From: Anaerobutyricum hallii | GTDB lineage: Bacteria > Bacillota > Clostridia > Lachnospirales > Lachnospiraceae | Assembly: GCF_900209925.1 (NCBI RefSeq) | Contig: NZ_LT907978.1 | Coordinates: 294,001 to 358,000, forward strand | Length of the DNA: 64,000 bases | Direction of reading: 5' to 3' | Shown here: one piece after another, positions 1 through 64,000 of the stretch | How positions within the stretch are numbered: the first letter of the stretch is position 1 | Layout of the letters: the number at the start of each line of letters is the position of its first letter | Notes under the pieces: generated by a model | Databases searched by the model: none | Seen by the model: only the letters and a program-made list of their open reading frames with translations | What the model was told of the DNA's origin: nothing | Translations under genes and position numbers: made by a program

Positions 1-630
1 GAATATGAAGGAATCTTTGAGGAAGTATTAGACCGTCTTGGCCAGATGCCTTTACCCCCATACATCACACATAAATTACAGGATAAAAACCGTTATCAGA
101 CAGTTTACGCAAAATATCAGGGATCTGCTGCCGCACCGACAGCCGGACTTCATTTTACAAATGAACTGTTAAAACAGATTGAAGATATGGGTGTAAACAT
201 TGCTCGCGTAACACTCCATGTAGGTCTTGGAACCTTCCGGCCTGTAAAAGTGGAAAATGTACTTGAACACCATATGCATTCTGAATACTATAATGTAACA
301 GAAACCGCAGCAAAGCTGATCAATGATACGAAAAGGAATGGTGGAAGAATTATCGCAGTAGGTACAACCAGTACAAGAACTCTGGAATCGGTTGCAGATG
401 ACAATGGAGTGATTCATCCGGGATGCGGTAATACAGAAATATTCATTTACCCAGGTTATAAATTTAAGGCAATTGACTGTCTTATTACAAACTTCCATCT
501 GCCGGAATCTACCCTTTTAATGCTCGTATCCGCATTAGCAGGAAAGGATCATATTATGGCAGCGTATGAGGAAGCGGTAAAAGAAAGATACAGGTTCTTC
601 TCCTTCGGGGATGCGATGTTTATTTGCTAA
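1..630 (+). CDS. queA: tRNA preQ1(34) S-adenosylmethionine ribosyltransferase-isomerase, 3' part
   Basis: The first 209 codons are open from base 1, so the 5' end lies outside the window. QueA transfers and isomerises the ribosyl part of S-adenosylmethionine onto preQ1 in the tRNA wobble position, giving epoxyqueuosine. The visible part has the family stretches [20 protein letters not shown] and a C-terminal [11 protein letters not shown]. After DAMF the reading frame runs into the repeat-like string tttgctaattgctaggga, so the last residues (IC) and the stop are probably supplied by the intergenic repeat. Its downstream neighbours on the plus strand are repeats only, and the next gene is convergent. 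The family assignment is firm; the extent of the missing part is about 130 residues by comparison with the usual 340. Confidence 0.93.
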
Positions 631-692
631 TTGCTAGGGAGATAGATGCCGTTGAAGAGGAATGCTTTGAGCTGAATTGTATTCAGTCTTCT

Positions 693-858
693 AAAGAAAA
701 AAGAATTGTTATAAGTTTGATTTTGTTCCGTTGCGCTAAACATTCCATTCTGCCCAGAAAAACAGGAACTTGGGAAAAACGAGTCCCAAGTTCCTATGGT
801 CAGAATTCCATAGCGCAAAGTCGCAAAATGCAATACTTATAACAATTCTTTTTTCTTT
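693..858 (+). repeat. Family A palindrome, copy A1
   Basis: This is a 166-bp hairpin. The outer 23-base arms (693-715 and 836-858) are perfectly complementary and contain GAATTGTTATAAG / CTTATAACAATTC. Inside are the TTGCGCTA/TAGCGCAA helix, an ATTCTG/CAGAAT helix and an apical GGAACTTGGG/CCCAAGTTCC hairpin with loop AAAAACGAGT. Both ends carry A- or T-rich tracts, so it could terminate transcription in either direction. It lies between the convergent genes queA and the DUF554 gene. Outer flanks (GCTGAATTGT near 671, ACAATTCAGC near 870) extend the dyad to about 200 bp. Confidence 0.85.
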
Positions 859-942
859 ATCGTAGTTCTCTTACAATTCAGCATAAAGTTTTATTTCAGC
901 GGCTGGATAGTTTTGATAGCAAATTAGCAATTTATGTATAAG

Positions 943-1073
943 GAGAGAAGGGGATTGTCCAGAGGGCTATGGTTTTTATATAAATTAAAATCTCCATAGG
1001 GGAATATTTTTTACTTCTACTTTATGGAGAATTTTTCTTTAGTTAACTCTCATAATTTTCTGGGCAATCCCCG
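943..1073. repeat. Family J inverted-repeat segment, copy J1
   Basis: The left edge reads GAGAAGGGGATTGTCCAGA and the right edge TTCTGGGCAATCCCC, imperfect inverted copies of each other. Related segments occur at 25510-25672, 26021-26184, 39208-39373 and 53704-53888, always next to a family A or B palindrome. The interior contains the paired strings ctccata and tatggag. No coding capacity is seen. Confidence 0.6.
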
Positions 1074-1128
1074 CTATTTCTATCTAAGATTTAAATACTA
1101 ATTTCCATTTGGAGCCAAAAAACAGAAA

Positions 1129-1240
1129 AGCAGAAATTTAATATACAATAGAATGTGATGTCGGAGCAAGTAAAAATGCCGTACAGGCATTTTCTACGAA
1201 GCGACTATCTTCACATTCTATTGTATATTAAATTTCTGCT
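1129..1240 (+). repeat. Family C palindrome, copy C1
   Basis: This is a 112-bp hairpin with arms that start AGCAGAAATTTAATATAC and close with the complement. It holds the internal-loop signature CGGAGC on the left and AGCGACTA on the right, and an inner AAAATGCC/GGCATTTT-type stem. The copy-specific stem bases (ATACAATAGAATGTGA) differ from C2 and C3 but are paired within this copy. It abuts the 3' side of the DUF554 gene, so it sits between two convergent genes. Confidence 0.85.
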
Positions 1241-1302
1241 TTTTGTCTGTTTAGCTCCTCAAATTAGTATTTTATTCGAGTTCTTTTTTTAGTGAAATCT
1301 TT

Positions 1303-2028
1303 TTAAGAAACAAAAGGAAGTACATATGTTACCCAGAGGTGGCTTAATGGCATGGCAAGTATCATTGCCGGTATCATATCTGCTACAGGAAATTCTTTCA
1401 CTTTCATCATTCGGAAGCCAGTTGCTACAAGAAGTACTCCGCCACAAGCTTTGAAATCACAGATCATAGTTTCTGTGCAGAATGGATAAATCGCCCCGGC
1501 AAGTAAAAAAAGCAGCATGAATACGATAAACTGAGGGATTGCAATTACACAGGTTACAAATCCAAGAACGCAGGCAAAGATTAAAGCGGTTGGAAGATCA
1601 AGAATTGTCTTGGCTAAAAGAATACTGTGATCACCAGTCATTCCGGCTGTGATACTTCCGTAGATTCCAGTACCGCTTGCACAAAATAATACGATAGCGG
1701 TTACCAGTACACTCTGATATTCTGCATCCTTTGTTCCCTGACCGGGAATGATTTTAGAAATAATCTTTTCCATTCCCATCCCCATGTTTTGTATTATTGT
1801 ACCAAGATGAATAGCAAGTCCTATTACTGTTCCTAAAATAACAGAAAGGATAACAGCAGGCATGTTTTTCATCAGGGCAATGGAACTAATGCCCATGGTC
1901 ATCGCACAGGCACCAAAAACTAAATTGAGATTTGTCTTGAAAGATTCACTTAATCGTGGTCCGATAAAGGTACCTAAAATTCCTCCGATGATAATTCCAA
2001 GACAGTTCACAATAACTCCAATTGGCAT
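1303..2028 (-). CDS. DUF554 family integral membrane protein
   Basis: The product is 241 residues and almost entirely hydrophobic, with about seven predicted membrane spans. It has the DUF554 (YdfK-like) opening MPIGVIVNCLGIIIGGILGT and repeated glycine-rich helices such as VIGLAIHLGTII and FVTCVIAIPQF. The function of the family is not established; a transport role is often guessed. The start at 2028 is preferred to an upstream in-frame codon at 2091 because it has AAGGAGA about 12 bases upstream and matches the family N-terminus. It lies 72 bases downstream of aroE on the same strand, and this gap contains a short family E motif (2065-2085), so co-transcription is likely but may be modulated. 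Confidence 0.85.
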   Translation of the reverse strand: MPIGVIVNCLGIIIGGILGTFIGPRLSESFKTNLNLVFGACAMTMGISSIALMKNMPAVILSVILGTVIGLAIHLGTIIQNMGMGMEKIISKIIPGQGTKDAEYQSVLVTAIVLFCASGTGIYGSITAGMTGDHSILLAKTILDLPTALIFACVLGFVTCVIAIPQFIVFMLLFLLAGAIYPFCTETMICDFKACGGVLLVATGFRMMKVKEFPVADMIPAMILAMPLSHLWVTYVLPFVS

Positions 2029-2064
2029 AAAATATATTCTCCTTCCAGTATAAAATGCTGTTAA

Positions 2065-2085
2065 GGGCAAAATATCTTTTGACCC
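2065..2085 (-). repeat. Family E motif, short form (E5)
   Basis: On the minus strand this reads GGGTCAAAAGATATTTTGCCC, here broken as GGGTCAAAAG, ATAT, TTTGCCC. It is a small imperfect hairpin. It belongs to a motif that recurs at 8156-8174, 30041-30110, 31529-31577 and 42320-42392. Here it lies in the aroE-DUF554 gap, 37 bases upstream of the DUF554 start. Confidence 0.5.
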
Positions 2086-2100
2086 TAACAATGTAGTATA

Positions 2101-3036
2101 CTAGAAAGGAATATTTTCTGCAACGTCTGCAAGTGGTTCAACACCCTCTTCTTCTCGTTTAGCGAGGAAAGCCTTTAATTCCTGAGCAGGCATATCAAGT
2201 CCGGTATATAACTTAAATGCACCGGCTCCCTGCCATAAAAGCATACCTTTTCCACCAATGACATTCTCTTCTTTGCATCCATTTGCAACAGCATCTGCCA
2301 TAAGCTTAGTTACTAGTGGATGGTAAATAACATCGTACACAACCATATCTTCATGAAATACACTCATATCAGTAATAAGAGACTGCCCATCAAGAGCCGG
2401 AGCCATTCCTACACAGGTTCCATTAATGAGAATATCGCAGCTGCGTACTTTTTCATGCATAAAATCTGTGTCACTCAGTGGATGGAATTCCAATTTACAC
2501 TTCACACCATCCTCCATCATCTTCTGTCCGATAGATGCAACGTGCTCAAGACCTTCATTGCTTCTGTTAAATACAGTGATGGATTTCGCTCCATCTAAGG
2601 CACACTGTACCATAATGGCAGTTGCGGCTCCACCTGCACCAAATAAAACAATATCTTTATCTATAATTGATACGTTATGATCTTTTAAATCTAAAACAAC
2701 ACCCATACCATCTGTGATATGACCTGTTAAAACGCCGTTATCGTTGACAATAGTATTAACAGCCCCAACGAATCTTGCAGCATCAGATAATTTATCCATA
2801 TTGCGGCATACTTCCTGTTTACATGGCATAGTAACGTTGGCACCACGCATATTCAGTCGTCTCATGGCAGCTAAGGAATCTTTTACTTGGGATGCATCAG
2901 TATCAAAGGCAAGATAAGCACAATCAATTCCGTAATAATCAAAGCAGAAGTTGTACATAATCGGTGAGCCGGAGTGCTTGATCGGGGTGCCGAATACACC
3001 TAATAATCTTGTTTTGCCTGAAATTCTTGTATCCAT
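2101..3036 (-). CDS. aroE: Shikimate dehydrogenase (AroE/YdiB class)
   Basis: The 311-residue protein reduces 3-dehydroshikimate to shikimate with NADPH in aromatic amino-acid synthesis. The shikimate-binding loop HSGSP is at residues 21-25, the catalytic lysine of the NVTMPCK motif at 73, the paired Asn-Thr at 94-95 and the catalytic Asp in HITDG at 109. The nucleotide-binding GAGGAA is at 133-138. It is about 30 residues longer than E. coli AroE, closer to the YdiB quinate/shikimate branch, so quinate use is possible. GGAGGA lies just upstream of the ATG. The gene diverges from nfo across about 300 bases. Confidence 0.93.
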   Translation of the reverse strand: MDTRISGKTRLLGVFGTPIKHSGSPIMYNFCFDYYGIDCAYLAFDTDASQVKDSLAAMRRLNMRGANVTMPCKQEVCRNMDKLSDAARFVGAVNTIVNDNGVLTGHITDGMGVVLDLKDHNVSIIDKDIVLFGAGGAATAIMVQCALDGAKSITVFNRSNEGLEHVASIGQKMMEDGVKCKLEFHPLSDTDFMHEKVRSCDILINGTCVGMAPALDGQSLITDMSVFHEDMVVYDVIYHPLVTKLMADAVANGCKEENVIGGKGMLLWQGAGAFKLYTGLDMPAQELKAFLAKREEEGVEPLADVAENIPF

Positions 3037-3177
3037 AATAATTCCTCCATAAATATAATATTAAACCACACTACAATACTTTAAAAATTAACACTTTAAA
3101 GCATGTAAGTGCTTGCTTGTTAAAATACCATTTTCTTATGATAATGTCAAGATAAATTATGTAATTTTTAAAAATTC

Positions 3178-3215
3178 AAGAATGCCCCAGCAGTCTTGCT
3201 GCGAGATGCGCGTCA
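3178..3215 (-). repeat. Family F-like motif with hairpin (F5)
   Basis: On the minus strand the segment reads GCAGCAAGACTGCTGGGGC followed by ATTCTTGAA. It shares the GGCATTCTTGA ending with copies at about 34632, 42437 and 59485. AGCAAGACTGCT is itself nearly palindromic. It lies in the divergent aroE/nfo spacer. Confidence 0.4.
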
Positions 3216-3252
3216 TGCATTAAAAAACAGATAATCAGAAATTACTATTTTC

Positions 3253-3281
3253 TTGCGCATCAACTTTTGGTTTGGTATTAT
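3253..3281 (+). promoter_or_regulatory. Probable sigma-A promoter of nfo
   Basis: A TTGCGC -35 box (3253-3258) and a TATTAT -10 box (3276-3281) are separated by 17 bases. The predicted start is near 3288, about 45 bases before the nfo ATG. Assigned from consensus only. Confidence 0.6.
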
Positions 3282-3332
3282 AAAGCCACAGAAAATAGAT
3301 AGAAAATACAATGAAAAGATATGGAGATTATT

Positions 3333-4241
3333 ATGATAAAGTTAGGTTGCCATGTTGGCATGAGTGGGAAAGAGATGTTTCTCGGATCTGTGAAAGAAGC
3401 TCTTTCTTATAATGCAAATACATTTATGATTTATACCGGTGCACCGCAGAATACGCGTAGAAAGCCAATAGAAGAGCTTCGAATAGAAGAAGGATGGGAA
3501 TTAATGAAGAAAAATGCGATTGATGAGTTTGTAGTGCATGCGCCATATATTATTAATCTGGCGAATACGGTAAAGCCGGAAACATTTGAACTGGCTGTAG
3601 ACTTTTTGCAGTTAGAACTTGAGAGAACACAGGCTTTGGGATGCAGGACACTGGTTTTACATCCGGGTGCGCATGTAGGTGCGGGAGCAGATGCAGGAAT
3701 AAAACAGATTATTAAAGGGTTAAATAAAGTATTTGATGCAGATAAAGACGGAACAGTAAATATTGCACTGGAGACAATGGCTGGGAAAGGGACAGAGATT
3801 GGGAGAAGCTTTGAAGAAATCGCTGCTATTTATGAGGGCGTAGAGCATGCAGAACGATTGAGAGTCTGTTTTGATACCTGCCATACAAGTGATGCCGGTT
3901 ATGCAGTAAAAGAAGATTTTGATTATGTTATAGAGACATTTGATAAGATTATTGGAAAAGAACAGATTGCGGTTTTTCATATAAATGACAGTAAGAATCC
4001 TCAGGGAGCTCACAAAGACCGTCATGAAAATATAGGATTTGGCGAGCTTGGTTATGAATGTCTGCAAAAAATTGTTTATAATAAAGAGTTTGAACAAGTA
4101 CCTAAAATACTGGAAACTCCCTATATACCGAATCCAGAAACGAAAAAGAGAGCATATGCTCCATATAAATATGAAATTGCCATGTTAAAAGAAGGTATAT
4201 TTCAAGCCGATTTAAAAGAAAAAATTTTGGAGGGAAAATAA
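3333..4241 (+). CDS. nfo: Deoxyribonuclease IV (endonuclease IV, AP endonuclease)
   Basis: The 302-residue product is a class II AP endonuclease that cuts 5' to abasic sites in base-excision repair. The family segments LGCHVGMSG near the N-terminus, [48 protein letters not shown] and [21 protein letters not shown] carry the His, Glu and Asp ligands of the three zinc ions. The ATG at 3333 is chosen because ATGGAGA sits 6 bases upstream; an in-frame ATG at 3321 is inside that ribosome site. The stop is followed after a single base by the ATG of the metallo-hydrolase gene, so the two are translationally close and almost certainly one operon. Confidence 0.95.
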
Positions 4242-4242
4242 A

Positions 4243-4950
4243 ATGGACAAAGTAACAGTTACGTATATTAAACATAGTGGCTTTCTTGTGGAAACAAAAG
4301 AAAGTTATTTATTATTTGATTATTGGGAAGGAAAGCTCCCAGAACTGCAATACGATAAAGAACTTTATGTTTTTTCCAGTCATGCGCATCATGATCATTA
4401 TACGAAAGATATTTTTAAATTAGAAAATAAATGTAAAAAAGTTGTTTATGTTTTATCTTCGGATATTAAAAGAGCAAGTAGTTTTTGGAAAAAAGCAGAG
4501 AATGTTCTATTTATGAAGCCTCATGAAGAAAAAGTCATAGATGCATGTACAGTGTCTACACTAAAATCTACAGATGAAGGAGTTGCATTTCTTGTAAAAA
4601 CAGAAGGAAAGACAATTTATCATGCAGGAGATCTTCATTGGTGGGATTGGCCGGGAGAGCCGGAAGAAGATAATAAAATGATGGAACGGCAATATAAAGA
4701 AGAATTAGAATCTTTAAAAAAAGAAAGCATCGATTATGCATTTGTTGTTCTCGACCCAAGACAGGAAGAATCAGAAACTCTTGGAATAGATTACTTTATA
4801 AAAAATGTCGGAGCACGTTTTATTTTTCCGATGCATTGTTGGGAACAGTATGATATTATTGAAAGATACAAGAGAAATAATGACAGGAAGTTTCTTACAG
4901 GACAGATTATGGATATTACAGGGCAGGAACAGCAGTTTATCCTGGAGTAA
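4243..4950 (+). CDS. Metallo-beta-lactamase-fold hydrolase
   Basis: The 235-residue protein has the zinc motif HAHHDH at residues 47-52 and a later YHAGDLHWW stretch with the bridging Asp and a His, and HCW near the C-terminus as a further ligand. It resembles the UlaG-like/YycJ-like L-ascorbate lactonase and RNase-type beta-lactamase-fold group; the substrate cannot be read from sequence. It starts one base after nfo, so a nucleic-acid or nucleotide-linked role is possible, but that is inference. A 117-base gap without a clear terminator separates it from ridA. Confidence 0.85.
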   Translation: MDKVTVTYIKHSGFLVETKESYLLFDYWEGKLPELQYDKELYVFSSHAHHDHYTKDIFKLENKCKKVVYVLSSDIKRASSFWKKAENVLFMKPHEEKVIDACTVSTLKSTDEGVAFLVKTEGKTIYHAGDLHWWDWPGEPEEDNKMMERQYKEELESLKKESIDYAFVVLDPRQEESETLGIDYFIKNVGARFIFPMHCWEQYDIIERYKRNNDRKFLTGQIMDITGQEQQFILE

Positions 4951-5066
4951 GTTTTATCTGTTAAAAAGTCCTAAAAGAAATAATACAATGAAAAAGACAA
5001 CAGTGACATGGTAATATAAAGATAACAATTACTATATCAGGAAGAACAGAAAGGAAAAATTTAATT

Positions 5067-5450
5067 ATGGAAAAGAAAGTTATCGTATCAGAAAAGTCCC
5101 CCGCTGCAATTGGACCATATTCACAGGCAATAGAGTATAATGGTCTTATATATACATCAGGAGTTATTGGTGTGAATCCGGCAACAGGTGAAGTCGGAGC
5201 TACGATCGAAGAACAGACAACACAGGTTTTTGAAAACTTAAAAGGACTCCTTGCTGATGCCGGAAGCAGTCTGGATCAGGCTATTAAGACAACCGTTTTC
5301 ATTAAAAATATGGACGATTTTGGAAAAGTAAATGAAATTTATTCCACCTATTTTACAGGTGCATTTCCGGCACGTTCTTGTGTAGAAGTAGCAAGACTTC
5401 CAAAAGATCTGTTAATTGAAGTTGAAGTGACTGCGATCAAAGACAGATAA
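5067..5450 (+). CDS. ridA: RidA family enamine/imine deaminase
   Basis: The 127-residue protein is full length for RidA/YjgF. RidA hydrolyses reactive 2-aminoacrylate and related enamines made by PLP enzymes. SPAAIGPYSQA at the N-terminus and PARSCVEVARLPKD with the substrate-binding arginine at residue 103 and a glutamate near 118-120 (LIEVEVTAI) are present, so it should be active. AGAAAGGA lies shortly upstream of the ATG. It stands alone between the nfo pair and the HPr-like gene. Confidence 0.93.
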   Translation: MEKKVIVSEKSPAAIGPYSQAIEYNGLIYTSGVIGVNPATGEVGATIEEQTTQVFENLKGLLADAGSSLDQAIKTTVFIKNMDDFGKVNEIYSTYFTGAFPARSCVEVARLPKDLLIEVEVTAIKDR

Positions 5451-5522
5451 TTTTACCACACCTCAATTTATATAAAGAGATTTTTTGTTGGATTTCAGCT
5501 AGAATTGCCGATGCTTTGATAA

Positions 5523-5551
5523 TTGAAGACTACTCTGAAATGTGATAAAAT
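5523..5551 (+). promoter_or_regulatory. Probable sigma-A promoter of the HPr-like gene
   Basis: TTGAAG (5523-5528) and TAAAAT (5546-5551) are spaced by 17 bases, about 85 bases upstream of the start codon. Assigned from consensus only. Confidence 0.5.
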
Positions 5552-5637
5552 AAAACTAATAGAAATAGCTTTTTTCTTAATTGAGAAGGGGAAAGTTAAA
5601 CATATCAGGTATAAGTATGGAGGAGGAGTAGAAACAT

Positions 5638-5901
5638 ATGGTACACGCGGAATTGACTATTATAAATGAGCAGGGAATCCACCTTGGACCAGCGAATAAG
5701 ATTGCCAATTTGGCGGATCGTTATGATTGTCAGATCCATTTCAAGACAGAATATATGGATGTGAATGCCAAAAGTATTATTAACTTGATTAGTGGAACAT
5801 TCCGACAGGGAGATGTTATACAATGTGTGTGTGACGGACCGGGTGAAAAAGAAGCATTAGAAGCAATGAAAGAAATATTAGCAAAAGATTTAGAAGAATA
5901 A
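5638..5901 (+). CDS. HPr-like phosphocarrier paralogue lacking Arg17
   Basis: The 87-residue protein aligns with HPr over its whole length. The active-site His15 is kept (QGIHLGPA), but the invariant Arg17 is Gly and Ala16 is Leu. The regulatory serine equivalent to Ser46 is present in NAKSI. Arg17 stabilises phosphohistidine in PTS HPr, so this protein may be a poor phosphate carrier and more a regulatory, Crh-like protein phosphorylated on Ser46; that is inference. GGAGGAGG lies upstream of the ATG. It is monocistronic, closed by a strong hairpin at 5920-5979. No PTS enzyme gene is seen in the window. Confidence 0.8.
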   Translation: MVHAELTIINEQGIHLGPANKIANLADRYDCQIHFKTEYMDVNAKSIINLISGTFRQGDVIQCVCDGPGEKEALEAMKEILAKDLEE

Positions 5902-5919
5902 ATACGAATTTCCATCTGG

Positions 5920-5979
5920 AGCCGAAAAGCAGAAAACCAGAAATTCCATATAGAATTTCTGGTTTTCTGTTTTTCGGCT
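5920..5979. terminator. Bidirectional terminator; minimal family C palindrome
   Basis: A 26-base arm beginning AGCCGAAAAGCAGAAAACC pairs with its complement ending in TTTTTCGGCT around an 8-base loop. It lies between convergent genes, with poly-T character on both strands. Its flanks and arms are those of family C (compare 21410-21460 and 34020-34050), but the whole central loop domain is missing, so it is a reduced family member. Confidence 0.8.
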
Positions 5980-5987
5980 ATTTATCT

Positions 5988-7370
5988 TTAATGAGCTTTT
6001 TCATAATTTTTTAAGGCTATTAAGGCTTTTCTTGATAGTGGGTACAGCATTATGATATTAAAAATCGTCATCAATCCGATGCCTACATCACCTAAATCCC
6101 ATACAATAGTATAAGTAGCAAGTCCTCCGACAAAGAGCATTACAAGTGCGAGAACTTTGTAAGCAGTCTGAGAGAACCAGTTGTCTCCGAATAGATAAGC
6201 TACGTTAGAACGGGCATAAAAGAGAATGCCGATAAAAGTGGAGAAACTGAATAACCATAAAGTGATGGCAATAAAGATTACTCCAAATGTACCTAAATGG
6301 TATTCCATTGCTTTTTGTAACAAATCCATTCCAACAAGTCCTTTTGTAAGACTAGTTGGTGTAAGAAGCATGATCATAGCAGTACAACTGCAGATCATAA
6401 GTGTATCAATAAAAACTCCTAATGCCTGTGTTAATCCCACTTTAACAGGATTATCAGAAACAGCAGCGGCTGCCGCACAAGGGGCCGAACCTGAACCGGC
6501 TTCATTAGAGAAAAGTCCTCGTTTGATTCCGTTCATGAGAACGGCGCCAAAGCCGCCACCGGCTACCTGACGGAGTCCAAAAGCTTCAGAAAAAATACGT
6601 GAAAATACTCCGGGAAGCTGTGTGATATTTGTGATAATGATAAACAATGTAATCAATAAATAACATCCTGCCATAATCGGAACAATAATATCCAAAACCT
6701 TTACCGTTGCATTTTTTCGAAGAACAATAATCGCGGCAAGTGCTACGAGAACAATAGTGGTGTAAAGCGGTGGAATATGAAATGCATTTTTGAATGCAGA
6801 TGCTACAGAATTACTTACAACCTGGCTGATACCACACCAGCATATTAAACCGGAAATGGCAAAAAGTACGGAAATAAGAACGTAACGTTTTTGCTTTCCT
6901 GTTTTTTCTTCAAAATAACGGTGAATGTAATAAGCCGGACCACCTCGATATCCTCCGTAAAGAGGATCCTTTTCTTTATAGATCTGCGCTAAGGTTGCCT
7001 CGATGAATGCTGTGGATGATCCGATAAGAGCTGTGAGCCACATCCAGAAAACTGCACCGGCACCCCCGGCAGAAATTGCGGCAACGACACCGACCAGATT
7101 TCCCATTCCAACACGTGTTGCCGTAGAAACGATTAGTGTCTGTATGACAGAAAGTGCACTTTTCTCATCTCCTTTTTTTTCAAAAAGAGCTCCTACCATA
7201 TCTTTAAAAAGACGTATTGGTAGAAATCTTGTCCGGATCGTGAAATAAAATCCGGTAGGAATTAGTAAAATGACTAAAAGAGAAAGGGAGAGAGTTCCGC
7301 CGCCAGGTAGAGGCAGTGTGAGCAAATCTCCCCATAAAAAATTGTAGACTGTTTCAATTATTTTGACCAT
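5988..7370 (-). CDS. Alanine or glycine:cation symporter (AGCS family)
   Basis: The 460-residue membrane protein has about eleven hydrophobic spans and the AGCS family segments PGGGTLSLSL near residue 23, TATRVGMGNLVGVVAAISAGGAGAVFW (about 83-109, quoted in parts) and FSNEAGSGSAP in the centre. AGCS proteins import alanine or glycine with sodium. The start ATG at 7370 has GGAGG upstream (ataTCCTCC on the plus strand). It is monocistronic; its 3' end abuts the hairpin at 5920-5979. The substrate is inferred from family only. Confidence 0.9.
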   Translation of the reverse strand: MVKIIETVYNFLWGDLLTLPLPGGGTLSLSLLVILLIPTGFYFTIRTRFLPIRLFKDMVGALFEKKGDEKSALSVIQTLIVSTATRVGMGNLVGVVAAISAGGAGAVFWMWLTALIGSSTAFIEATLAQIYKEKDPLYGGYRGGPAYYIHRYFEEKTGKQKRYVLISVLFAISGLICWCGISQVVSNSVASAFKNAFHIPPLYTTIVLVALAAIIVLRKNATVKVLDIIVPIMAGCYLLITLFIIITNITQLPGVFSRIFSEAFGLRQVAGGGFGAVLMNGIKRGLFSNEAGSGSAPCAAAAAVSDNPVKVGLTQALGVFIDTLMICSCTAMIMLLTPTSLTKGLVGMDLLQKAMEYHLGTFGVIFIAITLWLFSFSTFIGILFYARSNVAYLFGDNWFSQTAYKVLALVMLFVGGLATYTIVWDLGDVGIGLMTIFNIIMLYPLSRKALIALKNYEKAH

Positions 7371-7499
7371 ATTCGTTTATATCCTCCTAAAAATAGTATA
7401 TAATTTCTCGTCTGTTTTGTAAATAAATAGTTGACAGAATATGAAAAATGGAATAAAATGTAAAATAAATATATAAATAGAAATAAAATACTTAATTGG

Positions 7500-7645
7500 A
7501 ATTAGAAGGAATGAAAAACACAAAGAACTTTCGAAGTCTTTCTATAAAGAAATATAAAGAAAGATAAGGCAAGATAAGGATAAGAAAGGATAGGGATAAG
7601 AATAAGAACAACAAAGTCAAGCAAGAATGCTGCGGTATTCTTGAG
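7500..7645. other. Purine-rich spacer with small hairpin
   Basis: The spacer is strongly biased to A and G on the plus strand between 7500 and 7612, with repeated AAGATAAGG-type units, then CAAGAATGCTGCGGTATTCTTG (7621-7642, quoted as arms CAAGAAT and ATTCTTG) forms a 7-bp hairpin that shares the ATTCTTGA end with family F. No gene is seen. Confidence 0.4.
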
Positions 7646-7660
7646 AGGGAGGAGCGGATA

Positions 7661-8101
7661 TTGAGATTAGTTACAGTAATTGTTATTTTTGGAATCTTGC
7701 TGCTTATTTCAATCGTGGATTTTAAAATTCACATGATTCCGGATCAGTTGAATATGTTATTATTTTTGGCAGGAATATGGAGCAGTTTTGTATTTCAGAA
7801 GATTACAATAACAGGAAGGTTTTTTGGTATTTTTGTAGTGAGTATTCCGTTTTTTATTATTGCATTACTGTCTTCTGGTGGACTGGGTGGAGGAGATATT
7901 AAACTAATGGCGGCAAGTGGGGTACTGTTAGGAGTGACAGGGAATGTTTTTGCTGCCTGTTTTGGTCTGTTGTTAGGAGGTTTTTGTGGAGTGTTTCTTT
8001 TGCTCACAAAACGTATTGGGTATAAGGAGTGTTTTGCGCTGGGACCTTTTTTGTGTCTGGGAATTGCGATTGTATTTTTTCAGATAAATTTTTTACGGTG
8101 A
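7661..8101 (+). CDS. Stand-alone A24 prepilin peptidase (CpaA/TadV-like)
   Basis: The 146-residue protein is only the catalytic membrane domain of type IV prepilin peptidases and lacks the cysteine-rich methylase domain. The two aspartates are Asp20 (IVDFKIHMIPD) and Asp79 in the GGGDIKLM motif. Five or six spans are predicted. The start is a TTG at 7661 with GGGAGGAG upstream; no better start exists. Such short forms process Flp/Tad or competence pseudopilins, but no pilin gene lies in the window. The next gene, nifJ, has its own promoter. Confidence 0.85.
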   Translation: MRLVTVIVIFGILLLISIVDFKIHMIPDQLNMLLFLAGIWSSFVFQKITITGRFFGIFVVSIPFFIIALLSSGGLGGGDIKLMAASGVLLGVTGNVFAACFGLLLGGFCGVFLLLTKRIGYKECFALGPFLCLGIAIVFFQINFLR

Positions 8102-8155
8102 TGTTACTGTATAATTTTCTCTGAGTTGTTGATTTAAGTGAAAAAATGATAGCTG

Positions 8156-8174
8156 CAAAATACCTTTTGACCCT
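8156..8174 (-). repeat. Family E motif, short form (E4)
   Basis: On the minus strand this is AGGGTCAAAAGGTATTTTG, the core of family E without its central insert. It lies 280 bases before nifJ, downstream of the prepilin peptidase gene. Confidence 0.5.
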
Positions 8175-8360
8175 CCAATATCTTATTGATAAAAATAGAC
8201 AAATTAAGAGATAAGAAGTCGGTATAATACATTGTTAGTTTCGAGACGAAATTAACATAAAATTGTACTCGAAAAAATACGCTGTCAAGGGGAAATTTTG
8301 GCATAAAAAGGCTGTTTCGGACAAGATTTTGTATTTTAGAAGGAACAGTTCCGAATAAGC

Positions 8361-8389
8361 TTTACATTGCCTCGAAAAAATGATAATAT
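8361..8389 (+). promoter_or_regulatory. Probable sigma-A promoter of nifJ
   Basis: TTTACA (8361-8366) and TAATAT (8384-8389) are spaced by 17 bases, with TSS near 8396 and the ribosome site AAGGAGG at 8424-8430. The rest of the 335-base upstream spacer holds the E4 motif and no gene. Confidence 0.65.
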
Positions 8390-8438
8390 TATGTCGAATT
8401 TAAAATAAACCACAACTTTTGACAAGGAGGAATAATCA

Positions 8439-11400
8439 ATGCCTAGAGCAAAACAGTCTATGGATGGAAATACCGCAGCAGCTCACGTAGCATATGCGTA
8501 TACAGATGTTGCAGCTATCTATCCTATTACACCATCCAGTCCAATGGCAGATTCCGTTGACCAGTGGTCAGCAGCAGGACAGGAGAATATTTTTGGTAAC
8601 CAGGTAGTTGTTAGTGAGATGCAGTCTGAGGCAGGTGCAGCAGGTACTGTTCATGGTTCTCTTGCAGCTGGTGCTATCACAACAACATTTACAGCATCCC
8701 AGGGTCTTCTTCTTATGATCCCTAACATGTATAAGATCGCAGCTGAGCAGCTTCCATGTGTATTTGATGTATCTGCACGTACAGTTGCTACACAGTCCCT
8801 GAACATTTTCGGTGACCACAGTGACGTATATGCATGTCGTCAGACAGGATTTGCTATGCTGGCAGAAACAAACCCACAGGAAGTTATGGACTTAAGCCCT
8901 GTAGCACATCTTGCTGCAATCGAAGGTAAAGTTCCATTCATTAACTTCTTCGATGGTTTCCGTACATCTCATGAGATTCAGAAGATCGAAAAGTGGGATT
9001 ATGCAGACTTAAAAGAAATGTGCAACATGGATGCAGTTAAAGCTTTCCGTGAGCATGCTCTTAACCCAGAACATCCAGCAATGCGTGGTTCTCATGAAAA
9101 TGGTGACGTATTCTTCCAGCACAGAGAAGCTTGTAACTCTGTTTACGAAGCTCTTCCAGCTGTTGTTAAGAAATACATGGGCAAGATTAACGAAAAACTG
9201 GGAACTAACTACGATTTATTCAACTACTATGGTGCAGAAGATGCAGACCGCGTAATCATCGCTATGGGATCTATCTGTGACGTAGCAGAAGAAGTAATTG
9301 ATTACTTAACAGCAAAAGGTGAAAAGGTTGGTTTAATCAAAGTTCGTTTATATCGTCCTTGGGTATCTTCTGCATTATTAGACGTTATTCCTAAGACAGC
9401 TAAGAAGATTGCTGTTCTTGACCGTACAAAAGAGCCTGGAGCATTAGGAGATCCTTTATATCTTGATGTTGCTACAACTCTTAGAGAAGCAGGTCTTAAC
9501 GACATCGTTCTTACAGCTGGCCGTTATGGATTAGGTTCTAAAGATACTCCTCCTTCATCTGTATTTGCTATTTATAAAGAACTTGAAAAAGATGCTCCAA
9601 AGAGCCGTTTCACAATCGGTATCGTGGATGATGTTACAAACTTATCCTTACCAGAAGTTAAACCAGCTCCTATCACATCTGCTCCTGGTACAGTAGAGTG
9701 TAAATTCTGGGGTCTTGGTGGAGACGGTACTGTAGGTGCTAACAAGAACTCTACAAAGATTATCGGTGACCACACAGATAAATACATTCAGGCATACTTC
9801 CAGTATGACTCCAAGAAGACAGGTGGTATCACAATTTCTCACCTTCGTTTTGGTGACAACCCAATCAGAAGCCCATACTACATTAATCAGGCTGACTTCG
9901 TAGCATGTCATAACCCATCTTATGTAGTTAAAGGTTACAAGATGGTTCAGGATGTTAAACCAGGCGGAATCTTCATGATTAACTGCCAGTGGTCTGATGA
10001 AGAATTAGATCATCATATGCCTGCAGCAGCTAAGAAGTATATTGCAGACAATAACATTCAGTTATACACAATCAACGCGATCGACAAGGCTATTGAGATT
10101 GGTATGGGTAAACGTACTAACACAATCTTACAGTCCGCATTCTTCAAATTAGCGAACATCATGCCTATCGATGAAGCAGTAGAATTCATGAAAGCAGCAG
10201 CTAAGAAGTCTTACAGCAAGAAGGGTGACGCTGTTGTAGAGATGAACTACAAAGCAATCGATGCTGGTGTAGATGCTATTCATAAAGTAGAGATTCCAGC
10301 TTCCTGGTCTAATCCAGCTCCAGATGCTCCTGCTAAAGAACTTGTAGGACGTCCAGAGACAGTTAAGATGGTTAGAGAAATGATGGAACCTATCGGAATC
10401 ATGGATGGTGACAGCCTGCCAGTATCTACATTCGTAGATAACGCTGACGGACAGTTCGAACTTGGTGCTTCCGCATACGAAAAACGTGGTACTGCTGTAT
10501 CTGTTCCAGAATGGAATCCAGAAGCTTGTATCCAGTGTAACCAGTGTGCATTTGTATGTTCCCATGCTACAATCCGTCCTTTCTTAGTAAGCGAAGACGA
10601 AATTAAGGCAGCTCCTGACAACATGAAAGTTGCAGATACAAAGCCAAAAGCAAGCGAATATAAATTTACAATGAGTGTATCTCCATTAGACTGTATGGGA
10701 TGTGGTGAGTGTATCACAGTTTGTCCTGCAGCAGCTAAGGGTGCATTAAAGATGGTTCCACAGGAAAGCCAGGCAGCAGAACAGCCAGTATTCGATTACT
10801 TAGTTGCAACTGTTGGAAGAAAACCAGGCGCTCCTGCAGATACTACAGTTAAGGGATCTCAGTTCAACCAGCCATTACTTGAGTTCTCAGGATCTTGTGC
10901 AGGATGTGCAGAGACATCTTACGCTCGTCTGATCACTCAGTTATTTGGAGAGCAGATGTACATCTCCAACGCAACAGGATGTTCCTCTATCTGGGGTGGT
11001 CCTGCAGCAACAGCTCCATATACAGTAAACAAAGATTCCAAACAGGGACCAGCTTGGGCTAACTCCTTATTCGAGGACAACGCAGAGCATGGATTTGGTA
11101 TGTATCTTGGACAGAAGACTTTACGTGACCAGGCTATCGCTAAATTAGAGAAGATGGCAGCTTCCGATAAAGCAACAGATGAATTTAAGGCAGCTTTTGC
11201 TAAATTCATGGAAACAAAAGAAAATACAAAAGAAAATACACCAGATGCTAAGGCATTAATCGCTGAGGTAGAAAAAGCTGCAGCAGCAGGATGTCCAGAT
11301 GCAGCAGACGTATTAGAGAAGAAACAGTATCTTGCTAAGAAGTCTGTATGGATCTTCGGTGGTGACGGATGGGCTTATGATATCGGTTTCGGTGGATTAG

Positions 11401-11996
11401 ACCACGTATTAGCTTCCGGTGAAAACGTAAATATCATGGTATTCGATACTGAGATGTACTCCAACACAGGTGGACAGGCTTCTAAAGCTTCTAACATCGG
11501 TGAGGTTTGTCAGTTCGCAGCTGCTGGTAAAGAAATGAGCAAGAAGAGCCTTGCAGAAATCGCAATGAGCTACGGATACGTATACGTTGCACAGATCGCT
11601 CTTGGTGCTAACCCTAACCAGGCAGTTAAATGTCTTGCAGAAGCAGAAGCTTATGACGGACCATCCCTGATCATCGGATACGCTCCATGTGAACTTCATG
11701 GTATCGCTAAGGGTGGAATGAACCATTGCCAGGATGAGATGAAGAAAGCCGTTAAGGCTGGTTACTGGAACCTCTTCTCCTTCGACCCAGCTAAGAAAGC
11801 AGAAGGAAAGAATCCATTTACATTAACATCTAAAGAAGGCGACGGAACATATCAGGAATTCCTGAATAACGAATCCCGTTATACTCGTCTGATCAAACCA
11901 TTCCCAGAAAGAGCTGAAAGACTCTTCAACGAATCTGAGAAGGTTGCTAAAGAACGTTACGAGCACCTGCAGAGACTCGTTGAGCTTTATAAATAA
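8439..11996 (+). CDS. nifJ: Pyruvate:ferredoxin (flavodoxin) oxidoreductase
   Basis: The 1185-residue single-chain enzyme oxidatively decarboxylates pyruvate to acetyl-CoA and reduces ferredoxin, the central step of anaerobic fermentation. Domain order is the usual one: pyruvate-binding N-terminus (IYPITPSSPM), transketolase C-like domain, gamma-type domain, two [4Fe-4S] ferredoxin motifs at Cys697-700-703-707 and Cys752-755-758-762, then the TPP domain with CAGCAETSY (Cys820, 823) and GGDGWAYDIGFGG. An extra lysine- and glutamate-rich stretch (ETKENTKENTPDAK) lies inside the TPP domain. Codon use is biased to frequent codons, in contrast to the AT-rich genes downstream, consistent with very high expression. 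A promoter and a strong GGAGG site precede it and a hairpin follows. Confidence 0.97.
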   Translation: MPRAKQSMDGNTAAAHVAYAYTDVAAIYPITPSSPMADSVDQWSAAGQENIFGNQVVVSEMQSEAGAAGTVHGSLAAGAITTTFTASQGLLLMIPNMYKIAAEQLPCVFDVSARTVATQSLNIFGDHSDVYACRQTGFAMLAETNPQEVMDLSPVAHLAAIEGKVPFINFFDGFRTSHEIQKIEKWDYADLKEMCNMDAVKAFREHALNPEHPAMRGSHENGDVFFQHREACNSVYEALPAVVKKYMGKINEKLGTNYDLFNYYGAEDADRVIIAMGSICDVAEEVIDYLTAKGEKVGLIKVRLYRPWVSSALLDVIPKTAKKIAVLDRTKEPGALGDPLYLDVATTLREAGLNDIVLTAGRYGLGSKDTPPSSVFAIYKELEKDAPKSRFTIGIVDDVTNLSLPEVKPAPITSAPGTVECKFWGLGGDGTVGANKNSTKIIGDHTDKYIQAYFQYDSKKTGGITISHLRFGDNPIRSPYYINQADFVACHNPSYVVKGYKMVQDVKPGGIFMINCQWSDEELDHHMPAAAKKYIADNNIQLYTINAIDKAIEIGMGKRTNTILQSAFFKLANIMPIDEAVEFMKAAAKKSYSKKGDAVVEMNYKAIDAGVDAIHKVEIPASWSNPAPDAPAKELVGRPETVKMVREMMEPIGIMDGDSLPVSTFVDNADGQFELGASAYEKRGTAVSVPEWNPEACIQCNQCAFVCSHATIRPFLVSEDEIKAAPDNMKVADTKPKASEYKFTMSVSPLDCMGCGECITVCPAAAKGALKMVPQESQAAEQPVFDYLVATVGRKPGAPADTTVKGSQFNQPLLEFSGSCAGCAETSYARLITQLFGEQMYISNATGCSSIWGGPAATAPYTVNKDSKQGPAWANSLFEDNAEHGFGMYLGQKTLRDQAIAKLEKMAASDKATDEFKAAFAKFMETKENTKENTPDAKALIAEVEKAAAAGCPDAADVLEKKQYLAKKSVWIFGGDGWAYDIGFGGLDHVLASGENVNIMVFDTEMYSNTGGQASKASNIGEVCQFAAAGKEMSKKSLAEIAMSYGYVYVAQIALGANPNQAVKCLAEAEAYDGPSLIIGYAPCELHGIAKGGMNHCQDEMKKAVKAGYWNLFSFDPAKKAEGKNPFTLTSKEGDGTYQEFLNNESRYTRLIKPFPERAERLFNESEKVAKERYEHLQRLVELYK

Positions 11997-12060
11997 TAAA
12001 GCCTGAACTGGTCAGTCAGATTAGTTATACAAAAGATAAAACTTTATAAAATACAAAAGA

Positions 12061-12100
12061 AAAGCCATGTGTCAGCTATGCCGATGCATGGCTTCTTCTT
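12061..12100 (+). terminator. Rho-independent terminator of nifJ
   Basis: Stem AAGCCATG (12062-12069) pairs with CATGGCTT (12087-12094), followed by a T-rich CTTCTTC tail. It also lies just before the start of the acyltransferase gene, where it excludes the more upstream in-frame start codons. Confidence 0.65.
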
Positions 12101-12122
12101 CATTAAAAGAAAGGAGAAATAT

Positions 12123-13109
12123 GTGAAGACACGTATTGCACTTTGGGATAATTTAAAATTTCTATTAATAATGTTAGTAGTTATAGGGCATTTTATGGAG
12201 TTGTTCTTAAACCAATCTAATATGTATAGTAGCTTATCATTATTTATATATACATTTCATATGCCATTATTTTTATTTGTTTCAGGACTATTTCATAAAA
12301 ATAAAAATGTAGGACAAAAATGTATATTTTTTATATCTGTAGGATTTATACAGAAAATGGTTTTTGCAATAGTAAGATATATAATTGGTGCTGGAATGAC
12401 ATTTTCTTTTTTGTCAGAAGGTGGTATTCCGTGGTTTATGTTTGTATTGTCTATATATACTTTGATCACATATCTTTTGAGAAATCAAAATAAAGAATAT
12501 ATATGTCTTTTTTCTATAATGTTGGCTTGTTTTGTAGGATATGATAAAGAAGTAGGAGATTTTTTGTGTTTATCAAGAATACTGGTATTCTATCCAATAT
12601 ATTTATTGGGAACAATAGTAAGCGATGAAAAAATTAAAGACATTAAGAAAAATAAGTGGGTAGGATGGATATCCTTAGTTATTTTAATTGCGTGGTTATT
12701 TATATGTTTTTATGATCGAGAAAAAGTTATAATTTTGAAACACTTATTTACAGGAAGAAATTGTTTTGCACCATCTATATATTCGTATGGAGCATTTATG
12801 AGGTTGCTTTGTTATATAATTACTTTTTTTGTCGGAGCATCTATAATTTTTCTTATGCCTTCTAAAAAAATAAAATGGATTTCTGCGATGGGCGAGAGAA
12901 CAATAGATGTATATTTTTGGCATTGGCCTGTATATATGTTATTAAATAGATTTTTTCATATAAATAAACTTCTATTTTGGGGTGCCAAAGGGAAAGTAGT
13001 ATTGTTATTGATTGCAGTAATCGTTACTTTTGTTTTATCACAGGGAGGAATAATATCCTATCCGCTAAATTTAATAAAAAGTTGCTGTTATAAAAAACAA
13101 AATAATTAA
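12123..13109 (+). CDS. Acyltransferase 3 family membrane protein
   Basis: The 328-residue protein has about ten membrane spans and the acyltransferase 3 pattern: an early DNLKFLLIMLVVIGHF with the catalytic-type His, FHMPLFLFVSGLF, and a late WHWPVYMLL. Such enzymes O-acetylate cell-surface sugars or polymers. The GTG at 12123 is chosen because AAGGAG (12111-12116) lies 6 bases upstream; longer in-frame versions would start inside the nifJ terminator. The gene is very AT-rich, with many ATA codons, unlike nifJ and gltB. With the following leucine-rich-repeat gene it looks like a foreign insertion between two core metabolic operons. The acceptor is unknown. Confidence 0.8.
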   Translation: MKTRIALWDNLKFLLIMLVVIGHFMELFLNQSNMYSSLSLFIYTFHMPLFLFVSGLFHKNKNVGQKCIFFISVGFIQKMVFAIVRYIIGAGMTFSFLSEGGIPWFMFVLSIYTLITYLLRNQNKEYICLFSIMLACFVGYDKEVGDFLCLSRILVFYPIYLLGTIVSDEKIKDIKKNKWVGWISLVILIAWLFICFYDREKVIILKHLFTGRNCFAPSIYSYGAFMRLLCYIITFFVGASIIFLMPSKKIKWISAMGERTIDVYFWHWPVYMLLNRFFHINKLLFWGAKGKVVLLLIAVIVTFVLSQGGIISYPLNLIKSCCYKKQNN

Positions 13110-13158
13110 CTATATGCATAGATTTGGTAGGATATAGATTTCTTGTATAAAAGTAGTT

Positions 13159-14466
13159 GTGGAGGAATGGATTACTAGTTTGCCAGATGGTTTTTTGTCG
13201 AGAAATAATAGTGTAACAAGTGTAGAAATTTCTGAAAGTGTTAAAGAGATAGGTAGTTATGCCTTTGATGAATGTAGTAATTTAAAGAGTGTAATAATTA
13301 AGGCAAATATAGAGGATATTAAAGAAGAGACTTTTAGAAGATGCAGAAAACTGGAAAAGGTTGAGCTTCCGGACAGTGTAAAAAGCATTGGTGAGTATGC
13401 ATTTACCGAGTGCGATAAATTGGATTCGATAAAAATACCTGAGAATGTAACGCATATGGGGAATGGAGTTTTTGAGAGGTGTTTCAATTTGAAAAATGTT
13501 GTTATACCAAAGAAAATGACGGTTATTCCAGATTGTACATTTTCGCAATGTGAAAGTTTGAAAACTATTATTATTCCTGATACGGTAGAAAGTGTAGGGA
13601 TACAAGCATTTGTTGATTGCAGAAAGTTAAAAGAAATTAATCTTTCTAAAAAGCTTTCTGTAATTGAGATTGGTACTTTTATGGGGTGTGACAGTCTAAA
13701 ATCAATTAACATTCCGGCAAGTGTAAAAACTATTAAAGGGTATGCTTTTTCAGAATGTTTTGATTTGGAACAGGTAAATATTCCTAATACGGTTACATAT
13801 ATAGGAAACTGTGCTTTTGAAGATAGTTATAAGTTAAAGAATGTGTCTATACCATCGAGTGTTACGAAGATTGGAGACTATGCATTTGGATATTGTACAA
13901 GTTTAGCTTATGTGCAATCCGTATCAGACTATAAGACGAGAACGATGGCGAGTGATAAGTATAAGGTGCGAGGATTTACTATCATAGGAAAGAAAAATTC
14001 TGCAGCCTATAGATATGCAAAAAAGCATAAGTTTGAATTTTATACATCTTTAAAATATATGAAAGTTCATACTGTTAAGTCCTGTCGATATAGAATAAAG
14101 AACAATTCAGAAGTAACATTTTTAGGGATTGCAAATAAGAAAATAAAAAATGTGACGATTCCTAGCACTATAAAAATTGATAAAAAGACTTATAAAGTCA
14201 CATCAATTTCACCAAATGTATTGAGAAACAAAGGAATAACGAAAATAACGATGGGAAAGAATGTTGTAACTATTGGAGCAGGGGCATTTAATAATTGCAG
14301 GAAGCTTAAAAAAATAATTATAAAATCGTCCAAGCTTAAAACGATTGGAAAAGATGCATTTAAAAAGCTGCCAAAGAAATTGGTTGTGAAAGTTCCGCCG
14401 AAAAAGATAAAATTATATAAGAAGTTATTAAAGAAGCAAAAAATAAATCTTAACATAACGAAGTGA
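13159..14466 (+). CDS. BspA-like leucine-rich-repeat protein, apparently without N-terminus
   Basis: The 435-residue product consists of about ten LRR_5 (BspA/TpLRR) repeats of 23 residues through residue 260, with consensus such as IGSYAFDECSNLKSVIIP, then a lysine-rich C-terminal part with two more repeats. BspA-type proteins are normally secreted or surface anchored, but no signal peptide or anchor is present here. The only start in the open frame is a GTG at 13159 (the frame is closed by a TAG at 13135) and it lacks a good ribosome site. It therefore looks 5'-truncated, or a remnant. It follows the acyltransferase by 49 bases and shares its AT-rich codon use. Confidence 0.7.
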   Translation: MEEWITSLPDGFLSRNNSVTSVEISESVKEIGSYAFDECSNLKSVIIKANIEDIKEETFRRCRKLEKVELPDSVKSIGEYAFTECDKLDSIKIPENVTHMGNGVFERCFNLKNVVIPKKMTVIPDCTFSQCESLKTIIIPDTVESVGIQAFVDCRKLKEINLSKKLSVIEIGTFMGCDSLKSINIPASVKTIKGYAFSECFDLEQVNIPNTVTYIGNCAFEDSYKLKNVSIPSSVTKIGDYAFGYCTSLAYVQSVSDYKTRTMASDKYKVRGFTIIGKKNSAAYRYAKKHKFEFYTSLKYMKVHTVKSCRYRIKNNSEVTFLGIANKKIKNVTIPSTIKIDKKTYKVTSISPNVLRNKGITKITMGKNVVTIGAGAFNNCRKLKKIIIKSSKLKTIGKDAFKKLPKKLVVKVPPKKIKLYKKLLKKQKINLNITK

Positions 14467-14978
14467 ATACACTGTTATGAAATAAAGACCTAAAAGGTTT
14501 TCGTAAAAAAATGAGGGGATTTGATTTAGTTAGTTAATTTATGATAAATTTGAACATATTCTATACTTAGTTGAAGGAATTAAACATATGCAATCCTGCT
14601 GGAGGATATATTCTTTCAGATTTCTCAGAATCATTATCTTACCTTTCGTTTTTTTGATATCTGTTAATTAATATGCTAGGTTGGATAAGTACTTAATTTT
14701 CTTAAGCTACCTCGTATACAATATTAACAAAATGCAGGATTTGCATTTTAAAATTACATTTGTAATTGTATGAATTGTATTTGAATCTAAAAATAACGAT
14801 GGATAAGCAAGCAAAAGCACAAACAAAAATGTATTTTTATAAGAACAATACAGTCTGAAAAGAAACAAAAATCAAATAAATTAGCTACAATAGCCCACAA
14901 AATAAAAATAATAATCAGAAAATAATGTATTTAAAAATAAATAATCAAATTATTAGATAATTCACCTTAATGTTTATA

Positions 14979-15007
14979 TTTACAACCTACCCAAAATGTT
15001 GTAATAT
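14979..15007 (+). promoter_or_regulatory. Candidate distal gltB promoter
   Basis: TTTACA (14979-14984) and TAATAT (15002-15007) with a 17-base spacer; same boxes as the nifJ promoter. Confidence 0.55.
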
Positions 15008-15199
15008 GATAGCAACAAAAAGAAATGCAGGAAGTTATCGTAACTACTTCTGAAAATGAATTTGTTACTTTTTTAAATATGTGATTCTCCAGATATTTAT
15101 AAATACTTTTTCAGAATCATAAAATCATAAGAGGATGAGATTATGAAATCATGAGGATTGATGAAGAGTTTCTGGCAATTACTAATTACAAAAATATAA

Positions 15200-15227
15200 T
15201 TTACAACTGATGAATATTTACTATTTT
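15200..15227 (+). promoter_or_regulatory. Candidate proximal gltB promoter
   Basis: TTTACA (15200-15205) and TATTTT (15222-15227) with a 16-base spacer, about 20 bases before the ribosome site AAAGGGTGAG. Weaker than the distal candidate. Confidence 0.4.
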
Positions 15228-15253
15228 ATAGTGATGCAAGAAAGGGTGAGACC

Positions 15254-18200
15254 ATGTATCAGGACAATATGCGACAGGGTCTATATGATCCAAGTCTGGA
15301 GCATGATAACTGTGGTATTGGTGCTGTAGTAAACATCAAGGGTCTTAAGAGCCATGAGACAGTATCGAATGCCTTGAAAATTGTTGAAAATCTTGAACAT
15401 AGAGCCGGCAAGGACGCCGAGGGTAAAACAGGGGACGGAGTAGGTATCTTAGTGCAGATATCCCATAAATTCTTCGAAAAGACCTGTAGTACTCTCGGTT
15501 TTTCTATTGGCAAGGAACGTGACTACGGTATTGGTATGTTCTTTATGCCACAAGATGAACTGCAGAGAAATCGTGCAAAGAAAATGTTTGAGATTATTGT
15601 TGAGAAGGAAGGGTTAAACTTCCTTGGCTGGAGAGAAGTTCCGATTCAACCGGGCATTCTTGGAAAGAAAGCGGCAGACTGTATGCCATGTATCATGCAG
15701 GGGTTTGTAAAGAGACCATTTGATGTTCCAAGAGGACTTGACTTCGACCGTCGTCTTTATATTGTAAGACGAGTATTTGAACAGTCCAGCGATTCTACTT
15801 ATGTTGTTTCTTTAAGCAGCAGAACGATTGTATATAAAGGTATGTTCTTAGTTGGACAGTTAAGATTATTTTACAATGATCTTCAGGATAAAGATTATGA
15901 ATCTGCAATTGCATTAGTTCATTCTCGTTTCTCTACCAACACCGTACCAAGTTGGGAGAAAGCACATCCTTATCGATACATTGTTCATAATGGTGAGATT
16001 AATACGATTCGTGGTAACGCTGATAAAATGTTAGCGCGTGAAGAAAACATGGAATCTGATTATCTGAAAGATGAAATGATCAAGCTGACACCAGTTGTTG
16101 ATCCAAATGGTTCCGACTCTGCAAGATTAGATAATACATTAGAGTTCCTTCTGATGAGTGGAATGCCACTTCCGCTAGCAATGATGATTACAATTCCGGA
16201 GCCTTGGGAAAATAACGAAGGAATGAGCAGAGAGAAGAGAGACTTCTATCAGTATTATGCAACCATGATGGAGCCTTGGGATGGACCGGCATCCATTCTT
16301 TTTACAGATGGAGATATCATGGGAGCAGTACTTGACCGTAATGGTCTTAGACCTTCCCGTTACTATATTACAGACGATGATCAGCTGATTCTTTCTTCTG
16401 AAGTAGGTGTCTTAGACTTTGACACAACACATATCGTAAAGAAAGAGAGACTTCATCCGGGCAAGATGCTTCTTGTAGATACTGTAAAAGGTGAGCTGAT
16501 TGATGATGATATTCTTAAAGATTCTTATGTAAAGAAACAGCCTTATGGTGAATGGTTATCTGATAATCTTGTATTCTTAAAAGACTTAAAGATTCCGAAC
16601 GTTGCAGTAGAAGAGTACAACTATGAAGAGAGCAACCGACTGATGAAAGCATTTGGTTACTCTTATGAAGAAGTAAAAGATTCTGTTTTACCGATGGCAT
16701 TAAATGGAAGTGAAGCAATCGGAGCGATGGGTGTTGATACACCATTAGCGGTACTTTCTAAAAGACATCATCCATTATTTGATTATTTTAAACAGCTTTT
16801 TGCACAGGTAACAAATCCTCCTATTGATGCGATTCGTGAAGAAATCGTTACATCTACATCAATCTATGTTGGTGGAGAGGGTAATGTTTTAGAAGAAAAA
16901 GCAGAAAACTGTCATGTACTTAAGATACATAATCCTATTTTAACAAATACAGATTTATTAAAGATCCGTCATGCAAAAGTAAAGAATATCAATGTAAAAG
17001 ATGTGCCGATTACTTACTACAAAGGAACACCACTTGATAAGGCAATCAATCATTTATATATCGCAGTAGATCAGGCACATAAAAATGGTGCAAATATTGT
17101 TATCCTTACAGATAGAGGCGTGGATGAGAATCATGTGGCCATCCCATCGTTATTAGCAGTATCTGCGGTACATCATCATTTGATCGAGACAAAGAAGAGT
17201 ACATCTGTAAGCATTATCTTAGAGAGTGGTGAACCAAGAGAAGTACATCATTTCGCAACATTGTTAGGTTACGGTGCATGTGCGATCAATCCATATCTGG
17301 CACAGTTTAGTATTAAGAAGCTGATTCAGGATGGCTTATTAAAGAAAGATTACTATGCAGCAGTAAATGATTATAATAACGCTGTTCTTCATGGTATCGT
17401 AAAGATTGCATCTAAGATGGGTATTTCCACTCTGCAGTCTTATCAGGGTTCTCAGATTTTTGAGGCAGTTGGTATCAGCAAGAAAGTGATTGATGAATAC
17501 TTTACGAATACAGTAAGCCGCGTAGAAGGAATTACATTAGAGGATATCGCAGAAGACGTAGATTTCCATCATTCAAAAGCATTTGATATGTTAGGTCTGA
17601 AAAACGATCTGAGTCTTGATAGTGAAGGAGATCATAAATATAGAAGCGGTAAAGAAGAACATCTTTATAATCCACTTACGATCCATACATTACAGACAGC
17701 AGCATGGACAAATAATTATGACCTGTTCAAACAGTATACTTCCATGATTAATAAAGAAACTTCTCCAGTAAGCCTTCGTGGATTAATGGATTTTAATTAT
17801 CCATCCAAAGGAGTTCCTATCGAAGAAGTTGAATCTGTAGATTCTATTGTGAAACGATTTAAGACAGGTGCTATGAGTTACGGTTCTATTTCCAAAGAAG
17901 CACATGAGACTCTGGCAATTGCGATGAACATGATTCATGGTAAATCAAACACTGGTGAAGGTGGAGAGGATTTAGAACGTCTGACGGTTGGACCGGATGG
18001 ACTGAATAAATGTTCCGCAATTAAGCAGGTGGCTTCTGGACGTTTTGGTGTAACAAGCCGTTACTTGGTAAGCGCACAGGAAATCCAGATCAAGATGGCA
18101 CAGGGAGCAAAACCTGGTGAAGGTGGACATTTGCCAGCAGGAAAAGTATATCCTTGGATTGCAAAGACAAGACATTCAACACCTGGTGTAGGACTTATTT

Positions 18201-19789
18201 CACCACCACCTCATCACGATATTTACAGTATCGAAGATTTAGCACAGTTAATTTATGACTTGAAAAATGCGAACAGGGATGCTCGTATTTCTGTAAAACT
18301 GGTATCCGAAGCAGGTGTCGGAACAGTCGCAGCCGGTGTAGCAAAAGCTGGTGCACAGGTAATCCTTATTTCCGGACATGACGGAGGTACAGGTGCAGCA
18401 CCTCGTAATTCTTCCATTCATAATGCCGGACTTCCTTGGGAGCTTGGACTTGCAGAAACACACCAGACATTAATTAAAAATGACCTTCGTAATAAAGTAA
18501 TTATCGAGACAGACGGTAAGCTTATGAGTGGTCGTGACGTAGCAATGGCGGCAGCGCTTGGAGCAGAAGAATTCGGATTTGCAACTGGTCCGCTGATCAC
18601 AATGGGCTGTGTTATGATGAGAGTTTGTAACTTAGATACCTGTCCGGTAGGTATTGCAACACAGAATCCAGAACTTAGAAAGCGTTTCAAAGGTAAACCA
18701 GAATATGTTGTAAACTATATGAAATTCATCGCACAGGAAATGCGTGAATATATGGCTAAGCTTGGTGTTCGTACAGTAGATGAGCTGGTAGGACGTACAG
18801 ATTTGTTAAAGGAACTTCCAGAAGCAAAAGAGTATCACTTAGATTTATCAGCTATTTTGAACAATCCATATATAGATAAGAAACATCCAATCTGCTACAA
18901 CAAGAAGAATGAATACAACTTCGAATTAGAAAAGACATTAGATGAAAAAGTTCTTCTTACGAAGTTAAAGACAGCACTCGATAAAAAGCAGAAGAGAAGT
19001 ATTTCTATCGATGTTGGAAATACAGACAGATCCTTTGGTACAATCTTTGGTTCTGAAATTACAAAGAAATACTATGATACATTAGAAGACGATACATTTA
19101 CTATACAGTGTACAGGCGCCGGCGGACAGAGCTTTGGAGCATTTATTCCAAATGGTCTTACTTTGGAGCTTGTCGGTGACAGTAATGACTATTTTGGTAA
19201 GGGATTATCTGGTGGTAAGCTGATTGTTTATCCTCCAAAAGGAATCCGATTTAAAGCAGAAGAAAATATCATCGTTGGTAACGTAGCACTGTATGGTGCA
19301 ACAAGCGGTAAGGTTTACATTAATGGTGTCGCAGGTGAACGTTTCTGTGTTCGTAACTCTGGTGCAACCGCAGTTGTCGAAGGTGTTGGCGATCATGGAT
19401 GTGAGTACATGACAGGTGGTAAGGTTCTGATCATCGGTAAGACAGGAAAGAACTTTGCAGCCGGAATGAGCGGCGGTGTTGCCTATGTTCTTGATGAGGA
19501 TAATGATCTGTATTTAAGCCTTAACAAAGAAATGGTTTCTTCCGAACCGGTTGTTTCTAAATATGATGTTATGGAAATCAAGGATATGATTACTGCTCAT
19601 GTGGCATATACAAACTCTGAAAAAGGTAAAGAAATCTTAAATAACTTCAGCAAATATCTGCCGAAGTTTAAGAAAATCATTCCACACGATTACAAGAAGA
19701 TGCTCCAGAAGATTTCCGAAATGGAAGGAAAAGGTCTTAGCGCAGAACAGGCACAGATTGAAGCATTTTATGAAATTAAAAGAGGATAG
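15254..19789 (+). CDS. gltB: Glutamate synthase, large (alpha) subunit
   Basis: The 1511-residue enzyme hydrolyses glutamine and feeds ammonia through a tunnel to 2-oxoglutarate. The N-terminal glutamine amidotransferase nucleophile is Cys20 (HDNCGIGAV) after a short propeptide. The central and FMN domains follow, with the [3Fe-4S] cysteines at 1119, 1125 and 1130 (CVMMRVCNLDTC). The GltB C-terminal beta-helix domain (GATSGKVYINGVAG, SGATAVVEGVGDHG) ends the protein. Length and domain order are those of bacterial NADPH-GOGAT. It is followed after 12 bases by the small subunit gene gltD, so the two form one operon. Regulation is not evident apart from the long leader. Confidence 0.97.
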   Translation: MYQDNMRQGLYDPSLEHDNCGIGAVVNIKGLKSHETVSNALKIVENLEHRAGKDAEGKTGDGVGILVQISHKFFEKTCSTLGFSIGKERDYGIGMFFMPQDELQRNRAKKMFEIIVEKEGLNFLGWREVPIQPGILGKKAADCMPCIMQGFVKRPFDVPRGLDFDRRLYIVRRVFEQSSDSTYVVSLSSRTIVYKGMFLVGQLRLFYNDLQDKDYESAIALVHSRFSTNTVPSWEKAHPYRYIVHNGEINTIRGNADKMLAREENMESDYLKDEMIKLTPVVDPNGSDSARLDNTLEFLLMSGMPLPLAMMITIPEPWENNEGMSREKRDFYQYYATMMEPWDGPASILFTDGDIMGAVLDRNGLRPSRYYITDDDQLILSSEVGVLDFDTTHIVKKERLHPGKMLLVDTVKGELIDDDILKDSYVKKQPYGEWLSDNLVFLKDLKIPNVAVEEYNYEESNRLMKAFGYSYEEVKDSVLPMALNGSEAIGAMGVDTPLAVLSKRHHPLFDYFKQLFAQVTNPPIDAIREEIVTSTSIYVGGEGNVLEEKAENCHVLKIHNPILTNTDLLKIRHAKVKNINVKDVPITYYKGTPLDKAINHLYIAVDQAHKNGANIVILTDRGVDENHVAIPSLLAVSAVHHHLIETKKSTSVSIILESGEPREVHHFATLLGYGACAINPYLAQFSIKKLIQDGLLKKDYYAAVNDYNNAVLHGIVKIASKMGISTLQSYQGSQIFEAVGISKKVIDEYFTNTVSRVEGITLEDIAEDVDFHHSKAFDMLGLKNDLSLDSEGDHKYRSGKEEHLYNPLTIHTLQTAAWTNNYDLFKQYTSMINKETSPVSLRGLMDFNYPSKGVPIEEVESVDSIVKRFKTGAMSYGSISKEAHETLAIAMNMIHGKSNTGEGGEDLERLTVGPDGLNKCSAIKQVASGRFGVTSRYLVSAQEIQIKMAQGAKPGEGGHLPAGKVYPWIAKTRHSTPGVGLISPPPHHDIYSIEDLAQLIYDLKNANRDARISVKLVSEAGVGTVAAGVAKAGAQVILISGHDGGTGAAPRNSSIHNAGLPWELGLAETHQTLIKNDLRNKVIIETDGKLMSGRDVAMAAALGAEEFGFATGPLITMGCVMMRVCNLDTCPVGIATQNPELRKRFKGKPEYVVNYMKFIAQEMREYMAKLGVRTVDELVGRTDLLKELPEAKEYHLDLSAILNNPYIDKKHPICYNKKNEYNFELEKTLDEKVLLTKLKTALDKKQKRSISIDVGNTDRSFGTIFGSEITKKYYDTLEDDTFTIQCTGAGGQSFGAFIPNGLTLELVGDSNDYFGKGLSGGKLIVYPPKGIRFKAEENIIVGNVALYGATSGKVYINGVAGERFCVRNSGATAVVEGVGDHGCEYMTGGKVLIIGKTGKNFAAGMSGGVAYVLDEDNDLYLSLNKEMVSSEPVVSKYDVMEIKDMITAHVAYTNSEKGKEILNNFSKYLPKFKKIIPHDYKKMLQKISEMEGKGLSAEQAQIEAFYEIKRG

Positions 19790-19801
19790 GAGGAGAGCGC
19801 T

Positions 19802-21286
19802 GTGGGAAAACCAACTGGATTTTTAGAATATGAACGAAAAGAAAGCGTAGGTGAAGCGCCGTTAAAACGAATCAAACATTTTAACGAATTTCATACTCCC
19901 CTGTCCAAAAAAGAACAGGAGAGACAGGGTGCAAGATGTATGAACTGTGGAGTTCCATTTTGCCAGTCCGGAATTTTAATTAAAGGAATGGTTACCGGAT
20001 GTCCTCTTAACAACCTGATTCCTGAATGGAATGATGCTACTTATACAGGTAACTGGGATGAGGCTTACAACCGTCTGAAAAAAACAAATCCATTCCCTGA
20101 ATTTACAGGGCGTGTATGCCCACATCCTTGTGAGGTTGGATGTACCTGTAACTTAGGCGGGGATCCGGTTAATATCAAAGAAAAAGAATTAAGTATCATA
20201 GAGCGAGCTTATGAAAGTGGTCTCATTAAACCAGAACCACCAGAAGTACGCACAGGAAAAACAGTCGCTATCGTAGGTTCTGGACCATCCGGACTCTGCG
20301 TAGCAGAATACTTAAACCGTCGTGGACATTCTGTAACAGTATATGAGCGTTCTGACCGCGTCGGCGGATTACTCATGTACGGAATTCCAAATATGAAGCT
20401 TGAGAAAACATATATCCAGAGAAAAGTAAAGCTCATGGAAAAAGAAGGCGTTGTATTCAAGACAGGTGTAAATGTCGGCGTAGACATAAAAGCACAGGAA
20501 TTAAAGAAACAGTATGATGCAGTTGTACTTTGCTGTGGAGCATCTAATCCAAGAGACATCAAAGCTCCAGGTAGAAAAAGCAAAGGAATCTATTTTGCAG
20601 TAGATTATTTAAAAGCAGCAACAAAGAGCCTGTTAGATTCCAATTTCGCTGATAAAAAATACATCGATGCCAAAGGTAAAAACGTTATGGTTATCGGTGG
20701 TGGTGATACTGGAAATGACTGCGTAGGAACTTCAATCCGTTTAGGATGTAAGAGCCTGATCCAGTTAGAAATGATGCCAAAACTCCCAGATGAACGTCAG
20801 GCAGACAACCCATGGCCAGAATGGCCAAAAGTCTGCAAGACAGACTACGGTCAGGAAGAGGCAATCGCTGTATTTGGCAAAGACCCACGAGTATATCAGA
20901 CAACCGTAAAAGAATTCATTGCCAATGAAAAAGGCGAAGTGTGCAAGGCAAAACTTGTCAAACTCGAAAGTAAATTCGACAAAAAAGCCGGAAGAAACAT
21001 CATGGCAGAAGTCGCTGGAAGCGAGTACGAAGTACCTGTTGATTTAGTATTAATCGCAGCAGGATTCTTAGGAAGCCAGCCATATGTTACAAAAGCTTTT
21101 GGCTTAGATCTCACAGAACGCACGAATGTAAAGACAGAGGTAGGACACTTTAAGACAAACGTAGATAAAGTCTTTACCGCAGGTGATATGCATCGAGGAC
21201 AGTCACTCGTTGTATGGGCAATTCGCGAAGGTCGTGACTGTGCAAGAGAAGTAGATACCGCTCTGATGGGATATTCCAATTTATAA
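19802..21286 (+). CDS. gltD: Glutamate synthase, small (beta) subunit
   Basis: The 494-residue FAD- and NADPH-binding subunit supplies electrons to GltB. The N-terminal cysteine-rich segment CMNCGVPFCQSG and a second cluster (CPHPCEVGCTCNLGG) bind iron-sulphur centres, followed by two nucleotide folds, VAIVGSGPSG and MVIGGGDTGND. The start is GTG at 19802 with AGGAGGAG upstream, 12 bases after gltB. Immediately after the stop the DNA enters the outer arm of family C palindrome C2, which is likely the operon terminator. Confidence 0.96.
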   Translation: MGKPTGFLEYERKESVGEAPLKRIKHFNEFHTPLSKKEQERQGARCMNCGVPFCQSGILIKGMVTGCPLNNLIPEWNDATYTGNWDEAYNRLKKTNPFPEFTGRVCPHPCEVGCTCNLGGDPVNIKEKELSIIERAYESGLIKPEPPEVRTGKTVAIVGSGPSGLCVAEYLNRRGHSVTVYERSDRVGGLLMYGIPNMKLEKTYIQRKVKLMEKEGVVFKTGVNVGVDIKAQELKKQYDAVVLCCGASNPRDIKAPGRKSKGIYFAVDYLKAATKSLLDSNFADKKYIDAKGKNVMVIGGGDTGNDCVGTSIRLGCKSLIQLEMMPKLPDERQADNPWPEWPKVCKTDYGQEEAIAVFGKDPRVYQTTVKEFIANEKGEVCKAKLVKLESKFDKKAGRNIMAEVAGSEYEVPVDLVLIAAGFLGSQPYVTKAFGLDLTERTNVKTEVGHFKTNVDKVFTAGDMHRGQSLVVWAIREGRDCAREVDTALMGYSNL

Positions 21287-21313
21287 ATACGAATTTGATG
21301 GACTAAAGAGACG

Positions 21314-21431
21314 AAAACCAGAAATTTAATATAGAAGAAAATGTGAAGATAGTCGCTTCGCAGAAAATGCCTGCTCGGCATTTTTACTCGCTCCGACATC
21401 ACATTTTCTTCTATATTAAATTTCTGGTTTT
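21314..21431 (-). repeat. Family C palindrome, copy C2
   Basis: This is a 118-bp hairpin with AAAACCAGAAATTTAATATAG arms (given in parts: AAAACCAG, AAATTTAATATAG). It is inverted relative to C1: TAGTCGCT comes first and CGCTCCG second. The helix next to the loop is AAAATGTGA/TCACATTTT. It lies 27 bases after the gltD stop and would serve as its terminator. Confidence 0.85.
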
Positions 21432-21574
21432 CTGCTTTTTGGCTCCAGATGGAAATTAGTATTTAAATCTTGGATGGGAGAGAGGGGAGTGTCCAGAAGT
21501 CTGTGGTTTTTATTTGGAATGAGAATCTCCAGAAGAGGGATATCTCCTTACTGAATAATTGTACGCGGTCTTCT

Positions 21575-21738
21575 AAGAAAAAAGAATGGTTATAAGTTTG
21601 ATTTTGTTCCGTTGCGCTAAACGCTTCATTTTGCCTCAAAAAACGAAAACTTCGGAAAAACGGGTCCGAAGTTTTCAGAGTCAAAATTCCACAGCGCAAA
21701 GTCACAAAATGCAATACTTATAACCATTCTTTTTTCTT
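21575..21738 (+). repeat. Family A palindrome, copy A2
   Basis: The 164-bp hairpin has outer arms containing GAATGGTTATAAG/CTTATAACCATTC. Its TTTTG/CAAAA and AAACTTCGG/CCGAAGTTT helices differ from A1 at both sides of each pair, so pairing is kept. The TTGCGCTA-type helix is conserved, with one mismatch here (tagcgc/cagcgc). Confidence 0.85.
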
Positions 21739-21830
21739 TATCGTAGTTTTCTTACAATTCAGCATAAAATTTTGTTTTAGCAGCTGGATGGTTTTGGAAA
21801 ACTAGCCTCTTCTGGAGATGTTCATTCTAT

Positions 21831-21854
21831 TCAAGTCTCGCGGTTGCTCGACTT
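21831..21854 (-). repeat. Short palindromic motif K (K1)
   Basis: CAAGTCTCGCGG / TTGCTCGACTTG is, with one mismatch, the reverse complement of 30911-30934. It is a hairpin with CAAGTC/GACTTG ends within a spacer made of repeats. Confidence 0.5.
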
Positions 21855-22164
21855 GAATATATTTGCAAATAATATACTCGTAAGTTACTAACTCGTGAGT
21901 ATAATACTTGTAAGTATATTAATGGAGGTGAAGCTATCGCTGCACATGATACATTTATCATTATATTGTCGCATTCAAGATAGCTCTAAAGGTGACTACT
22001 TTAATTTCTCGTAAAATGACAATCCACTTTATTTTTACTGTTCGTTAAAGAAAACACCGAATCTTCTGGACAATACATCTTCCGAGTAAGCAGTAGTCTT
22101 CTGATCTCTCCCCCTTCTCTCTCCCAAAGATGATTGCATTCATTCCTTCTGGAGCCAAAACACA

Positions 22165-22281
22165 GAAAAAAGAAACAATACCCTATCCCAGATGCGGCTT
22201 CGGAGCGTGTTTAAGATGCGAATGAGTATTTTAAACACAGCGACTACAGAGCAGATGGGATAGGGTATTGTTTCTTTTTTC
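22165..22281 (+). repeat. Family B palindrome, copy B1
   Basis: This is a 117-bp hairpin. The outer stem is GAAAAAAGAAACAATACCC + TATCCCA, fully paired with its right arm. The conserved internal loop reads CGGCTTCGGAGCG on the left and AGCGACTACAGAGC on the right. The inner stem is GTGTTTAAGATGC paired with two G-T pairs. Copy-specific stem bases CAATACCC are matched by GGGTATTG. The T-rich right end could terminate plus-strand transcripts. Confidence 0.87.
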
Positions 22282-22457
22282 GTCTGTTTTCTTCTAAATG
22301 AATCAAATAGTAATTCCATGCAACAGAAGTACTTATTTTTTCGGCATATATAGTAAAGGAAAAAGTAATTTCATTACTATGCAGTGTGAGATATAAATCT
22401 GCTACAAGACTTATGGCAGAATTTATTATATATTTTATAGAGAAGGAGGAGAGCATT

Positions 22458-23267
22458 ATGAGTGAAAAGTGGGATTTCTTAAAGGAAGTGACGGATATCG
22501 ATGACCGTTTTATTGAAGAAGCTGCAGGAGAGTGGATACAGCCTATAAGAAATGTACAGCAGATTCTTGTAAAGATAGCGGCGTGTTTTGCAATTATTGT
22601 GTCATTGCTGCTTTCTGGTGTATCATTTAACCCGACGGCAAGAGTAATGGCAGAAAATATCAGAATAAAGATAGACAGAATATTGGGAAGTCGTGAAGAT
22701 CTGACTTCGTATGCGCAGATACTCAATACAACAAAAACGGTAGCGGATGTGGATGTTACGCTGGAAAATGTTATATTAGATGAAGATACTCTGTATGTTT
22801 TGCTGGATGTTAACGGCAAAAGAGAAAGTGTAAACGAAGATGAGGATCAGGTGGACATTGCGCCGAGTGGAAGCATATGCATCAATGGAAAGAGCATGGA
22901 TGATGTTATGGGAAACCGGAGTACAGGGATAAGTCACAGTCTTGGGGAAAAAGGGACAGAGGTTCTTATAAAGTATGTATTTGATGGATATACATTTCCT
23001 GAGAAGATAGAAAAATTAAAGATACCGTTTAAAATCATACGTTATATAACTAAGGAATATGAGACTCCAGATGCAACTGTACTTGGCGATGTAGAATTTA
23101 CATTTTCAGCATCAAGAAAGGAACTGCAAGCTTCCGCAAAAAGTGTAGAGACAGACATAAAGGTTAAGCTTAGAAATAATACAGAAGTTCAAGTTCAAAA
23201 GGTTCGTGTCAGTAAAGTGGCAAGCAGAATCACAATTTACAAAAACCTTGTCATTTTTTTCTTATGA
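22458..23267 (+). CDS. DUF4179-type anti-sigma-like membrane protein, probably truncated
   Basis: The 269-residue protein has a short cytoplasmic N-terminus (to about residue 38), one membrane span (VKIAACFAIIVSLLLSGVSF) and an extracellular DUF4179-like domain (ILNTTKTVADVDVTLENVILDEDTL). Proteins of this kind are usually anti-sigma factors encoded next to an ECF sigma gene, but none is present here. The C-terminus ends abruptly in ITIYKNLVIFFL and is shorter than family members, so the 3' end may be lost. The ATG at 22458 has AGAAGGAGGAGAG upstream and is preferred to an in-frame ATG at 22386. Function is inferred by family only. Confidence 0.65.
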   Translation: MSEKWDFLKEVTDIDDRFIEEAAGEWIQPIRNVQQILVKIAACFAIIVSLLLSGVSFNPTARVMAENIRIKIDRILGSREDLTSYAQILNTTKTVADVDVTLENVILDEDTLYVLLDVNGKRESVNEDEDQVDIAPSGSICINGKSMDDVMGNRSTGISHSLGEKGTEVLIKYVFDGYTFPEKIEKLKIPFKIIRYITKEYETPDATVLGDVEFTFSASRKELQASAKSVETDIKVKLRNNTEVQVQKVRVSKVASRITIYKNLVIFFL

Positions 23268-23284
23268 AAAGTGTCAAAAAGTGC

Positions 23285-23290
23285 TATAAT
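23285..23290 (+). promoter_or_regulatory. Extended -10 element upstream of cfa
   Basis: TGCTATAAT has a perfect -10 hexamer at 23285-23290 with the TG extension; no good -35 at 16-18 bases. It would give a leader of about 135 bases for the cfa gene. Confidence 0.5.
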
Positions 23291-23430
23291 CCCCTATGGC
23301 AGAATATATTCTGTAATAAAACTGAATAAACTAGTTATTTTATGGAAGAATGTTTCGTAGAGACAAGGCGATTTTACACCTTCATCGAGGAGACATCCGA
23401 TTGATTGAGCAAAAGATTGGAGTGACAGAG

Positions 23431-24597
23431 ATGAATTTGACAGAAAAAGAATTTGTAAAGTTTTTAAGCAAATTTGATGAACATCCATTTGATGTGAAAA
23501 TTGGAGATGAGGTAAGCCATATAGGTAAGGGGGAACCGGAATTTAAAGTTATTTTTCATGAGATTCCGTCGATGAAAGAATTACTAACGAGTACATCAAT
23601 TGCGCTTGGCGAAGCTTACATGGATGGAAAGCTTGAAATAGAAGGTGATCTGTACCATGCTTTGAATATGTTTTTAGGACAGATGGGCAAGTTTTCTACG
23701 GATAAGAAAGCATTGAAGAAATTAATTTTTTCTTCACTTACAAAGAAGAATCAGCAGAAGGAAGTGTCTTCTCATTATGATATTGGGAATGATTTTTACA
23801 AGATGTGGCTTGATGAGACGATGAGCTATTCCTGTGGATATTTTAAGCATCCAGAGGATACGTTATATCAGGCACAGGTGCAGAAGGTAGAAAGAATTCT
23901 CAAGAAACTGTATTTGAAAGAGGGGATGACACTCTGTGATATAGGCTGCGGATGGGGGTATTTACTGATTGAAGCGGCGAAAAAGTACGGAATTAAAGGT
24001 GTCGGAATTACTTTAAGTAAAGAGCAAAAGAAGAAGTTTGAGGAGCGAATTAAGGAAAATCATCTGGAAAGCCAGTTAGAAGTACGTCTGATGGATTACA
24101 GAGATTTACCTGAATCCGGCTTAAAATTTGATCGTGTTGTCAGTGTCGGAATGCTTGAACACGTTGGAAGAGATAATTATGAACTGTTTATGAAATGTGT
24201 AAAAAGCATTATGAATCCCGGTGGGCTTTTCCTGCTTCATTATATCAGTGCATTGCAGGAGCATCCGGGTGATGCATGGGTAAAGAAATACATTTTCCCA
24301 GGAGGAGTTATACCATCTTTGCGTGAGATTATTCATATCGCAGGGGATCATCAATTTTATACATTGGATGTAGAAAGTTTAAGAAGACATTATAATAAGA
24401 CATTACTTTGCTGGAATCAAAACTTCCAGAAGCATAAAGATGAAATAAGAGAAATGTTTGGTGAACGATTTGTTCGCATGTGGGAATTATATCTTTGTGC
24501 TTGCGCTGCAACATTTATGAATGGTATTATTGATTTGCATCAGATTCTATTTACGAATGGAGTAAATAATGATTTGCCGATGACAAGATGGTATTAA
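23431..24597 (+). CDS. cfa: Cyclopropane-fatty-acyl-phospholipid synthase
   Basis: The 388-residue protein methylenates unsaturated acyl chains of membrane lipids with S-adenosylmethionine. An N-terminal lipid-binding region (about 1-110) is followed by the methyltransferase domain, with the SAM motif CDIGCGWGYL near residue 169, SSHYDIGNDFYKMWLDETMSYSCGYF (in parts: HYDIGNDFY, SYSCGYF) upstream of it, and the active-site VGMLEHVG. The ATG at 23431 is preferred to one at 23350 because GGAGTG lies about 7 bases upstream and the shorter start fits the family. maf follows after 40 bases on the same strand and could be co-transcribed. Confidence 0.92.
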   Translation: MNLTEKEFVKFLSKFDEHPFDVKIGDEVSHIGKGEPEFKVIFHEIPSMKELLTSTSIALGEAYMDGKLEIEGDLYHALNMFLGQMGKFSTDKKALKKLIFSSLTKKNQQKEVSSHYDIGNDFYKMWLDETMSYSCGYFKHPEDTLYQAQVQKVERILKKLYLKEGMTLCDIGCGWGYLLIEAAKKYGIKGVGITLSKEQKKKFEERIKENHLESQLEVRLMDYRDLPESGLKFDRVVSVGMLEHVGRDNYELFMKCVKSIMNPGGLFLLHYISALQEHPGDAWVKKYIFPGGVIPSLREIIHIAGDHQFYTLDVESLRRHYNKTLLCWNQNFQKHKDEIREMFGERFVRMWELYLCACAATFMNGIIDLHQILFTNGVNNDLPMTRWY

Positions 24598-24637
24598 TTC
24601 GGGAGAAAATAAGAACGCAAGAGGAGCAAGTAAAATC

Positions 24638-25213
24638 ATGAATATCATATTAGCATCCGGTTCCCCAAGAAGGAGAGAACTTTTGGCGCAGGCCGGTTTT
24701 GAATTTAAAGTAGAAGTAAGTAATGCAGATGAGAATGTTATAGAAGAGTCACCAGAACAAATGGTGGAAGAACTTGCCGCGAGAAAAGCAGAGGCGGTAG
24801 TTAGACTTCATAATAAAGCAGAGGATAACTGTCTTGTAATTGGGGCAGATACCATAGTAGTACTCGAAGGAAAAGTTCTGGGGAAACCTGTGGATGAAGA
24901 AGATGCAAAGACAATGCTGGCTTCCCTTTCCGGCCGAACTCATCAGGTATACACAGGAGTTGCATTATTTTACGTAAAAAAAGGTACTGTGGAAAAAAAG
25001 GAAACATTTCATGAGTGTACGGATGTCACGATGGTGCCAATGTCAGAACAGGAAATAGCAGATTATGTCGCTTCCGGTGATCCGTTAGATAAGGCTGGTG
25101 CATATGGTATTCAGGGACCGGCAGCGGTATTTATCTCTGGAATCAAAGGAGATTATTATAACGTCGTAGGGCTGCCAATCAGCAAAATATATCATAAACT
25201 ACTAATTTGCTAG
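24638..25213 (+). CDS. maf: Maf-family nucleoside triphosphate pyrophosphatase
   Basis: The 191-residue protein hydrolyses dTTP/UTP or modified nucleotides to monophosphates. The signature SGSPRRREL is at residues 7-15, with IGADTIVV and the KAGAYGIQGPAAVFISGIKGDYYNVVGLP block (cited in parts: GAYGIQG, GDYYNVVGLP) near the end. GAGGAGC precedes the ATG. The final residues LLIC and the stop come from CTACTAATTTGCTAG, which is the outer arm of the intergenic repeat, so the native C-terminus was replaced by repeat sequence. Confidence 0.93.
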   Translation: MNIILASGSPRRRELLAQAGFEFKVEVSNADENVIEESPEQMVEELAARKAEAVVRLHNKAEDNCLVIGADTIVVLEGKVLGKPVDEEDAKTMLASLSGRTHQVYTGVALFYVKKGTVEKKETFHECTDVTMVPMSEQEIADYVASGDPLDKAGAYGIQGPAAVFISGIKGDYYNVVGLPISKIYHKLLIC

Positions 25214-25268
25214 GGACACAGACGCCGCTTTAGTAGAAGATATTGAGCTGAATTATATGGAGTCTTCT

Positions 25269-25417
25269 AAAGAAAAAAAGAATTGTGATAAGTTTGATTT
25301 TGTTCCGTTGCGCTAAACGCTTCATTTTGCCTCAAAAAACGAGTCCGAAGTTTTCAGAGTCAAAATTCCACAGCGCAAAGTCACAAAATCTAACTTATCA
25401 CAATTCTTTTTTTCTTT
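25269..25417 (+). repeat. Family A palindrome, shortened copy A3
   Basis: The 149-bp copy has the outer arms GAATTGTGATAAG/CTTATCACAATTC, where a T-to-G change on the left is matched on the right. About 17 bases of the apical hairpin left arm (cgaaaacttcggaaaa) are missing, so the apical helix is lost. It looks like a decaying copy and comes directly after maf. Confidence 0.75.
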
Positions 25418-25509
25418 ATTATAGTCTTCTTACAATTCAGCATAAAATTTTGTTTCAGCGGCTGTCTGTTTTTGATAACAAATAGCAAATTAGTGATTTG
25501 TGTTGGAAA

Positions 25510-25672
25510 GAGAAGGGGATTCTCCAGAAGATTCTGACTTTTAATCAAAGAACTATTTCGCGATAAGAAAATAGCAAGGGATACCGGCAAAAGAAATAGA
25601 ACTCCTTATATAAATGTCAGTTTCTTGGAATTTGATTTCCTGGAAAGCCATAGACTTCTGGACAATCCCCTT
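25510..25672. repeat. Family J inverted-repeat segment, copy J3
   Basis: The left edge is AGAAGGGGATTCTCCAGAAG and the right edge CTTCTGGACAATCCCCTT. It lies between A3 and the composite module at 25690. Confidence 0.55.
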
Positions 25673-25760
25673 ATTCTTCCTCAAACAAAAATACTAATTT
25701 GAGGGGGACACAGACGCCGCTTTAGTAGAAGATATTGAGCTGAATTGTAGTTAGTCTTGT

Positions 25761-25926
25761 AAAGAAAAAAGAATAGTTATAAGTTAGATTTTGTTCCGTT
25801 GCGCTAAACGCTTCATTTTGCCTCAAAAAACGAAAACTTCGGAAAAACGAGTCCGAAGTTTTCAGAGTCAAAATTCCACAGCGCAAAGTCACAAAATGCA
25901 ATACTTATAACTATTCTTTTTTCTTT
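25761..25926 (+). repeat. Family A palindrome, copy A4
   Basis: The 166-bp hairpin has outer arms GAATAGTTATAAG/CTTATAACTATTC and an apical AAACTTCGG/CCGAAGTTT stem. The stretch GCAATACTTATAAC is intact; in A6 the same stretch carries the IS. Confidence 0.85.
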
Positions 25927-26237
25927 ATCATAGTCTTCTTACAATTCAGCATAAAATTTTATTTCAGCGGCTGACTGGATTTGATAACAAATAGCAAATT
26001 AGTAATTTGGGTTAGAAAGAGAAGGGGATTCTCCAGAAGATTATGAGAGTTAACCAGAGAAAAAATTCTCCATAAGATAGGAGTCATCTCACATCTGATA
26101 TGATTTTATACAATCAAGTAAAAAATATCTTCTTCTGGAGATATTCATTCTAACGAAATCATAGACTTTTGGAGAAACCCCATGTTTTCCTCAAACAAAA
26201 ATACTAATTCTCACCAACTGTGAGTTTTGTATAGTCA

Positions 26238-26354
26238 GAAAAAAGAAATAATACCATATCCCAGATGCGGCTTCGGAGCGTGTTTAAGATGCGAACGAGC
26301 ATCTTAAATACAGCGACTACAGAGCAGATGGGATATGGTATTATTTCTTTTTTC
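26238..26354 (+). repeat. Family B palindrome, copy B2
   Basis: The 117-bp copy has stem-specific bases TAATACCA paired with TGGTATTA and the constant loop CGGCTTCGGAGCG / AGCGACTACAGAGC. The flanks TATAGTCAG and CGTCTATA extend the stem. It lies just before the ung promoter. Confidence 0.87.
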
Positions 26355-26384
26355 GTCTATACGAAATCTACAAATTAGTAGTTA

Positions 26385-26413
26385 TTGCACTGTTCATGAG
26401 TATAGGCTATAAT
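26385..26413 (+). promoter_or_regulatory. Sigma-A promoter of ung
   Basis: TTGCAC (26385-26390) and TATAAT (26408-26413) with a 17-base spacer. It starts directly after the end of repeat module M1, so the repeat insulates ung from maf. Confidence 0.75.
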
Positions 26414-26454
26414 AGCAATATAGATAAAACAGTGAAGGAAATAGAGGATAAAAT

Positions 26455-27129
26455 ATGGCAGCGATTAATAATGATTGGGCGGAGGCGCTCAAAGAAGAAT
26501 ATAAGAAACCGTATTACAGGGAACTTTATAAAAAGGTGAATGAGGAATATCAGACACATGAAATTTTTCCTCCGTCTGATGAGATATTCAGTGCGTTTCA
26601 TTTGACACCGTTAAAGGATGTTAAGGTTGTGATCCTTGGACAGGATCCGTACCATAATAACGGGCAGGCACATGGATTAAGCTTTTCTGTAAAGCCGGGG
26701 GTAGATATTCCGCCATCATTGGTTAATATTTATAAGGAACTTCATGATGACCTTGGTTGTTATATTCCGAATAATGGGTATTTGGTAAAGTGGGCAGAGC
26801 AAGGTGTCCTTTTATTAAATACGGTTCTTACTGTTCGGGCGCATCAGGCGAATTCTCATAGAGGAATCGGATGGGAAGAGTTTACGGATGCAGCGATACG
26901 TGTACTTAATGCACAGGATCGGCCAATTGTATTTTTGCTTTGGGGAAGGCCGGCACAGAATAAAAAGCCGATGCTTACGAACCCCAATCATTTAATTTTA
27001 GAGGCGCCACATCCAAGTCCGTTGTCTGCTTATCGTGGATTTTTTGGATGCAGGCATTTTAGTCAGGCAAATGAATTCCTGCGTTTTCATGAGCTTGAAC
27101 CAATTGATTGGCAGATAGAGAATATTTAG
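26455..27129 (+). CDS. ung: Uracil-DNA glycosylase (family 1)
   Basis: The 224-residue enzyme removes uracil from DNA in base-excision repair. The water-activating motif GQDPYH has its Asp at residue 64, and the leucine-loop motif HPSPLS begins at His186. LLLNTVLTVR and SHRGIGWE are typical of the family. The length matches E. coli Ung. A sigma-A promoter and GAGGATAAAAT precede the ATG at 26455. The following ArsC-like gene is 66 bases away and may be co-transcribed. Confidence 0.96.
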   Translation: MAAINNDWAEALKEEYKKPYYRELYKKVNEEYQTHEIFPPSDEIFSAFHLTPLKDVKVVILGQDPYHNNGQAHGLSFSVKPGVDIPPSLVNIYKELHDDLGCYIPNNGYLVKWAEQGVLLLNTVLTVRAHQANSHRGIGWEEFTDAAIRVLNAQDRPIVFLLWGRPAQNKKPMLTNPNHLILEAPHPSPLSAYRGFFGCRHFSQANEFLRFHELEPIDWQIENI

Positions 27130-27195
27130 ATTCTTGGAAGGTATAAAAGTATTTTAAAAATTTTTAAAGAAAGATAAGAAGGAGAGAGGATAAGG

Positions 27196-27549
27196 ATGAA
27201 AGTTTTATTTGTAGAGTATCCAAAGTGTTCCACATGTAAGAAAGCAGGTAAGTGGCTGAAAGATCATGATGTGGAGTTTGATGACAGACATATTGTAGAA
27301 GAGAATCCAACTGCGGAAGAGTTAAAGGAATGGCATGCGAAAAGTGGTCTTCCATTAAAGCGTTTCTTCAATACAAGTGGACAGGTTTATCGTAATAATG
27401 GAATTAAAGATAAACTGCTTGGAATGAGTGAAGAAGAGCAGTATGCGTTACTGGCAACAGATGGTATGCTTGTGAAACGACCAATCGTTGTAGGTGAAGA
27501 TTTTGTTTTGGTCGGGTTTAAAGAAAAAGAATGGGAAGAGAAGTTATAA
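27196..27549 (+). CDS. ArsC/Spx-family thioredoxin-fold protein
   Basis: The 117-residue protein has Cys11 and Cys14 in PKCSTCKKA, the CxxC form found in the YffB/Spx-like branch, and the late family motif VKRPIVVGEDFVLVGF. Arsenate reductases of this fold keep one catalytic Cys and three Arg residues; the present sequence has an Arg in the RP motif. It may be a stress regulator or a reductase; no ars genes are nearby. GGAGAGAGGA lies upstream of the ATG. The assignment to the family is firm, the role is not. Confidence 0.85.
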   Translation: MKVLFVEYPKCSTCKKAGKWLKDHDVEFDDRHIVEENPTAEELKEWHAKSGLPLKRFFNTSGQVYRNNGIKDKLLGMSEEEQYALLATDGMLVKRPIVVGEDFVLVGFKEKEWEEKL

Positions 27550-27567
27550 AGACTTTGGGATGGGGAA

Positions 27568-27678
27568 ATAGAGTTACGTCAGATAGAGTTTTTTTTACAG
27601 TTATATAAAGATAGAAATGTTACTGTTGCGAGTCAGAATCTATATATTTTTTTTATATGCTTGAGGTTTATCTTGTAA
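27568..27678 (+). pseudogene. Remnant of a LysR-family regulator (N-terminal helix-turn-helix)
   Basis: The frame reads ELRQIEFFLQLYKDRNVTVA and then SQNLYI, which resembles the first 26 residues of LysR regulators (ELRQLxxFxxL...). After that the similarity stops and a TAA follows at 27676. No start codon is present (ATA instead of ATG). No second half of a LysR gene is found in this 343-base spacer. Based on pattern only. Confidence 0.4.
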
Positions 27679-27823
27679 CGATGAAACAGGAGAATTATAA
27701 AGTAGAAACAGAGAAGTATATCGCTTATGAAAAGAGGCTTCATAAGGATAGATATAGCTAGAGAGTGGTGATTTTACAAGTTGTAAAAATCCGATGCAGG
27801 GAATATAGAATAGTAAATGAAAT

Positions 27824-27852
27824 GAGGCACAGACATTGGAAATCTGTGCCTC
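27824..27852. terminator. Bidirectional terminator between arsC-like and CDF genes
   Basis: GAGGCACAGA (27824-27833) and TCTGTGCCTC (27843-27852) form a 10-bp perfect stem with a 9-base loop. On the minus strand it is followed by ATTTCATTT, which fits termination of the CDF gene transcript. Confidence 0.65.
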
Positions 27853-27892
27853 GGCTTATTGAATAGGAAGAAAAACTAAAAGTTGTGACGGC

Positions 27893-29074
27893 TTAGCTTT
27901 CCGGTGCTTCAAAACTTCTATCTAATGTAATAATACATTCTACATTTTCATCCATTTCGTGAAGAAGAGATACAAGCTGATGCATCACGCGGTTTGCATC
28001 TTTTTCAGAATAAGAATCAGGAATCACTAGATCAAAAATGAGATTTCGTTGTTCATTTTCTTTTAAAACACGAAAATCATGAAAATTCAATTCAGGATCA
28101 AGCGCATGAACAATGCGGGAAGTCTTCTCTCGAAGAGAAAGAACTTCTTCATCACGCATTTCGACCGGATCCATATGGATAACAAGAAGAATATTCAAAT
28201 CTTTTTTTACATCGCGTTCAATCTTATCAATAATTTCATGCGATACGTCAATATTAATATCATTCGGAACTTCGGCATGAATGGTAGCCATGCTTCGATT
28301 CGGACCATAGTTATGGACGATCAGATCGTGCGTTCCGACAATTCCATCATAAGATTCTACGATATCTGTAATCTTCTGATAAAGTTCCGCAGGGACACGC
28401 TCACCGATTAAAGGTTCTAACGTATCCTTTGCAATAGAGATACCGGACCAGATAACAATAGCAGATACAATGAGGCCGGCAATCGCATCGACATTAATGG
28501 ATGTAAAGTGGCAGATAATAATCGAAAGTACAGTAGCACTCGTTGTGATAACATCTCCGAGAGAATCCGCTGCAGTTGCAAGCATAACTTTAGAATCAAT
28601 TCTTTTACCAAGTTTATTATTAAAAAATGCCATCCATAACTTTACAAGGATTGATAAAATAAGGATAACAAATGGTACAAGATCAAAACTGATTTCTTCT
28701 GGATGCAGTATCTTAGAAATCGAACTTTTAAAGAAAGTAAATCCAACTTCAATAACAAGAAATGAAACAATTAAAGCCGCAATATACTCAATTCTTCCAT
28801 GTCCAAAAGGATGCTCCGCATCTGCGGGCTTCCCGGCCATTTTCACCCCGATAAAGCTGATAATAGACGAAGCAGCATCGGATAAGTTATTAAAAGCATC
28901 TGCGGTAACAGCAAGAGAACTTAAAATAAGTCCGATCGTAAGTTTTACGGAAAACAACAAAACATTACAAAAAATCCCAACAACGCTGGTAAGCATACCA
29001 TAGCGAGTCCGGACTTCTGTACTTTCAATATTGGTACTGTCTTTTATAAATTTGTTTACAAGAAAATCTGTCAT
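27893..29074 (-). CDS. Cation diffusion facilitator (CDF) family transporter
   Basis: The 393-residue protein has the CDF pattern: six membrane spans, the metal-site ADAFNNLSDAASS in span II, HPFGHGR in the loop after span III, and a matching AADSLGDVITT in span V, followed by a cytoplasmic domain of about 190 residues that seems to repeat a ferredoxin-like fold. CDF proteins export Zn, Fe, Mn or Cd by proton antiport. The metal cannot be read with certainty; two Asp plus Asn in each site is closer to the Mn/Fe type than to the HxxxD zinc type. It is monocistronic. Confidence 0.9.
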   Translation of the reverse strand: MTDFLVNKFIKDSTNIESTEVRTRYGMLTSVVGIFCNVLLFSVKLTIGLILSSLAVTADAFNNLSDAASSIISFIGVKMAGKPADAEHPFGHGRIEYIAALIVSFLVIEVGFTFFKSSISKILHPEEISFDLVPFVILILSILVKLWMAFFNNKLGKRIDSKVMLATAADSLGDVITTSATVLSIIICHFTSINVDAIAGLIVSAIVIWSGISIAKDTLEPLIGERVPAELYQKITDIVESYDGIVGTHDLIVHNYGPNRSMATIHAEVPNDINIDVSHEIIDKIERDVKKDLNILLVIHMDPVEMRDEEVLSLREKTSRIVHALDPELNFHDFRVLKENEQRNLIFDLVIPDSYSEKDANRVMHQLVSLLHEMDENVECIITLDRSFEAPES

Positions 29075-29200
29075 AAATATCCCCCTAGCTGTAGCTGTAA
29101 TATTTACTCCACTATAACAGTTTATGAAAAAAACTGCAAGCTAATCTTTGGAAGGTATATCTAATTATGTTTAGGAATAGAAAATCAAAAACGACCAATA

Positions 29201-30016
29201 TTAAATTAATTTAAAATGCTTTAAGGCATTCCTGATTCCATCCCTGTCAATCGGGGTTGTAACATAGGAGGTGTTTCTAAGCACTTCAGGATAGGCATTT
29301 CCCATAGCAATACTATTCTTTACATGAGTGAGCATAGAAAGATCATTTGTACTATCACCAAATACATAGCAGTCATCTAAAGATGCTTTAAGATGCTTTA
29401 CAATGAAATCGATACCACTTGCTTTGGAACATCCTTTAGGAACAATCTCTTCGAATCCGTAAGGATGCATTTCCTCTCTTATTATAAAGTCAAAGTTATC
29501 TTTTAGCTTCGTGTGAAATAAATCAATATCACTGTTTGTGTCTGTTAAAATAATGAACTTGTCAAAAGCTAAAACAGGGTCGTCAAGAAAACGAATGGGA
29601 TGTTCAAGATTTGTCTTTGCATAAGAATTACGAATAGTGATAATTGGTGCAAAGACTTCTGCATCATTTTTTGCCTGAAAATAGCAAGAATTTCGACCTT
29701 CGCATACGGCCTGAATTTTACATTCTGTTAAAATATCATCTAAACTGCGTTTTAAAGAATCATCAAGATCATAATGATAAAGAGTTTCTCCATGAAAGAT
29801 TACTTCTGTACCACAACCGCATACATAGCCATCAAAAGGAAATTCCTTAATTGCTTCTGGCATAAATCCGTATGTGCGTCCACTGTTGATGAAAATATAA
29901 TGTCCATTTGCCTGTGCCTGCTTTAAAGCTTCTATAGCGCTGTCAGGAATATATCCGGGAATGCCTCCGGCAAGCAGTGTGCCGTCAATATCAAAAAATA
30001 AAAGTTTTCTATTCAT
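29201..30016 (-). CDS. HAD-superfamily (Cof-type, IIB) phosphatase
   Basis: The 271-residue protein has the nucleophile and acid aspartates Asp9 and Asp11 (FFDIDGTL), motif II INSGR, and motif IV GDSTNDLSML near residue 217, with the long C2B cap between them. These enzymes dephosphorylate sugar phosphates or pyridoxal phosphate. The start at 30016 has AAAGGA upstream; the longer frame to 30109 passes through repeat E1, so it is not used. The 5' leader contains E1. Confidence 0.88.
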   Translation of the reverse strand: MNRKLLFFDIDGTLLAGGIPGYIPDSAIEALKQAQANGHYIFINSGRTYGFMPEAIKEFPFDGYVCGCGTEVIFHGETLYHYDLDDSLKRSLDDILTECKIQAVCEGRNSCYFQAKNDAEVFAPIITIRNSYAKTNLEHPIRFLDDPVLAFDKFIILTDTNSDIDLFHTKLKDNFDFIIREEMHPYGFEEIVPKGCSKASGIDFIVKHLKASLDDCYVFGDSTNDLSMLTHVKNSIAMGNAYPEVLRNTSYVTTPIDRDGIRNALKHFKLI

Positions 30017-30040
30017 AAAAAATCCTTTCTTATATTTTGC

Positions 30041-30110
30041 GGGACCCAAAGTCAAATACCTTATCGTGCAAGAATGAACGGAGTTTTGAACTTTTGCCCC
30101 AGACATCATG
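30041..30110 (-). repeat. Family E motif, long form (E1)
   Basis: In minus-strand order it has GGGGCAAAAG, then the central AACTCCGTTCATTCTTGCAC, then GATAAGGTATTTGACTTTGG and GTCCC. Ends GGG(G)C-AAAAG and CTTTGGGTCCC are loosely complementary. It lies in the 5' leader of the HAD gene. E2 is about 90 percent identical. Confidence 0.65.
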
Positions 30111-30286
30111 AAATTAAAAGCATTCAGAATTAATTTTCTGAAAACGAACGAAAATAATTATAGCATATATTTTATCAGAAGGGAAATGAGAGAAAGTTGG
30201 AGATTGATTTAGTTGGAAAATATAAAAAAATATGTTATTATGTTAAAAATAGAAATAGATAGAACTATGAGAAAGGATGAAGTACA

Positions 30287-30808
30287 ATGGCAAACCCAAT
30301 TGTTACAATTACGATGGAAAATGGAGATGTAATCAAAGCAGAATTATATCCACAGATTGCTCCAAACACAGTGAATAACTTTATTTCATTAATTAATAAG
30401 GGATTTTATGATGGACTGATTTTCCATCGTGTTATTAAAGGATTTATGATTCAGGGAGGATGCCCTCTTGGAAACGGAACCGGCAATCCGGGATACAGTA
30501 TTAAAGGAGAATTCTCTAATAACGGATTTACAAATCAGTTAAAGCACGAAGCAGGTGTGCTTTCCATGGCTCGTTCCATGATGCCAAACTCTGCAGGCTC
30601 CCAGTTCTTTATCATGCATAAGGCAGCTCCACATCTTGACGGAGAATATGCCGCATTTGGTAAAGTAATTGAAGGAATGGATGTTGTAGATAAGATTGCA
30701 TCTGTGAAGACATTTATGGATTCTCCATACGAAAAACAGGTAATGGCATCCGTAACTGTAGATACACAGGGAGAAGAATATCCAGAACCAGAAAAAATAG
30801 AAAAATAA
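30287..30808 (+). CDS. ppiB: Peptidyl-prolyl cis-trans isomerase (cyclophilin type)
   Basis: The 173-residue cytoplasmic cyclophilin speeds proline isomerisation during protein folding. FHRVIKGFMIQGG near residue 46 holds the catalytic Arg, and SMARSMMPNSAGSQFFI is the substrate groove. No signal peptide is present. GAAAGGATG precedes the ATG. A 19-bp perfect terminator stem follows, so it is monocistronic. Confidence 0.96.
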   Translation: MANPIVTITMENGDVIKAELYPQIAPNTVNNFISLINKGFYDGLIFHRVIKGFMIQGGCPLGNGTGNPGYSIKGEFSNNGFTNQLKHEAGVLSMARSMMPNSAGSQFFIMHKAAPHLDGEYAAFGKVIEGMDVVDKIASVKTFMDSPYEKQVMASVTVDTQGEEYPEPEKIEK

Positions 30809-30845
30809 ACATTCTGTGTTTGAATTTCAATAGAAGAAATTGGCC

Positions 30846-30897
30846 GAACCAGAAAAAGTACAGACTTTGTATCTGTACTTTTTCTGGTTCATTTTTT
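30846..30897 (+). terminator. Rho-independent terminator of ppiB
   Basis: GAACCAGAAAAAGTACAGA (30846-30864) pairs perfectly with 30872-30890; loop CTTTGTA; followed by ATTTTTTG. Confidence 0.9.
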
Positions 30898-30910
30898 GTT
30901 AAATTAAATT

Positions 30911-30934
30911 CAAGTCGAGCAGCCGCGAGACTTG
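30911..30934 (+). repeat. Short palindromic motif K (K2)
   Basis: CAAGTCGAGCAG / CCGCGAGACTTG; the ends CAAGTC and GACTTG pair. It recurs inverted at 21831-21854 with one difference. Confidence 0.5.
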
Positions 30935-31013
30935 GCGCGTGATTCTGGTCAGCGTAAGCTGACATATTCTTTACAGAATCACTGCGCATCCTCGCGGAGC
31001 GTTTATCTCAGTC

Positions 31014-31090
31014 AGAGATTGGACTCCCACTGAGACAAATTTGCTGTCACTCACCACCTGAAAGAGGTGGGAGTCTTCTCGACTGAGATA
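31014..31090 (-). repeat. Hairpin with 40-bp motif G (G1)
   Basis: The outer arms TATCTCAGTC and GACTGAGATA enclose an inner CCACCT/AGGTGG hairpin. Bases 31050-31089 are an exact reverse complement of 58341-58380 (40 of 40). The spacer between ppiB and the HPr-like gene (329 bases) holds only the ppiB terminator, K2, a GATTCTG/CAGAATC dyad and G1. Confidence 0.65.
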
Positions 31091-31137
31091 AAATTGATGT
31101 TCTTGTGTTCATCAGTTAAGTCAAATGGATAATATCA

Positions 31138-31401
31138 TTATGCTAAAAGCTGTTCCTGTATCTGCAATGCATTCACTTCAAAATCTTTTAATGCTTTTGC
31201 AACATAATCAGCGGAATCTTCGTTATAGATGTAGAGATAAACCGGGCGGGAAATATCAAGACTGAAAATGGCCATGATGGACTTTGCATTGACAATACTG
31301 CAGCCAGACACTAAATCAAAACGTCCGTTAAATTTATTAATTATGTCTACAAAAGTTTTAATCTTATCCATAGAATTAATGGTAATGGTTTTTGTGATCA
31401 C
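31138..31401 (-). CDS. HPr-fold protein without the active-site histidine
   Basis: The 87-residue protein aligns with HPr in its middle and end (FDLVSGCSIVNAKSIMAIFS) but the region of GxHARPA is replaced by SMDKIKTFVD, so His15 is absent. The serine of NAKSIM, equivalent to regulatory Ser46, is kept at residue 41. It cannot act as a PTS phosphocarrier; a Crh-like or carbon-status role through Ser phosphorylation is possible by inference. The start is GTG at 31401 with GGAGG 8 bases upstream; a TTG at 31425 is the alternative. It is a single gene. Confidence 0.75.
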   Translation of the reverse strand: MITKTITINSMDKIKTFVDIINKFNGRFDLVSGCSIVNAKSIMAIFSLDISRPVYLYIYNEDSADYVAKALKDFEVNALQIQEQLLA

Positions 31402-31842
31402 TGGAAATGCCTCCAAAACTTTCAACGCTAAAATTAATGAATGTAACTGGTTAAAATGATTCAGAGCGGTGCCAAATGTAGAAAAAGGCAGAAACGCTCT
31501 AAATTATGGTCTTTATTTAATAAATATGATATCAGGGTCAAAAGGTCAGCACGATAAGGTGTTTGACTTTTTAATCCTAATATTATAAATATGTTAACAT
31601 TTGAAAGGACAGTTTTCAATAGAAGGAAAAGAAATTTGAGGGTAGATATTTAAACATTTCTTATGAAAAATAGACAATTCGTTGTTGTGGCATAGCAAAA
31701 AAAGTTAATAGCAAAAATATAGAAGCATTTTTCCTGAAAATGCATATACATAAAAGAAAATATTCCAGAAAATATTTCAGATAATGTGTGATGTAATGAT
31801 TTTCATATAAAAAAAGAAAGAGATTTTAAAGAAGGAGATTTT
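31402..31842. other. Spacer and leader of the Csp-like protease gene
   Basis: The 441-base region has E3 at 31529-31577, AT-rich DNA, and the ribosome site GAAGGAG at 31831-31837. I cannot assign a promoter with confidence; if the protease is a sporulation gene, a forespore sigma factor could read it. Confidence 0.4.
31529..31577 (+). repeat. Family E motif, intermediate form (E3)
   Basis: It reads ATCAGGGTCAAAAGGTCAGC, then ACGATAAGGTGTTTGACTTT. Compared with E1/E2, the part CTCCGTTCATGCTTG is missing. It lies about 270 bases before the Csp-like protease on the same strand. Confidence 0.55.
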
Positions 31843-33594
31843 ATGGAAAATAATCAAGATGGATTAAAGGCATTGCTTCAGGAAAAGGATTGTGTTGGGG
31901 TTCCGGCAAATGAAGAATATCAGGAATATCTTGTTGATTATTTACTTGATGAAAATTTTTTTGAAAATGAATTGGCAGACTATTGTGTGTTTCCTATAGG
32001 ATATAATCAGTCTATTGTTTATATAAAGTCGAAGAATCCCCTGACAGGAGATGATAGAAGATTTCGATATAATACTGTTCCAAAATGCTATGGTCTGATG
32101 GCTTCGGAAGAATTAGAAGAAACGGGAATTCTGAAAGTCAGACGATCTCCTCAGCTTGGTTACAGGGGAAGTGGGACTTTGATTGGGATTATTGATACAG
32201 GCATTCGATTAGAGGATTCTCTTTTCTTATATGAAGACGGAAGTTCCAAAGTTGTCGCACTGTGGGATCAGAGTGACCAGAGTGGAACAAGACCGGAAGG
32301 ATTTCTTTACGGAACGGAATGGACGAGAGAAGAAATTAGTGAAGGGATAAAAAAGAAAGATAAAAAACTCCCCGGAGATGAGAATGGACATGGAACATTT
32401 CTCGCGGCCGTTGCAGCCGGACGAGAAGATATCGATAAGGGATTTTCGGGTGTAGCACCGGATGCGGAACTTGTTGTTGTAAAATTAAAACAAAGTAAAA
32501 AATATTTGCGTGAATTTTATTCTATTCCGGATGGCATCTGGTCCTGTCAGGAGGATGACGTTATGTTGGCAGTACGTTATGTCATCAGTGTGGCAAATAA
32601 ATTGGGAAGACCGGTATCAATCTGTCTTGGAATCGGAACAAACCTTGGAGGACACAATGGAGCCAATGGTCTGGCAAGATATATTTCCTATCTATCGCTA
32701 CTCCCCAAAATTTCTTTTCATATCGCAGGAGGAAACGAAGGAATCAGCGGTCATCATTTTCATGGAACAATACGGAGAGAGGAACAATATCAGACAGTTG
32801 ATTTTAATGTGGCAGAAGGAGAAAATGGCTTCATCATGGAGCTTTGGGGTGACGAGCCAAATGTGTATACAGTAGGGGTTCTGTCTCCCGGAGGAGAAAA
32901 TATTGAGCGTATGCAGCTTAAAATGGGAGAATTTCGAAGCATTCGCTTTTTCCCCGAAAATACATTATTGGAAATACGTTCTTTTCCGGGAGCAACAATA
33001 GGAGGTTCACAGGTAATCCGGATGAACTTTAAAAATCTCGTTCCCGGCATATGGAAGCTTTTTATTTACGGAACAGGAAACGGTGAAAAAACGTACGATA
33101 TCTGGATGCCAATCAGCAATTTCTTAAAAGAAGAAACAGTATTCATTAATCCAGACTCCGAACAGACCGTCACTTCACCAGGAAATGCTCAGTACGCCAT
33201 AACATATACGCCATATGATGTGACAACCGGAGGATTATATATAAGAGCAAGCAAAGGATATACAAGAGACGGAAGAATTGTACCGGACCTTGCTGCCCCA
33301 GGAGTCTCTGTAAAAATCCCTGGGATTTCAAGAATTGACAGAAACGGAGAAAAAGCCGGAAAAGAAAGAGTACGAAGCGGAAGCAGTATAGCAGCAGCCT
33401 TTGGTGCGGGAATAGGAGCATTAATGCAGGAATGGGCATTTATTGCCGGCTACGACCCGTTTATGAATGGGCAGGACATGAGAACCTATCTTATTCGGGG
33501 AGCGGTAAAAGATGGACCATATGAATATCCAAACCGAGAATGGGGCTATGGAAAGATAAATATATATAATACTTTACTAGAACAAAGATTTTAA
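31843..33594 (+). CDS. Csp-like subtilase (S8 family serine protease)
   Basis: The 583-residue protease has the full triad: Asp118 (IIDTGI), His183 (NGHGTFLAAV) and Ser515 (SGSSIAAA, with GSS in place of GTS). No signal peptide is present. The N-terminal 100 residues look like a prodomain and a beta-rich insert of about 140 residues lies between His and Ser, the layout of the CspA/B/C germination subtilases of spore-forming clostridia. It may process a cortex-lytic enzyme; that is inference. The stop is followed by the arm of palindrome B3. Confidence 0.85.
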   Translation: MENNQDGLKALLQEKDCVGVPANEEYQEYLVDYLLDENFFENELADYCVFPIGYNQSIVYIKSKNPLTGDDRRFRYNTVPKCYGLMASEELEETGILKVRRSPQLGYRGSGTLIGIIDTGIRLEDSLFLYEDGSSKVVALWDQSDQSGTRPEGFLYGTEWTREEISEGIKKKDKKLPGDENGHGTFLAAVAAGREDIDKGFSGVAPDAELVVVKLKQSKKYLREFYSIPDGIWSCQEDDVMLAVRYVISVANKLGRPVSICLGIGTNLGGHNGANGLARYISYLSLLPKISFHIAGGNEGISGHHFHGTIRREEQYQTVDFNVAEGENGFIMELWGDEPNVYTVGVLSPGGENIERMQLKMGEFRSIRFFPENTLLEIRSFPGATIGGSQVIRMNFKNLVPGIWKLFIYGTGNGEKTYDIWMPISNFLKEETVFINPDSEQTVTSPGNAQYAITYTPYDVTTGGLYIRASKGYTRDGRIVPDLAAPGVSVKIPGISRIDRNGEKAGKERVRSGSSIAAAFGAGIGALMQEWAFIAGYDPFMNGQDMRTYLIRGAVKDGPYEYPNREWGYGKINIYNTLLEQRF

Positions 33595-33624
33595 AAAATA
33601 CTAGTTTGTAGATTTCGTGTAGAC

Positions 33625-33741
33625 GAAAAAAGAAATAATGCCCTATCCCATCTGCTCTGTAGTCGCTGTGTTTAAAATGCTCATTCGCATCTTAAACACG
33701 CTCCGAAGCCGCATCTGGGATAGGGCATTATTTCTTTTTTC
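33625..33741 (-). repeat. Family B palindrome, copy B3
   Basis: The 117-bp copy, inverted relative to B1, has stem-specific TAATGCCC paired with GGGCATTA, and the constant loop on both sides. It lies directly after the protease stop. Confidence 0.87.
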
Positions 33742-34035
33742 TGACTATCTAAATCTATGGTTTAACAACATGGAATGTGCCAGAAGGCTATGGTCTTCCG
33801 AAAAATTAAATTCTAAAGGATTGACACTCAAATTGTTATCTTTCCAACATAAATTACTAATTTGTTATTTGTTATCAAAACCAGACAGCCGCTAAAACAA
33901 AATTCTATGCTGAATTGTAAGAAGATACCCCTCTTCTGGAGATTTTCATTCCAAATAAAAACCACAGACTTCTGGACAATCCCCTCTCTCCCATCCAAGA
34001 TTTAAATACTAATTTCCATCTGGAGCCAAAAAGCA

Positions 34036-34155
34036 GAAAACCAGAAATTTAATATAGAAAAAAATGTGATGTCGGAGCGAGTAAAAATGCCGAGCAGGCA
34101 TTTTCTGCGAAGCGACTATCTTCACATTTTTTTCTATATTAAATTTCTGGTTTTC
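34036..34155 (+). repeat. Family C palindrome, copy C3
   Basis: The 120-bp hairpin has GTCGGAGCGAG and GAAGCGACTATC loop sides and the inner stem AAAATGCC/GGCATTTT. Its right outer arm continues into the 3' end of the XRE gene and supplies the residues NLMD and the stop. Confidence 0.85.
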
Positions 34156-34161
34156 GTCTCT

Positions 34162-34422
34162 TTAGTCCATCAAATTCATATTTGGATTTATTAGTTCTTC
34201 AAATGTGATGTGGAAAAGTTCACAAAATGCTTGGATTTCGATATCTGTTACAAAACGTTGTTGTGTTTCGATTCTTGTAATTACATTTTTGTCAATATCA
34301 TAACCTTTGAGCTGTAGTTCATGTGCAAGTGCTCTTTGTGATAAATGGTGTTTTTTTCTTAAAGCAATTAAGTTAGAGCCGATTAAATTCTTGTTGCCTG
34401 TTTCCGCAACTGGCTTTGGCAT
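34162..34422 (-). CDS. Small XRE-family helix-turn-helix regulator
   Basis: The 86-residue protein is one Cro/C1-type HTH domain: NLIALRKKHHLSQRALAHEL is helix 1-2 and the recognition helix follows in IDKNVITRIETQQRFVTD. Its target is unknown. The last residues MNLMD and the stop are encoded by the outer arm of C3 (the same DNA string, AATTTGATGGACTAA, follows the gltD stop). AAGGAAGG lies upstream. It may be autoregulated; no phage or toxin gene is next to it. Confidence 0.85.
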   Translation of the reverse strand: MPKPVAETGNKNLIGSNLIALRKKHHLSQRALAHELQLKGYDIDKNVITRIETQQRFVTDIEIQAFCELFHITFEELINPNMNLMD

Positions 34423-34541
34423 AATTTCTTACCTTCCTTTCAAATTTTGTTATGCGTAAGCGCATTATATGGTTTTATTTTACAAAATTTGATAATACCA
34501 TACGGTCGTAAAAGTGAGACAAATGCGGAAAAAGCGAAAAA

Positions 34542-34573
34542 AATGAGACAATATACAAGTACATTGTCTCATT
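34542..34573 (-). terminator. Terminator of mltG
   Basis: AATGAGACAAT (34542-34552) pairs with ATTGTCTCATT (34563-34573), loop of 10; on the minus strand it is followed by TTTTTTCGCTTTTT. It is also 120 bases upstream of the XRE start, so an operator role is an alternative. Confidence 0.65.
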
Positions 34574-34646
34574 AATATATCAGATGGGATTGACTCCCCC
34601 ACTGATATAGCCTCCGGCAGTAAGAATGCCGGGGCATTCTTGAAAA
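34574..34646. repeat. Family F double hairpin (F1)
   Basis: TATATCAG / CTGATATA and AAGAATGCC / GGCATTCTT form two small hairpins with GACTCCCCC between. Related ends occur at 42397-42450 (GACTCCCACTCC, GGCATTCTTGAA) and 59445-59498. Confidence 0.5.
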
Positions 34647-34695
34647 TAAAAATGTTTTGTTGAAGTGAAATAGCAAAAGACAGAATGTTAGTATT

Positions 34696-36057
34696 CTACT
34701 GTTCTGTTGTTGCTGATGCTGCTTTATGTTCTTCATATGTTTTGGTGAAGATATTGGAGCCATCATTTTTCACTGTATTCATCTGGAAATATAAATAATC
34801 ATTCTTCTGCGGATTCAAGACACCGTCAATAGCTTCTAAGCTTGGACTGCAGATTGGGCCAACCGGCAGTCCCTTATATTTGTAAGTGTTATATGGAGAA
34901 TCTACTTCTAAGTCTTTATACATAACTCTTGCAATGCCATACTGACCTTTTGTGATTGCGTATACTGCTGTAGAATCGAATTGTAGTTTCATCTTTTTAT
35001 CGAGACGATTTTGAATAACTCCTGCAATGATTGGATATTCCTCTGGTAACTCTGTCTCCTTCTGTAACAGAGATGCACGAATTAATACTTCTTCTACAGA
35101 CATACCAAGCTGAGCTGCTTTCTGTTGTCTTGTCGTATCAAACTTTTTATCAAACTCTTCGAGTATCTTAGCTACGAGCTGATCCCCTGTAATATTCTTT
35201 GACAAATAATACGTATCTGGATAAATATAACCCTGTAATTGATAAAATACTTTTGTTTTGTCTGGAAGAATATTTTTATACCTTGATGTATCCGCCGCTT
35301 TTGTTACAGCTGTAAGGAATTCCTGTGCAGTCATAATTCCTTCTTTTTCAAGCTTATCGGCTGTCATCTCAATCGTATATCCTTCCGGAATAGTAAATTT
35401 ATTTTCCTTCTGACCATTCTGAGTAGCTAATTCTTTAATTACTTTGCTAAGACTCATTCCATCGTTTAAATCAAATGTTCCATAACGAAGCTTGCCTTTA
35501 TAATCGGAGAAGTATAACTTTAATAAAAAGGCTGTTTTATAGCGGACAACACCTTTTTTCTTAAGAATCGCTCCCACATCTTTTGAGGTGCTTCCCTTTT
35601 TGATTGTTACTTCAATATCTTTTCCTGCTACAGACTTTTCCTGAAAATATTCTTTACCTATCGGATAAGATATAGCGGCACCTGCTACAAGAATCAATAC
35701 CAGCAATCCCAGTATCACATTACGAATCGGATGCGACTTACGTTCCGGCTCTGCTTCTCCTGTCACTTTATAAAATGTTTCTTCAACAGCTTCTGCGTTC
35801 TGGCTTGTTATATTTTCATGTCTATGTTTGCGTTTGCTTTCGTTTGCTGCCTCCTGTGCATCATTCTCACTGTTGTTTTTATTCATTCTCTTAGAACATT
35901 CTTCTGGCTTTACAGAAGAATCAGTTGAAATCTGATCTGTCGATGCGGTATCCTCTACCGACTTTTCCGCCTCTGTATTCTCTATGAAATGAACCTGTAG
36001 TTTACTGCACAGATCTTCCTTTTCTATATTTTCTATATTCTCTTCCTTTCGCATCAT
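34696..36057 (-). CDS. mltG: Endolytic murein transglycosylase MltG
   Basis: The 453-residue protein cuts nascent peptidoglycan strands and sets glycan length. A long acidic and polar cytoplasmic tail (1-110) is followed by one membrane span (112-132), a LysM-like region (VTIKKGSTSKDVGAILKKKG, at about 149-168) and the YceG domain with GYIYPDTYYL and ASLLQKE, whose glutamate 334 is the probable catalytic residue, then FDSTAVYAI. The extended tail is typical of Lachnospiraceae members. AGGAAGAG (rc) sits near the ATG. A terminator at 34542-34573 follows. Confidence 0.92.
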   Translation of the reverse strand: MMRKEENIENIEKEDLCSKLQVHFIENTEAEKSVEDTASTDQISTDSSVKPEECSKRMNKNNSENDAQEAANESKRKHRHENITSQNAEAVEETFYKVTGEAEPERKSHPIRNVILGLLVLILVAGAAISYPIGKEYFQEKSVAGKDIEVTIKKGSTSKDVGAILKKKGVVRYKTAFLLKLYFSDYKGKLRYGTFDLNDGMSLSKVIKELATQNGQKENKFTIPEGYTIEMTADKLEKEGIMTAQEFLTAVTKAADTSRYKNILPDKTKVFYQLQGYIYPDTYYLSKNITGDQLVAKILEEFDKKFDTTRQQKAAQLGMSVEEVLIRASLLQKETELPEEYPIIAGVIQNRLDKKMKLQFDSTAVYAITKGQYGIARVMYKDLEVDSPYNTYKYKGLPVGPICSPSLEAIDGVLNPQKNDYLYFQMNTVKNDGSNIFTKTYEEHKAASATTEQ

Positions 36058-36149
36058 TACCCTCCAAAACAGAACTTCTTTACAAGTATCCCTTTCTTTT
36101 GTATGATAAATACAATAAGAAACACGAATATGTTAGAAAGGACTCTGTT

Positions 36150-36947
36150 ATGTTTAATTTTTTTATTATTATGGACGAAAACCTGGGAAATACTATCGCC
36201 AGGCATTTTTCCTCAGAGTATCTTAACTATACCATAAATTTTATAATTTCTAAAGAGTTTCCTTCCTTCTCTGATTTCCCAGATTTTTCTCTTGTCTTGT
36301 GTGATCTTGATCAAAATATAGAACTTGCAAAAAAATATAATCTTCCAGCCATCGCATTTTCTCACGAAAATAATAAGCAGGAAACTCTGATGGGAACGCC
36401 CTGGATGATTTTAGATGCAGATGCACTCAGTCCGTTTTTTCTAAGAGAAGTATATTGCAGACATCATCATATTCCCCTGATGATAACTACAACCTCCCGC
36501 TGCACTATTCGTGAACTTACCGTCAAACAACTGCCTGAACTTTTATTGTTACAGAAAGAAAATAAAAATAATCCATCTGGCTGCTTCTTTCCACAAAATT
36601 GCTGCACAACTGTTGCTGCAGAAACTTTTCTTTTAGATTATATAAAAAATCAATATAGTTTTTATGGCTACGGAATCTATGGTATTTTCAAAAAAACCGA
36701 CGACACCTTTCTTGGCATTGCCGGCTTTTCGCCGTTGGAAAATACGGAGGATTATTATGTTGAAATTGGATATTCTATATTAAAAGAATGGCAAAGACAG
36801 GGATTTGCATCAGAAGTTCTGCCCGCCCTGCTTCACTTCGAAAAAGAATATCTCTATTTTACAGAAGTCATTACCAGAATTGAAAAGGAAAATATTGCTT
36901 CCATTCGACTGGCAAAGAAAAATCTTTTGCGAATCATAATGATTTGA
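36150..36947 (+). CDS. GNAT-family acetyltransferase, 3'-truncated
   Basis: The 265-residue product has an N-terminal domain of unknown fold and a C-terminal GNAT domain (ELTVKQLPELLLLQKENKNN, then FLGIAGFSPLE, VEIGYSILKEWQRQGFASEV with the acetyl-CoA loop RQGFA). The usual end IASIRLAKKxGF is cut: after AKKNL the frame reads LRIIMI and stops inside the outer arm of palindrome A5. The last beta strands are missing, so activity is doubtful. The ATG at 36150 has GAAAGGA upstream; a longer frame from 36099 exists. It is divergent from mltG. Confidence 0.7.
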   Translation: MFNFFIIMDENLGNTIARHFSSEYLNYTINFIISKEFPSFSDFPDFSLVLCDLDQNIELAKKYNLPAIAFSHENNKQETLMGTPWMILDADALSPFFLREVYCRHHHIPLMITTTSRCTIRELTVKQLPELLLLQKENKNNPSGCFFPQNCCTTVAAETFLLDYIKNQYSFYGYGIYGIFKKTDDTFLGIAGFSPLENTEDYYVEIGYSILKEWQRQGFASEVLPALLHFEKEYLYFTEVITRIEKENIASIRLAKKNLLRIIMI

Positions 36948-36967
36948 TTTGTGGGTTTCGTGTAGAC

Positions 36968-37127
36968 GAAAAAAGAATTGTTATAAGTTTGATTTTGTTC
37001 CGTTGCGCTAAACATTCCATTCTGCCTAGAAAAACAGGAACTTGGGAAAAACGAGTCCCAAGTTCCTATAGTCAGAATTTCATAGCGCAAAGTCACAAAA
37101 TGCAATACTTATAACAATTCTTTTTTC
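36968..37127 (+). repeat. Family A palindrome with family B outer arms, copy A5
   Basis: The 160-bp A core (GAATTGTTATAAG/CTTATAACAATTC; apical GGAACTTGGG/CCCAAGTTCC) is framed by TTTCGTGTAGACG on the left and CTGACTAT on the right, which are the outer arms of family B. It is a chimera between the two families. It lies at the truncated end of the GNAT gene. Confidence 0.8.
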
Positions 37128-37452
37128 TGACTATCATAAATCCACAATTGAGGAGAATGAGGATTAAATACTAATTTGCTGGGGACACAGACGCCGCTTT
37201 AGTAGAAGATATTGAGATGAATTGTAGTTAGTCTTGTAAAGAAAAAAGAATAGTTATAAGTTAGATTTTGTTCCGTTGTGCTAAACGCTTCATTTTGCCT
37301 CAAAAAACGAAAACTTCGGAAAAACGAGTCCGAAGTTTTCAGAGTCAAAATTCCACAGCGCAAAGTCACAAAATGCAATACTTATGGTATGCTTCCTTTT
37401 AGGTAGACAGTTGAAAAAAATAAAACTGTTTATCTGAAAGGGGGCATTTTTT

Positions 37453-38112
37453 ATGGATAAGATTTCTCCAGAAGAAAAAATACAATGGATGGAAAAAATT
37501 CTTCAGAAAAAAGAATCCATCAGTTCTGTTGCATCAAAAATAGGAGTTTATTATACGACCGTTGATAAATGGCTTAGAAATTATCAATCAATTGGACCGG
37601 AAGCTTTTTTTCGAAAAGGTCATACCTATCGAACTCCTGCTCAAAAAGAAGCAGCTGTTTTCGATTATCTTTCTGGAAAAGGTTCTCTCCGGGATATCTG
37701 TGCCAAACACAAAATTTCAGATGCACAGATACTCAGAAGATGGATTATGAAGTATAATAGTCATGATAAGGAAACAGGAGGTAGACCAATCATGACTAAA
37801 GGCAGAAAAACTACATTTGAAGAACGTGTCGAGATCGTTCAATATTGCATAAAACATTCTCATAACTATTCGGAAACAGCAAAAAAATTTCACATTTCTT
37901 ATCATCAGGCCAGAAGTTATACTATAAGATATGAAGAAAACGGGGTGGATGGGCTGCAAGATAAGCGGGGAAAGAGAAAATCCCCAGAGGAAATGACGGA
38001 AGTAGAAAAACTGCGTGCAGAAGTAAGACTTCTGCGTGCGGAAAAAAGACGGGCAGAAATAGAGATATCTTTCTTAAAAAAATTAGAAGAGATAGAGAGG
38101 AGGGGAGGCTGA
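37453..38112 (+). CDS. IS3-family transposase OrfA, copy 1
   Basis: The 219-residue protein has two helix-turn-helix parts (KESISSVASKIGVYYTTVDKW at about 18-38; NYSETAKKFHISYHQARSY at about 139-157) and a C-terminal leucine-rich coiled coil (EKLRAEVRLLRAEKRRAEIE). It binds the IS ends. AAAGGGGG lies upstream of the ATG. Near its end (38076-38082) A AAA AAA is an ideal -1 slippery heptamer in the orfA frame, which would give an OrfAB fusion of about 520 residues. Confidence 0.92.
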   Translation: MDKISPEEKIQWMEKILQKKESISSVASKIGVYYTTVDKWLRNYQSIGPEAFFRKGHTYRTPAQKEAAVFDYLSGKGSLRDICAKHKISDAQILRRWIMKYNSHDKETGGRPIMTKGRKTTFEERVEIVQYCIKHSHNYSETAKKFHISYHQARSYTIRYEENGVDGLQDKRGKRKSPEEMTEVEKLRAEVRLLRAEKRRAEIEISFLKKLEEIERRGG

Positions 38113-39014
38113 GCCTGATACGCCAGGAACATATCTATCGGGCAATCAAGGAAGAACACGAAAAATATAACTATCCAATCCTGTTATTATGTGAAATAGG
38201 TGGAATCGCCAGATCATCCTACTACAAATGGCTCCATCACGTAGAGACACCGAACGAGAGATTTAACGAGGAATTGGCAGAGAAACTGGAACAATTACAT
38301 GAAAAACATCCAGATATGGGATATAGAAGGTTAAATGACAAGCTGCGCCACGATGAAGACATTCGGGTAAATGATAAGAGAATCCTCCGTATTTGCAGAA
38401 AAAAACAGATCCGGTCCAACTTAAAGAGCCGGTATAATGGCTGTACCAGAGCATCAAACAACCCAGCATTTATTGCAGAAAACATTCTTAATAGAGAATT
38501 TAAGGCAGAACACCTTAATGAGAAATGGGTTACTGATGTAACGGAATTCAAATATGGAAACACCTTAGACAGTGTTCATAAAATATATTTAAGCGCTATA
38601 TTAGACTTATGTGATAGACGGCCCGTTGCATATGTTATTGGGGATAGTAATAATAATGCGCTGGTATTTGAAACTTTTGATAAAGCAGTAAAGGCAAATC
38701 CAGAAGCCCATCCTATTTTTCACAGTGACAGAGGATATCAGTATACCTCCCGAAGATTCCATCAGAAATTGGAAGAAGCAGGAATGATACAGAGTATGTC
38801 GAGGGTAGCACACTGTACAGATAATGGAGTAATGGAAGGCTTTTGGGGAATCTTGAAACGGGAAATGTATTATGGAAAGAAATTTGAGAGCAGAGAAGAA
38901 TTAGTGAAGGCAATCACAGAATATATAGATTACTATACAAACGACCGACCACAGAGAGGACTTGGAGTATTAACACCAATGGAATTTCATGAAAAGCAAC
39001 GATTGGCGGCATAA
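38082..39014 (+). CDS. IS3-family transposase OrfB (DDE catalytic part), copy 1
   Basis: The frame is open from the slippery site at 38076-38082 to 39014, about 310 residues. An HTH_21 region (EELAEKLEQLHEKHPDMGYR) is followed by the rve DDE core with WVTDVTEF, FHSDRGYQY and NGVMEGFWGILKRE. The only ATG (38274) is 64 codons into the domain and would remove part of it, so -1 frameshifting from orfA is the likely route of expression. Product identical to that of copy 2. Confidence 0.9.
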   Translation: MRRDREEGRLSLIRQEHIYRAIKEEHEKYNYPILLLCEIGGIARSSYYKWLHHVETPNERFNEELAEKLEQLHEKHPDMGYRRLNDKLRHDEDIRVNDKRILRICRKKQIRSNLKSRYNGCTRASNNPAFIAENILNREFKAEHLNEKWVTDVTEFKYGNTLDSVHKIYLSAILDLCDRRPVAYVIGDSNNNALVFETFDKAVKANPEAHPIFHSDRGYQYTSRRFHQKLEEAGMIQSMSRVAHCTDNGVMEGFWGILKREMYYGKKFESREELVKAITEYIDYYTNDRPQRGLGVLTPMEFHEKQRLAA

Positions 39015-39207
39015 AAATGTTGCCCGATATCCAACCGGGCAACACAAAAATTTTATATTTTTTTAATTGTCTACTTGACGGGATGCACACCATTATAACT
39101 ATTCTTTTTTCTTTATCATAGTCTTCTTACAATTCAGCATAAAATTTTATTTCAGCGGCTGACTGGATTTGATAACAAATAGTAAATTAGTGATTTTTGT
39201 TAGAAAG

Positions 39208-39373
39208 AGAAGGGGATTCTCCAGAAGATTATGAGAGTTAACCAGAGAAAAAATTCTCCATAAGATAGGAGTCATCTCACATCTGATATGATTTTATACA
39301 ATCAAGTAAAAAATATCTTCTTCTGGAGATATTCATTCTAACGAAATCCATAGACTTTTGAAGAAACCCCATA
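39208..39373. repeat. Family J inverted-repeat segment, copy J6
   Basis: AGAGAAGGGGATTCTCCAGA at the left and CTTTTGAAGAAACCCC at the right. Interior nearly identical to J4 (26021-26184). Confidence 0.6.
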
Positions 39374-39426
39374 TTTTCCTCAAACAAAAATACTAATTCT
39401 CACCAACTGTGGATTTAGTATAGTCA

Positions 39427-39543
39427 GAAAAAAGAAATACTGGCATATCCCAGATGCGGCTTCGGAGCGTGTTTAAGATGCGAACGAGCATTTTAAACAC
39501 AGCGACTATAGAGCAGATGGGATATGCCAGTATTTCTTTTTTC
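39427..39543 (+). repeat. Family B palindrome, copy B4
   Basis: 117 bp; stem-specific TACTGGCA paired with TGCCAGTA, the most divergent stem of the family; constant loop CGGCTTCGGAGCG / AGCGACTATAGAGC. Adjacent to the rfbC stop, so a likely terminator of the rfb operon. Confidence 0.87.
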
Positions 39544-39563
39544 GTCTACACGAAATCTACAAA

Positions 39564-40172
39564 TTAGAATTTAAATGTTTCTTTTATTCCGAGCCATTTC
39601 TGATCTTTATCACTTAAAGTAAGTGGAGTTCCATCTTCTAAATGATAGCCTTCTCCGATTGGGGAACCAGGATATTCTCCGACGAGTTTTGGCCATTTAA
39701 TATCGATTTCAGGGTCGTTCCACGCTAAACCACCTTCATCACCTGGACGGTAGAAGTCCGTACATTTATAACAAAATTCTGCAGTGTCAGATAGAACAAG
39801 AAAGCCATGGGCAAATCCTTCCGGGATATAGAATTGTTTATTGTTTTCTGCAGAAAGGATTTCTCCGAACCATTTTCCATATGTTTCAGAGTGACTTCGC
39901 AGGTCAACAACGACATCAAAAACGGTACCCTTAATCACACGAACAAGCTTACCCTGTGGATGTTGTTTTTGAAAATGTAATCCACGAAGAACACCTTTAG
40001 AAGAAGAAGACTGATTATCCTGAACAAACTCCATTGTCAGTCCTGCTTCTGCCATATCATTTTTATTATATGTTTCCATAAAATAGCCACGAGAATCACC
40101 ATGTACGGTAGGTTCAATAATACATAAACCTTCGATTCCTCCAACGTTCTTTTTTACTTTAATCTGTCCCAA
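39564..40172 (-). CDS. rfbC: dTDP-4-dehydrorhamnose 3,5-epimerase
   Basis: The 202-residue cupin enzyme inverts C3 and C5 of dTDP-4-keto-6-deoxyglucose. The family segment DNQSSSSKGVLRGLHFQ (about residues 52-68) holds the catalytic His, with GKLVRVIKGTVFDVVVDLR next and FYIPEGFAHGF (about 115-125). It is the last gene of the rfbABDC operon. Its stop TAA is the outer arm of repeat B4, so the C-terminus (KETFKF) directly borders the palindrome. Confidence 0.95.
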   Translation of the reverse strand: MGQIKVKKNVGGIEGLCIIEPTVHGDSRGYFMETYNKNDMAEAGLTMEFVQDNQSSSSKGVLRGLHFQKQHPQGKLVRVIKGTVFDVVVDLRSHSETYGKWFGEILSAENNKQFYIPEGFAHGFLVLSDTAEFCYKCTDFYRPGDEGGLAWNDPEIDIKWPKLVGEYPGSPIGEGYHLEDGTPLTLSDKDQKWLGIKETFKF

Positions 40173-40230
40173 GAGAGAGACCTCCTTTAATTTTTGTTAC
40201 TGTATTTTAATTATTTGGTTATTTTAATTA

Positions 40231-41181
40231 TTAAAATTCTTCATTTAAAATCTCAGTTAAATATCTTTGCAGTGCATCTTTCCAGTCAGGAAGAGGTGTA
40301 AATCCTGCTTGTATAAGTTTGCTTTTATCGAGCCGGCTGTTAAATGGGCGGGCGGCTTTAGATGCACCGTATTCAGCGGTTGTAACGGGTGTTACAGTAA
40401 TGTGATTTTCATCATATTCCGTATGACCGAGCGCGACTGCCTGACGAAAGATTTCTTTTGTAAAATCATACCAGCTAATATAACCACCTTCATTGGTGAC
40501 ATGGTAGTAGCCGTATTTTTCGCTTTCAGCCATATCAATAAGAAGTCTTGCCAGGTCAAAGGTGTAGGTTGGTGTTCCAATCTGGTCATTAACGACGGTA
40601 AGTTTGTCATGATTTTTGCCGACAGTGAGCATGGTCTTAATAAAGTTTTTGCCATTTCGACCGAATACCCATGCAATGCGGACAATAAAATATTTGTCTA
40701 AAGTGTTTGCGACTGCCTGTTCTCCAAGAAGTTTTGACTGACCATATATGTTTAATGGTCTATAATTCTTGCAGTCAGGCTGCCATGGAGTTGTCCCCTG
40801 TCCGTCAAAAACATAGTCAGTGCTTAAATAAATCATTTTACAGCCAAGTTTTTTGCAGGCAGAAGCAATGTACTGCGTGCCATCAACATTGATCTTTTTA
40901 ACGGTGTCCTGTTTATCTGTATCTTCTGCAAGATCAACAGCGGTCCAGGCAGCGCAGTGAATAACAACATCAGGGCAAGTTGTTTCTAAGATTTGATTTA
41001 CGGCGTCTTTATTCGTAATATCTAATGAAATGTAAGGCATTTTTGTTACAGCGGTATTGTCCTGCACACCAGAATATTCCGGTGCGATATCAGAGCCAAT
41101 CCCCTCATAACCGCGGGATGCAAGTTCGTTCATGACATCATGCCCCAACTGACCGCAAACGCCTGTTACGAAAAATTTCAT
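40231..41181 (-). CDS. rfbD: dTDP-4-dehydrorhamnose reductase
   Basis: The 316-residue short-chain reductase makes dTDP-L-rhamnose with NADPH in the final step. GVCGQLG at residues 7-13 is the nucleotide loop, YLSTDYVFDG and YGQSK hold the catalytic Tyr and Lys, and VRIAWVFG follows. It is slightly longer than E. coli RfbD. It lies between rfbB and rfbC with short gaps (77 and 58 bases), so the operon continues through it. Confidence 0.95.
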   Translation of the reverse strand: MKFFVTGVCGQLGHDVMNELASRGYEGIGSDIAPEYSGVQDNTAVTKMPYISLDITNKDAVNQILETTCPDVVIHCAAWTAVDLAEDTDKQDTVKKINVDGTQYIASACKKLGCKMIYLSTDYVFDGQGTTPWQPDCKNYRPLNIYGQSKLLGEQAVANTLDKYFIVRIAWVFGRNGKNFIKTMLTVGKNHDKLTVVNDQIGTPTYTFDLARLLIDMAESEKYGYYHVTNEGGYISWYDFTKEIFRQAVALGHTEYDENHITVTPVTTAEYGASKAARPFNSRLDKSKLIQAGFTPLPDWKDALQRYLTEILNEEF

Positions 41182-41258
41182 ATATAATTCCTCTTTCTTA
41201 TATTTATAAAGTTGAATATGATAAAAATAACTGTTTGTACATGTGTGTGAAAAATGAA

Positions 41259-42278
41259 TTAACGGTTTTTGTACATCTTTTCATAGTAGTCTTGATATTC
41301 ACCGGAAATAATAGTTTCCCACCATTCTTTATTATCAAGATACCACTGAATTGTCTTTTTTATACCATCGGCAAACTTAGTTTCCGGAAGCCAGCCGAGT
41401 TCGTTATGAATTTTTGTAGGATCAATAGCGTAACGCATATCATGGCCTTTTCTGTCTGCAACATAAGTGATGAGGCTTTCTGGTTTTCCAAGTTCTTTAC
41501 AAATGATTTTTACAATATCGATATTTTTCATTTCGTTATGTCCACCGACATTATAAACTTCTCCGACACGTCCTTTATGGATGATTAAATCAATTGCACG
41601 ACAGTGGTCTTCTACATAGAGCCAGTCTCGTACATTTTCCCCTTTTCCGTAAACAGGAAGAGGTTTGTCATTTAGCGCATTAGCGATCATAAGCGGAATC
41701 AGCTTTTCAGGAAAATGATAAGGTCCGTAATTGTTTGAGCAGCGGCTGATTGTCACAGGCAGTCCGTAAGTTCTATGATAAGCAAGAACTAATAAGTCTG
41801 CTCCTGCTTTAGAGCTACTGTATGGAGAGCTGGTATGAATCGGTGTTTCTTCTGTGAAGAAAAGATCCGGGCGGTCTAAAGGAAGATCGCCATAAACTTC
41901 ATCGGTACTTACCTGATGATATCGTTTGATGCCGAATTTGCGGCAGGCATCCATAAGGACGGCAGTTCCTTTAATATTGGTATCTAAGAAAACTTCAGGA
42001 TTTTCGATAGAACGATCAACATGGCTTTCAGCCGCAAAGTTTACTACCATGTCAGGATGCTCTTCCTCAAACAGTTTGTATACAGCTTCTCTGTCAGTAA
42101 TGCTCTCTTTTACAAAGCGGAAGTTCGGATTATCCATTACCGGTTCTAATGTAGAGAGATTCCCTGCATAAGTCAGACAGTCTAAACAAATGATCCGGTA
42201 ATCAGGATATTTGTTTAACATATGAAAAATAAAGTTGCTTCCAATAAATCCGGCGCCGCCGGTTACAATAATAGTCAT
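41259..42278 (-). CDS. rfbB: dTDP-glucose 4,6-dehydratase
   Basis: The 339-residue extended SDR enzyme forms dTDP-4-keto-6-deoxyglucose. GGAGFIGSNF at residues 7-16 binds NAD, VSTDEVYGDL has the catalytic Asp-Glu pair, and YSSSKAGAD the Tyr-Lys pair. A 171-base gap separates it from rfbA; that gap is filled with a family E motif and family F sequence, which may add a regulatory or processing step inside the operon. AAAAGGAG precedes the ATG. Confidence 0.96.
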   Translation of the reverse strand: MTIIVTGGAGFIGSNFIFHMLNKYPDYRIICLDCLTYAGNLSTLEPVMDNPNFRFVKESITDREAVYKLFEEEHPDMVVNFAAESHVDRSIENPEVFLDTNIKGTAVLMDACRKFGIKRYHQVSTDEVYGDLPLDRPDLFFTEETPIHTSSPYSSSKAGADLLVLAYHRTYGLPVTISRCSNNYGPYHFPEKLIPLMIANALNDKPLPVYGKGENVRDWLYVEDHCRAIDLIIHKGRVGEVYNVGGHNEMKNIDIVKIICKELGKPESLITYVADRKGHDMRYAIDPTKIHNELGWLPETKFADGIKKTIQWYLDNKEWWETIISGEYQDYYEKMYKNR

Positions 42279-42319
42279 AAATAAATACTCCTTTTAAATT
42301 GCCATTTTCTCATGTTTTT

Positions 42320-42392
42320 CGGGTCCCAAAGTCAAATACCTTATCGTGCAAGCATGAACGGAGTTTTAACCTTTTGACCCTGGTATCATATA
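42320..42392 (-). repeat. Family E motif, long form (E2)
   Basis: On the minus strand: CCAGGGTCAAAAGGTTAAAA, CTCCGTTCATGCTTGCACGA, TAAGGTATTTGACTTTGGGA, CCC. The ends GGGTCAAAAG and CTTTGGGACCC are loosely complementary. It lies 42 bases upstream of the rfbB start, in the rfbA-rfbB gap. Confidence 0.65.
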
Positions 42393-42396
42393 AATA

Positions 42397-42450
42397 TATC
42401 AGATGTGAGATGACTCCCACTCCTGCAATCCTGCCGAGGCATTCTTGAAT
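42397..42450. repeat. Family F sequence next to the rfbA stop (F2)
   Basis: TATATCAGATGTGAGATGAC, TCCCACTCCTGC and CCGAGGCATTCTTGAA. The motif abuts the rfbA stop. Similar strings are at 26095 (reverse) and 53790. Confidence 0.45.
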
Positions 42451-43346
42451 TAATATAAATTTTCCTGATATTTTCCATCTAAAACATCTTTTAAATACTG
42501 ACCGTATTCATTCTTTTTTAATACCTCATAAACTTTGAGAACTTCATCTTTAGAAATCCAACCATTTAAATAAGCGATTTCTTCAAGACAGGCAATCTTA
42601 CGATGCTGATGCTGCTCCATTGTTTTTACAAAGTTTGTAGCATCAACAAGACTTTCATGTGTTCCCGTATCAAGCCAGGTAAATCCCTGTCCTAAAAGTT
42701 CAACATTTAATGAGTGATTTTCTAAATAAATACGATTTAAATCTGTAATTTCTAATTCACCTCTGGCACTTGGTTTCAGATTCTTTGCATATTCTACAAC
42801 ACGATTGTCATAGAAATACAGGCCAGTCACACAGTAATTACTCTTTGGATGTTCCGGTTTTTCTTCAATAGAAACAGCCTTTCCATTACGGTCAAATTCA
42901 ACAATACCGAAACGTTCCGGATCATCAACATAATAACCAAAAACAGTTGCCCCATTACCTTGTTCTGCATTTTTAACAGCGGCACAAAGACGCTTTTTTA
43001 AACCATGTCCGGCAAAAATATTATCACCGAGAACCATAGCTACAGTATCATTTCCAATAAACTCCTCTCCGATAATAAATGCCTGTGCCAGTCCATCAGG
43101 GCTTGGCTGTACAGCATAAGACAGATTTACTCCGAACTGACTTCCGTCTTTTAACAATTCTTTAAAACGAGGAGTATCCTGTGGTGTGGAAATAATTAAG
43201 ATATCCCGAATACCCGCATTCATTAAAACAGACATCGGATAATAAATCATCGGCTTATCATAAATAGGAAGTAATTGTTTAGAAGTTACCATGGTAAGAG
43301 GATAGAGGCGTGTGCCAGAACCTCCTGCTAAAATAATACCTTTCAT
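42450..43346 (-). CDS. rfbA: Glucose-1-phosphate thymidylyltransferase
   Basis: The 298-residue enzyme makes dTDP-glucose from dTTP and glucose-1-phosphate, the first step to dTDP-rhamnose. The nucleotide loop [11 protein letters not shown] is at residues 8-18; [21 protein letters not shown] and [11 protein letters not shown] follow. It is full length. AGAAGGAGAATG is the ribosome site and start. It is the first gene of rfbABDC, with an unusual promoter candidate at 43385-43415. Confidence 0.97.
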
Positions 43347-43384
43347 TATACATTCTCCTTCTCTTGTGTCATAACGATACCATA

Positions 43385-43415
43385 ATTATAAAAGATGCCC
43401 TAAGGGCACCTTCAA
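43385..43415 (-). promoter_or_regulatory. Candidate rfbA promoter with 19-base spacer and central dyad
   Basis: On the minus strand TTGAAG (43410-43415) and TATAAT (43385-43390) are 19 bases apart. The spacer holds TGCCCTTAGGGCA (43396-43408), a dyad with 6-bp arms. Long spacers with a central dyad are the hallmark of MerR-controlled promoters. The dyad could also be a weak plus-strand terminator, as TTTTTTTTT follows at about 43419. Confidence 0.45.
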
Positions 43416-43456
43416 GTGTTTTTTTTTGCTATTTGATTCATTAGAGGAAAACAGAC

Positions 43457-43573
43457 GAAAAAAGAAATCATATCATATCCCATCTGCTCTGTAGTCGCTG
43501 TGGTTAAGATGCTCATCCGCATCCTAATCACGCTCCGAAGCCGCATCTGGGATATGATATGATTTCTTTTTTC
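43457..43573 (-). repeat. Family B palindrome, copy B5
   Basis: 117 bp; stem-specific TCATATCA paired with TGATATGA; inner stem partly changed (GTGGTTAAGATGC / GCATCCTAATCAC) but the loop sides are as in the other copies. Between the MerR-methyltransferase 3' end and the rfbA promoter. Confidence 0.87.
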
Positions 43574-43619
43574 TGTGTTTTGGTTCCAAAAGGAATGAAT
43601 TCAATAGTTTTTGAGGAGA

Positions 43620-43775
43620 GAATGAGGAGAGGTCAGGAGTCTGCTACTTACTCTCTTCGCTATGCTGAAGCTTTTTTCAAGTTTCACTGATGATAAGATG
43701 ATACTGCAATTTATCGCTGTACATGATACATTTTCCGAGTAAGCAGTAGTCTTCTGACCTCTCCCCCTTATCCCT
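43620..43775. repeat. Inverted-repeat spacer between B5 and C4
   Basis: The left GAGAGGTCAGGAGTCTGCTA and the right TAGTCTTCTGACCTCTCCCC are imperfect inverted copies; the right half recurs at 22083-22120. This is the role that J plays elsewhere. No gene is seen. Confidence 0.45.
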
Positions 43776-43817
43776 CCCAAAGACTATTGAATTCATTCCT
43801 TCTGAAGCCAACACACA

Positions 43818-43934
43818 GAAAATAAAAAGAATAGACTATAGCAAATGTAATGTGAGAGCAAGTAAAAATGCCGAACAGGCATTTTCTACGCAGTGATATC
43901 TTTACATTTGCTATAGTCTATTCTTTTTATTTTC
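43818..43934 (+). repeat. Family C palindrome, divergent copy C4
   Basis: 117 bp; outer stem GAAAATAAAAAGAATAGACT... replaces the AATTTAATATAG stem of C1-C3 yet is fully paired with the right arm (AGTCTATTCTTTTTATTTTC). Inner stem AAAATGCC/GGCATTTT kept; loop signature degenerate (GAGAGCAAG / ACGCAGTGATATC). Confidence 0.8.
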
Positions 43935-43954
43935 GTCTGTTTTCTCTCAATGAA

Positions 43955-45139
43955 TTAAATAGTAATAAAAATCCCGGCGTCTTTTGTAATAGTGAAGCCA
44001 TCTTCTGTTTTTTTTCTTACATAATTTCGAAATTCTTTGTAGTGGTCAATGATATACTGGTTTTGATTGCCATGGCAGGACAGAACGTAAGATATTAAGG
44101 TTTCCGGTTCTGTAACATGGAGGGAGTCCTCATAGGATAACCATTTTATATTTTGAAAATACGGAGCAAGAAGATCTGCACCGTTTTCTTTTCCAAAACG
44201 TTCAAAAAGCCGGTCTGCTGAAAGAACAATGCGGTCATCGAATTCTGAGACAAGCTCATTGATTTCTTTCATGTGAGCTGCGCCGTAGGTACTGCATACA
44301 AAAGTACCGCCTGTTTTTAGTACGCGGGAAATTTCTTCAAAAACAGAGGTGAGATTTTTGCAGTAAAATAAAATATGATTGGCAATGACAAGATCAAAGC
44401 TGTTATCAGGATATGGAATCCGCTCGCAGTCAAAAACCTGGAAATCAAAGCGGGATGTTTTTACATTTGCATGAATGGCACGCCGGGTATCACGAAGCAT
44501 TCCTTCTGAAATATCTGAAAGAACGACATGGAGCTGTTTTGGAATTTTTTCTTTATTTTCAAGCCATAAAGAACCATCACCGCAGCCAATCTCAAGAACG
44601 GTCGAATGTTCTGCCATGTGGCATTGATCAAAGATCCAGGGAAACCAGCCTTGTGTGTTCGTGCTGTATTTATTATGAAGCTGAATACGTGCGGAAATAT
44701 TGGATGCATTCTGATACTGGTTTTTCATACTTTTTTCCATACCGGTAAGATGAATCAGCTTAAGCATCTGACTCCAGTTTACACTGTGTTCTTCTTCAAT
44801 TGCTTTGGAGGTATCCTGAATCGCACGTTCTACCAGCTGGAGCTGCTCTATTTTATCCTGAACAAGTTTTCTTTGTAATTTCAAAGCATCTGCCATAAAA
44901 TGATAGTCAGAATCGTTGATCGTCATTTCCCGGATATCATCAAGTGAAAATCCCAGATATTTTAATAGAAGAATCTGCTGCAGGCGGGCAAAATCTTCAT
45001 CGGAATAGAAGCGCGCCCCATAAGGAGTCAGATAAGAAGGCTTTAAAATATTGTGGGCATCATAATACCGTAAGGTTTTCTTTGTGATATGAGCCGTTTT
45101 TGCAAATTCTCCGGATGAATAAAAACCATCTTTTTTCAT
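43955..45139 (-). CDS. MerR-family regulator fused to a SAM-dependent methyltransferase
   Basis: The 394-residue protein has a MerR winged HTH at residues 1-75 (YSSGEFAKTAHITKKTLRYY, then YDAHNILKPSYLTPYGARFY), a coiled coil to about 125, and a class I methyltransferase domain from about 150, with the SAM motif VLEIGCGDGSLW and a later FDLVIANHILFYC. Such fusions suggest a regulator that reads or modifies a small molecule; antibiotic or metabolite methylation is possible. The ATG at 45139 has GAGGAG 9 bases upstream. A TTGCAG/TATACT promoter with 17 spacing lies at 45174-45202. The gene is divergent from the 49-residue ORF. Confidence 0.85.
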   Translation of the reverse strand: MKKDGFYSSGEFAKTAHITKKTLRYYDAHNILKPSYLTPYGARFYSDEDFARLQQILLLKYLGFSLDDIREMTINDSDYHFMADALKLQRKLVQDKIEQLQLVERAIQDTSKAIEEEHSVNWSQMLKLIHLTGMEKSMKNQYQNASNISARIQLHNKYSTNTQGWFPWIFDQCHMAEHSTVLEIGCGDGSLWLENKEKIPKQLHVVLSDISEGMLRDTRRAIHANVKTSRFDFQVFDCERIPYPDNSFDLVIANHILFYCKNLTSVFEEISRVLKTGGTFVCSTYGAAHMKEINELVSEFDDRIVLSADRLFERFGKENGADLLAPYFQNIKWLSYEDSLHVTEPETLISYVLSCHGNQNQYIIDHYKEFRNYVRKKTEDGFTITKDAGIFITI

Positions 45140-45173
45140 AACTAGCATCTCCTCAGTTTGGTGTGTTTTTAAA

Positions 45174-45202
45174 AGTATATCATGAGATATTTTGTCCTGC
45201 AA
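45174..45202 (-). promoter_or_regulatory. Sigma-A promoter of the MerR-methyltransferase gene
   Basis: Minus strand TTGCAG (45197-45202), 17 bases, TATACT (45174-45179). Confidence 0.6.
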
Positions 45203-45275
45203 TGTGTGGAATCTATGCTTTGTTTATCTTTTTACCGGGGTATTCCTGAAAGTTATGGTTAAAGGCATTAGAAAC

Positions 45276-45284
45276 TGCTATAAT
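45276..45284 (+). promoter_or_regulatory. Extended -10 promoter upstream of the small ORF and jet operon
   Basis: TGCTATAAT with perfect -10 hexamer at 45279-45284; only a weak -35 (TGGTTA). It could drive the 49-residue gene and read into the jet operon. Confidence 0.5.
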
Positions 45285-45425
45285 TAAAAAAGTATCAGTG
45301 TATTATTTTTGAAGAGCATTCAAACATTCAAAGTATTAAAAATTCTACTTATCATTCCTTCTGTTTTGTGATAGAATAAAAAACTATGCGTAAAAATTTT
45401 AGACAAAATAAAAGGAGAGTTAAAA

Positions 45426-45575
45426 ATGAATTCAGAGAATGCATTTAAAAAACTTGGACAGAAACTTATGAATGGCGAGATCACACCGGAAGAACATGTA
45501 AAAGAATATAATAAGCTTTTAAGAGAGATGGCAGAGAAATATGATTCTCAATGGCGTCCACATGAACATATCTAA
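45426..45575 (+). CDS. Small hypothetical protein of 49 residues
   Basis: The ORF runs from ATG 45426 to TAA 45573-45575 with AAAGGAGA 7 bases upstream, a very good ribosome site. The product (MNSENAFKKLGQKLMNGEIT..., ending RPHEHI) is charged, helical and has no membrane span. I do not recognise it. It ends 138 bases before jetD on the same strand, so it may be the first gene of the defence operon or an independent gene. Confidence 0.6.
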   Translation: MNSENAFKKLGQKLMNGEITPEEHVKEYNKLLREMAEKYDSQWRPHEHI

Positions 45576-45578
45576 CAT

Positions 45579-45664
45579 ATAGGTATTCTTGGAGTTTTTT
45601 TGTGAAACGAAATACTAAAATCAAGTATTAAAATCAAGTACAAAAAGATTCTGAGAGTACCTAT
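45579..45664 (+). promoter_or_regulatory. Possible leader hairpin before jetD
   Basis: ATAGGTATTCT (45579-45589) and AGAGTACCTAT (45654-45664) pair at 10 of 11 positions around a 64-base loop that has TAAAATCAAGTA twice in tandem. It ends about 50 bases before jetD, next to GGGGAGG. A role in controlling operon expression is inferred only. Confidence 0.35.
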
Positions 45665-45713
45665 GTAGACAGGGGAGGTTTCTGTAGGAAATATCTTATA
45701 GAGAAATTTGAAT

Positions 45714-46694
45714 ATGAAAAAAATTTTATTGGAAAAACTTTTAGAAAAATGCAGAGAACAAACTTATCAAAAACAGTATGAGTACATTATGAATCTACTG
45801 GAGGAACAGAAGATTAAGCCGGTGAAGGCTTCCAGATTGAATGGAAAGAGTCCGGCTCTTTATCGTGAGTACTGGGTATTGGAAGAAAAGAAGGACTATA
45901 GCACTTATATTGAAGAATTAAGATATGAGATTGTTCCGGATATTTCTGTAGATTATTATTTAAGACATTTAGAAAGTTATGAAGCAGACAGGACAAGGGT
46001 GCTTGAGTTAAATCAATATTTGAAAAATAAAAAAAAGACACTTCAGTTTAAAGTATCGGTAAATGAACGCAGTTTTGAAATCTGGGGACAGGAGAAGTTC
46101 TTATCTAGAGGACAGGGAAAGCGTATTTTGAATCGGTGTGGACTGGAGCTGTCTTTTTTTAATATTTACGAGACGACAGAACCGCTTGCATATTATTCAC
46201 TTACAAGAAATATTCCGCAGAATTTGTTAATATTAGAAAATAAAGATACTTTTTTTAGTATGCGTCGTCATCTTTTGGAAGGAAATGAGGAGATACTTGG
46301 AATAAAGATTGATACGTTGATTTATGGAGCTGGAAAGGGGATTTTTCGAAGCTTTGAAGATTTTGACTTGTGTGTGGAACCTTATATGCAGGCGGAAGGA
46401 AACCAAATATTTTATTTTGGAGATCTGGACTATGAAGGTATTGGAATTTATGAGAATTTAGCTGAGCTTTTTAATGAAGAGTGGAAAATCATTCCGTTTA
46501 TGGCCGGATATGAGAAGATGTTAGATAAAGCTGTGAAGGCTGTCAGTATTCCAGAGACGAAAGAGAGGCAAAATAGAAATATAAAAAATATTTTCTTTTC
46601 TTATTTTTCAACAGAACGAATAAAGCAGATGAAAGAAATTTTGGAAAAGGGAAGATATGTTCCACAGGAAATTTTAAATATTTCAGATTTTTAG
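45714..46694 (+). CDS. jetD: Wadjet-like JetD nuclease subunit (TOPRIM domain)
   Basis: The 326-residue protein has a variable helical N-terminus (1-120) and a C-terminal TOPRIM-like domain related to topoisomerase VI A. The acidic residues are Glu175 (LLILENKDTF) and Asp237, Asp239 (YFGDLDYEG), with IYGAGKG at about 204-210. In Wadjet, JetD is the DNA-cleaving subunit called in by the SMC complex. The ATG at 45714 is used; a TTG two codons earlier is in frame. The ribosome site is weak. The stop is 17 bases before jetA, so it is the first gene of the jet operon, unlike the usual last place. Confidence 0.85.
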   Translation: MKKILLEKLLEKCREQTYQKQYEYIMNLLEEQKIKPVKASRLNGKSPALYREYWVLEEKKDYSTYIEELRYEIVPDISVDYYLRHLESYEADRTRVLELNQYLKNKKKTLQFKVSVNERSFEIWGQEKFLSRGQGKRILNRCGLELSFFNIYETTEPLAYYSLTRNIPQNLLILENKDTFFSMRRHLLEGNEEILGIKIDTLIYGAGKGIFRSFEDFDLCVEPYMQAEGNQIFYFGDLDYEGIGIYENLAELFNEEWKIIPFMAGYEKMLDKAVKAVSIPETKERQNRNIKNIFFSYFSTERIKQMKEILEKGRYVPQEILNISDF

Positions 46695-46711
46695 TTAGAT
46701 GGAGAAAAAAT

Positions 46712-48325
46712 ATGCAGTATGAATTTTTGAAGAATTTCCCCCGGAGAATGAAAAATGTAGGTTTGTATGCAGTCATTGTTCAAAACAGTGTTCAGAAATT
46801 ATCGTGGAAACAGTATGGATTTACAAAGTTCGATGAGCAGATAAATCTTTTATTTATCGTATTACTTTATATTATGGAACAATCGTTAAAAGAAGAAAAG
46901 TGTACGATGGATGATATAGCAACATATATAGATACGATTAATGTGCAGTATATGCAGAAAGATATTTCATATGAGCAATGCAGGAAGCTGGGGGATTTTA
47001 TTGTAAATACAGTGTTGTCTAATGAGGGGCGGCCTATATATTTTGATGGATATCATTTTGAAAAAAATGCATATGAAAAAATGCAGATCAGTTATGTAGC
47101 AAATAAAATTGTTTATATAGAAAACGAAGTGAGAAGAACATCATATTATCTGACGGATGATGGATATAATCTGCTTTTATCAACTTTGGAAATAGAAGAC
47201 AATATGAAGTTTAATATTCATGAAATTATTTTTCGGCTTCATCTGGAAAAGCAGAGTTATGATAAGGCAGTGGATGATATAAAAAACGTATTTAATCTAA
47301 TGCGGATACAGTTTCAGAAAGTTCAGGAAGCCATGAGGCAGATCCGAAGAAATGCGTTAAATTATTCTGTAAAAGATTATGAAGAAATTTTATTAGGAAA
47401 TTTAAATACGATTACAGATACAAAAAAGAAGTTTCAAAGTTATAGAGAGATGATTCAGATGCGTGTGAAAGATTTAGAGGAGGAAAATATTAATATACGC
47501 AAGTTAGATAAAAAAGAGAAGCAGGATTTAAATAATCTTAAGATTATTGAGAAATATCTGACAAGAGTTCTTGACGAGCATCAAAAGATTTTAAATAGTC
47601 ATTTTGATTTGAAAATATTGTATACAGAGGAACTGGAACGCTTATCACAAGCAAGATTAATACAACGTTTTTCGATACGAAAAGATTTTTATGATAAGGT
47701 ATTGCAAAAACCAGCTTCATTAGAAAATATGGATATGTTTTTCCGACCCCTTTTCAATAAAAAACCAGAGAAAATTTATAATTTGAACAAAGCATTTTCT
47801 TATGAGAAATCTGTCGGTATATCAGAGGATAAAGATATAGAGGAGGAACTGGATTTTGATGAGGAAGCTTTTCAAAAAGAAAAAGAAGAAAAACTGCGAA
47901 AGAAGTTGTTAGTCTATGAGAAAAGTCTTCGATATCTGCTTGAAAGAGCATCGGTTACAGGGAAGATTTCTCTAGGAGAGTTAAAAGAAAGGATAGAAGC
48001 TTACCCGGAAGAAAAAGAGATTTTTATACCGAATGTAGATGTGTTTAAAGAAATTATGGTGGAACTGATCCGCAACCGTATTATTGATATTGCTGCATTG
48101 AAAAAAGAAAAAAGTGAATATATTCAGGAACAGCCGGGAGGATTTCAGCTTAATGAAATGCTTTTAAAATTGGTAGAAGAGATTCCTGAAAATAGTAAGA
48201 TAAGATTGATTAAAGCAGAGCGGTTAGAAGAGGAAGAGGCGATTGTTTTTTTAGGGATAAGAGATGAGAAGAACCAATACAGATCCATACGATGTTCAAA
48301 TGTTTTGATATATATAGAGTGTTGA
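46712..48325 (+). CDS. jetA: Wadjet-like JetA, kleisin-type subunit
   Basis: The 537-residue protein has an N-terminal winged-helix-like region (LSWKQYGFTKFDEQINLLFI), a long helical middle (residues about 180-330, with coiled-coil heptads) and a C-terminal winged-helix region (SLGELKERIEAYPEEKEIFI). Size and placement agree with JetA, the MukF/ScpA-like kleisin that bridges the SMC heads. Identification rests mainly on context with JetD and the SMC-like protein. It is 17 bases after jetD and 38 bases before jetB. AGATGGAGAAA lies upstream of the ATG. Confidence 0.75.
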   Translation: MQYEFLKNFPRRMKNVGLYAVIVQNSVQKLSWKQYGFTKFDEQINLLFIVLLYIMEQSLKEEKCTMDDIATYIDTINVQYMQKDISYEQCRKLGDFIVNTVLSNEGRPIYFDGYHFEKNAYEKMQISYVANKIVYIENEVRRTSYYLTDDGYNLLLSTLEIEDNMKFNIHEIIFRLHLEKQSYDKAVDDIKNVFNLMRIQFQKVQEAMRQIRRNALNYSVKDYEEILLGNLNTITDTKKKFQSYREMIQMRVKDLEEENINIRKLDKKEKQDLNNLKIIEKYLTRVLDEHQKILNSHFDLKILYTEELERLSQARLIQRFSIRKDFYDKVLQKPASLENMDMFFRPLFNKKPEKIYNLNKAFSYEKSVGISEDKDIEEELDFDEEAFQKEKEEKLRKKLLVYEKSLRYLLERASVTGKISLGELKERIEAYPEEKEIFIPNVDVFKEIMVELIRNRIIDIAALKKEKSEYIQEQPGGFQLNEMLLKLVEEIPENSKIRLIKAERLEEEEAIVFLGIRDEKNQYRSIRCSNVLIYIEC

Positions 48326-48363
48326 TCTGTACGGGATAACAGCGCAAAATAGGAGTAGGAACA

Positions 48364-49104
48364 ATGGCATACACAATAGAAGATATTAAAAAGAGTCAAG
48401 AAATATTTTATTATCTTTTAGAGCATCATGAGCTTCGGGAAGAAGAGGAGCAGATATTATATAAGGCATACACAGAGGAAGAAAATGTCCAGAATATTGT
48501 AAAGTCACAGGGAGAAACCGCTTCTTGTGATATTGAGCGGTATGGAAACATTATTTACCTGATTCCAAGGGAAAATAATAATTTTCTTGGATATTCCAAA
48601 GCGGAATTAAAAAAAGAATTATGTAAATCGGCAGGAACAAACAAAGATTATTATTTATCACAGTTTACAATCCTGACTTTGTTATCGGAATTTTTTGATG
48701 GGGAGGGAGACAGCAGCAGAGCAAGAGAATATATTCGTTCTGGTGAGCTGATGAATATTTTATCAGAACGTTTAAGAGAAGGCGCTGCTTACGAAGAGGA
48801 ACATAAAGAAGATAATGATGAAGAAATCGATACGGCAGGAATTTCCTTTTTGGATCTGTGGCATGCATATGAAGCATTGAAATCAGATGATCGGGGATCT
48901 CATGCTAAGACAACAAAAGAAGGGTTTATTTATAATATACTTCTTTTTTTACAGAAGCAGGGTTTGATCGAATATGTGGAAAGGGATGAGATGATAAAGA
49001 CAACAAGAAAACTGGATAGTTTTATGGATTGGAATCTTTTGAATCAGAATAATTATCGTAGAGTGAAAAATGTACTGGGGGTAATTGAAAATGAGCAAAA
49101 TTAA
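48364..49104 (+). CDS. jetB: Wadjet-like JetB, MukE-type subunit
   Basis: The 246-residue acidic protein is predicted to be all helical with winged-helix character (KEGFIYNILLFLQKQGLIEY, near residue 182-201). Its place between the kleisin and SMC genes and its size match JetB, the MukE/KITE-like subunit. AGGAGTAGG precedes the ATG. Its 3' end overlaps jetC by 14 bases, a sign of translational coupling. No sequence motif proves the family alone. Confidence 0.72.
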   Translation: MAYTIEDIKKSQEIFYYLLEHHELREEEEQILYKAYTEEENVQNIVKSQGETASCDIERYGNIIYLIPRENNNFLGYSKAELKKELCKSAGTNKDYYLSQFTILTLLSEFFDGEGDSSRAREYIRSGELMNILSERLREGAAYEEEHKEDNDEEIDTAGISFLDLWHAYEALKSDDRGSHAKTTKEGFIYNILLFLQKQGLIEYVERDEMIKTTRKLDSFMDWNLLNQNNYRRVKNVLGVIENEQN

Positions 49105-52100
49105 TGCAGTTCGGTTTATTAACCTCAATTATAATAATAATGCTATAAAAATTAATGATGAATGTATGCAATTTAATGGAAAGAGTACGCTTCTTTCATT
49201 AAGAAATGGTGGCGGTAAAACGGTTCTTGTTCAGATGATGACAGCACCATTTGTTCACAGAGGAAAGCAAAAAACGAAGGATAGACCTTTTGAGAGTTAT
49301 TTTACGACAGCAAAGCCTTCTTTTATTCTTGTTGAGTGGCTGCTTGACGGAGGAGCCGGCTATGTTCTTACAGGGCTGATGATTCGAAAAAATCAGGAGA
49401 TAAGCGAAGAAAAGACAGATGCACTTGAAATAACGGCTATAATCAGTGAATACAAAGAGCCTTGTATGTATGACATTTATCATTTGCCGGTGGTAGAGAA
49501 GAATGAAAACACAATGAAATTAAAAAGTTATCATTCCTGTAAAAAACTTTTTGAAGAGTATAAAAGAGATAGGAAAAATGCATTTTTTTGTTACGATATG
49601 AGTAGTCCGGCACAGTCGAGACAATACTTTTACAAGCTGCAGGAGTACCAGATTAATTATAAAGAATGGGAAACGATCATAAGAAAAGTAAATGTAAAAG
49701 AGTCAGGGTTATCAGAATTATTCAGTGATTGCCGGACGGAAAAAGAACTGGTAGAAAAATGGTTTTTAGAGGCCGTTGAAAGTAAGCTGAATAAGGATGA
49801 AAATCAGATTAAAAAATTTCAGGAAATTCTTCAGAAATATGCCGGAAAATATAAAAATATTAAGGAGCAGTTAAAAAGACGGGATACGATTCAAAAATTT
49901 AAAGAAGAAGCAGTGGAAATTCAGGCAGGAGCAGAAGATTTTCTTTCCAGGGAACAGGAAAGGGAAGAGCAGGAGAAATTAATTGCTGCTTTTATAGAAG
50001 AATTAAATATACTATGTGAGAAAGCGGAAACGGAACAAAAAGCTCTGATACAGGAAAAAGAAAAACAGGAACAGGAGCTTGAACTTATAAAATACGAAGA
50101 ATTATCCTGCGAATACCATGAGAAAAACAGAGAAAAAAGTAATCATGTAAGTAATCGTGAAATGATAGATTTAGAGCAGGAAAGTCTGTGTAGAAAACGT
50201 GAAAAAATACAGAAAAAAGTAAATATATTCTGTTGTGCGAAGCAGCAGGAAATGGTGGATGAAGACAGGCAGGAGTGGGAAATAAGAAAAGAAAAAGCTG
50301 CCATTGTCAGGGAACGAGAAGAAGATTTAGAGCCGGAAAGAAACAGAATTGGTGGATTACTATGCGATTATTATAGAAAACAGATAGAAGATAATAAAGA
50401 GCGGCAAATCAAGATAAGTAATCAAAAGATTCAGATTCAGGATGATGTGGCGCAGGAGAAAGATCGTTTAGAAAACTATCGGGAAGAAATAAAAAAGATT
50501 ATAGAACAAAAAGGTGGCCTGCGAAGCCTGGTTAGAAATTATGACAATACGGAAATAAAGTACAATACACGTTACAAAGAAAATCTTTCAAGAAATATAC
50601 TCGGAATTTATGAGCCGGGAATGCTTGAAATAAAACAGGAGACTTATGAACAGGAAGTAAAAAAATCACTTCAGGAAAATAAGAAAAAGAAAGAAAAATT
50701 ACAAAATACAAATGAAGAGATTTATAAAAAAGAAAGGATGTTAGAGGAAAAAAAGGAACAGTATATTCAAAAAAACGTAGAAATAGAACAAACAATAGAA
50801 GAAAAGAACAGTTATGAACAGGAAATAGAAGAAAGAAAAGATATTCTGAAGTATCTGGAGCTGCCGCAGGAAAAACTATTTGCCAGAGAAGAAATTCTTC
50901 ATAAAGCCTGGGGGAAAATAGAAGAGTTAGAGGACAGGAAAAGAAAATTAGAAAAAAAAGAAGATATTATTCGAAAGGAACATAAATTATTAGCCAGTGG
51001 ACGTGTAATGGAACTTCCGGAAAATCTCAGAGAAGAATTTGAGAAGTTCGATATCCCGGTCATTTATGGAATGGAATGGCTGAAAAAGAATGGATTTGGT
51101 GAAGAAAAAAACAAAAGAATCGTCAGTAAAAATCCTTTTTTACCTTATTCACTCATATTAACACAACAAGAGTTAAAAAAGCTTTCAGAGAAAAAGGGTG
51201 AAACATATACCTCATTTCCGATACCAATCATAGAAAGAGAACATCTTGAATCTATAGAGTTAGATTTAACAAAATCTTTTGTAAAAATGAATGATATCCA
51301 TTTTTATATTTTGTTTAATGAGAATCTTCTTGATGAACAAAAAATGCAGGAGATGATAGCACAGAAACAAAAAGAAGCAGAAGCAGTTAAAGAAAGTATA
51401 CAAATCTGCAAACAGGAATATGAAGATTATTTTCATCGTTTTGAACAGATAAAAGGTCAGAAAATAACTGAAAAGTTATGGGAAGATATTCAGAAAAAAC
51501 TGCAAAAGCTTGAAAAAGAAAAAAAGGAAAGCTATCAGGAGGTACAGCAGGAAAGAGAAAATCTTCAATCATTAAAGGAAAGTTTTGAAAAGCTGCAAAA
51601 ATCGATTCAGGAAGCAGAGCGAATAATCGAACTTCAAAAAGAACGGACAAAAGAATTTGAAGAATTGAGAAAAGAATACTCTGCATACGAAAAAAATAAT
51701 AAAAAACTTCAGGAATGTGAGAAAGAGGAAAAACGTTTAGAGAACCGGCAGAATCTTACGGAGGAAAAAATAAATATCCTTGAAGAAAAATATAGAGAAT
51801 TTGGCACACAGGAAAACATTTTATTTAGGGAAAACGAAACACTTCAAAACACATATCAGAAATTTGCCGGATATCAGAAAGCAGGAAAAAATACAGAGAC
51901 AAATTCCTTTTTGGATGAGGAAGAACTGTTTAAATTAGAAGCCAGATATGAGGCAATTACAGCGGAAATCTCACAGGAATTAAAAGATTTAGAAGCAGAG
52001 GAAGAGAAAGCACTGGCACGTTATCATAAATCCGCAGAAGAATTAGAGGAACTAAGCCAGAAATATAATTTGAAAAAGTCTGCATGGGAAAATGTTCTTT

Positions 52101-53506
52101 ATGATAAAAAAGAAAAACTGCATCAGGAAGTAGAATTAGAAGACTGCAGCAGAAAAATAGAAATAAAAAAAGCACTGCTAACGGAAGAAGATAAAAAGAT
52201 AGGAATATTGGACAGCCGTTTAGAAGATCTTTCAAAGCGGATTATATCAGAATGTGCAAAGAAAGGACCTTTAGCAGAAGAAAAAATTCGTCAGATTGAT
52301 TTAAAAAGTGCGCAGAATCAGGCAATATATCAAATCAAAGAATTAGAGAAGAAAAAAGATATCCAAGATAAAAAAATGCAGAGCTACCAGGAAAATCTTA
52401 CCGCACTTTCTGAATATAATAACTTCTTAGCAGGAAAAGAAATTCATTTTGAACAGGACTTTGAAAAAATGAATGCAAAAGAATTACGAGATTTTAAAGG
52501 AATCTTAATCAGAGATTATAACGATATAAATCGATATGTTCAAAAATGCAGAGAAAATCTGGCACAGATATTAAACAAAGCTGCAAGGCAGGAAGCTTTT
52601 CAAGATGCAAGCTATAAAACACCATTAGAAAATATGCTGAAAATCTGTGATGATGCAGATAAAGTTTTACAACAGCTCAATGTTACGATAGCATCCTACG
52701 ACTCTTTAATGAAACAACTGGAAGTAGATATTTCGATGGTTGAATCAGAAAAGAAAAATGTCACAGAACTTTTGCAGGATTATATTCAAAATATCCATAA
52801 AAATCTTGCGCGGATAGGCAGTAACTCTACAATAAAAATCAGAGAAAAATCCTTGAAAATGTTAAAAATAACCTTGCCTGTCTGGGAAGATAACGAAAAA
52901 TTATATAATCTTCGTCTCAGTGATTTTGTGGATGAAATCACTGAAGAAGGAATACACTTATTTGAAAACAATGAAAATGCGCAGGAATATATTGGAAGAA
53001 AAGTTACGAGTAAAAACTTATATGATACTGTAGTAGGGATTGGAAATGTACAGATTCAGCTTTATAAAATTGAAGAACAGAGAGAACGACAGATAAGCTG
53101 GAATCAGGTAGCAAGAAATTCAGGAGGAGAAGGATTCCTGTCGGCATTTGTTATTCTCTCAAGTCTGTTGGATTATATGAGGAAAGATGATTCTGATATA
53201 TTCATGGATATGCATGAAGGAAAAGTACTCTTGATGGATAATCCATTCGCACAGACCAATGCAGAACATCTTTTAAAACCATTAATGAATCTTGCCGAAA
53301 AAACGAATACACAATTAATTTGTCTCACCGGACTGAGCGGAGAATCTATTTATAATCGATTTGATAATATTTATGTATTGAATCTTATAGAAGCGCATCT
53401 GCGGAATGGAATACAATATCTCCGTTCCGAGCATAAAAAAGGAGAAGAAAAAGAAGTAGAAACAATATTACCAACACATATAGAAATAGAACAGATGCTT
53501 TTTTAA
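49091..53506 (+). CDS. jetC: Wadjet-like JetC, SMC/MukB-type ATPase
   Basis: The 1471-residue protein has a Walker A motif at the N-terminus (LRNGGGKT, Lys43), about 1000 residues of Glu/Lys/Gln-rich coiled coil broken by a hinge-like globular part near 640-760, and a C-terminal head with the ABC signature SGGEG at 1344-1348 and the Walker B KVLLMDNPF with Asp1383. Residue 1384, normally the catalytic Glu, is Asn. JetC forms the loop-extruding motor of Wadjet. The ATG at 49091 lies within the 3' end of jetB. The stop TAA overlaps the first bases of repeat module M3. Confidence 0.85.
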   Translation: MSKINAVRFINLNYNNNAIKINDECMQFNGKSTLLSLRNGGGKTVLVQMMTAPFVHRGKQKTKDRPFESYFTTAKPSFILVEWLLDGGAGYVLTGLMIRKNQEISEEKTDALEITAIISEYKEPCMYDIYHLPVVEKNENTMKLKSYHSCKKLFEEYKRDRKNAFFCYDMSSPAQSRQYFYKLQEYQINYKEWETIIRKVNVKESGLSELFSDCRTEKELVEKWFLEAVESKLNKDENQIKKFQEILQKYAGKYKNIKEQLKRRDTIQKFKEEAVEIQAGAEDFLSREQEREEQEKLIAAFIEELNILCEKAETEQKALIQEKEKQEQELELIKYEELSCEYHEKNREKSNHVSNREMIDLEQESLCRKREKIQKKVNIFCCAKQQEMVDEDRQEWEIRKEKAAIVREREEDLEPERNRIGGLLCDYYRKQIEDNKERQIKISNQKIQIQDDVAQEKDRLENYREEIKKIIEQKGGLRSLVRNYDNTEIKYNTRYKENLSRNILGIYEPGMLEIKQETYEQEVKKSLQENKKKKEKLQNTNEEIYKKERMLEEKKEQYIQKNVEIEQTIEEKNSYEQEIEERKDILKYLELPQEKLFAREEILHKAWGKIEELEDRKRKLEKKEDIIRKEHKLLASGRVMELPENLREEFEKFDIPVIYGMEWLKKNGFGEEKNKRIVSKNPFLPYSLILTQQELKKLSEKKGETYTSFPIPIIEREHLESIELDLTKSFVKMNDIHFYILFNENLLDEQKMQEMIAQKQKEAEAVKESIQICKQEYEDYFHRFEQIKGQKITEKLWEDIQKKLQKLEKEKKESYQEVQQERENLQSLKESFEKLQKSIQEAERIIELQKERTKEFEELRKEYSAYEKNNKKLQECEKEEKRLENRQNLTEEKINILEEKYREFGTQENILFRENETLQNTYQKFAGYQKAGKNTETNSFLDEEELFKLEARYEAITAEISQELKDLEAEEEKALARYHKSAEELEELSQKYNLKKSAWENVLYDKKEKLHQEVELEDCSRKIEIKKALLTEEDKKIGILDSRLEDLSKRIISECAKKGPLAEEKIRQIDLKSAQNQAIYQIKELEKKKDIQDKKMQSYQENLTALSEYNNFLAGKEIHFEQDFEKMNAKELRDFKGILIRDYNDINRYVQKCRENLAQILNKAARQEAFQDASYKTPLENMLKICDDADKVLQQLNVTIASYDSLMKQLEVDISMVESEKKNVTELLQDYIQNIHKNLARIGSNSTIKIREKSLKMLKITLPVWEDNEKLYNLRLSDFVDEITEEGIHLFENNENAQEYIGRKVTSKNLYDTVVGIGNVQIQLYKIEEQRERQISWNQVARNSGGEGFLSAFVILSSLLDYMRKDDSDIFMDMHEGKVLLMDNPFAQTNAEHLLKPLMNLAEKTNTQLICLTGLSGESIYNRFDNIYVLNLIEAHLRNGIQYLRSEHKKGEEKEVETILPTHIEIEQMLF

Positions 53507-53533
53507 ATACTAATTTGTAGATTTCGTGTAGAC

Positions 53534-53650
53534 GAAAAAAGAAATAATACCATATCCCATCTGCTCTGTAGTCGCTGTGTTTAAAATGCTCGTCCGCATC
53601 TTAAACACGCTCCGAAGCCGCATCTGGGATATGGTATTATTTCTTTTTTC
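53534..53650 (-). repeat. Family B palindrome, copy B6
   Basis: 117 bp; stem-specific TAATACCA/TGGTATTA as in B2, inverted orientation, constant loop. Likely terminator of the jet operon. Confidence 0.87.
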
Positions 53651-53703
53651 TGACTATATAAAACTCACAGTTGGTGAGAATTGGTATTTTTGTTTAAGGA
53701 AAA

Positions 53704-53888
53704 CATGGGGTTTCTCCAAAAGTCTATGGATTTCGTTAGAATGAATATCTCCAGAAGAGGATACTTTCTTACTCGATTGTATAAAAATTATATCAGATGT
53801 GAGATGACACCCACCTCTGTCTCCTACCTTCTGGAGAATTTTTTCTCTGGTTAACTCTCATAATCTTCTGGGCAATCCCCTTCTCTTT
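53704..53888. repeat. Family J inverted-repeat segment, copy J7
   Basis: Left edge CATGGGGTTTCTCCAAAAGT, right edge TTCTGGGCAATCCCCTTCTC. It is reversed relative to J4/J6 and contains TATATCAGATGTGAGATGAC at about 53790, a family F string. Confidence 0.55.
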
Positions 53889-54078
53889 CCAACAGAAATA
53901 ATTAATTTGCTATTTGTTATCAAAACCAGACAGCCGCTGAAACAAAATTTTATGCTGAATTGTAGGAAAGCTATGGTAAAGAAAAAAGAATTGTTATAAG
54001 TGGTGTGCATCCCGTCAAGTAGACAATTAAAAAAATATAAAATTTTTGTGTTGCCCGGTTGGATATCGGGCAACATTT

Positions 54079-55011
54079 TTATGCCGCCAATCGTTGCTTT
54101 TCATGAAATTCCATTGGTGTTAATACTCCAAGTCCTCTCTGTGGTCGGTCGTTTGTATAGTAATCTATATATTCTGTGATTGCCTTCACTAATTCTTCTC
54201 TGCTCTCAAATTTCTTTCCATAATACATTTCCCGTTTCAAGATTCCCCAAAAGCCTTCCATTACTCCATTATCTGTACAGTGTGCTACCCTCGACATACT
54301 CTGTATCATTCCTGCTTCTTCCAATTTCTGATGGAATCTTCGGGAGGTATACTGATATCCTCTGTCACTGTGAAAAATAGGATGGGCTTCTGGATTTGCC
54401 TTTACTGCTTTATCAAAAGTTTCAAATACCAGCGCATTATTATTACTATCCCCAATAACATATGCAACGGGCCGTCTATCACATAAGTCTAATATAGCGC
54501 TTAAATATATTTTATGAACACTGTCTAAGGTGTTTCCATATTTGAATTCCGTTACATCAGTAACCCATTTCTCATTAAGGTGTTCTGCCTTAAATTCTCT
54601 ATTAAGAATGTTTTCTGCAATAAATGCTGGGTTGTTTGATGCTCTGGTACAGCCATTATACCGGCTCTTTAAGTTGGACCGGATCTGTTTTTTTCTGCAA
54701 ATACGGAGGATTCTCTTATCATTTACCCGAATGTCTTCATCGTGGCGCAGCTTGTCATTTAACCTTCTATATCCCATATCTGGATGTTTTTCATGTAATT
54801 GTTCCAGTTTCTCTGCCAATTCCTCGTTAAATCTCTCGTTCGGTGTCTCTACGTGATGGAGCCATTTGTAGTAGGATGATCTGGCGATTCCACCTATTTC
54901 ACATAATAACAGGATTGGATAGTTATATTTTTCGTGTTCTTCCTTGATTGCCCGATAGATATGTTCCTGGCGTATCAGGCTCAGCCTCCCCTCCTCTCTA
55001 TCTCTTCTAAT
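54079..55011 (-). CDS. IS3-family transposase OrfB (DDE catalytic part), copy 2
   Basis: Same product as the orfB of copy 1: about 310 residues in the -1 frame of orfA, open from the A7 slippery heptamer at 55011-55017 to the stop at 54079. DDE motifs WVTDVTEF, FHSDRGYQY and VMEGFWG are intact, so the element is potentially active. Confidence 0.9.
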   Translation of the reverse strand: MRRDREEGRLSLIRQEHIYRAIKEEHEKYNYPILLLCEIGGIARSSYYKWLHHVETPNERFNEELAEKLEQLHEKHPDMGYRRLNDKLRHDEDIRVNDKRILRICRKKQIRSNLKSRYNGCTRASNNPAFIAENILNREFKAEHLNEKWVTDVTEFKYGNTLDSVHKIYLSAILDLCDRRPVAYVIGDSNNNALVFETFDKAVKANPEAHPIFHSDRGYQYTSRRFHQKLEEAGMIQSMSRVAHCTDNGVMEGFWGILKREMYYGKKFESREELVKAITEYIDYYTNDRPQRGLGVLTPMEFHEKQRLAA

Positions 55012-55640
55012 TTTTTTAAGAAAGATATCTCTATTTCTGCCCGTCTTTTTTCCGCACGCAGAAGTCTTACTTCTGCACGCAGTTTTTCTACTTCCGTCAT
55101 TTCCTCTGGGGATTTTCTCTTTCCCCGCTTATCTTGCAGCCCATCCACCCCGTTTTCTTCATATCTTATAGTATAACTTCTGGCCTGATGATAAGAAATG
55201 TGAAATTTTTTTGCTGTTTCCGAATAGTTATGAGAATGTTTTATGCAATATTGAACGATCTCGACACGTTCTTCAAATGTAGTTTTTCTGCCTTTAGTCA
55301 TGATTGGTCTACCTCCTGTTTCCTTATCATGACTATTATACTTCATAATCCATCTTCTGAGTATCTGTGCATCTGAAATTTTGTGTTTGGCACAGATATC
55401 CCGGAGAGAACCTTTTCCAGAAAGATAATCGAAAACAGCTGCTTCTTTTTGAGCAGGAGTTCGATAGGTATGACCTTTTCGAAAAAAAGCTTCCGGTCCA
55501 ATTGATTGATAATTTCTAAGCCATTTATCAACGGTCGTATAATAAACTCCTATTTTTGATGCAACAGAACTGATGGATTCTTTTTTCTGAAGAATTTTTT
55601 CCATCCATTGTATTTTTTCTTCTGGAGAAATCTTATCCAT
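54981..55640 (-). CDS. IS3-family transposase OrfA, copy 2
   Basis: Identical to orfA of copy 1 (219 residues, two HTH segments, C-terminal leucine-rich coil). The ATG at 55640 follows AAAGGGGG. The slippery heptamer is at 55011-55017. Intact. Confidence 0.92.
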   Translation of the reverse strand: MDKISPEEKIQWMEKILQKKESISSVASKIGVYYTTVDKWLRNYQSIGPEAFFRKGHTYRTPAQKEAAVFDYLSGKGSLRDICAKHKISDAQILRRWIMKYNSHDKETGGRPIMTKGRKTTFEERVEIVQYCIKHSHNYSETAKKFHISYHQARSYTIRYEENGVDGLQDKRGKRKSPEEMTEVEKLRAEVRLLRAEKRRAEIEISFLKKLEEIERRGG

Positions 55641-55938
55641 AAAAAATGCCCCCTTTCAGATAAACAGTTTTATTTTTTTCAACTGTCTACCTAAAAGGAA
55701 GCATACCATAAGTATTGCATTTTGTGACTTTGCGCTATGGCATTCTGACCATAGGAACTAGGGACTCGTTTTTCCCAAGTTCCTGTTTTTCTGGGCAGAA
55801 TGGAATGCTTAGCGCAACGGAACAAAATCAAACTTATAACAATTCTTTTTTTCTTTAGAAGACGAACTACAATTCAGCTCAATATCTTCTACTAAAGCGG
55901 CGTCTGTGTCCCCAGCAAATTCGTATTTCCAATTTATC

Positions 55939-55967
55939 TTGACAAATCTATGGATATGAATTATAGT
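55939..55967 (+). promoter_or_regulatory. Sigma-A promoter of the trmB-like/lysA operon
   Basis: TTGACA (55939-55944) and TATAGT (55962-55967), 17-base spacer, directly after the end of module M3. Confidence 0.75.
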
Positions 55968-56036
55968 GGTACTGAATGATACTACTTATTGATAAATTGT
56001 TGTTATTTACAGTCAAAGACAGAATGTGAGGACCTT

Positions 56037-56792
56037 ATGGATAACGTAGAATTACTCATGAGTTTTGGCCTTACGAGACAGGAAGCTAGAGTATATATTC
56101 TTCTTTTAGGGGAAGGTGCACTTAGTGGCTATGAGGCAGCGAAGCGGCTTGGTATTTCCCGTTCGAATGCATATGCGGCACTGGCAGGTTTAGTAGATAA
56201 GGGAGCAGCTTATGTGGCAGAAGAACAGGCGGTGCAGTATCATGCGGTTTCTATTAAGGAGTTCTGTTCAAACAAGCTTCATTATATGGAAGAACTGTCA
56301 GAAACACTGGAACGCCAGATTCCGAAGCAGAAGCAGGAAGATGCGAAGTATCTTACGATACGGGGAAGAAGGCATATAGAGGATAAGTTTCGAAATATGC
56401 TTAAGGAAGTGAAAGAACGAGTATATCTCTCGGTATCTGCTTCTGTAGCAGATTTGTTTAGAGAAGAATTAGCAGAATTGACGGCACAGAATAAAAAGGT
56501 AGTTCTTTTAACTGATGAACAGTATATATTGGATGGAGCGATTATTTATTACGCAGGAAAGAGAAGTTTTGCATCTGGGCATACAGGATGTGAGGAGACT
56601 GTGGATGGGCAGATTCGTCTTATTACAGATTCAAGTTATGCACTTACCGGAGAACTCCAGGATGAAGAGACTTCTGCCTGCCTTTATTCTGCGAATCCTA
56701 ATCTGGTAAAGCTGTTAAAGGATGCACTGGCGAATGAGATTAAACTCATTGAGATAGAAGGAAAAAGTAAAGATATAGATAAGGAAGGATAA
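56037..56792 (+). CDS. TrmB-family transcriptional regulator
   Basis: The 251-residue protein has an N-terminal TrmB winged HTH (MSFGLTRQEARVYILLLGEG at 8-27, then GYEAAKRLGISRSNAYAALA) and a C-terminal phospholipase-D-like sensor region (YLTIRGRRHIEDKFRNML onward). These proteins respond to small ligands. It precedes lysA by 5 bases, in one operon, so a role in lysine or diaminopimelate control is plausible. The ATG at 56037 has GTGAGG upstream; a longer frame from 55989 exists. Confidence 0.85.
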   Translation: MDNVELLMSFGLTRQEARVYILLLGEGALSGYEAAKRLGISRSNAYAALAGLVDKGAAYVAEEQAVQYHAVSIKEFCSNKLHYMEELSETLERQIPKQKQEDAKYLTIRGRRHIEDKFRNMLKEVKERVYLSVSASVADLFREELAELTAQNKKVVLLTDEQYILDGAIIYYAGKRSFASGHTGCEETVDGQIRLITDSSYALTGELQDEETSACLYSANPNLVKLLKDALANEIKLIEIEGKSKDIDKEG

Positions 56793-56797
56793 TAGAG

Positions 56798-58051
56798 ATG
56801 GAAAAGAAACCATTTGTTACAAAGGAACAGTTAGAGAAAATCGTAGAGAAATATCCTACACCATTTCATTTATACGATGAAAAGGGGATTAGACAGACAG
56901 CACGCGATTTATATAAGGCATTTTCATGGAATGAAGGATTTAAAGAGTATTTTGCAGTGAAAGCAACACCTACTCCTGCAATTCTTAAGATTTTAAAGGA
57001 AGAAGGATGTGGAACAGACTGTTCTTCTTTAACAGAGTTAATGATGAGCGACCGTTGTGGATTTGCTGATGGTAATTCCATTATGTTCTCATCTAATGAA
57101 ACACCGGCAGAAGAATTTATCCTTGCAAAGAAGTTAGGAGCAATTATTAACTTAGATGATATTACACATATTGATTTCTTAAAGGATGCCTGTGGTATTC
57201 CGGAAAGAATCTGCTGCCGTTACAATCCAGGCGGATATTTCTCTCTTGGAACAGACATCATGGATAACCCAGGAGATGCCAAGTATGGAATGACAAAGCC
57301 ACAGATTTTTGAGGCATTTAAGCGTCTTAAGAGAGAGGGTGTAAAGGAATTTGGTATCCATTCTTTCTTAGCAAGTAACACAGTATCTAATGAATACTAT
57401 CCTGCATTAGCAGCGATTTTATTTAATCTTGCAGTAGAGTTAAAAGAGAATCTTGGTGTTCATATCGGATTTATCAACTTATCAGGCGGGGTAGGAATCC
57501 CTTACACACCGGATAAAGAGCCAAACGATATTTTTGCGATCGGTGAAGGGGTTCGTAAAGCTTACGAAGAGATATTAGTTCCTGCAGGAATGGGAGATGT
57601 AAAGATCTTTACAGAACTTGGACGTTTCATGCTTGCGCCACACGGACATCTTGTAGTAAAAGCAATTCATGAGAAACATACTTATAAAGAATACATCGGT
57701 GTAGATGCCTGCGCAGCGAACCTTATGCGTCCTGCTATGTACGGTGCTTATCATCACATCACAGTTATGGGTAAGGAGAATGAACCATGTGACCATACTT
57801 ATGATGTTGTTGGTTCCCTTTGTGAGAACAATGATAAATTCGCAATTGACAGAAAGCTTCCGAAGATTGATATGGGAGACTTACTCGTACTTCATGATAC
57901 GGGAGCACATGGATTTGCGATGGGATATAATTATAATGGACGTTTAAAGAGTGCGGAGATTCTTTTACAGGAAGATGGAAGCACAAGAATGATCCGTCGT
58001 GCGGAGACACCGGAAGATTACTTCGCAACAATTGAGGGATTTGATTTTTAA
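56798..58051 (+). CDS. lysA: Diaminopimelate decarboxylase
   Basis: The 417-residue PLP enzyme decarboxylates meso-diaminopimelate to lysine. The PLP lysine is in YFAVKATP (about residue 54), with the family motifs GTDCSSLTEL, SGGVGIPY and the C-terminal GAHGFAMGYNYNGR. The protein is of the group IV decarboxylase fold; SSLTE and the long form without a fused kinase are normal. It lies 5 bases after the TrmB-type gene, whose stop and ribosome site GATAATAGAG are adjacent. A very long palindrome and a second terminator follow. Confidence 0.93.
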   Translation: MEKKPFVTKEQLEKIVEKYPTPFHLYDEKGIRQTARDLYKAFSWNEGFKEYFAVKATPTPAILKILKEEGCGTDCSSLTELMMSDRCGFADGNSIMFSSNETPAEEFILAKKLGAIINLDDITHIDFLKDACGIPERICCRYNPGGYFSLGTDIMDNPGDAKYGMTKPQIFEAFKRLKREGVKEFGIHSFLASNTVSNEYYPALAAILFNLAVELKENLGVHIGFINLSGGVGIPYTPDKEPNDIFAIGEGVRKAYEEILVPAGMGDVKIFTELGRFMLAPHGHLVVKAIHEKHTYKEYIGVDACAANLMRPAMYGAYHHITVMGKENEPCDHTYDVVGSLCENNDKFAIDRKLPKIDMGDLLVLHDTGAHGFAMGYNYNGRLKSAEILLQEDGSTRMIRRAETPEDYFATIEGFDF

Positions 58052-58107
58052 ATTCTAGTTTGCTCAGGCAAACGAGACGCCCACTGAAAGGGTTGATTAA
58101 GACAGAC

Positions 58108-58219
58108 GAACCGTGAAAAATTCCAATATAGAAAATGGACTATCGGAGCAGCAAAAATGCTCCGCTGCATTTTTGCTGCTCCGATAGTCCATTTTCTATA
58201 TTGGAATTTTTCACGGTTC
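58108..58219. repeat. Long nested palindrome D1 after lysA
   Basis: The arms 58108-58160 and 58167-58219 (53 bp each) are almost perfectly complementary around the loop TCCGCT, beginning GAACCGTGAAAAATTCC. Outside it, GCCCACTGAAAGG (58079-58091) pairs with CCTTTCAGTGGGC (58235-58247) and AAATTCTAG with CTAGAATTTT, giving a dyad from about 58049 to 58278. The inner CTATCGGAGCAGC is loosely like the CGGAGC loop of B and C, but here it is paired. Confidence 0.85.
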
Positions 58220-58290
58220 TGTTTTCTTGGAAGACCTTTCAGTGGGCTGTTTTTTGGCTGGAGAAAGCTAGAATTTTCTCAGTTTGTGTG

Positions 58291-58340
58291 AATCTCCAAA
58301 CTGGTGTAAAATAGAATTACCCAGTTTGGAGATTTATTTT
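58291..58340 (+). terminator. Rho-independent terminator downstream of lysA
   Basis: AATCTCCAAACTGG (58291-58304) and CCAGTTTGGAGATT (58321-58334), a 14-bp perfect stem, followed by TATTTTAT. Confidence 0.75.
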
Positions 58341-58380
58341 ATCTCAGTCGAGAAGACTCCCACCTCTTTCAGGTGGTGAG
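58341..58380 (+). repeat. 40-bp motif G (G2)
   Basis: ATCTCAGTCGAGAAGACTCC then CACCTCTTTCAGGTGGTGAG; exact reverse complement of 31050-31089. The inner CCACCT/AGGTGG is a hairpin. Confidence 0.65.
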
Positions 58381-58435
58381 AAACAGAACGATTTGTAGGA
58401 AGCTTATAAAGAGTACAGGAAAGGATATATGATTG

Positions 58436-59446
58436 ATGAGTGAAAAGTTACTGACTGCCAAAGAAGCGGCTGAAATATTAAAGGTAAGAAAGAATACAGT
58501 GTATGATATGATTAAGCGTGGAGATTTGAAAGCTTCAAAGCTTGGAAAACAGCTGAGAATTCGTCAGGGAGATCTGGAATTTTATATTCAGTATGGAAGT
58601 CAGGCAAAGGTTTATCAAGAGGGAAATTCAGAGCAGAAAAATAATATCGAAAAAGTTGAATTTGAAAGGAATGCGCAGAATAGAACAGAGAAAAATGTAA
58701 TGGCAAATCCGGGTTCTGGTCAGACTGGCATGTGTGATCAGATTATTATCTGTGGGCAGGATATGGTTCTTGATTTATTAGCGAATCGTTTAAACCAGTG
58801 TATTGGGGAGAATGTATTTCGTTCTTATAAAGGAAGTTATAATGCATTATACGCAATGTACCAGGGAGAGGTGAATGTTGCAACAGCGCATTTATGGCAT
58901 GGAAAAACGAACAGTTACAATATTCCGTACATCAGCAGTATGCTACCGGGAACCGACATTGTTGTTTTACATCTTTTAAAAAGAAAGCAGGGTTTTTATG
59001 TGCAGAAAGGAAATCCTAAAAACATCCAGTCTTTTGAGGATTTAAAAAGATCAGATATCACAATCGTGAATCGGGAACCGGGAAGTGGTGTAAGAGTTCT
59101 TATTGATGAAAAGCTGCGACAGGCAGGAATTCCTACACAGGAAGTAAATGGATATCAGGATATAGTGAGTTCTCATCTAGAAGCGGCTGCGGCAGTAAAC
59201 AGAGGTGATGTGGATGTGGCGGTAGGAAGCGAGAAGCATAGTCTGTCTGTACCGGGGATAGATTTTCTTTTTATACAGGAAGAAAGTTATGATATGGTTA
59301 TCCGTAAAGAAGATTTCACCAAAAAACCTTACCAGAAAATGATAGAAATCATTCGTTCTCCTGAATATCAAAAAGAAGTAGCCGGACTTGGTGGGTATAA
59401 TGTAGAAAATATGGGAAAAATTATTTATTCTGATTTAATTCAGTGA
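58436..59446 (+). CDS. Excisionase-type HTH regulator with molybdate-binding-protein-like domain
   Basis: The 336-residue protein has a MerR/excisionase-like HTH (LLTAKEAAEILKVRKNTVYD at 5-24, KLGKQLRIRQGDLEFYI) and, after a linker of about 40 residues, a periplasmic-binding-protein-like domain (IIICGQDMVLDLLANRL, NREPGSGVRVLIDEKLRQAG). Regulators of this layout sense molybdate/tungstate and sit next to modABC, as here. The ATG at 58436 follows AGGAAAGGA. It precedes modA by 190 bases and probably binds the dyad at 59541-59575. Named modE-like by function, not by homology to E. coli ModE. Confidence 0.87.
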   Translation: MSEKLLTAKEAAEILKVRKNTVYDMIKRGDLKASKLGKQLRIRQGDLEFYIQYGSQAKVYQEGNSEQKNNIEKVEFERNAQNRTEKNVMANPGSGQTGMCDQIIICGQDMVLDLLANRLNQCIGENVFRSYKGSYNALYAMYQGEVNVATAHLWHGKTNSYNIPYISSMLPGTDIVVLHLLKRKQGFYVQKGNPKNIQSFEDLKRSDITIVNREPGSGVRVLIDEKLRQAGIPTQEVNGYQDIVSSHLEAAAAVNRGDVDVAVGSEKHSLSVPGIDFLFIQEESYDMVIRKEDFTKKPYQKMIEIIRSPEYQKEVAGLGGYNVENMGKIIYSDLIQ

Positions 59447-59498
59447 CCAATGATAGACTCTCTTCGCTGGCGTCAGCTTTCGGGGCATTCTTGAATTA
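59445..59498 (+). repeat. Family F-like sequence after the regulator (F3)
   Basis: It runs from the stop of the regulator gene through CTCTTCGCTGGCG to GGGGCATTCTTGAATTA, the same ending as F1 and F2. Confidence 0.4.
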
Positions 59499-59540
59499 GT
59501 AAATTAAAAATTATTAGCAATACTAAAAAATTGTTAGATT

Positions 59541-59575
59541 CATGTTGCATATTTATTGACAAAATATGGCACATG
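59541..59575. promoter_or_regulatory. Dyad overlapping the modA -35 box, candidate operator
   Basis: CATGTTGCATATTTA (59541-59555) and AAAATATGGCACATG (59561-59575) match as inverted repeats at 12 of 15 positions, separated by TTGAC. The -35 hexamer lies in its centre. The adjacent molybdate-sensor regulator is the natural candidate ligand protein. Confidence 0.55.
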
Positions 59576-59584
59576 AAATATAAT
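59556..59584 (+). promoter_or_regulatory. Consensus sigma-A promoter of modABC
   Basis: TTGACA (59556-59561), 17 bases, TATAAT (59579-59584): a full consensus promoter. The start is near 59591, leaving a leader of about 45 bases, too short for a molybdenum-cofactor riboswitch. Confidence 0.88.
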
Positions 59585-59636
59585 GCAAAAGAACAATACA
59601 AAACGTTACAAAACATTATAAAACGAGGAGAGAGTT

Positions 59637-60488
59637 ATGAGAAACATGAAGTTCGTGAAGAGAATTGGTGCTGTAGCTTTGGCAGTATGTATGGTTTTAT
59701 CCTGTGCAGGATGTGGAGGCGCATCGAATAAGGGAGCATCAGAAGGAACAACAGAAGTTACAACCGAAGGAGGAAAGAGCAAGATTCTTGTGGCAGCAGC
59801 GGCAAGTCTTCAGGCTACATTTGATAATGAACTGATTCCGTTGTTCGAGAAAGAGAATCCAGAAATAACGGTAGAAGGAACTTATGCAAGTTCTGGAGAT
59901 TTACAGCAGCAGATTGAATCTGGGTTAGATGCCGATGTATTCTTTTCCGCAGCAACATCTAATATGGATACATTGACAGAGGAGAAACTTATCGATAAAG
60001 ATACGGTAGTTGATCTGTTAAAGAATGATGTTGTGCTGATTACACCGAAAGAGTCTAAGCTGGGAATCAAGAGTTTTAAGGATATTACAAAGGCAGACAC
60101 GATTGCAATTGGTGATCCGGAGAGTGTACCAGCAGGTAAATACGCAAAAGAAATTCTTACCAATCTTGGTGTTTATAATGAAGTAGAGAAGAAGGCAAGT
60201 CTTGGAGCTAGTGTAACAGAAGTGTTAAGCTGGGTAGCAGAAGGCAGTGCAGATGCAGGTATTGTATATGCAACAGATGCACAGACCGAGAATACCAATG
60301 GCGATGATAAAGAGGTAGAAGTAGTAGCAACGGCAGAAGACTCTATGATGCAGACACCGGTAGTTTATCCAGTAGGTGTCGTATCTGCTTCTGCCCATAA
60401 AGACGAAGCGAAAGCTTTTGAAGATTTCCTTCAGACAGATGAAGCGAAAGCTATTTTAGAAAAAGCAGGATTCACAATAAATAAGTAA
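59637..60488 (+). CDS. modA: Molybdate ABC transporter, substrate-binding lipoprotein
   Basis: The 283-residue protein has a lipoprotein signal (KRIGAVALAVCMVLSCAGCGG, about 8-28; lipid site Cys23 or Cys26), a low-complexity linker rich in Ser, Thr and Glu, and the ModA domain from about residue 49 (ILVAAAASLQATFDNELIPL). Residues for oxyanion binding include Ser in AAASLQ, Ser in YASSGDLQQQI, and the late VLSWVAEGSADAGIVYATDA. It captures molybdate or tungstate outside the membrane. GAGGAGAG precedes the ATG. It opens modABC. Confidence 0.94.
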   Translation: MRNMKFVKRIGAVALAVCMVLSCAGCGGASNKGASEGTTEVTTEGGKSKILVAAAASLQATFDNELIPLFEKENPEITVEGTYASSGDLQQQIESGLDADVFFSAATSNMDTLTEEKLIDKDTVVDLLKNDVVLITPKESKLGIKSFKDITKADTIAIGDPESVPAGKYAKEILTNLGVYNEVEKKASLGASVTEVLSWVAEGSADAGIVYATDAQTENTNGDDKEVEVVATAEDSMMQTPVVYPVGVVSASAHKDEAKAFEDFLQTDEAKAILEKAGFTINK

Positions 60489-60537
60489 CACGTAATAAGT
60501 AATATATCATAAGTAATAAAAAGACAGGCTGGTATAT

Positions 60538-61206
60538 ATGACAATAGATTTATCACCAATTATTATATCTTTAAGGACAGCTACACTCAGTATTATTGTT
60601 ACATTTTTTCTGGGAGTAGCTGCAGCCCAGCTTGTTTTCCGTCTGAAGAGTAAGACGATGAAAACAATATTAGATGGGCTATTTACCCTGCCGCTCGTGT
60701 TTCCGCCAACAGTGGCAGGATTTTTTTTACTATATATTTTCGGGATGCGAAGACCAATCGGTAAGTTTTTTATTGAATATTTTGCTGTCAAGGTTGCCTT
60801 TTCATGGGGAGCAACTGTTTTAGCTGCAGTTGTTATCTCGTTTCCGCTAATGTACCGGGCAGCAAGAGGGGCTTTTGAACAGGTAGATCCAGATGTACTT
60901 TCTGCAGGAAGGACAATTGGAATGAGTGAATGGAAGATCTTCTGGAAAGTACAGCTTCCGATTGCCTGGCCAGGAGTTATCTCCGGGGCGGTACTCGCCT
61001 TTGCCAGAGGATTAGGAGAGTTTGGGGCAACAGCAATGATTGCCGGTAATATCAAGGGAAAGACAAGAACACTGCCACTTGCGGTATATTCCGCTGTCGC
61101 ATCAGGTAACATGAAGGAAGCAGGGGAGTATGTAGCGGTTCTTGTATGTATTTCCTTTATTGTAGTCATATGTATGAATTATTTTTCTATGGAGAAGAAA
61201 GGCTAG
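60538..61206 (+). CDS. modB: Molybdate ABC transporter, permease
   Basis: The 222-residue permease has five or six membrane spans and the EAA loop (AGRTIGMSEWKIFWKVQLPI, followed by AWPGVISGAVLAFARGLGEFGA) that docks to ModC. Length fits ModB. The ribosome site is weak (AGGCTGG), 49 bases after modA. modC starts 5 bases after its stop. Confidence 0.94.
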   Translation: MTIDLSPIIISLRTATLSIIVTFFLGVAAAQLVFRLKSKTMKTILDGLFTLPLVFPPTVAGFFLLYIFGMRRPIGKFFIEYFAVKVAFSWGATVLAAVVISFPLMYRAARGAFEQVDPDVLSAGRTIGMSEWKIFWKVQLPIAWPGVISGAVLAFARGLGEFGATAMIAGNIKGKTRTLPLAVYSAVASGNMKEAGEYVAVLVCISFIVVICMNYFSMEKKG

Positions 61207-61210
61207 AACT

Positions 61211-62299
61211 ATGGCATTATCTGTTCACATAAAAAAGAAGTTAAAAGATTTTGAATTAGCGGTTGACTTTGATATGGAGGAAGGAATTGTTGGATTTCTT
61301 GGTTCTTCCGGGTGTGGGAAGAGTATGACTTTAAAATGTATTGCCGGAATAGAAACACCCGATGAAGGAAGTATTGTCCTTGATGGTGAAGTGTTATTTG
61401 ATAAGAAAGCAGGGATTGATCTTTCACCACAAAAACGTAAAGTCGGATATCTATTTCAAAATTATGCACTATTTCCGCATATGACAGTACGACAGAATAT
61501 TGAAGCAGGACTGGAAGCATCGGGAAAGTCAAAACAGGAAAAAAAAGATATCGTAGAACGCCTTCTGGAACAGTTTCATATAAAAGAATTAGAAAATTCG
61601 TATCCGGTTCGTATTTCAGGAGGGCAGCAACAGAGGGCGGCACTGGCTCGTATGATGGCAGCAGAGCCAAAGTTTCTGTTATTAGACGAACCCTTTTCAG
61701 CATTAGATACCTATTTGAAAGAAAAATTGATGCAGGAAATGATGACCTATCTTAGTCAGTTTAAAAAAGGGGTTATCATGGTATCCCACAGTAGAGATGA
61801 AGTATATCAGATGTGTACTGACACAGCAATCATGCATCAGGGAATCTTAGAAACTGTCGGAAAAACAAAAGAGATTTTCGATAATCCGGGAACCGTCAAT
61901 GCGGCAAGGCTCACAGGCTGTAAAAATATTTCTAAAGCAGACAAACTCAGTGAATCGGAAATTTATGCTTCGGAGTGGGATATAAAACTCACATTTCCAG
62001 AATACATAAAAATTCCGTCTAATCTTACCCATGTAGGAATCCGCGCACACGAAATCCGTCCAGTAAAGTTTTCAGACATAGATAATAATACATCTATAAA
62101 GTTGAATATGGTAGATTGCCAGTTGAAACGCATATCCGAAGCACCATTTGAGATGTATCTTATCTTAGAAAATAAAAGCGGAAAAAGTACGAGTCCGCTA
62201 TGGTGGAAAGTCACTAAAAAAGAATGGAAAGAAATTGGAGAAACAGTACCAGAGACAGTAGAATTGCCTGTAGAAAAGGTTATACTATTACAACACTAA
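61211..62299 (+). CDS. modC: Molybdate ABC transporter, ATP-binding protein
   Basis: The 362-residue ATPase has Walker A GSSGCGKS (about 32-39), the Q-loop FQNYALFP, the signature RISGGQQQRAALARM and Walker B FLLLDEPFSALD. After residue 230 comes a C-terminal beta-rich domain (HVGIRAHEI) as in molybdate-type ATPases, which may sense intracellular molybdate. It is 5 bases after modB. Its 3' end overlaps the reading of a decayed gene on the other strand and is followed by repeat B7. Confidence 0.94.
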   Translation: MALSVHIKKKLKDFELAVDFDMEEGIVGFLGSSGCGKSMTLKCIAGIETPDEGSIVLDGEVLFDKKAGIDLSPQKRKVGYLFQNYALFPHMTVRQNIEAGLEASGKSKQEKKDIVERLLEQFHIKELENSYPVRISGGQQQRAALARMMAAEPKFLLLDEPFSALDTYLKEKLMQEMMTYLSQFKKGVIMVSHSRDEVYQMCTDTAIMHQGILETVGKTKEIFDNPGTVNAARLTGCKNISKADKLSESEIYASEWDIKLTFPEYIKIPSNLTHVGIRAHEIRPVKFSDIDNNTSIKLNMVDCQLKRISEAPFEMYLILENKSGKSTSPLWWKVTKKEWKEIGETVPETVELPVEKVILLQH

Positions 62300-62444
62300 G
62301 GTGATTCGAAAAAATAATTCCAGCCAGAACACCACAGAGAAAATCATCGCCACCTAGTGTTAATCCAAGTCCAATTAGGTGGCAGAAGGACTGTGTAGAT
62401 TCTTCCCAGTTTGAAATAGACAGAGCATGGGAAGCATTCTCAAG
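62280..62444 (-). pseudogene. Remnant of a DUF2877 (AllH-like) gene
   Basis: On the minus strand a 54-codon frame closed at both ends (TAG at 62445-62447, TAA at 62280-62282) reads ESTQSFCHLIGLGLTLGGDD, FLCGVLAGIIF. This resembles the GLGPGLTPSGDDFLxG signature of DUF2877 proteins (oxamate carbamoyltransferase-related), which are about 270 residues long. No start and no other parts remain. It overlaps the last 20 bases of modC. Confidence 0.5.
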
Positions 62445-62494
62445 CTATTTCCTGGCTGCAGAAAGAAAAATAAAACTGTAGATTTAGATAGTCA

Positions 62495-62613
62495 GAAAAA
62501 AAGAAATAATATCCTATCCCAGATGCGGCTTCGGAGCGCGTTTAAGATGCGGACGATCATTTTAAACACAGCGACTACAGAGCAGATGGGATAGGATATT
62601 ATTTCTTTTTTTT
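62495..62613 (+). repeat. Family B palindrome, copy B7
   Basis: 119 bp (one extra A/T pair in the end tracts); stem-specific TAATATCC paired with GGATATTA; constant loop CGGCTTCGGAGCG / AGCGACTACAGAGC; inner stem GCGTTTAAGATG with one mismatch. Between convergent modC and the DeoR gene. Confidence 0.87.
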
Positions 62614-62640
62614 GTCTATACGAAATCTATGAATTAGTAG

Positions 62641-63390
62641 TTATTCCGCAATCTCTACGTTAATATTATGTCTCTTTAAGTTCTCTAATGCATCTTCTGG
62701 AATATCAGCATCGGTACAAACAGTATCAATCTCAGAGAAGGTTGTCTGAATTACAACACCCTTCTGGCTGAATTTACTGGAGTCTGCAAGAATGATCATA
62801 CGATTGGCAGAGCCTTCCATATATTTCATTGTTTCTACACGCATCAGGTCATCGCAGGTAAAACCGGCATCCGGAATGAATCCGTCTGTACCTACAAAGA
62901 ATTTATCTACATAGAATTCTTTTGCACATTTGCGGACAAGTGGTCCTACCATTCCCTGATATTCTTTTTGGTATTCACCACCAAGAAGAATGACTTTACG
63001 AATAGGAAGATCACGAATGCGGATAGCTATGTATGCCGAATTTGTTATAATGGTAATATCCTTTTTTAATTTTGCAAGCTGTTCTGCAAGTAAAGTACAA
63101 GTAGAACCAGATTCTAGCATGACAGTTTCGCCGTTGGAAACCATCTCAGCAGCCTTTGTGGCAATCTCGATCTTTTTGTCATAATTTATAGTTAAACGAG
63201 TATTAATATCATTGGCATTCTTAATTAAAGCGTAGCCATGTTCTCTTGATAAAAGTCCCTCTTCTTCAAGATGGTCAAGGTCTTTACGGATGGTTACCTG
63301 AGACACATCTAAAAGTTCAGCTAAACGACTCACTTCGATTTTTTGATAAAGATTTACCAATTTAATGAGTTTGGACTGACGTTCTGTCAT
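62641..63390 (-). CDS. DeoR-family transcriptional regulator
   Basis: The 249-residue protein has an N-terminal DeoR HTH (MTERQSKLIKLVNLYQKIEV, LLDVSQVTIRKDLDHLEEEG) and a sugar-phosphate sensing DeoRC domain (VMLESGSTCTLLAEQL, VILLGGEY, FVGTDGF). It probably represses a carbohydrate or polyol operon, not identified here. The ATG at 63390 follows AGAGGTG; the longer frame to 63627 passes through the upstream region and lacks a ribosome site. It is convergent with modC. Confidence 0.9.
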   Translation of the reverse strand: MTERQSKLIKLVNLYQKIEVSRLAELLDVSQVTIRKDLDHLEEEGLLSREHGYALIKNANDINTRLTINYDKKIEIATKAAEMVSNGETVMLESGSTCTLLAEQLAKLKKDITIITNSAYIAIRIRDLPIRKVILLGGEYQKEYQGMVGPLVRKCAKEFYVDKFFVGTDGFIPDAGFTCDDLMRVETMKYMEGSANRMIILADSSKFSQKGVVIQTTFSEIDTVCTDADIPEDALENLKRHNINVEIAE

Positions 63391-63812
63391 TTGAAACACC
63401 TCTTTCTTTCTAAAAAAAGTATAACATACTACTTGGCAAAAATTCAAGGAAGAAATAGGAAAAAGAGAAAGAAAATATAGAGAAATTGTTATAAAAATAT
63501 CGTTCTTGTTGTGGCTTTTCATAAATGCAGGAATGGCGAGAGGATGAAAAGGATTCTGTCTGATTCCAAGAGTATTATTTAACAGGGTATTATAAAACCC
63601 ATTATAATAATGAAGAAACTCATTCAACTGGCACTGGTAGAATCGTGTATCAAGTATCGTGGGTGCTTGATTTGAAAGTATGGATTGTGAAGCTGTAATA
63701 TGATAAAATATCGTGTGGAAATCTTCTTATGTATAATTTGACAGGGATTATTTTTTGATAGTATTATTATAATAAGGCATAGATTGCAATTATTGAGAAA
63801 GGGATAAGTATT

Positions 63813-64000
63813 ATGGAATTAATTAAAGCACTGCCGGAGATTTTTGAAGATTTTGCGGAACAGAGAAAGAATTCTTTTTTAACGATGAAGGAGCTTAAGG
63901 ATAAAAATGTTCCGGTTATAGGAGCATATTGTACATATTTCCCGCAGGAGATTGCGATGGCTATGGGAGCGGTTACAGTAGGACTTTGTTCTACATCTGA
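63813..64000 (+). CDS. 2-hydroxyacyl-CoA dehydratase-like (double-cubane) reductase, 5' part
   Basis: The first 62 codons are visible: LPEIFEDFAEQRKNSFLTMK, then ELKDKNVPVIGAYCTYFPQE and IAMAMGAVTVGLCSTS. This resembles the start of the HgdB/FldC-like family and particularly the double-cubane-cluster proteins (YjiM-like), where the Cys in the AYCTY motif and the Cys in LCSTS bind iron-sulphur clusters. Its substrate cannot be inferred. GAAAGGG precedes the ATG at 63813. The gene runs off the window. Confidence 0.75.
   Translation, partial: MELIKALPEIFEDFAEQRKNSFLTMKELKDKNVPVIGAYCTYFPQEIAMAMGAVTVGLCSTS

What the first reader, a model, noticed from the sequence alone, without database searches (positions are those of the whole stretch)
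22165..62613. Seven copies of a 117-bp hairpin (family B) with covarying stems and a constant internal loop
Copies at 22165, 26238, 33625, 39427, 43457, 53534 (all 117 bp) and 62495 (119 bp). Each has an outer stem of about 26 bp. The variable part of that stem reads CAATACCC, TAATACCA, TAATGCCC, TACTGGCA, TCATATCA, TAATACCA and TAATATCC, and in every copy the other arm carries the exact complement. The internal loop (CGGCTTCGGAGCG on one side, AGCGACTACAGAGC on the other) barely changes. Differences in the inner stem are mostly G-U compatible. So pairing is maintained while sequence drifts, and the unpaired bases are conserved. A plain terminator would not need a constant loop, so a protein, ribozyme-like or nuclease recognition function is worth testing. 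Gene conversion between arms is the main alternative.
Basis: seen in the sequence. Interest (0 to 1): 0.82.

Follow-up and report, generated by a model that had tools for sequence, protein, structure and literature searches.

The report
Mobile hairpins parked behind stop codons
Two closely related gut bacteria carry well over a hundred copies each of a long DNA hairpin, usually parked just behind a gene's stop codon in one fixed orientation; its two arms tend to change together like mirror images while its inner core stays constant, which makes it a natural test of how long hairpins stay paired.

Summary
In detail: all seven 117-bp copies have exactly matching 26-bp arms and near-constant inner loops. 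Genome-wide, 147 full-length copies are listed, from a capped search. They belong to a superfamily: the loop pair TCGGAGC/GCGACTA, inside long paired arms, occurs 167 times in this Anaerobutyricum genome and 183 times in A. hallii, and at background in the other genus and family genomes sampled. Outer arms change mostly in mirror image, over half of the mirrored cells being transversions; the inner stem instead tolerates G·T on one strand. Elements lie just behind stop codons in one orientation: right end 78 of 112, left end 12 of 108; 37 of 47 versus 4 of 51 in a second set. At four of nine compared window sites A. hallii has a different hairpin at the same stop codon, same orientation. Best reading: a lineage-specific REP/MITE-like mobile hairpin, core kept by selection, arms kept paired largely by arm-to-arm copying. 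Terminator function is not the shared trait. No REP transposase passes its cut-off. Mobility and mechanism are inferred.

The parts
22165..22281 (+). Family B hairpin (strand given = the strand with the purine-rich GGAG/CGAC loop). Right end not at a stop codon by the rule
26238..26354 (+). Family B hairpin. Right end not at a stop codon by the rule; A. hallii has a small different palindrome at this place
33625..33741 (-). Family B hairpin behind the stop codon (33594) of a + gene with a Peptidase_S8 domain; A. hallii has a different hairpin at the same stop codon
39427..39543 (+). Family B hairpin with right end at the stop codon (39564) of a - gene; site empty in A. hallii
43457..43573 (-). 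Family B hairpin, right end not at a stop codon by the rule; A. hallii keeps the end sequence but no full hairpin at this place
53534..53650 (-). Family B hairpin behind the stop codon (53506) of a JetC-like gene; A. hallii has a different hairpin (variant core) at the same stop codon
62496..62612 (+). Family B hairpin with right end at the stop codon (62641) of a - gene; same element in A. hallii with most of the hairpin deleted
1126..1243 (+). Family C hairpin (33-bp exact arms, loops TGTCGGAGC / GCGACTATCT), right end toward stop codon at 1303
21313..21432 (-). Family C hairpin (34-bp exact arms) behind stop codon 21286; A. hallii has a different hairpin at the same stop codon
34036..34155 (+). 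Family C hairpin (34-bp exact arms)
43818..43934 (+). Family D hairpin (33-bp exact arms, loops TGTGAGAGC / GTGATATCT), right end at stop codon 43955; A. hallii has a different hairpin there with the same end sequence
39544..39573 (+). Outer right end of a B element (GTCTACACGAAATCTACAAATTAGAATTTA); it contains the stop codon (39564-39566) of the neighbouring - gene
25268..25418 (.). Family A hairpin (27-bp exact arms, different loops); other A copies at 697-840, 21578-21721, 25765-25908, 36958-37112, 55708-55851; not part of the superfamily but found in the same mosaics

Best explanation
The hairpins are a lineage-specific, non-autonomous dispersed repeat of the REP/MITE kind. Each unit is a long hairpin: an outer end that meets the gene, a junction (mostly CA before and GTC after the arm), a variable paired stem of mostly 24-34 bp, a constant irregular core with tandem G·A pairs, an inner stem and a free apical loop. 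Shown: copy number, structure, restriction to two species among those sampled, orientation at stop codons, and different hairpins at the same stop codons in the sister species. Inferred: (1) units spread and replace one another by transposition or recombination; (2) the purine-rich strand, antisense to the adjacent gene, is recognised in folded form by an unknown trans-acting factor, because wobble pairs become common in the inner stem only on that strand; (3) the outer arms are kept alike mainly by arm-to-arm copying (template switching on the hairpin during replication, or an equivalent step of mobilisation) and less by stepwise compensatory mutation under selection.
For: Copies: 167 and 183 strict core matches in the two species with 0 in the reversed-pattern control, 0-1 in each of the other 22 genomes of the genus; of 397 family genomes all but these two have 0-3, controls 0-5. 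Of 92 distinct strict matches in held loci, the 89 from the two species all have long arms and the 3 from other genomes (G008, G013, G020) have none. The family B covariance model finds families C and D in the window at E 3e-12 to 4e-10 (rough E-values) on the purine-rich strand and matches none of the other 22 genomes. Orientation at stops: right 78/112, left 12/108; 37/47 versus 4/51 in a non-overlapping set. Strand: inner stem G·T 59, A·C 6; purine strand folds better in 105 of 114 (examples). Arms: 3140 of 3156 cells Watson-Crick in 114 elements; family B 65 mirrored cells versus 27 one-sided, 37 of the 65 transversions; 120 versus 30 with 71 transversions in the second set; two-sided length changes (27-bp arm type); 29 pairs of copies with identical 65-nt cores show 31 mirrored and 5 one-sided arm changes. 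Turnover: site empty in A. hallii at 39427; different hairpin, same stop, same orientation at 33625, 53534, 21313, 43818; own copy L019 is a B core on the left flank of the A element that A. hallii has there.
Against: No mobilising enzyme was found; Y1 transposases do not track the elements. No target-site duplication was established. Copies share ancestry and exchange sequence, so counts are not independent events. In family B the number of distinct wobble positions in the inner stem is 6 G·T against 5 A·C; only their frequencies differ. B arms show a mild G·T excess (13:7:5). Over all 106 nearest-core pairs the ratio is weaker, 164 mirrored to 99 one-sided, though that set includes the 27-bp arm type out of register. 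16 of 63 copies have one-sided arm changes, as stepwise compensation would predict. The second set came from a list ranked by a pairing-aware model, which favours paired copies, and its inner stems hold 6 transversion doubles of 16. The 114 elements were found by requiring at least 12 exact arm pairs. Conversion of the core between copies could also yield identical cores with differing arms.
Confidence: 0.5

Rival explanations
1. Arms are kept paired by selection alone: a folded RNA or single strand is needed, and compensatory point mutations restore pairing one base at a time.
For: Inner stem behaves so (G·T 59, A·C 6); one-sided intermediates exist in 16 of 63 copies and B arms have G·T 13, A·C 7; 164 mirrored to 99 one-sided over 106 nearest-core pairs; shuffling control strongly exceeded.
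Against: In the outer arms double transversions outnumber double transitions (37:28:49), wobble pairs are rare (5 of 3156; 13 of 1638), length changes are two-sided, and most pairs with identical cores already carry mirrored changes (23 of 29).
Confidence: 0.32
2. The elements are bidirectional intrinsic transcription terminators of the adjacent genes, spread by recombination.
For: They sit behind stop codons; 31 of 67 B matches lie between convergent genes by a simple ORF rule; family B arms begin with a run of A and end with a run of T; T run of 5 or more in 121 of 162 distinct own hairpins.
Against: Only 4 of 27 A. hallii hairpins have such a T run; a constant core is not needed for termination; a simple terminator scan of 25000-44500 did not flag the B hairpins, though its loop limit of 8 nt lets it see only the inner stem; the orthologue of the 39564 gene has no element.
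Confidence: 0.12
3. A structured RNA (regulatory or protein-binding) transcribed from the purine-rich strand.
For: Wobble on that strand; core conserved across unrelated stems; strong fold, z -15 for the 26238 copy.
Against: No Rfam family at gathering score in the window; at E up to 1 the hairpins of 33500-44100 match only microRNA models far below gathering score; that strand is antisense to the adjacent gene; not found in 22 other genomes of the genus, unlike a housekeeping RNA.
Confidence: 0.15
4. Interlocus gene conversion or homologous recombination between copies explains both arm agreement and site sharing; no mobile step exists.
For: Chimeric copies with arms of two types (L016 at 2261-2377, L025 at 1738-1854); L019 graft at the shared GAAAAAAGAA.
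Against: Exchange between copies breaks arm agreement, as the chimeras show, and does not create new mirrored arms; an empty site exists.
Confidence: 0.2

Closest known systems
REP elements, GTAG and CGTC super-families (PMC3733652)
   Same: Palindromes, often >100 copies, complementary stem variants within a family, G·T pairs in stems, next to 3' ends of genes and between convergent genes; the GTAG end can supply the stop codon. Our arm/flank junction reads CGTC in 89 of 113 elements, with CA on the other side in 96, reminiscent of the CGTC tag and CCA tail.
   Different: Those are 20-40 bp, CGTC stems 8-9 bp, loops 4-5 nt; these have arms mostly 24-34 bp, an irregular core and an inner stem. 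The five CGTC phyla named in the text do not include Firmicutes, a word that does not occur in its main text.
MITE-type bacterial repeats (ERIC, RUP, NEMIS, Bcr1, EFAR; listed in PMC3733652)
   Same: 70-300 bp, intergenic, non-coding, strong secondary structure, ends resembling inverted repeats.
   Different: No parental insertion sequence was sought and no target duplication established; unrelated outer stems around one constant core. That bcr1 shows compensatory changes is recalled; one search gave only search listings.
Hairpins made and maintained by template switching (PMC8794818)
   Same: Multi-base compensatory changes that keep stems paired without a G·U step.
   Different: Inferred there for RNA genes by ancestral reconstruction; here in a high-copy repeat with 26-34 bp arms, without such reconstruction.
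Integron attC sites (recalled)
   Same: Folded bottom strand recognised through unpaired features, variable stem, directly behind a stop codon, fixed orientation.
   Different: No cassette array was seen; elements lie at scattered chromosomal genes in both directions; no integrase was sought.

Membership tests
GTAG/CGTC REP elements | Palindrome tagged with GTAG or CGTC at one end | tested here: met
   CGTC at the right arm junction in 89 of 113 elements, counting the paired C
GTAG/CGTC REP elements | Length 20-40 bp; CGTC stems 8-9 bp, loops 4-5 nt | tested here: not met
   Family B core 117 bp; arms 16-36 bp, mostly 26-34, around a spacer of about 50-65 nt
GTAG REP with RAYT | REP-associated tyrosine transposase in the genome | tested here: not met
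   NF047646: 0 of 2 genomes over the cut-off of 80 bits, best 28.6; the two Y1 proteins examined pass the IS200 model
GTAG/CGTC REP elements | Placed close to 3' ends of genes | tested here: met
   78 of 112 right ends within 80 nt of the stop of an ORF of at least 80 codons; 37 of 47
MITE | Terminal inverted repeats | tested here: inconclusive
   Right ends share AAATTAGTATTT or GAATTAAATAG variants; matching left ends seen only in some copies, by eye
MITE | Target-site duplication and empty sites | tested here: inconclusive
   One clear empty site among nine compared window sites (39427); no duplication established
MITE | Parental insertion sequence with the same ends | not tested
   No search of insertion-sequence ends
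Intrinsic terminator | T run after the stem on the sense strand | tested here: not met
   Met by 121 of 162 distinct own hairpins but by only 4 of 27 in A. hallii, so not a trait of the superfamily
Known Rfam RNA family | Match at gathering score | tested here: not met
   0 matches in the window
Integron attC | Cognate integrase and cassette array | not tested
   Resemblance from memory only

The most novel reading that the evidence does not exclude
A new class of mobile hairpin that moves or is replicated through its folded single strand. The constant core is the recognition site. The arms are rewritten from each other at each cycle, so they can drift without limit yet stay paired. The places behind stop codons act as landing sites at which whole hairpins are exchanged between unrelated versions, in the same orientation to the gene.
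Probability: 0.2. Interest if true: 0.82.

Novelty: new variant of a known kind. Interest (0 to 1): 0.6.

Why it matters
How long stems keep their pairing (stepwise compensation or template switching) is an open question. Here one repeat seems to offer both regimes side by side: an inner stem where wobble is common on one strand, and an outer arm that changes mostly in mirror image, in hundreds of related copies. It also shows REP-like placement behind stop codons in a gut Lachnospiraceae, with different hairpins at the same stop codons in sister species.

Tried and rejected
Rfam at gathering threshold gave nothing; at E up to 1, microRNA models hit the long stems of families C and D far below their gathering scores. 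Two IMG/VR patterns found nothing. Genome contigs gave two A. hallii DSM 3353 contigs and one Rhodospirillaceae record that was not followed up. Y1 transposases as the mobiliser: 16 of 24 genus genomes have them, so no correlation; RAYT model below cut-off. Kink-turn reading of the core: considered by hand, no 3-nt bulge, dropped. Replication-strand orientation was not tested formally; within the window the 11 elements lie 7 plus and 4 minus. An earlier count said all 11 window elements have the right end at a stop codon; one search corrects this to 8 of 11 (22165, 26238 and 43457 fail). Terminator as the shared trait: rejected.

Rows dropped: alignment A1 uses 64 of 70 B copies (six 27-bp arm types left out); one search uses 63 of 70 (those six and one with an arm deletion); one search uses 48 of 51 for pair types and, for stops, 47 (right) and 51 (left) with at least 330 nt of flank; one search likewise 112 and 108 of 114; one search uses 113 of 114. 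merge hairpins of identical sequence. Of the 11 window elements nine were compared with A. hallii; 1126 and 22165 were not. After checking I lowered confidence in the best explanation from 0.55 to 0.50, because the arm G·T excess and the 164:99 ratio had been left out.
Full report
WHAT IS THERE. The window lies at 294001-358000 of a single-contig 3,515,670-base genome. A same-genus genome, G017, is taken to be A. hallii DSM 3353: two of its contigs, 20437 and 33110 bases long, have the lengths of named records that hold the same pattern. The window's own genome is therefore an Anaerobutyricum; that it is A. soehngenii is my guess. All seven reported hairpins are present with exact 26-bp arms.

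HOW MANY. blastn scored 40 of 203 candidates in the own genome, and all 40 matched at 95% or better. A covariance model from 64 copies (R1) matched 150 of 150 scored candidates in the own genome (a cap), 64 of 150 in A. hallii and none in the other 22 genomes of the genus; 147 own-genome places are listed, full length or within a base of it, at 124.7 bits or more. In the window R1 also finds the hairpins at 1126, 21314, 34037 and 43818 (E 3e-12 to 4e-10, rough), all on the purine-rich strand. So there is a superfamily defined by the core TCGGAGC/GCGACTA. A strict pattern for the core finds 167 places in the own genome and 183 in A. hallii, 0 in their reversed controls and 0-1 in each of 22 congeners; of 397 Lachnospiraceae, drawn evenly from a larger group, all but these two have 0-3 (controls 0-5). 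Of 92 distinct strict matches in held loci, 89 have long arms; the 3 without come from G008, G013 and G020.

ANATOMY, in purine-strand direction. Junction CA (96 of 113 before the arm), arm beginning G and ending C (100 of 113), then GTC (89 of 113). The 74 distinct arms of 20 bp or more fall into 17 clusters at 65% identity; they are graded among A. hallii members and unrelated between the main families (by eye). The core, written as a helix, has tandem G·A/A·G pairs flanked by G-C; family D changes one flanking G-C to A-T and another to G·T with the tandem G·A kept (by hand). Inner stem and apical loop follow. The purine strand folds better in 105 of 114 (10 bp of arm plus core); for the whole 26238 copy as RNA -64.9 against -55.3 kcal/mol, as DNA -37.1 against -34.3.

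TWO REGIMES OF COVARIATION. Inner stem: G·T 59, A·C 6, other 2 over 114 elements, register chosen blind to the two wobble types; in family B double changes are transitions only (9 cells), though the second set has 6 transversion doubles among 16. By distinct positions family B has 6 G·T and 5 A·C, so the strand asymmetry rests on which variants became common. Outer arm: 3140 of 3156 cells Watson-Crick, with 5 G·T, 5 A·C and 6 others (elements chosen for at least 12 exact pairs). In family B without that condition, G·T 13, A·C 7 and other 7 of 1638, and 9, 5 and 16 of 1248. Mirrored changes outnumber one-sided ones 65 to 27 and 120 to 30, with transversions 37 of 65 and 71 of 120. Length changes are two-sided (27-bp arm type). 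Among 29 pairs of copies with an identical 65-nt core, 31 arm changes are mirrored and 5 one-sided; over all 106 nearest-core pairs, 164 and 99 (this includes the 27-bp type cut at 26 and so out of register). The window gives an example: 26238 and 39427 differ at 18 of 369 positions outside the hairpin and at 3 arm pairs, all mirrored. This fits arm-to-arm copying, inferred for RNA genes in PMC8794818 (abstract, start of the introduction and section 7 read), better than stepwise compensation, but does not exclude the latter: 16 of 63 copies carry unpaired arm positions.

WHERE THEY SIT. Counting ORFs of at least 80 codons with a stop within 80 nt of the arm: right end 78 of 112 (own 60 of 88, A. 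hallii 18 of 24), left end 12 of 108. In 40 further loci, which share no copy with the first set: 37 of 47 against 4 of 51. In the window 8 of 11 qualify. The purine strand is then antisense to the adjacent gene. By a simple ORF rule 31 of 67 B matches lie between convergent genes, and six such regions (L016, L028, L035, L037, L040, L042) hold two copies back to back, each with its right end at a stop. The common outer end TAAATACTAATTTGTAG carries stops in all three frames (sequence).

ORTHOLOGOUS SITES. Nine of the 11 window elements were compared with A. hallii; eight were reached through neighbouring genes, and the ninth (62495) came on a contig picked partly for a B fragment. Result: empty at 39427; a different full hairpin at the same stop and in the same orientation at 33625, 53534 (variant core), 21313 and 43818; a different small palindrome at 26238; the end only at 43457; the same element with most of the hairpin deleted at 62495; an end-like remnant at 34036. 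The outer end sequence is shared at 43818, 43457 and 62495 and differs at 33625, 53534, 21313 and 26238. Further sites, met because the A. hallii loci held repeats (a biased set), show the same outer end with another interior (L003, L016 twice, L019), no matching end (L035) or decay (L015). L019 is a B core on the left flank of the A element that A. hallii has there.

WHAT IT WORKS LIKE, AND WHAT IT IS. Placement, complementary stem variants and copy number are as in REP elements (PMC3733652: parts 1-3 of 8 and passages read). Size and architecture are not, and no RAYT passes its cut-off in either genome; RAYT features were seen in passages of PMC2817692. It is not a terminator family, since the T run is absent from most A. 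hallii members. I file it as a new variant of REP/MITE-type repeats. Three searches of the paper library for such repeats in these organisms gave no paper on them (0 papers; 3 papers, judged by listing only); one search listed papers naming A. soehngenii and a complete genome, none opened. Most subscription papers are not in that library.

LIMITS. No transcript data, no within-species strain comparison, no enzyme, no target duplication. Counts over copies are not independent events.

Noticed in passing
42236-42388 (-), and a similar block at 30026-30116: Match to Clostridiales-1 RNA (RF01699), 36.8 bits, below its gathering score of 48, E 3e-5. The 91-bp block 30026-30116 is 85% identical to 42306-42396, so the window may hold two copies.
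   Followed up: no
45708-53506 (+): Four genes of a Wadjet-type system: best PADLOC matches JetD3, JetA3, JetB3, JetC3, E 1e-120 or better each. A family B hairpin stands directly behind the jetC-like stop codon.
   Followed up: partly
37242-39092 and 54001-55851: Inverted 99% complementary 1851-bp pair; the first copy holds two transposase-like genes (HTH_28/HTH_Tnp_1 and rve); both lie next to hairpin mosaics.
   Followed up: partly
697-840, 21578-21721, 25268-25418, 25765-25908, 36958-37112, 55708-55851: Family A hairpins with different loops; their arms also vary in mirror image (GAATTGTTATAAG, GAATGGTTATAAG, GAATAGTTATAAG, GAATTGTGATAAG; by eye).
   Followed up: partly
L016 2261-2377 and L025 1738-1854: Chimeric copies whose two arms belong to different arm types, evidence of exchange between copies.
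   Followed up: partly
L108 (A. hallii), about 328-448 and 656-772: Hairpins with a variant core, TTAGAGC opposite AGGGATAG or AGGGAAAC, instead of TCGGAGC/GCGACTA.
   Followed up: no
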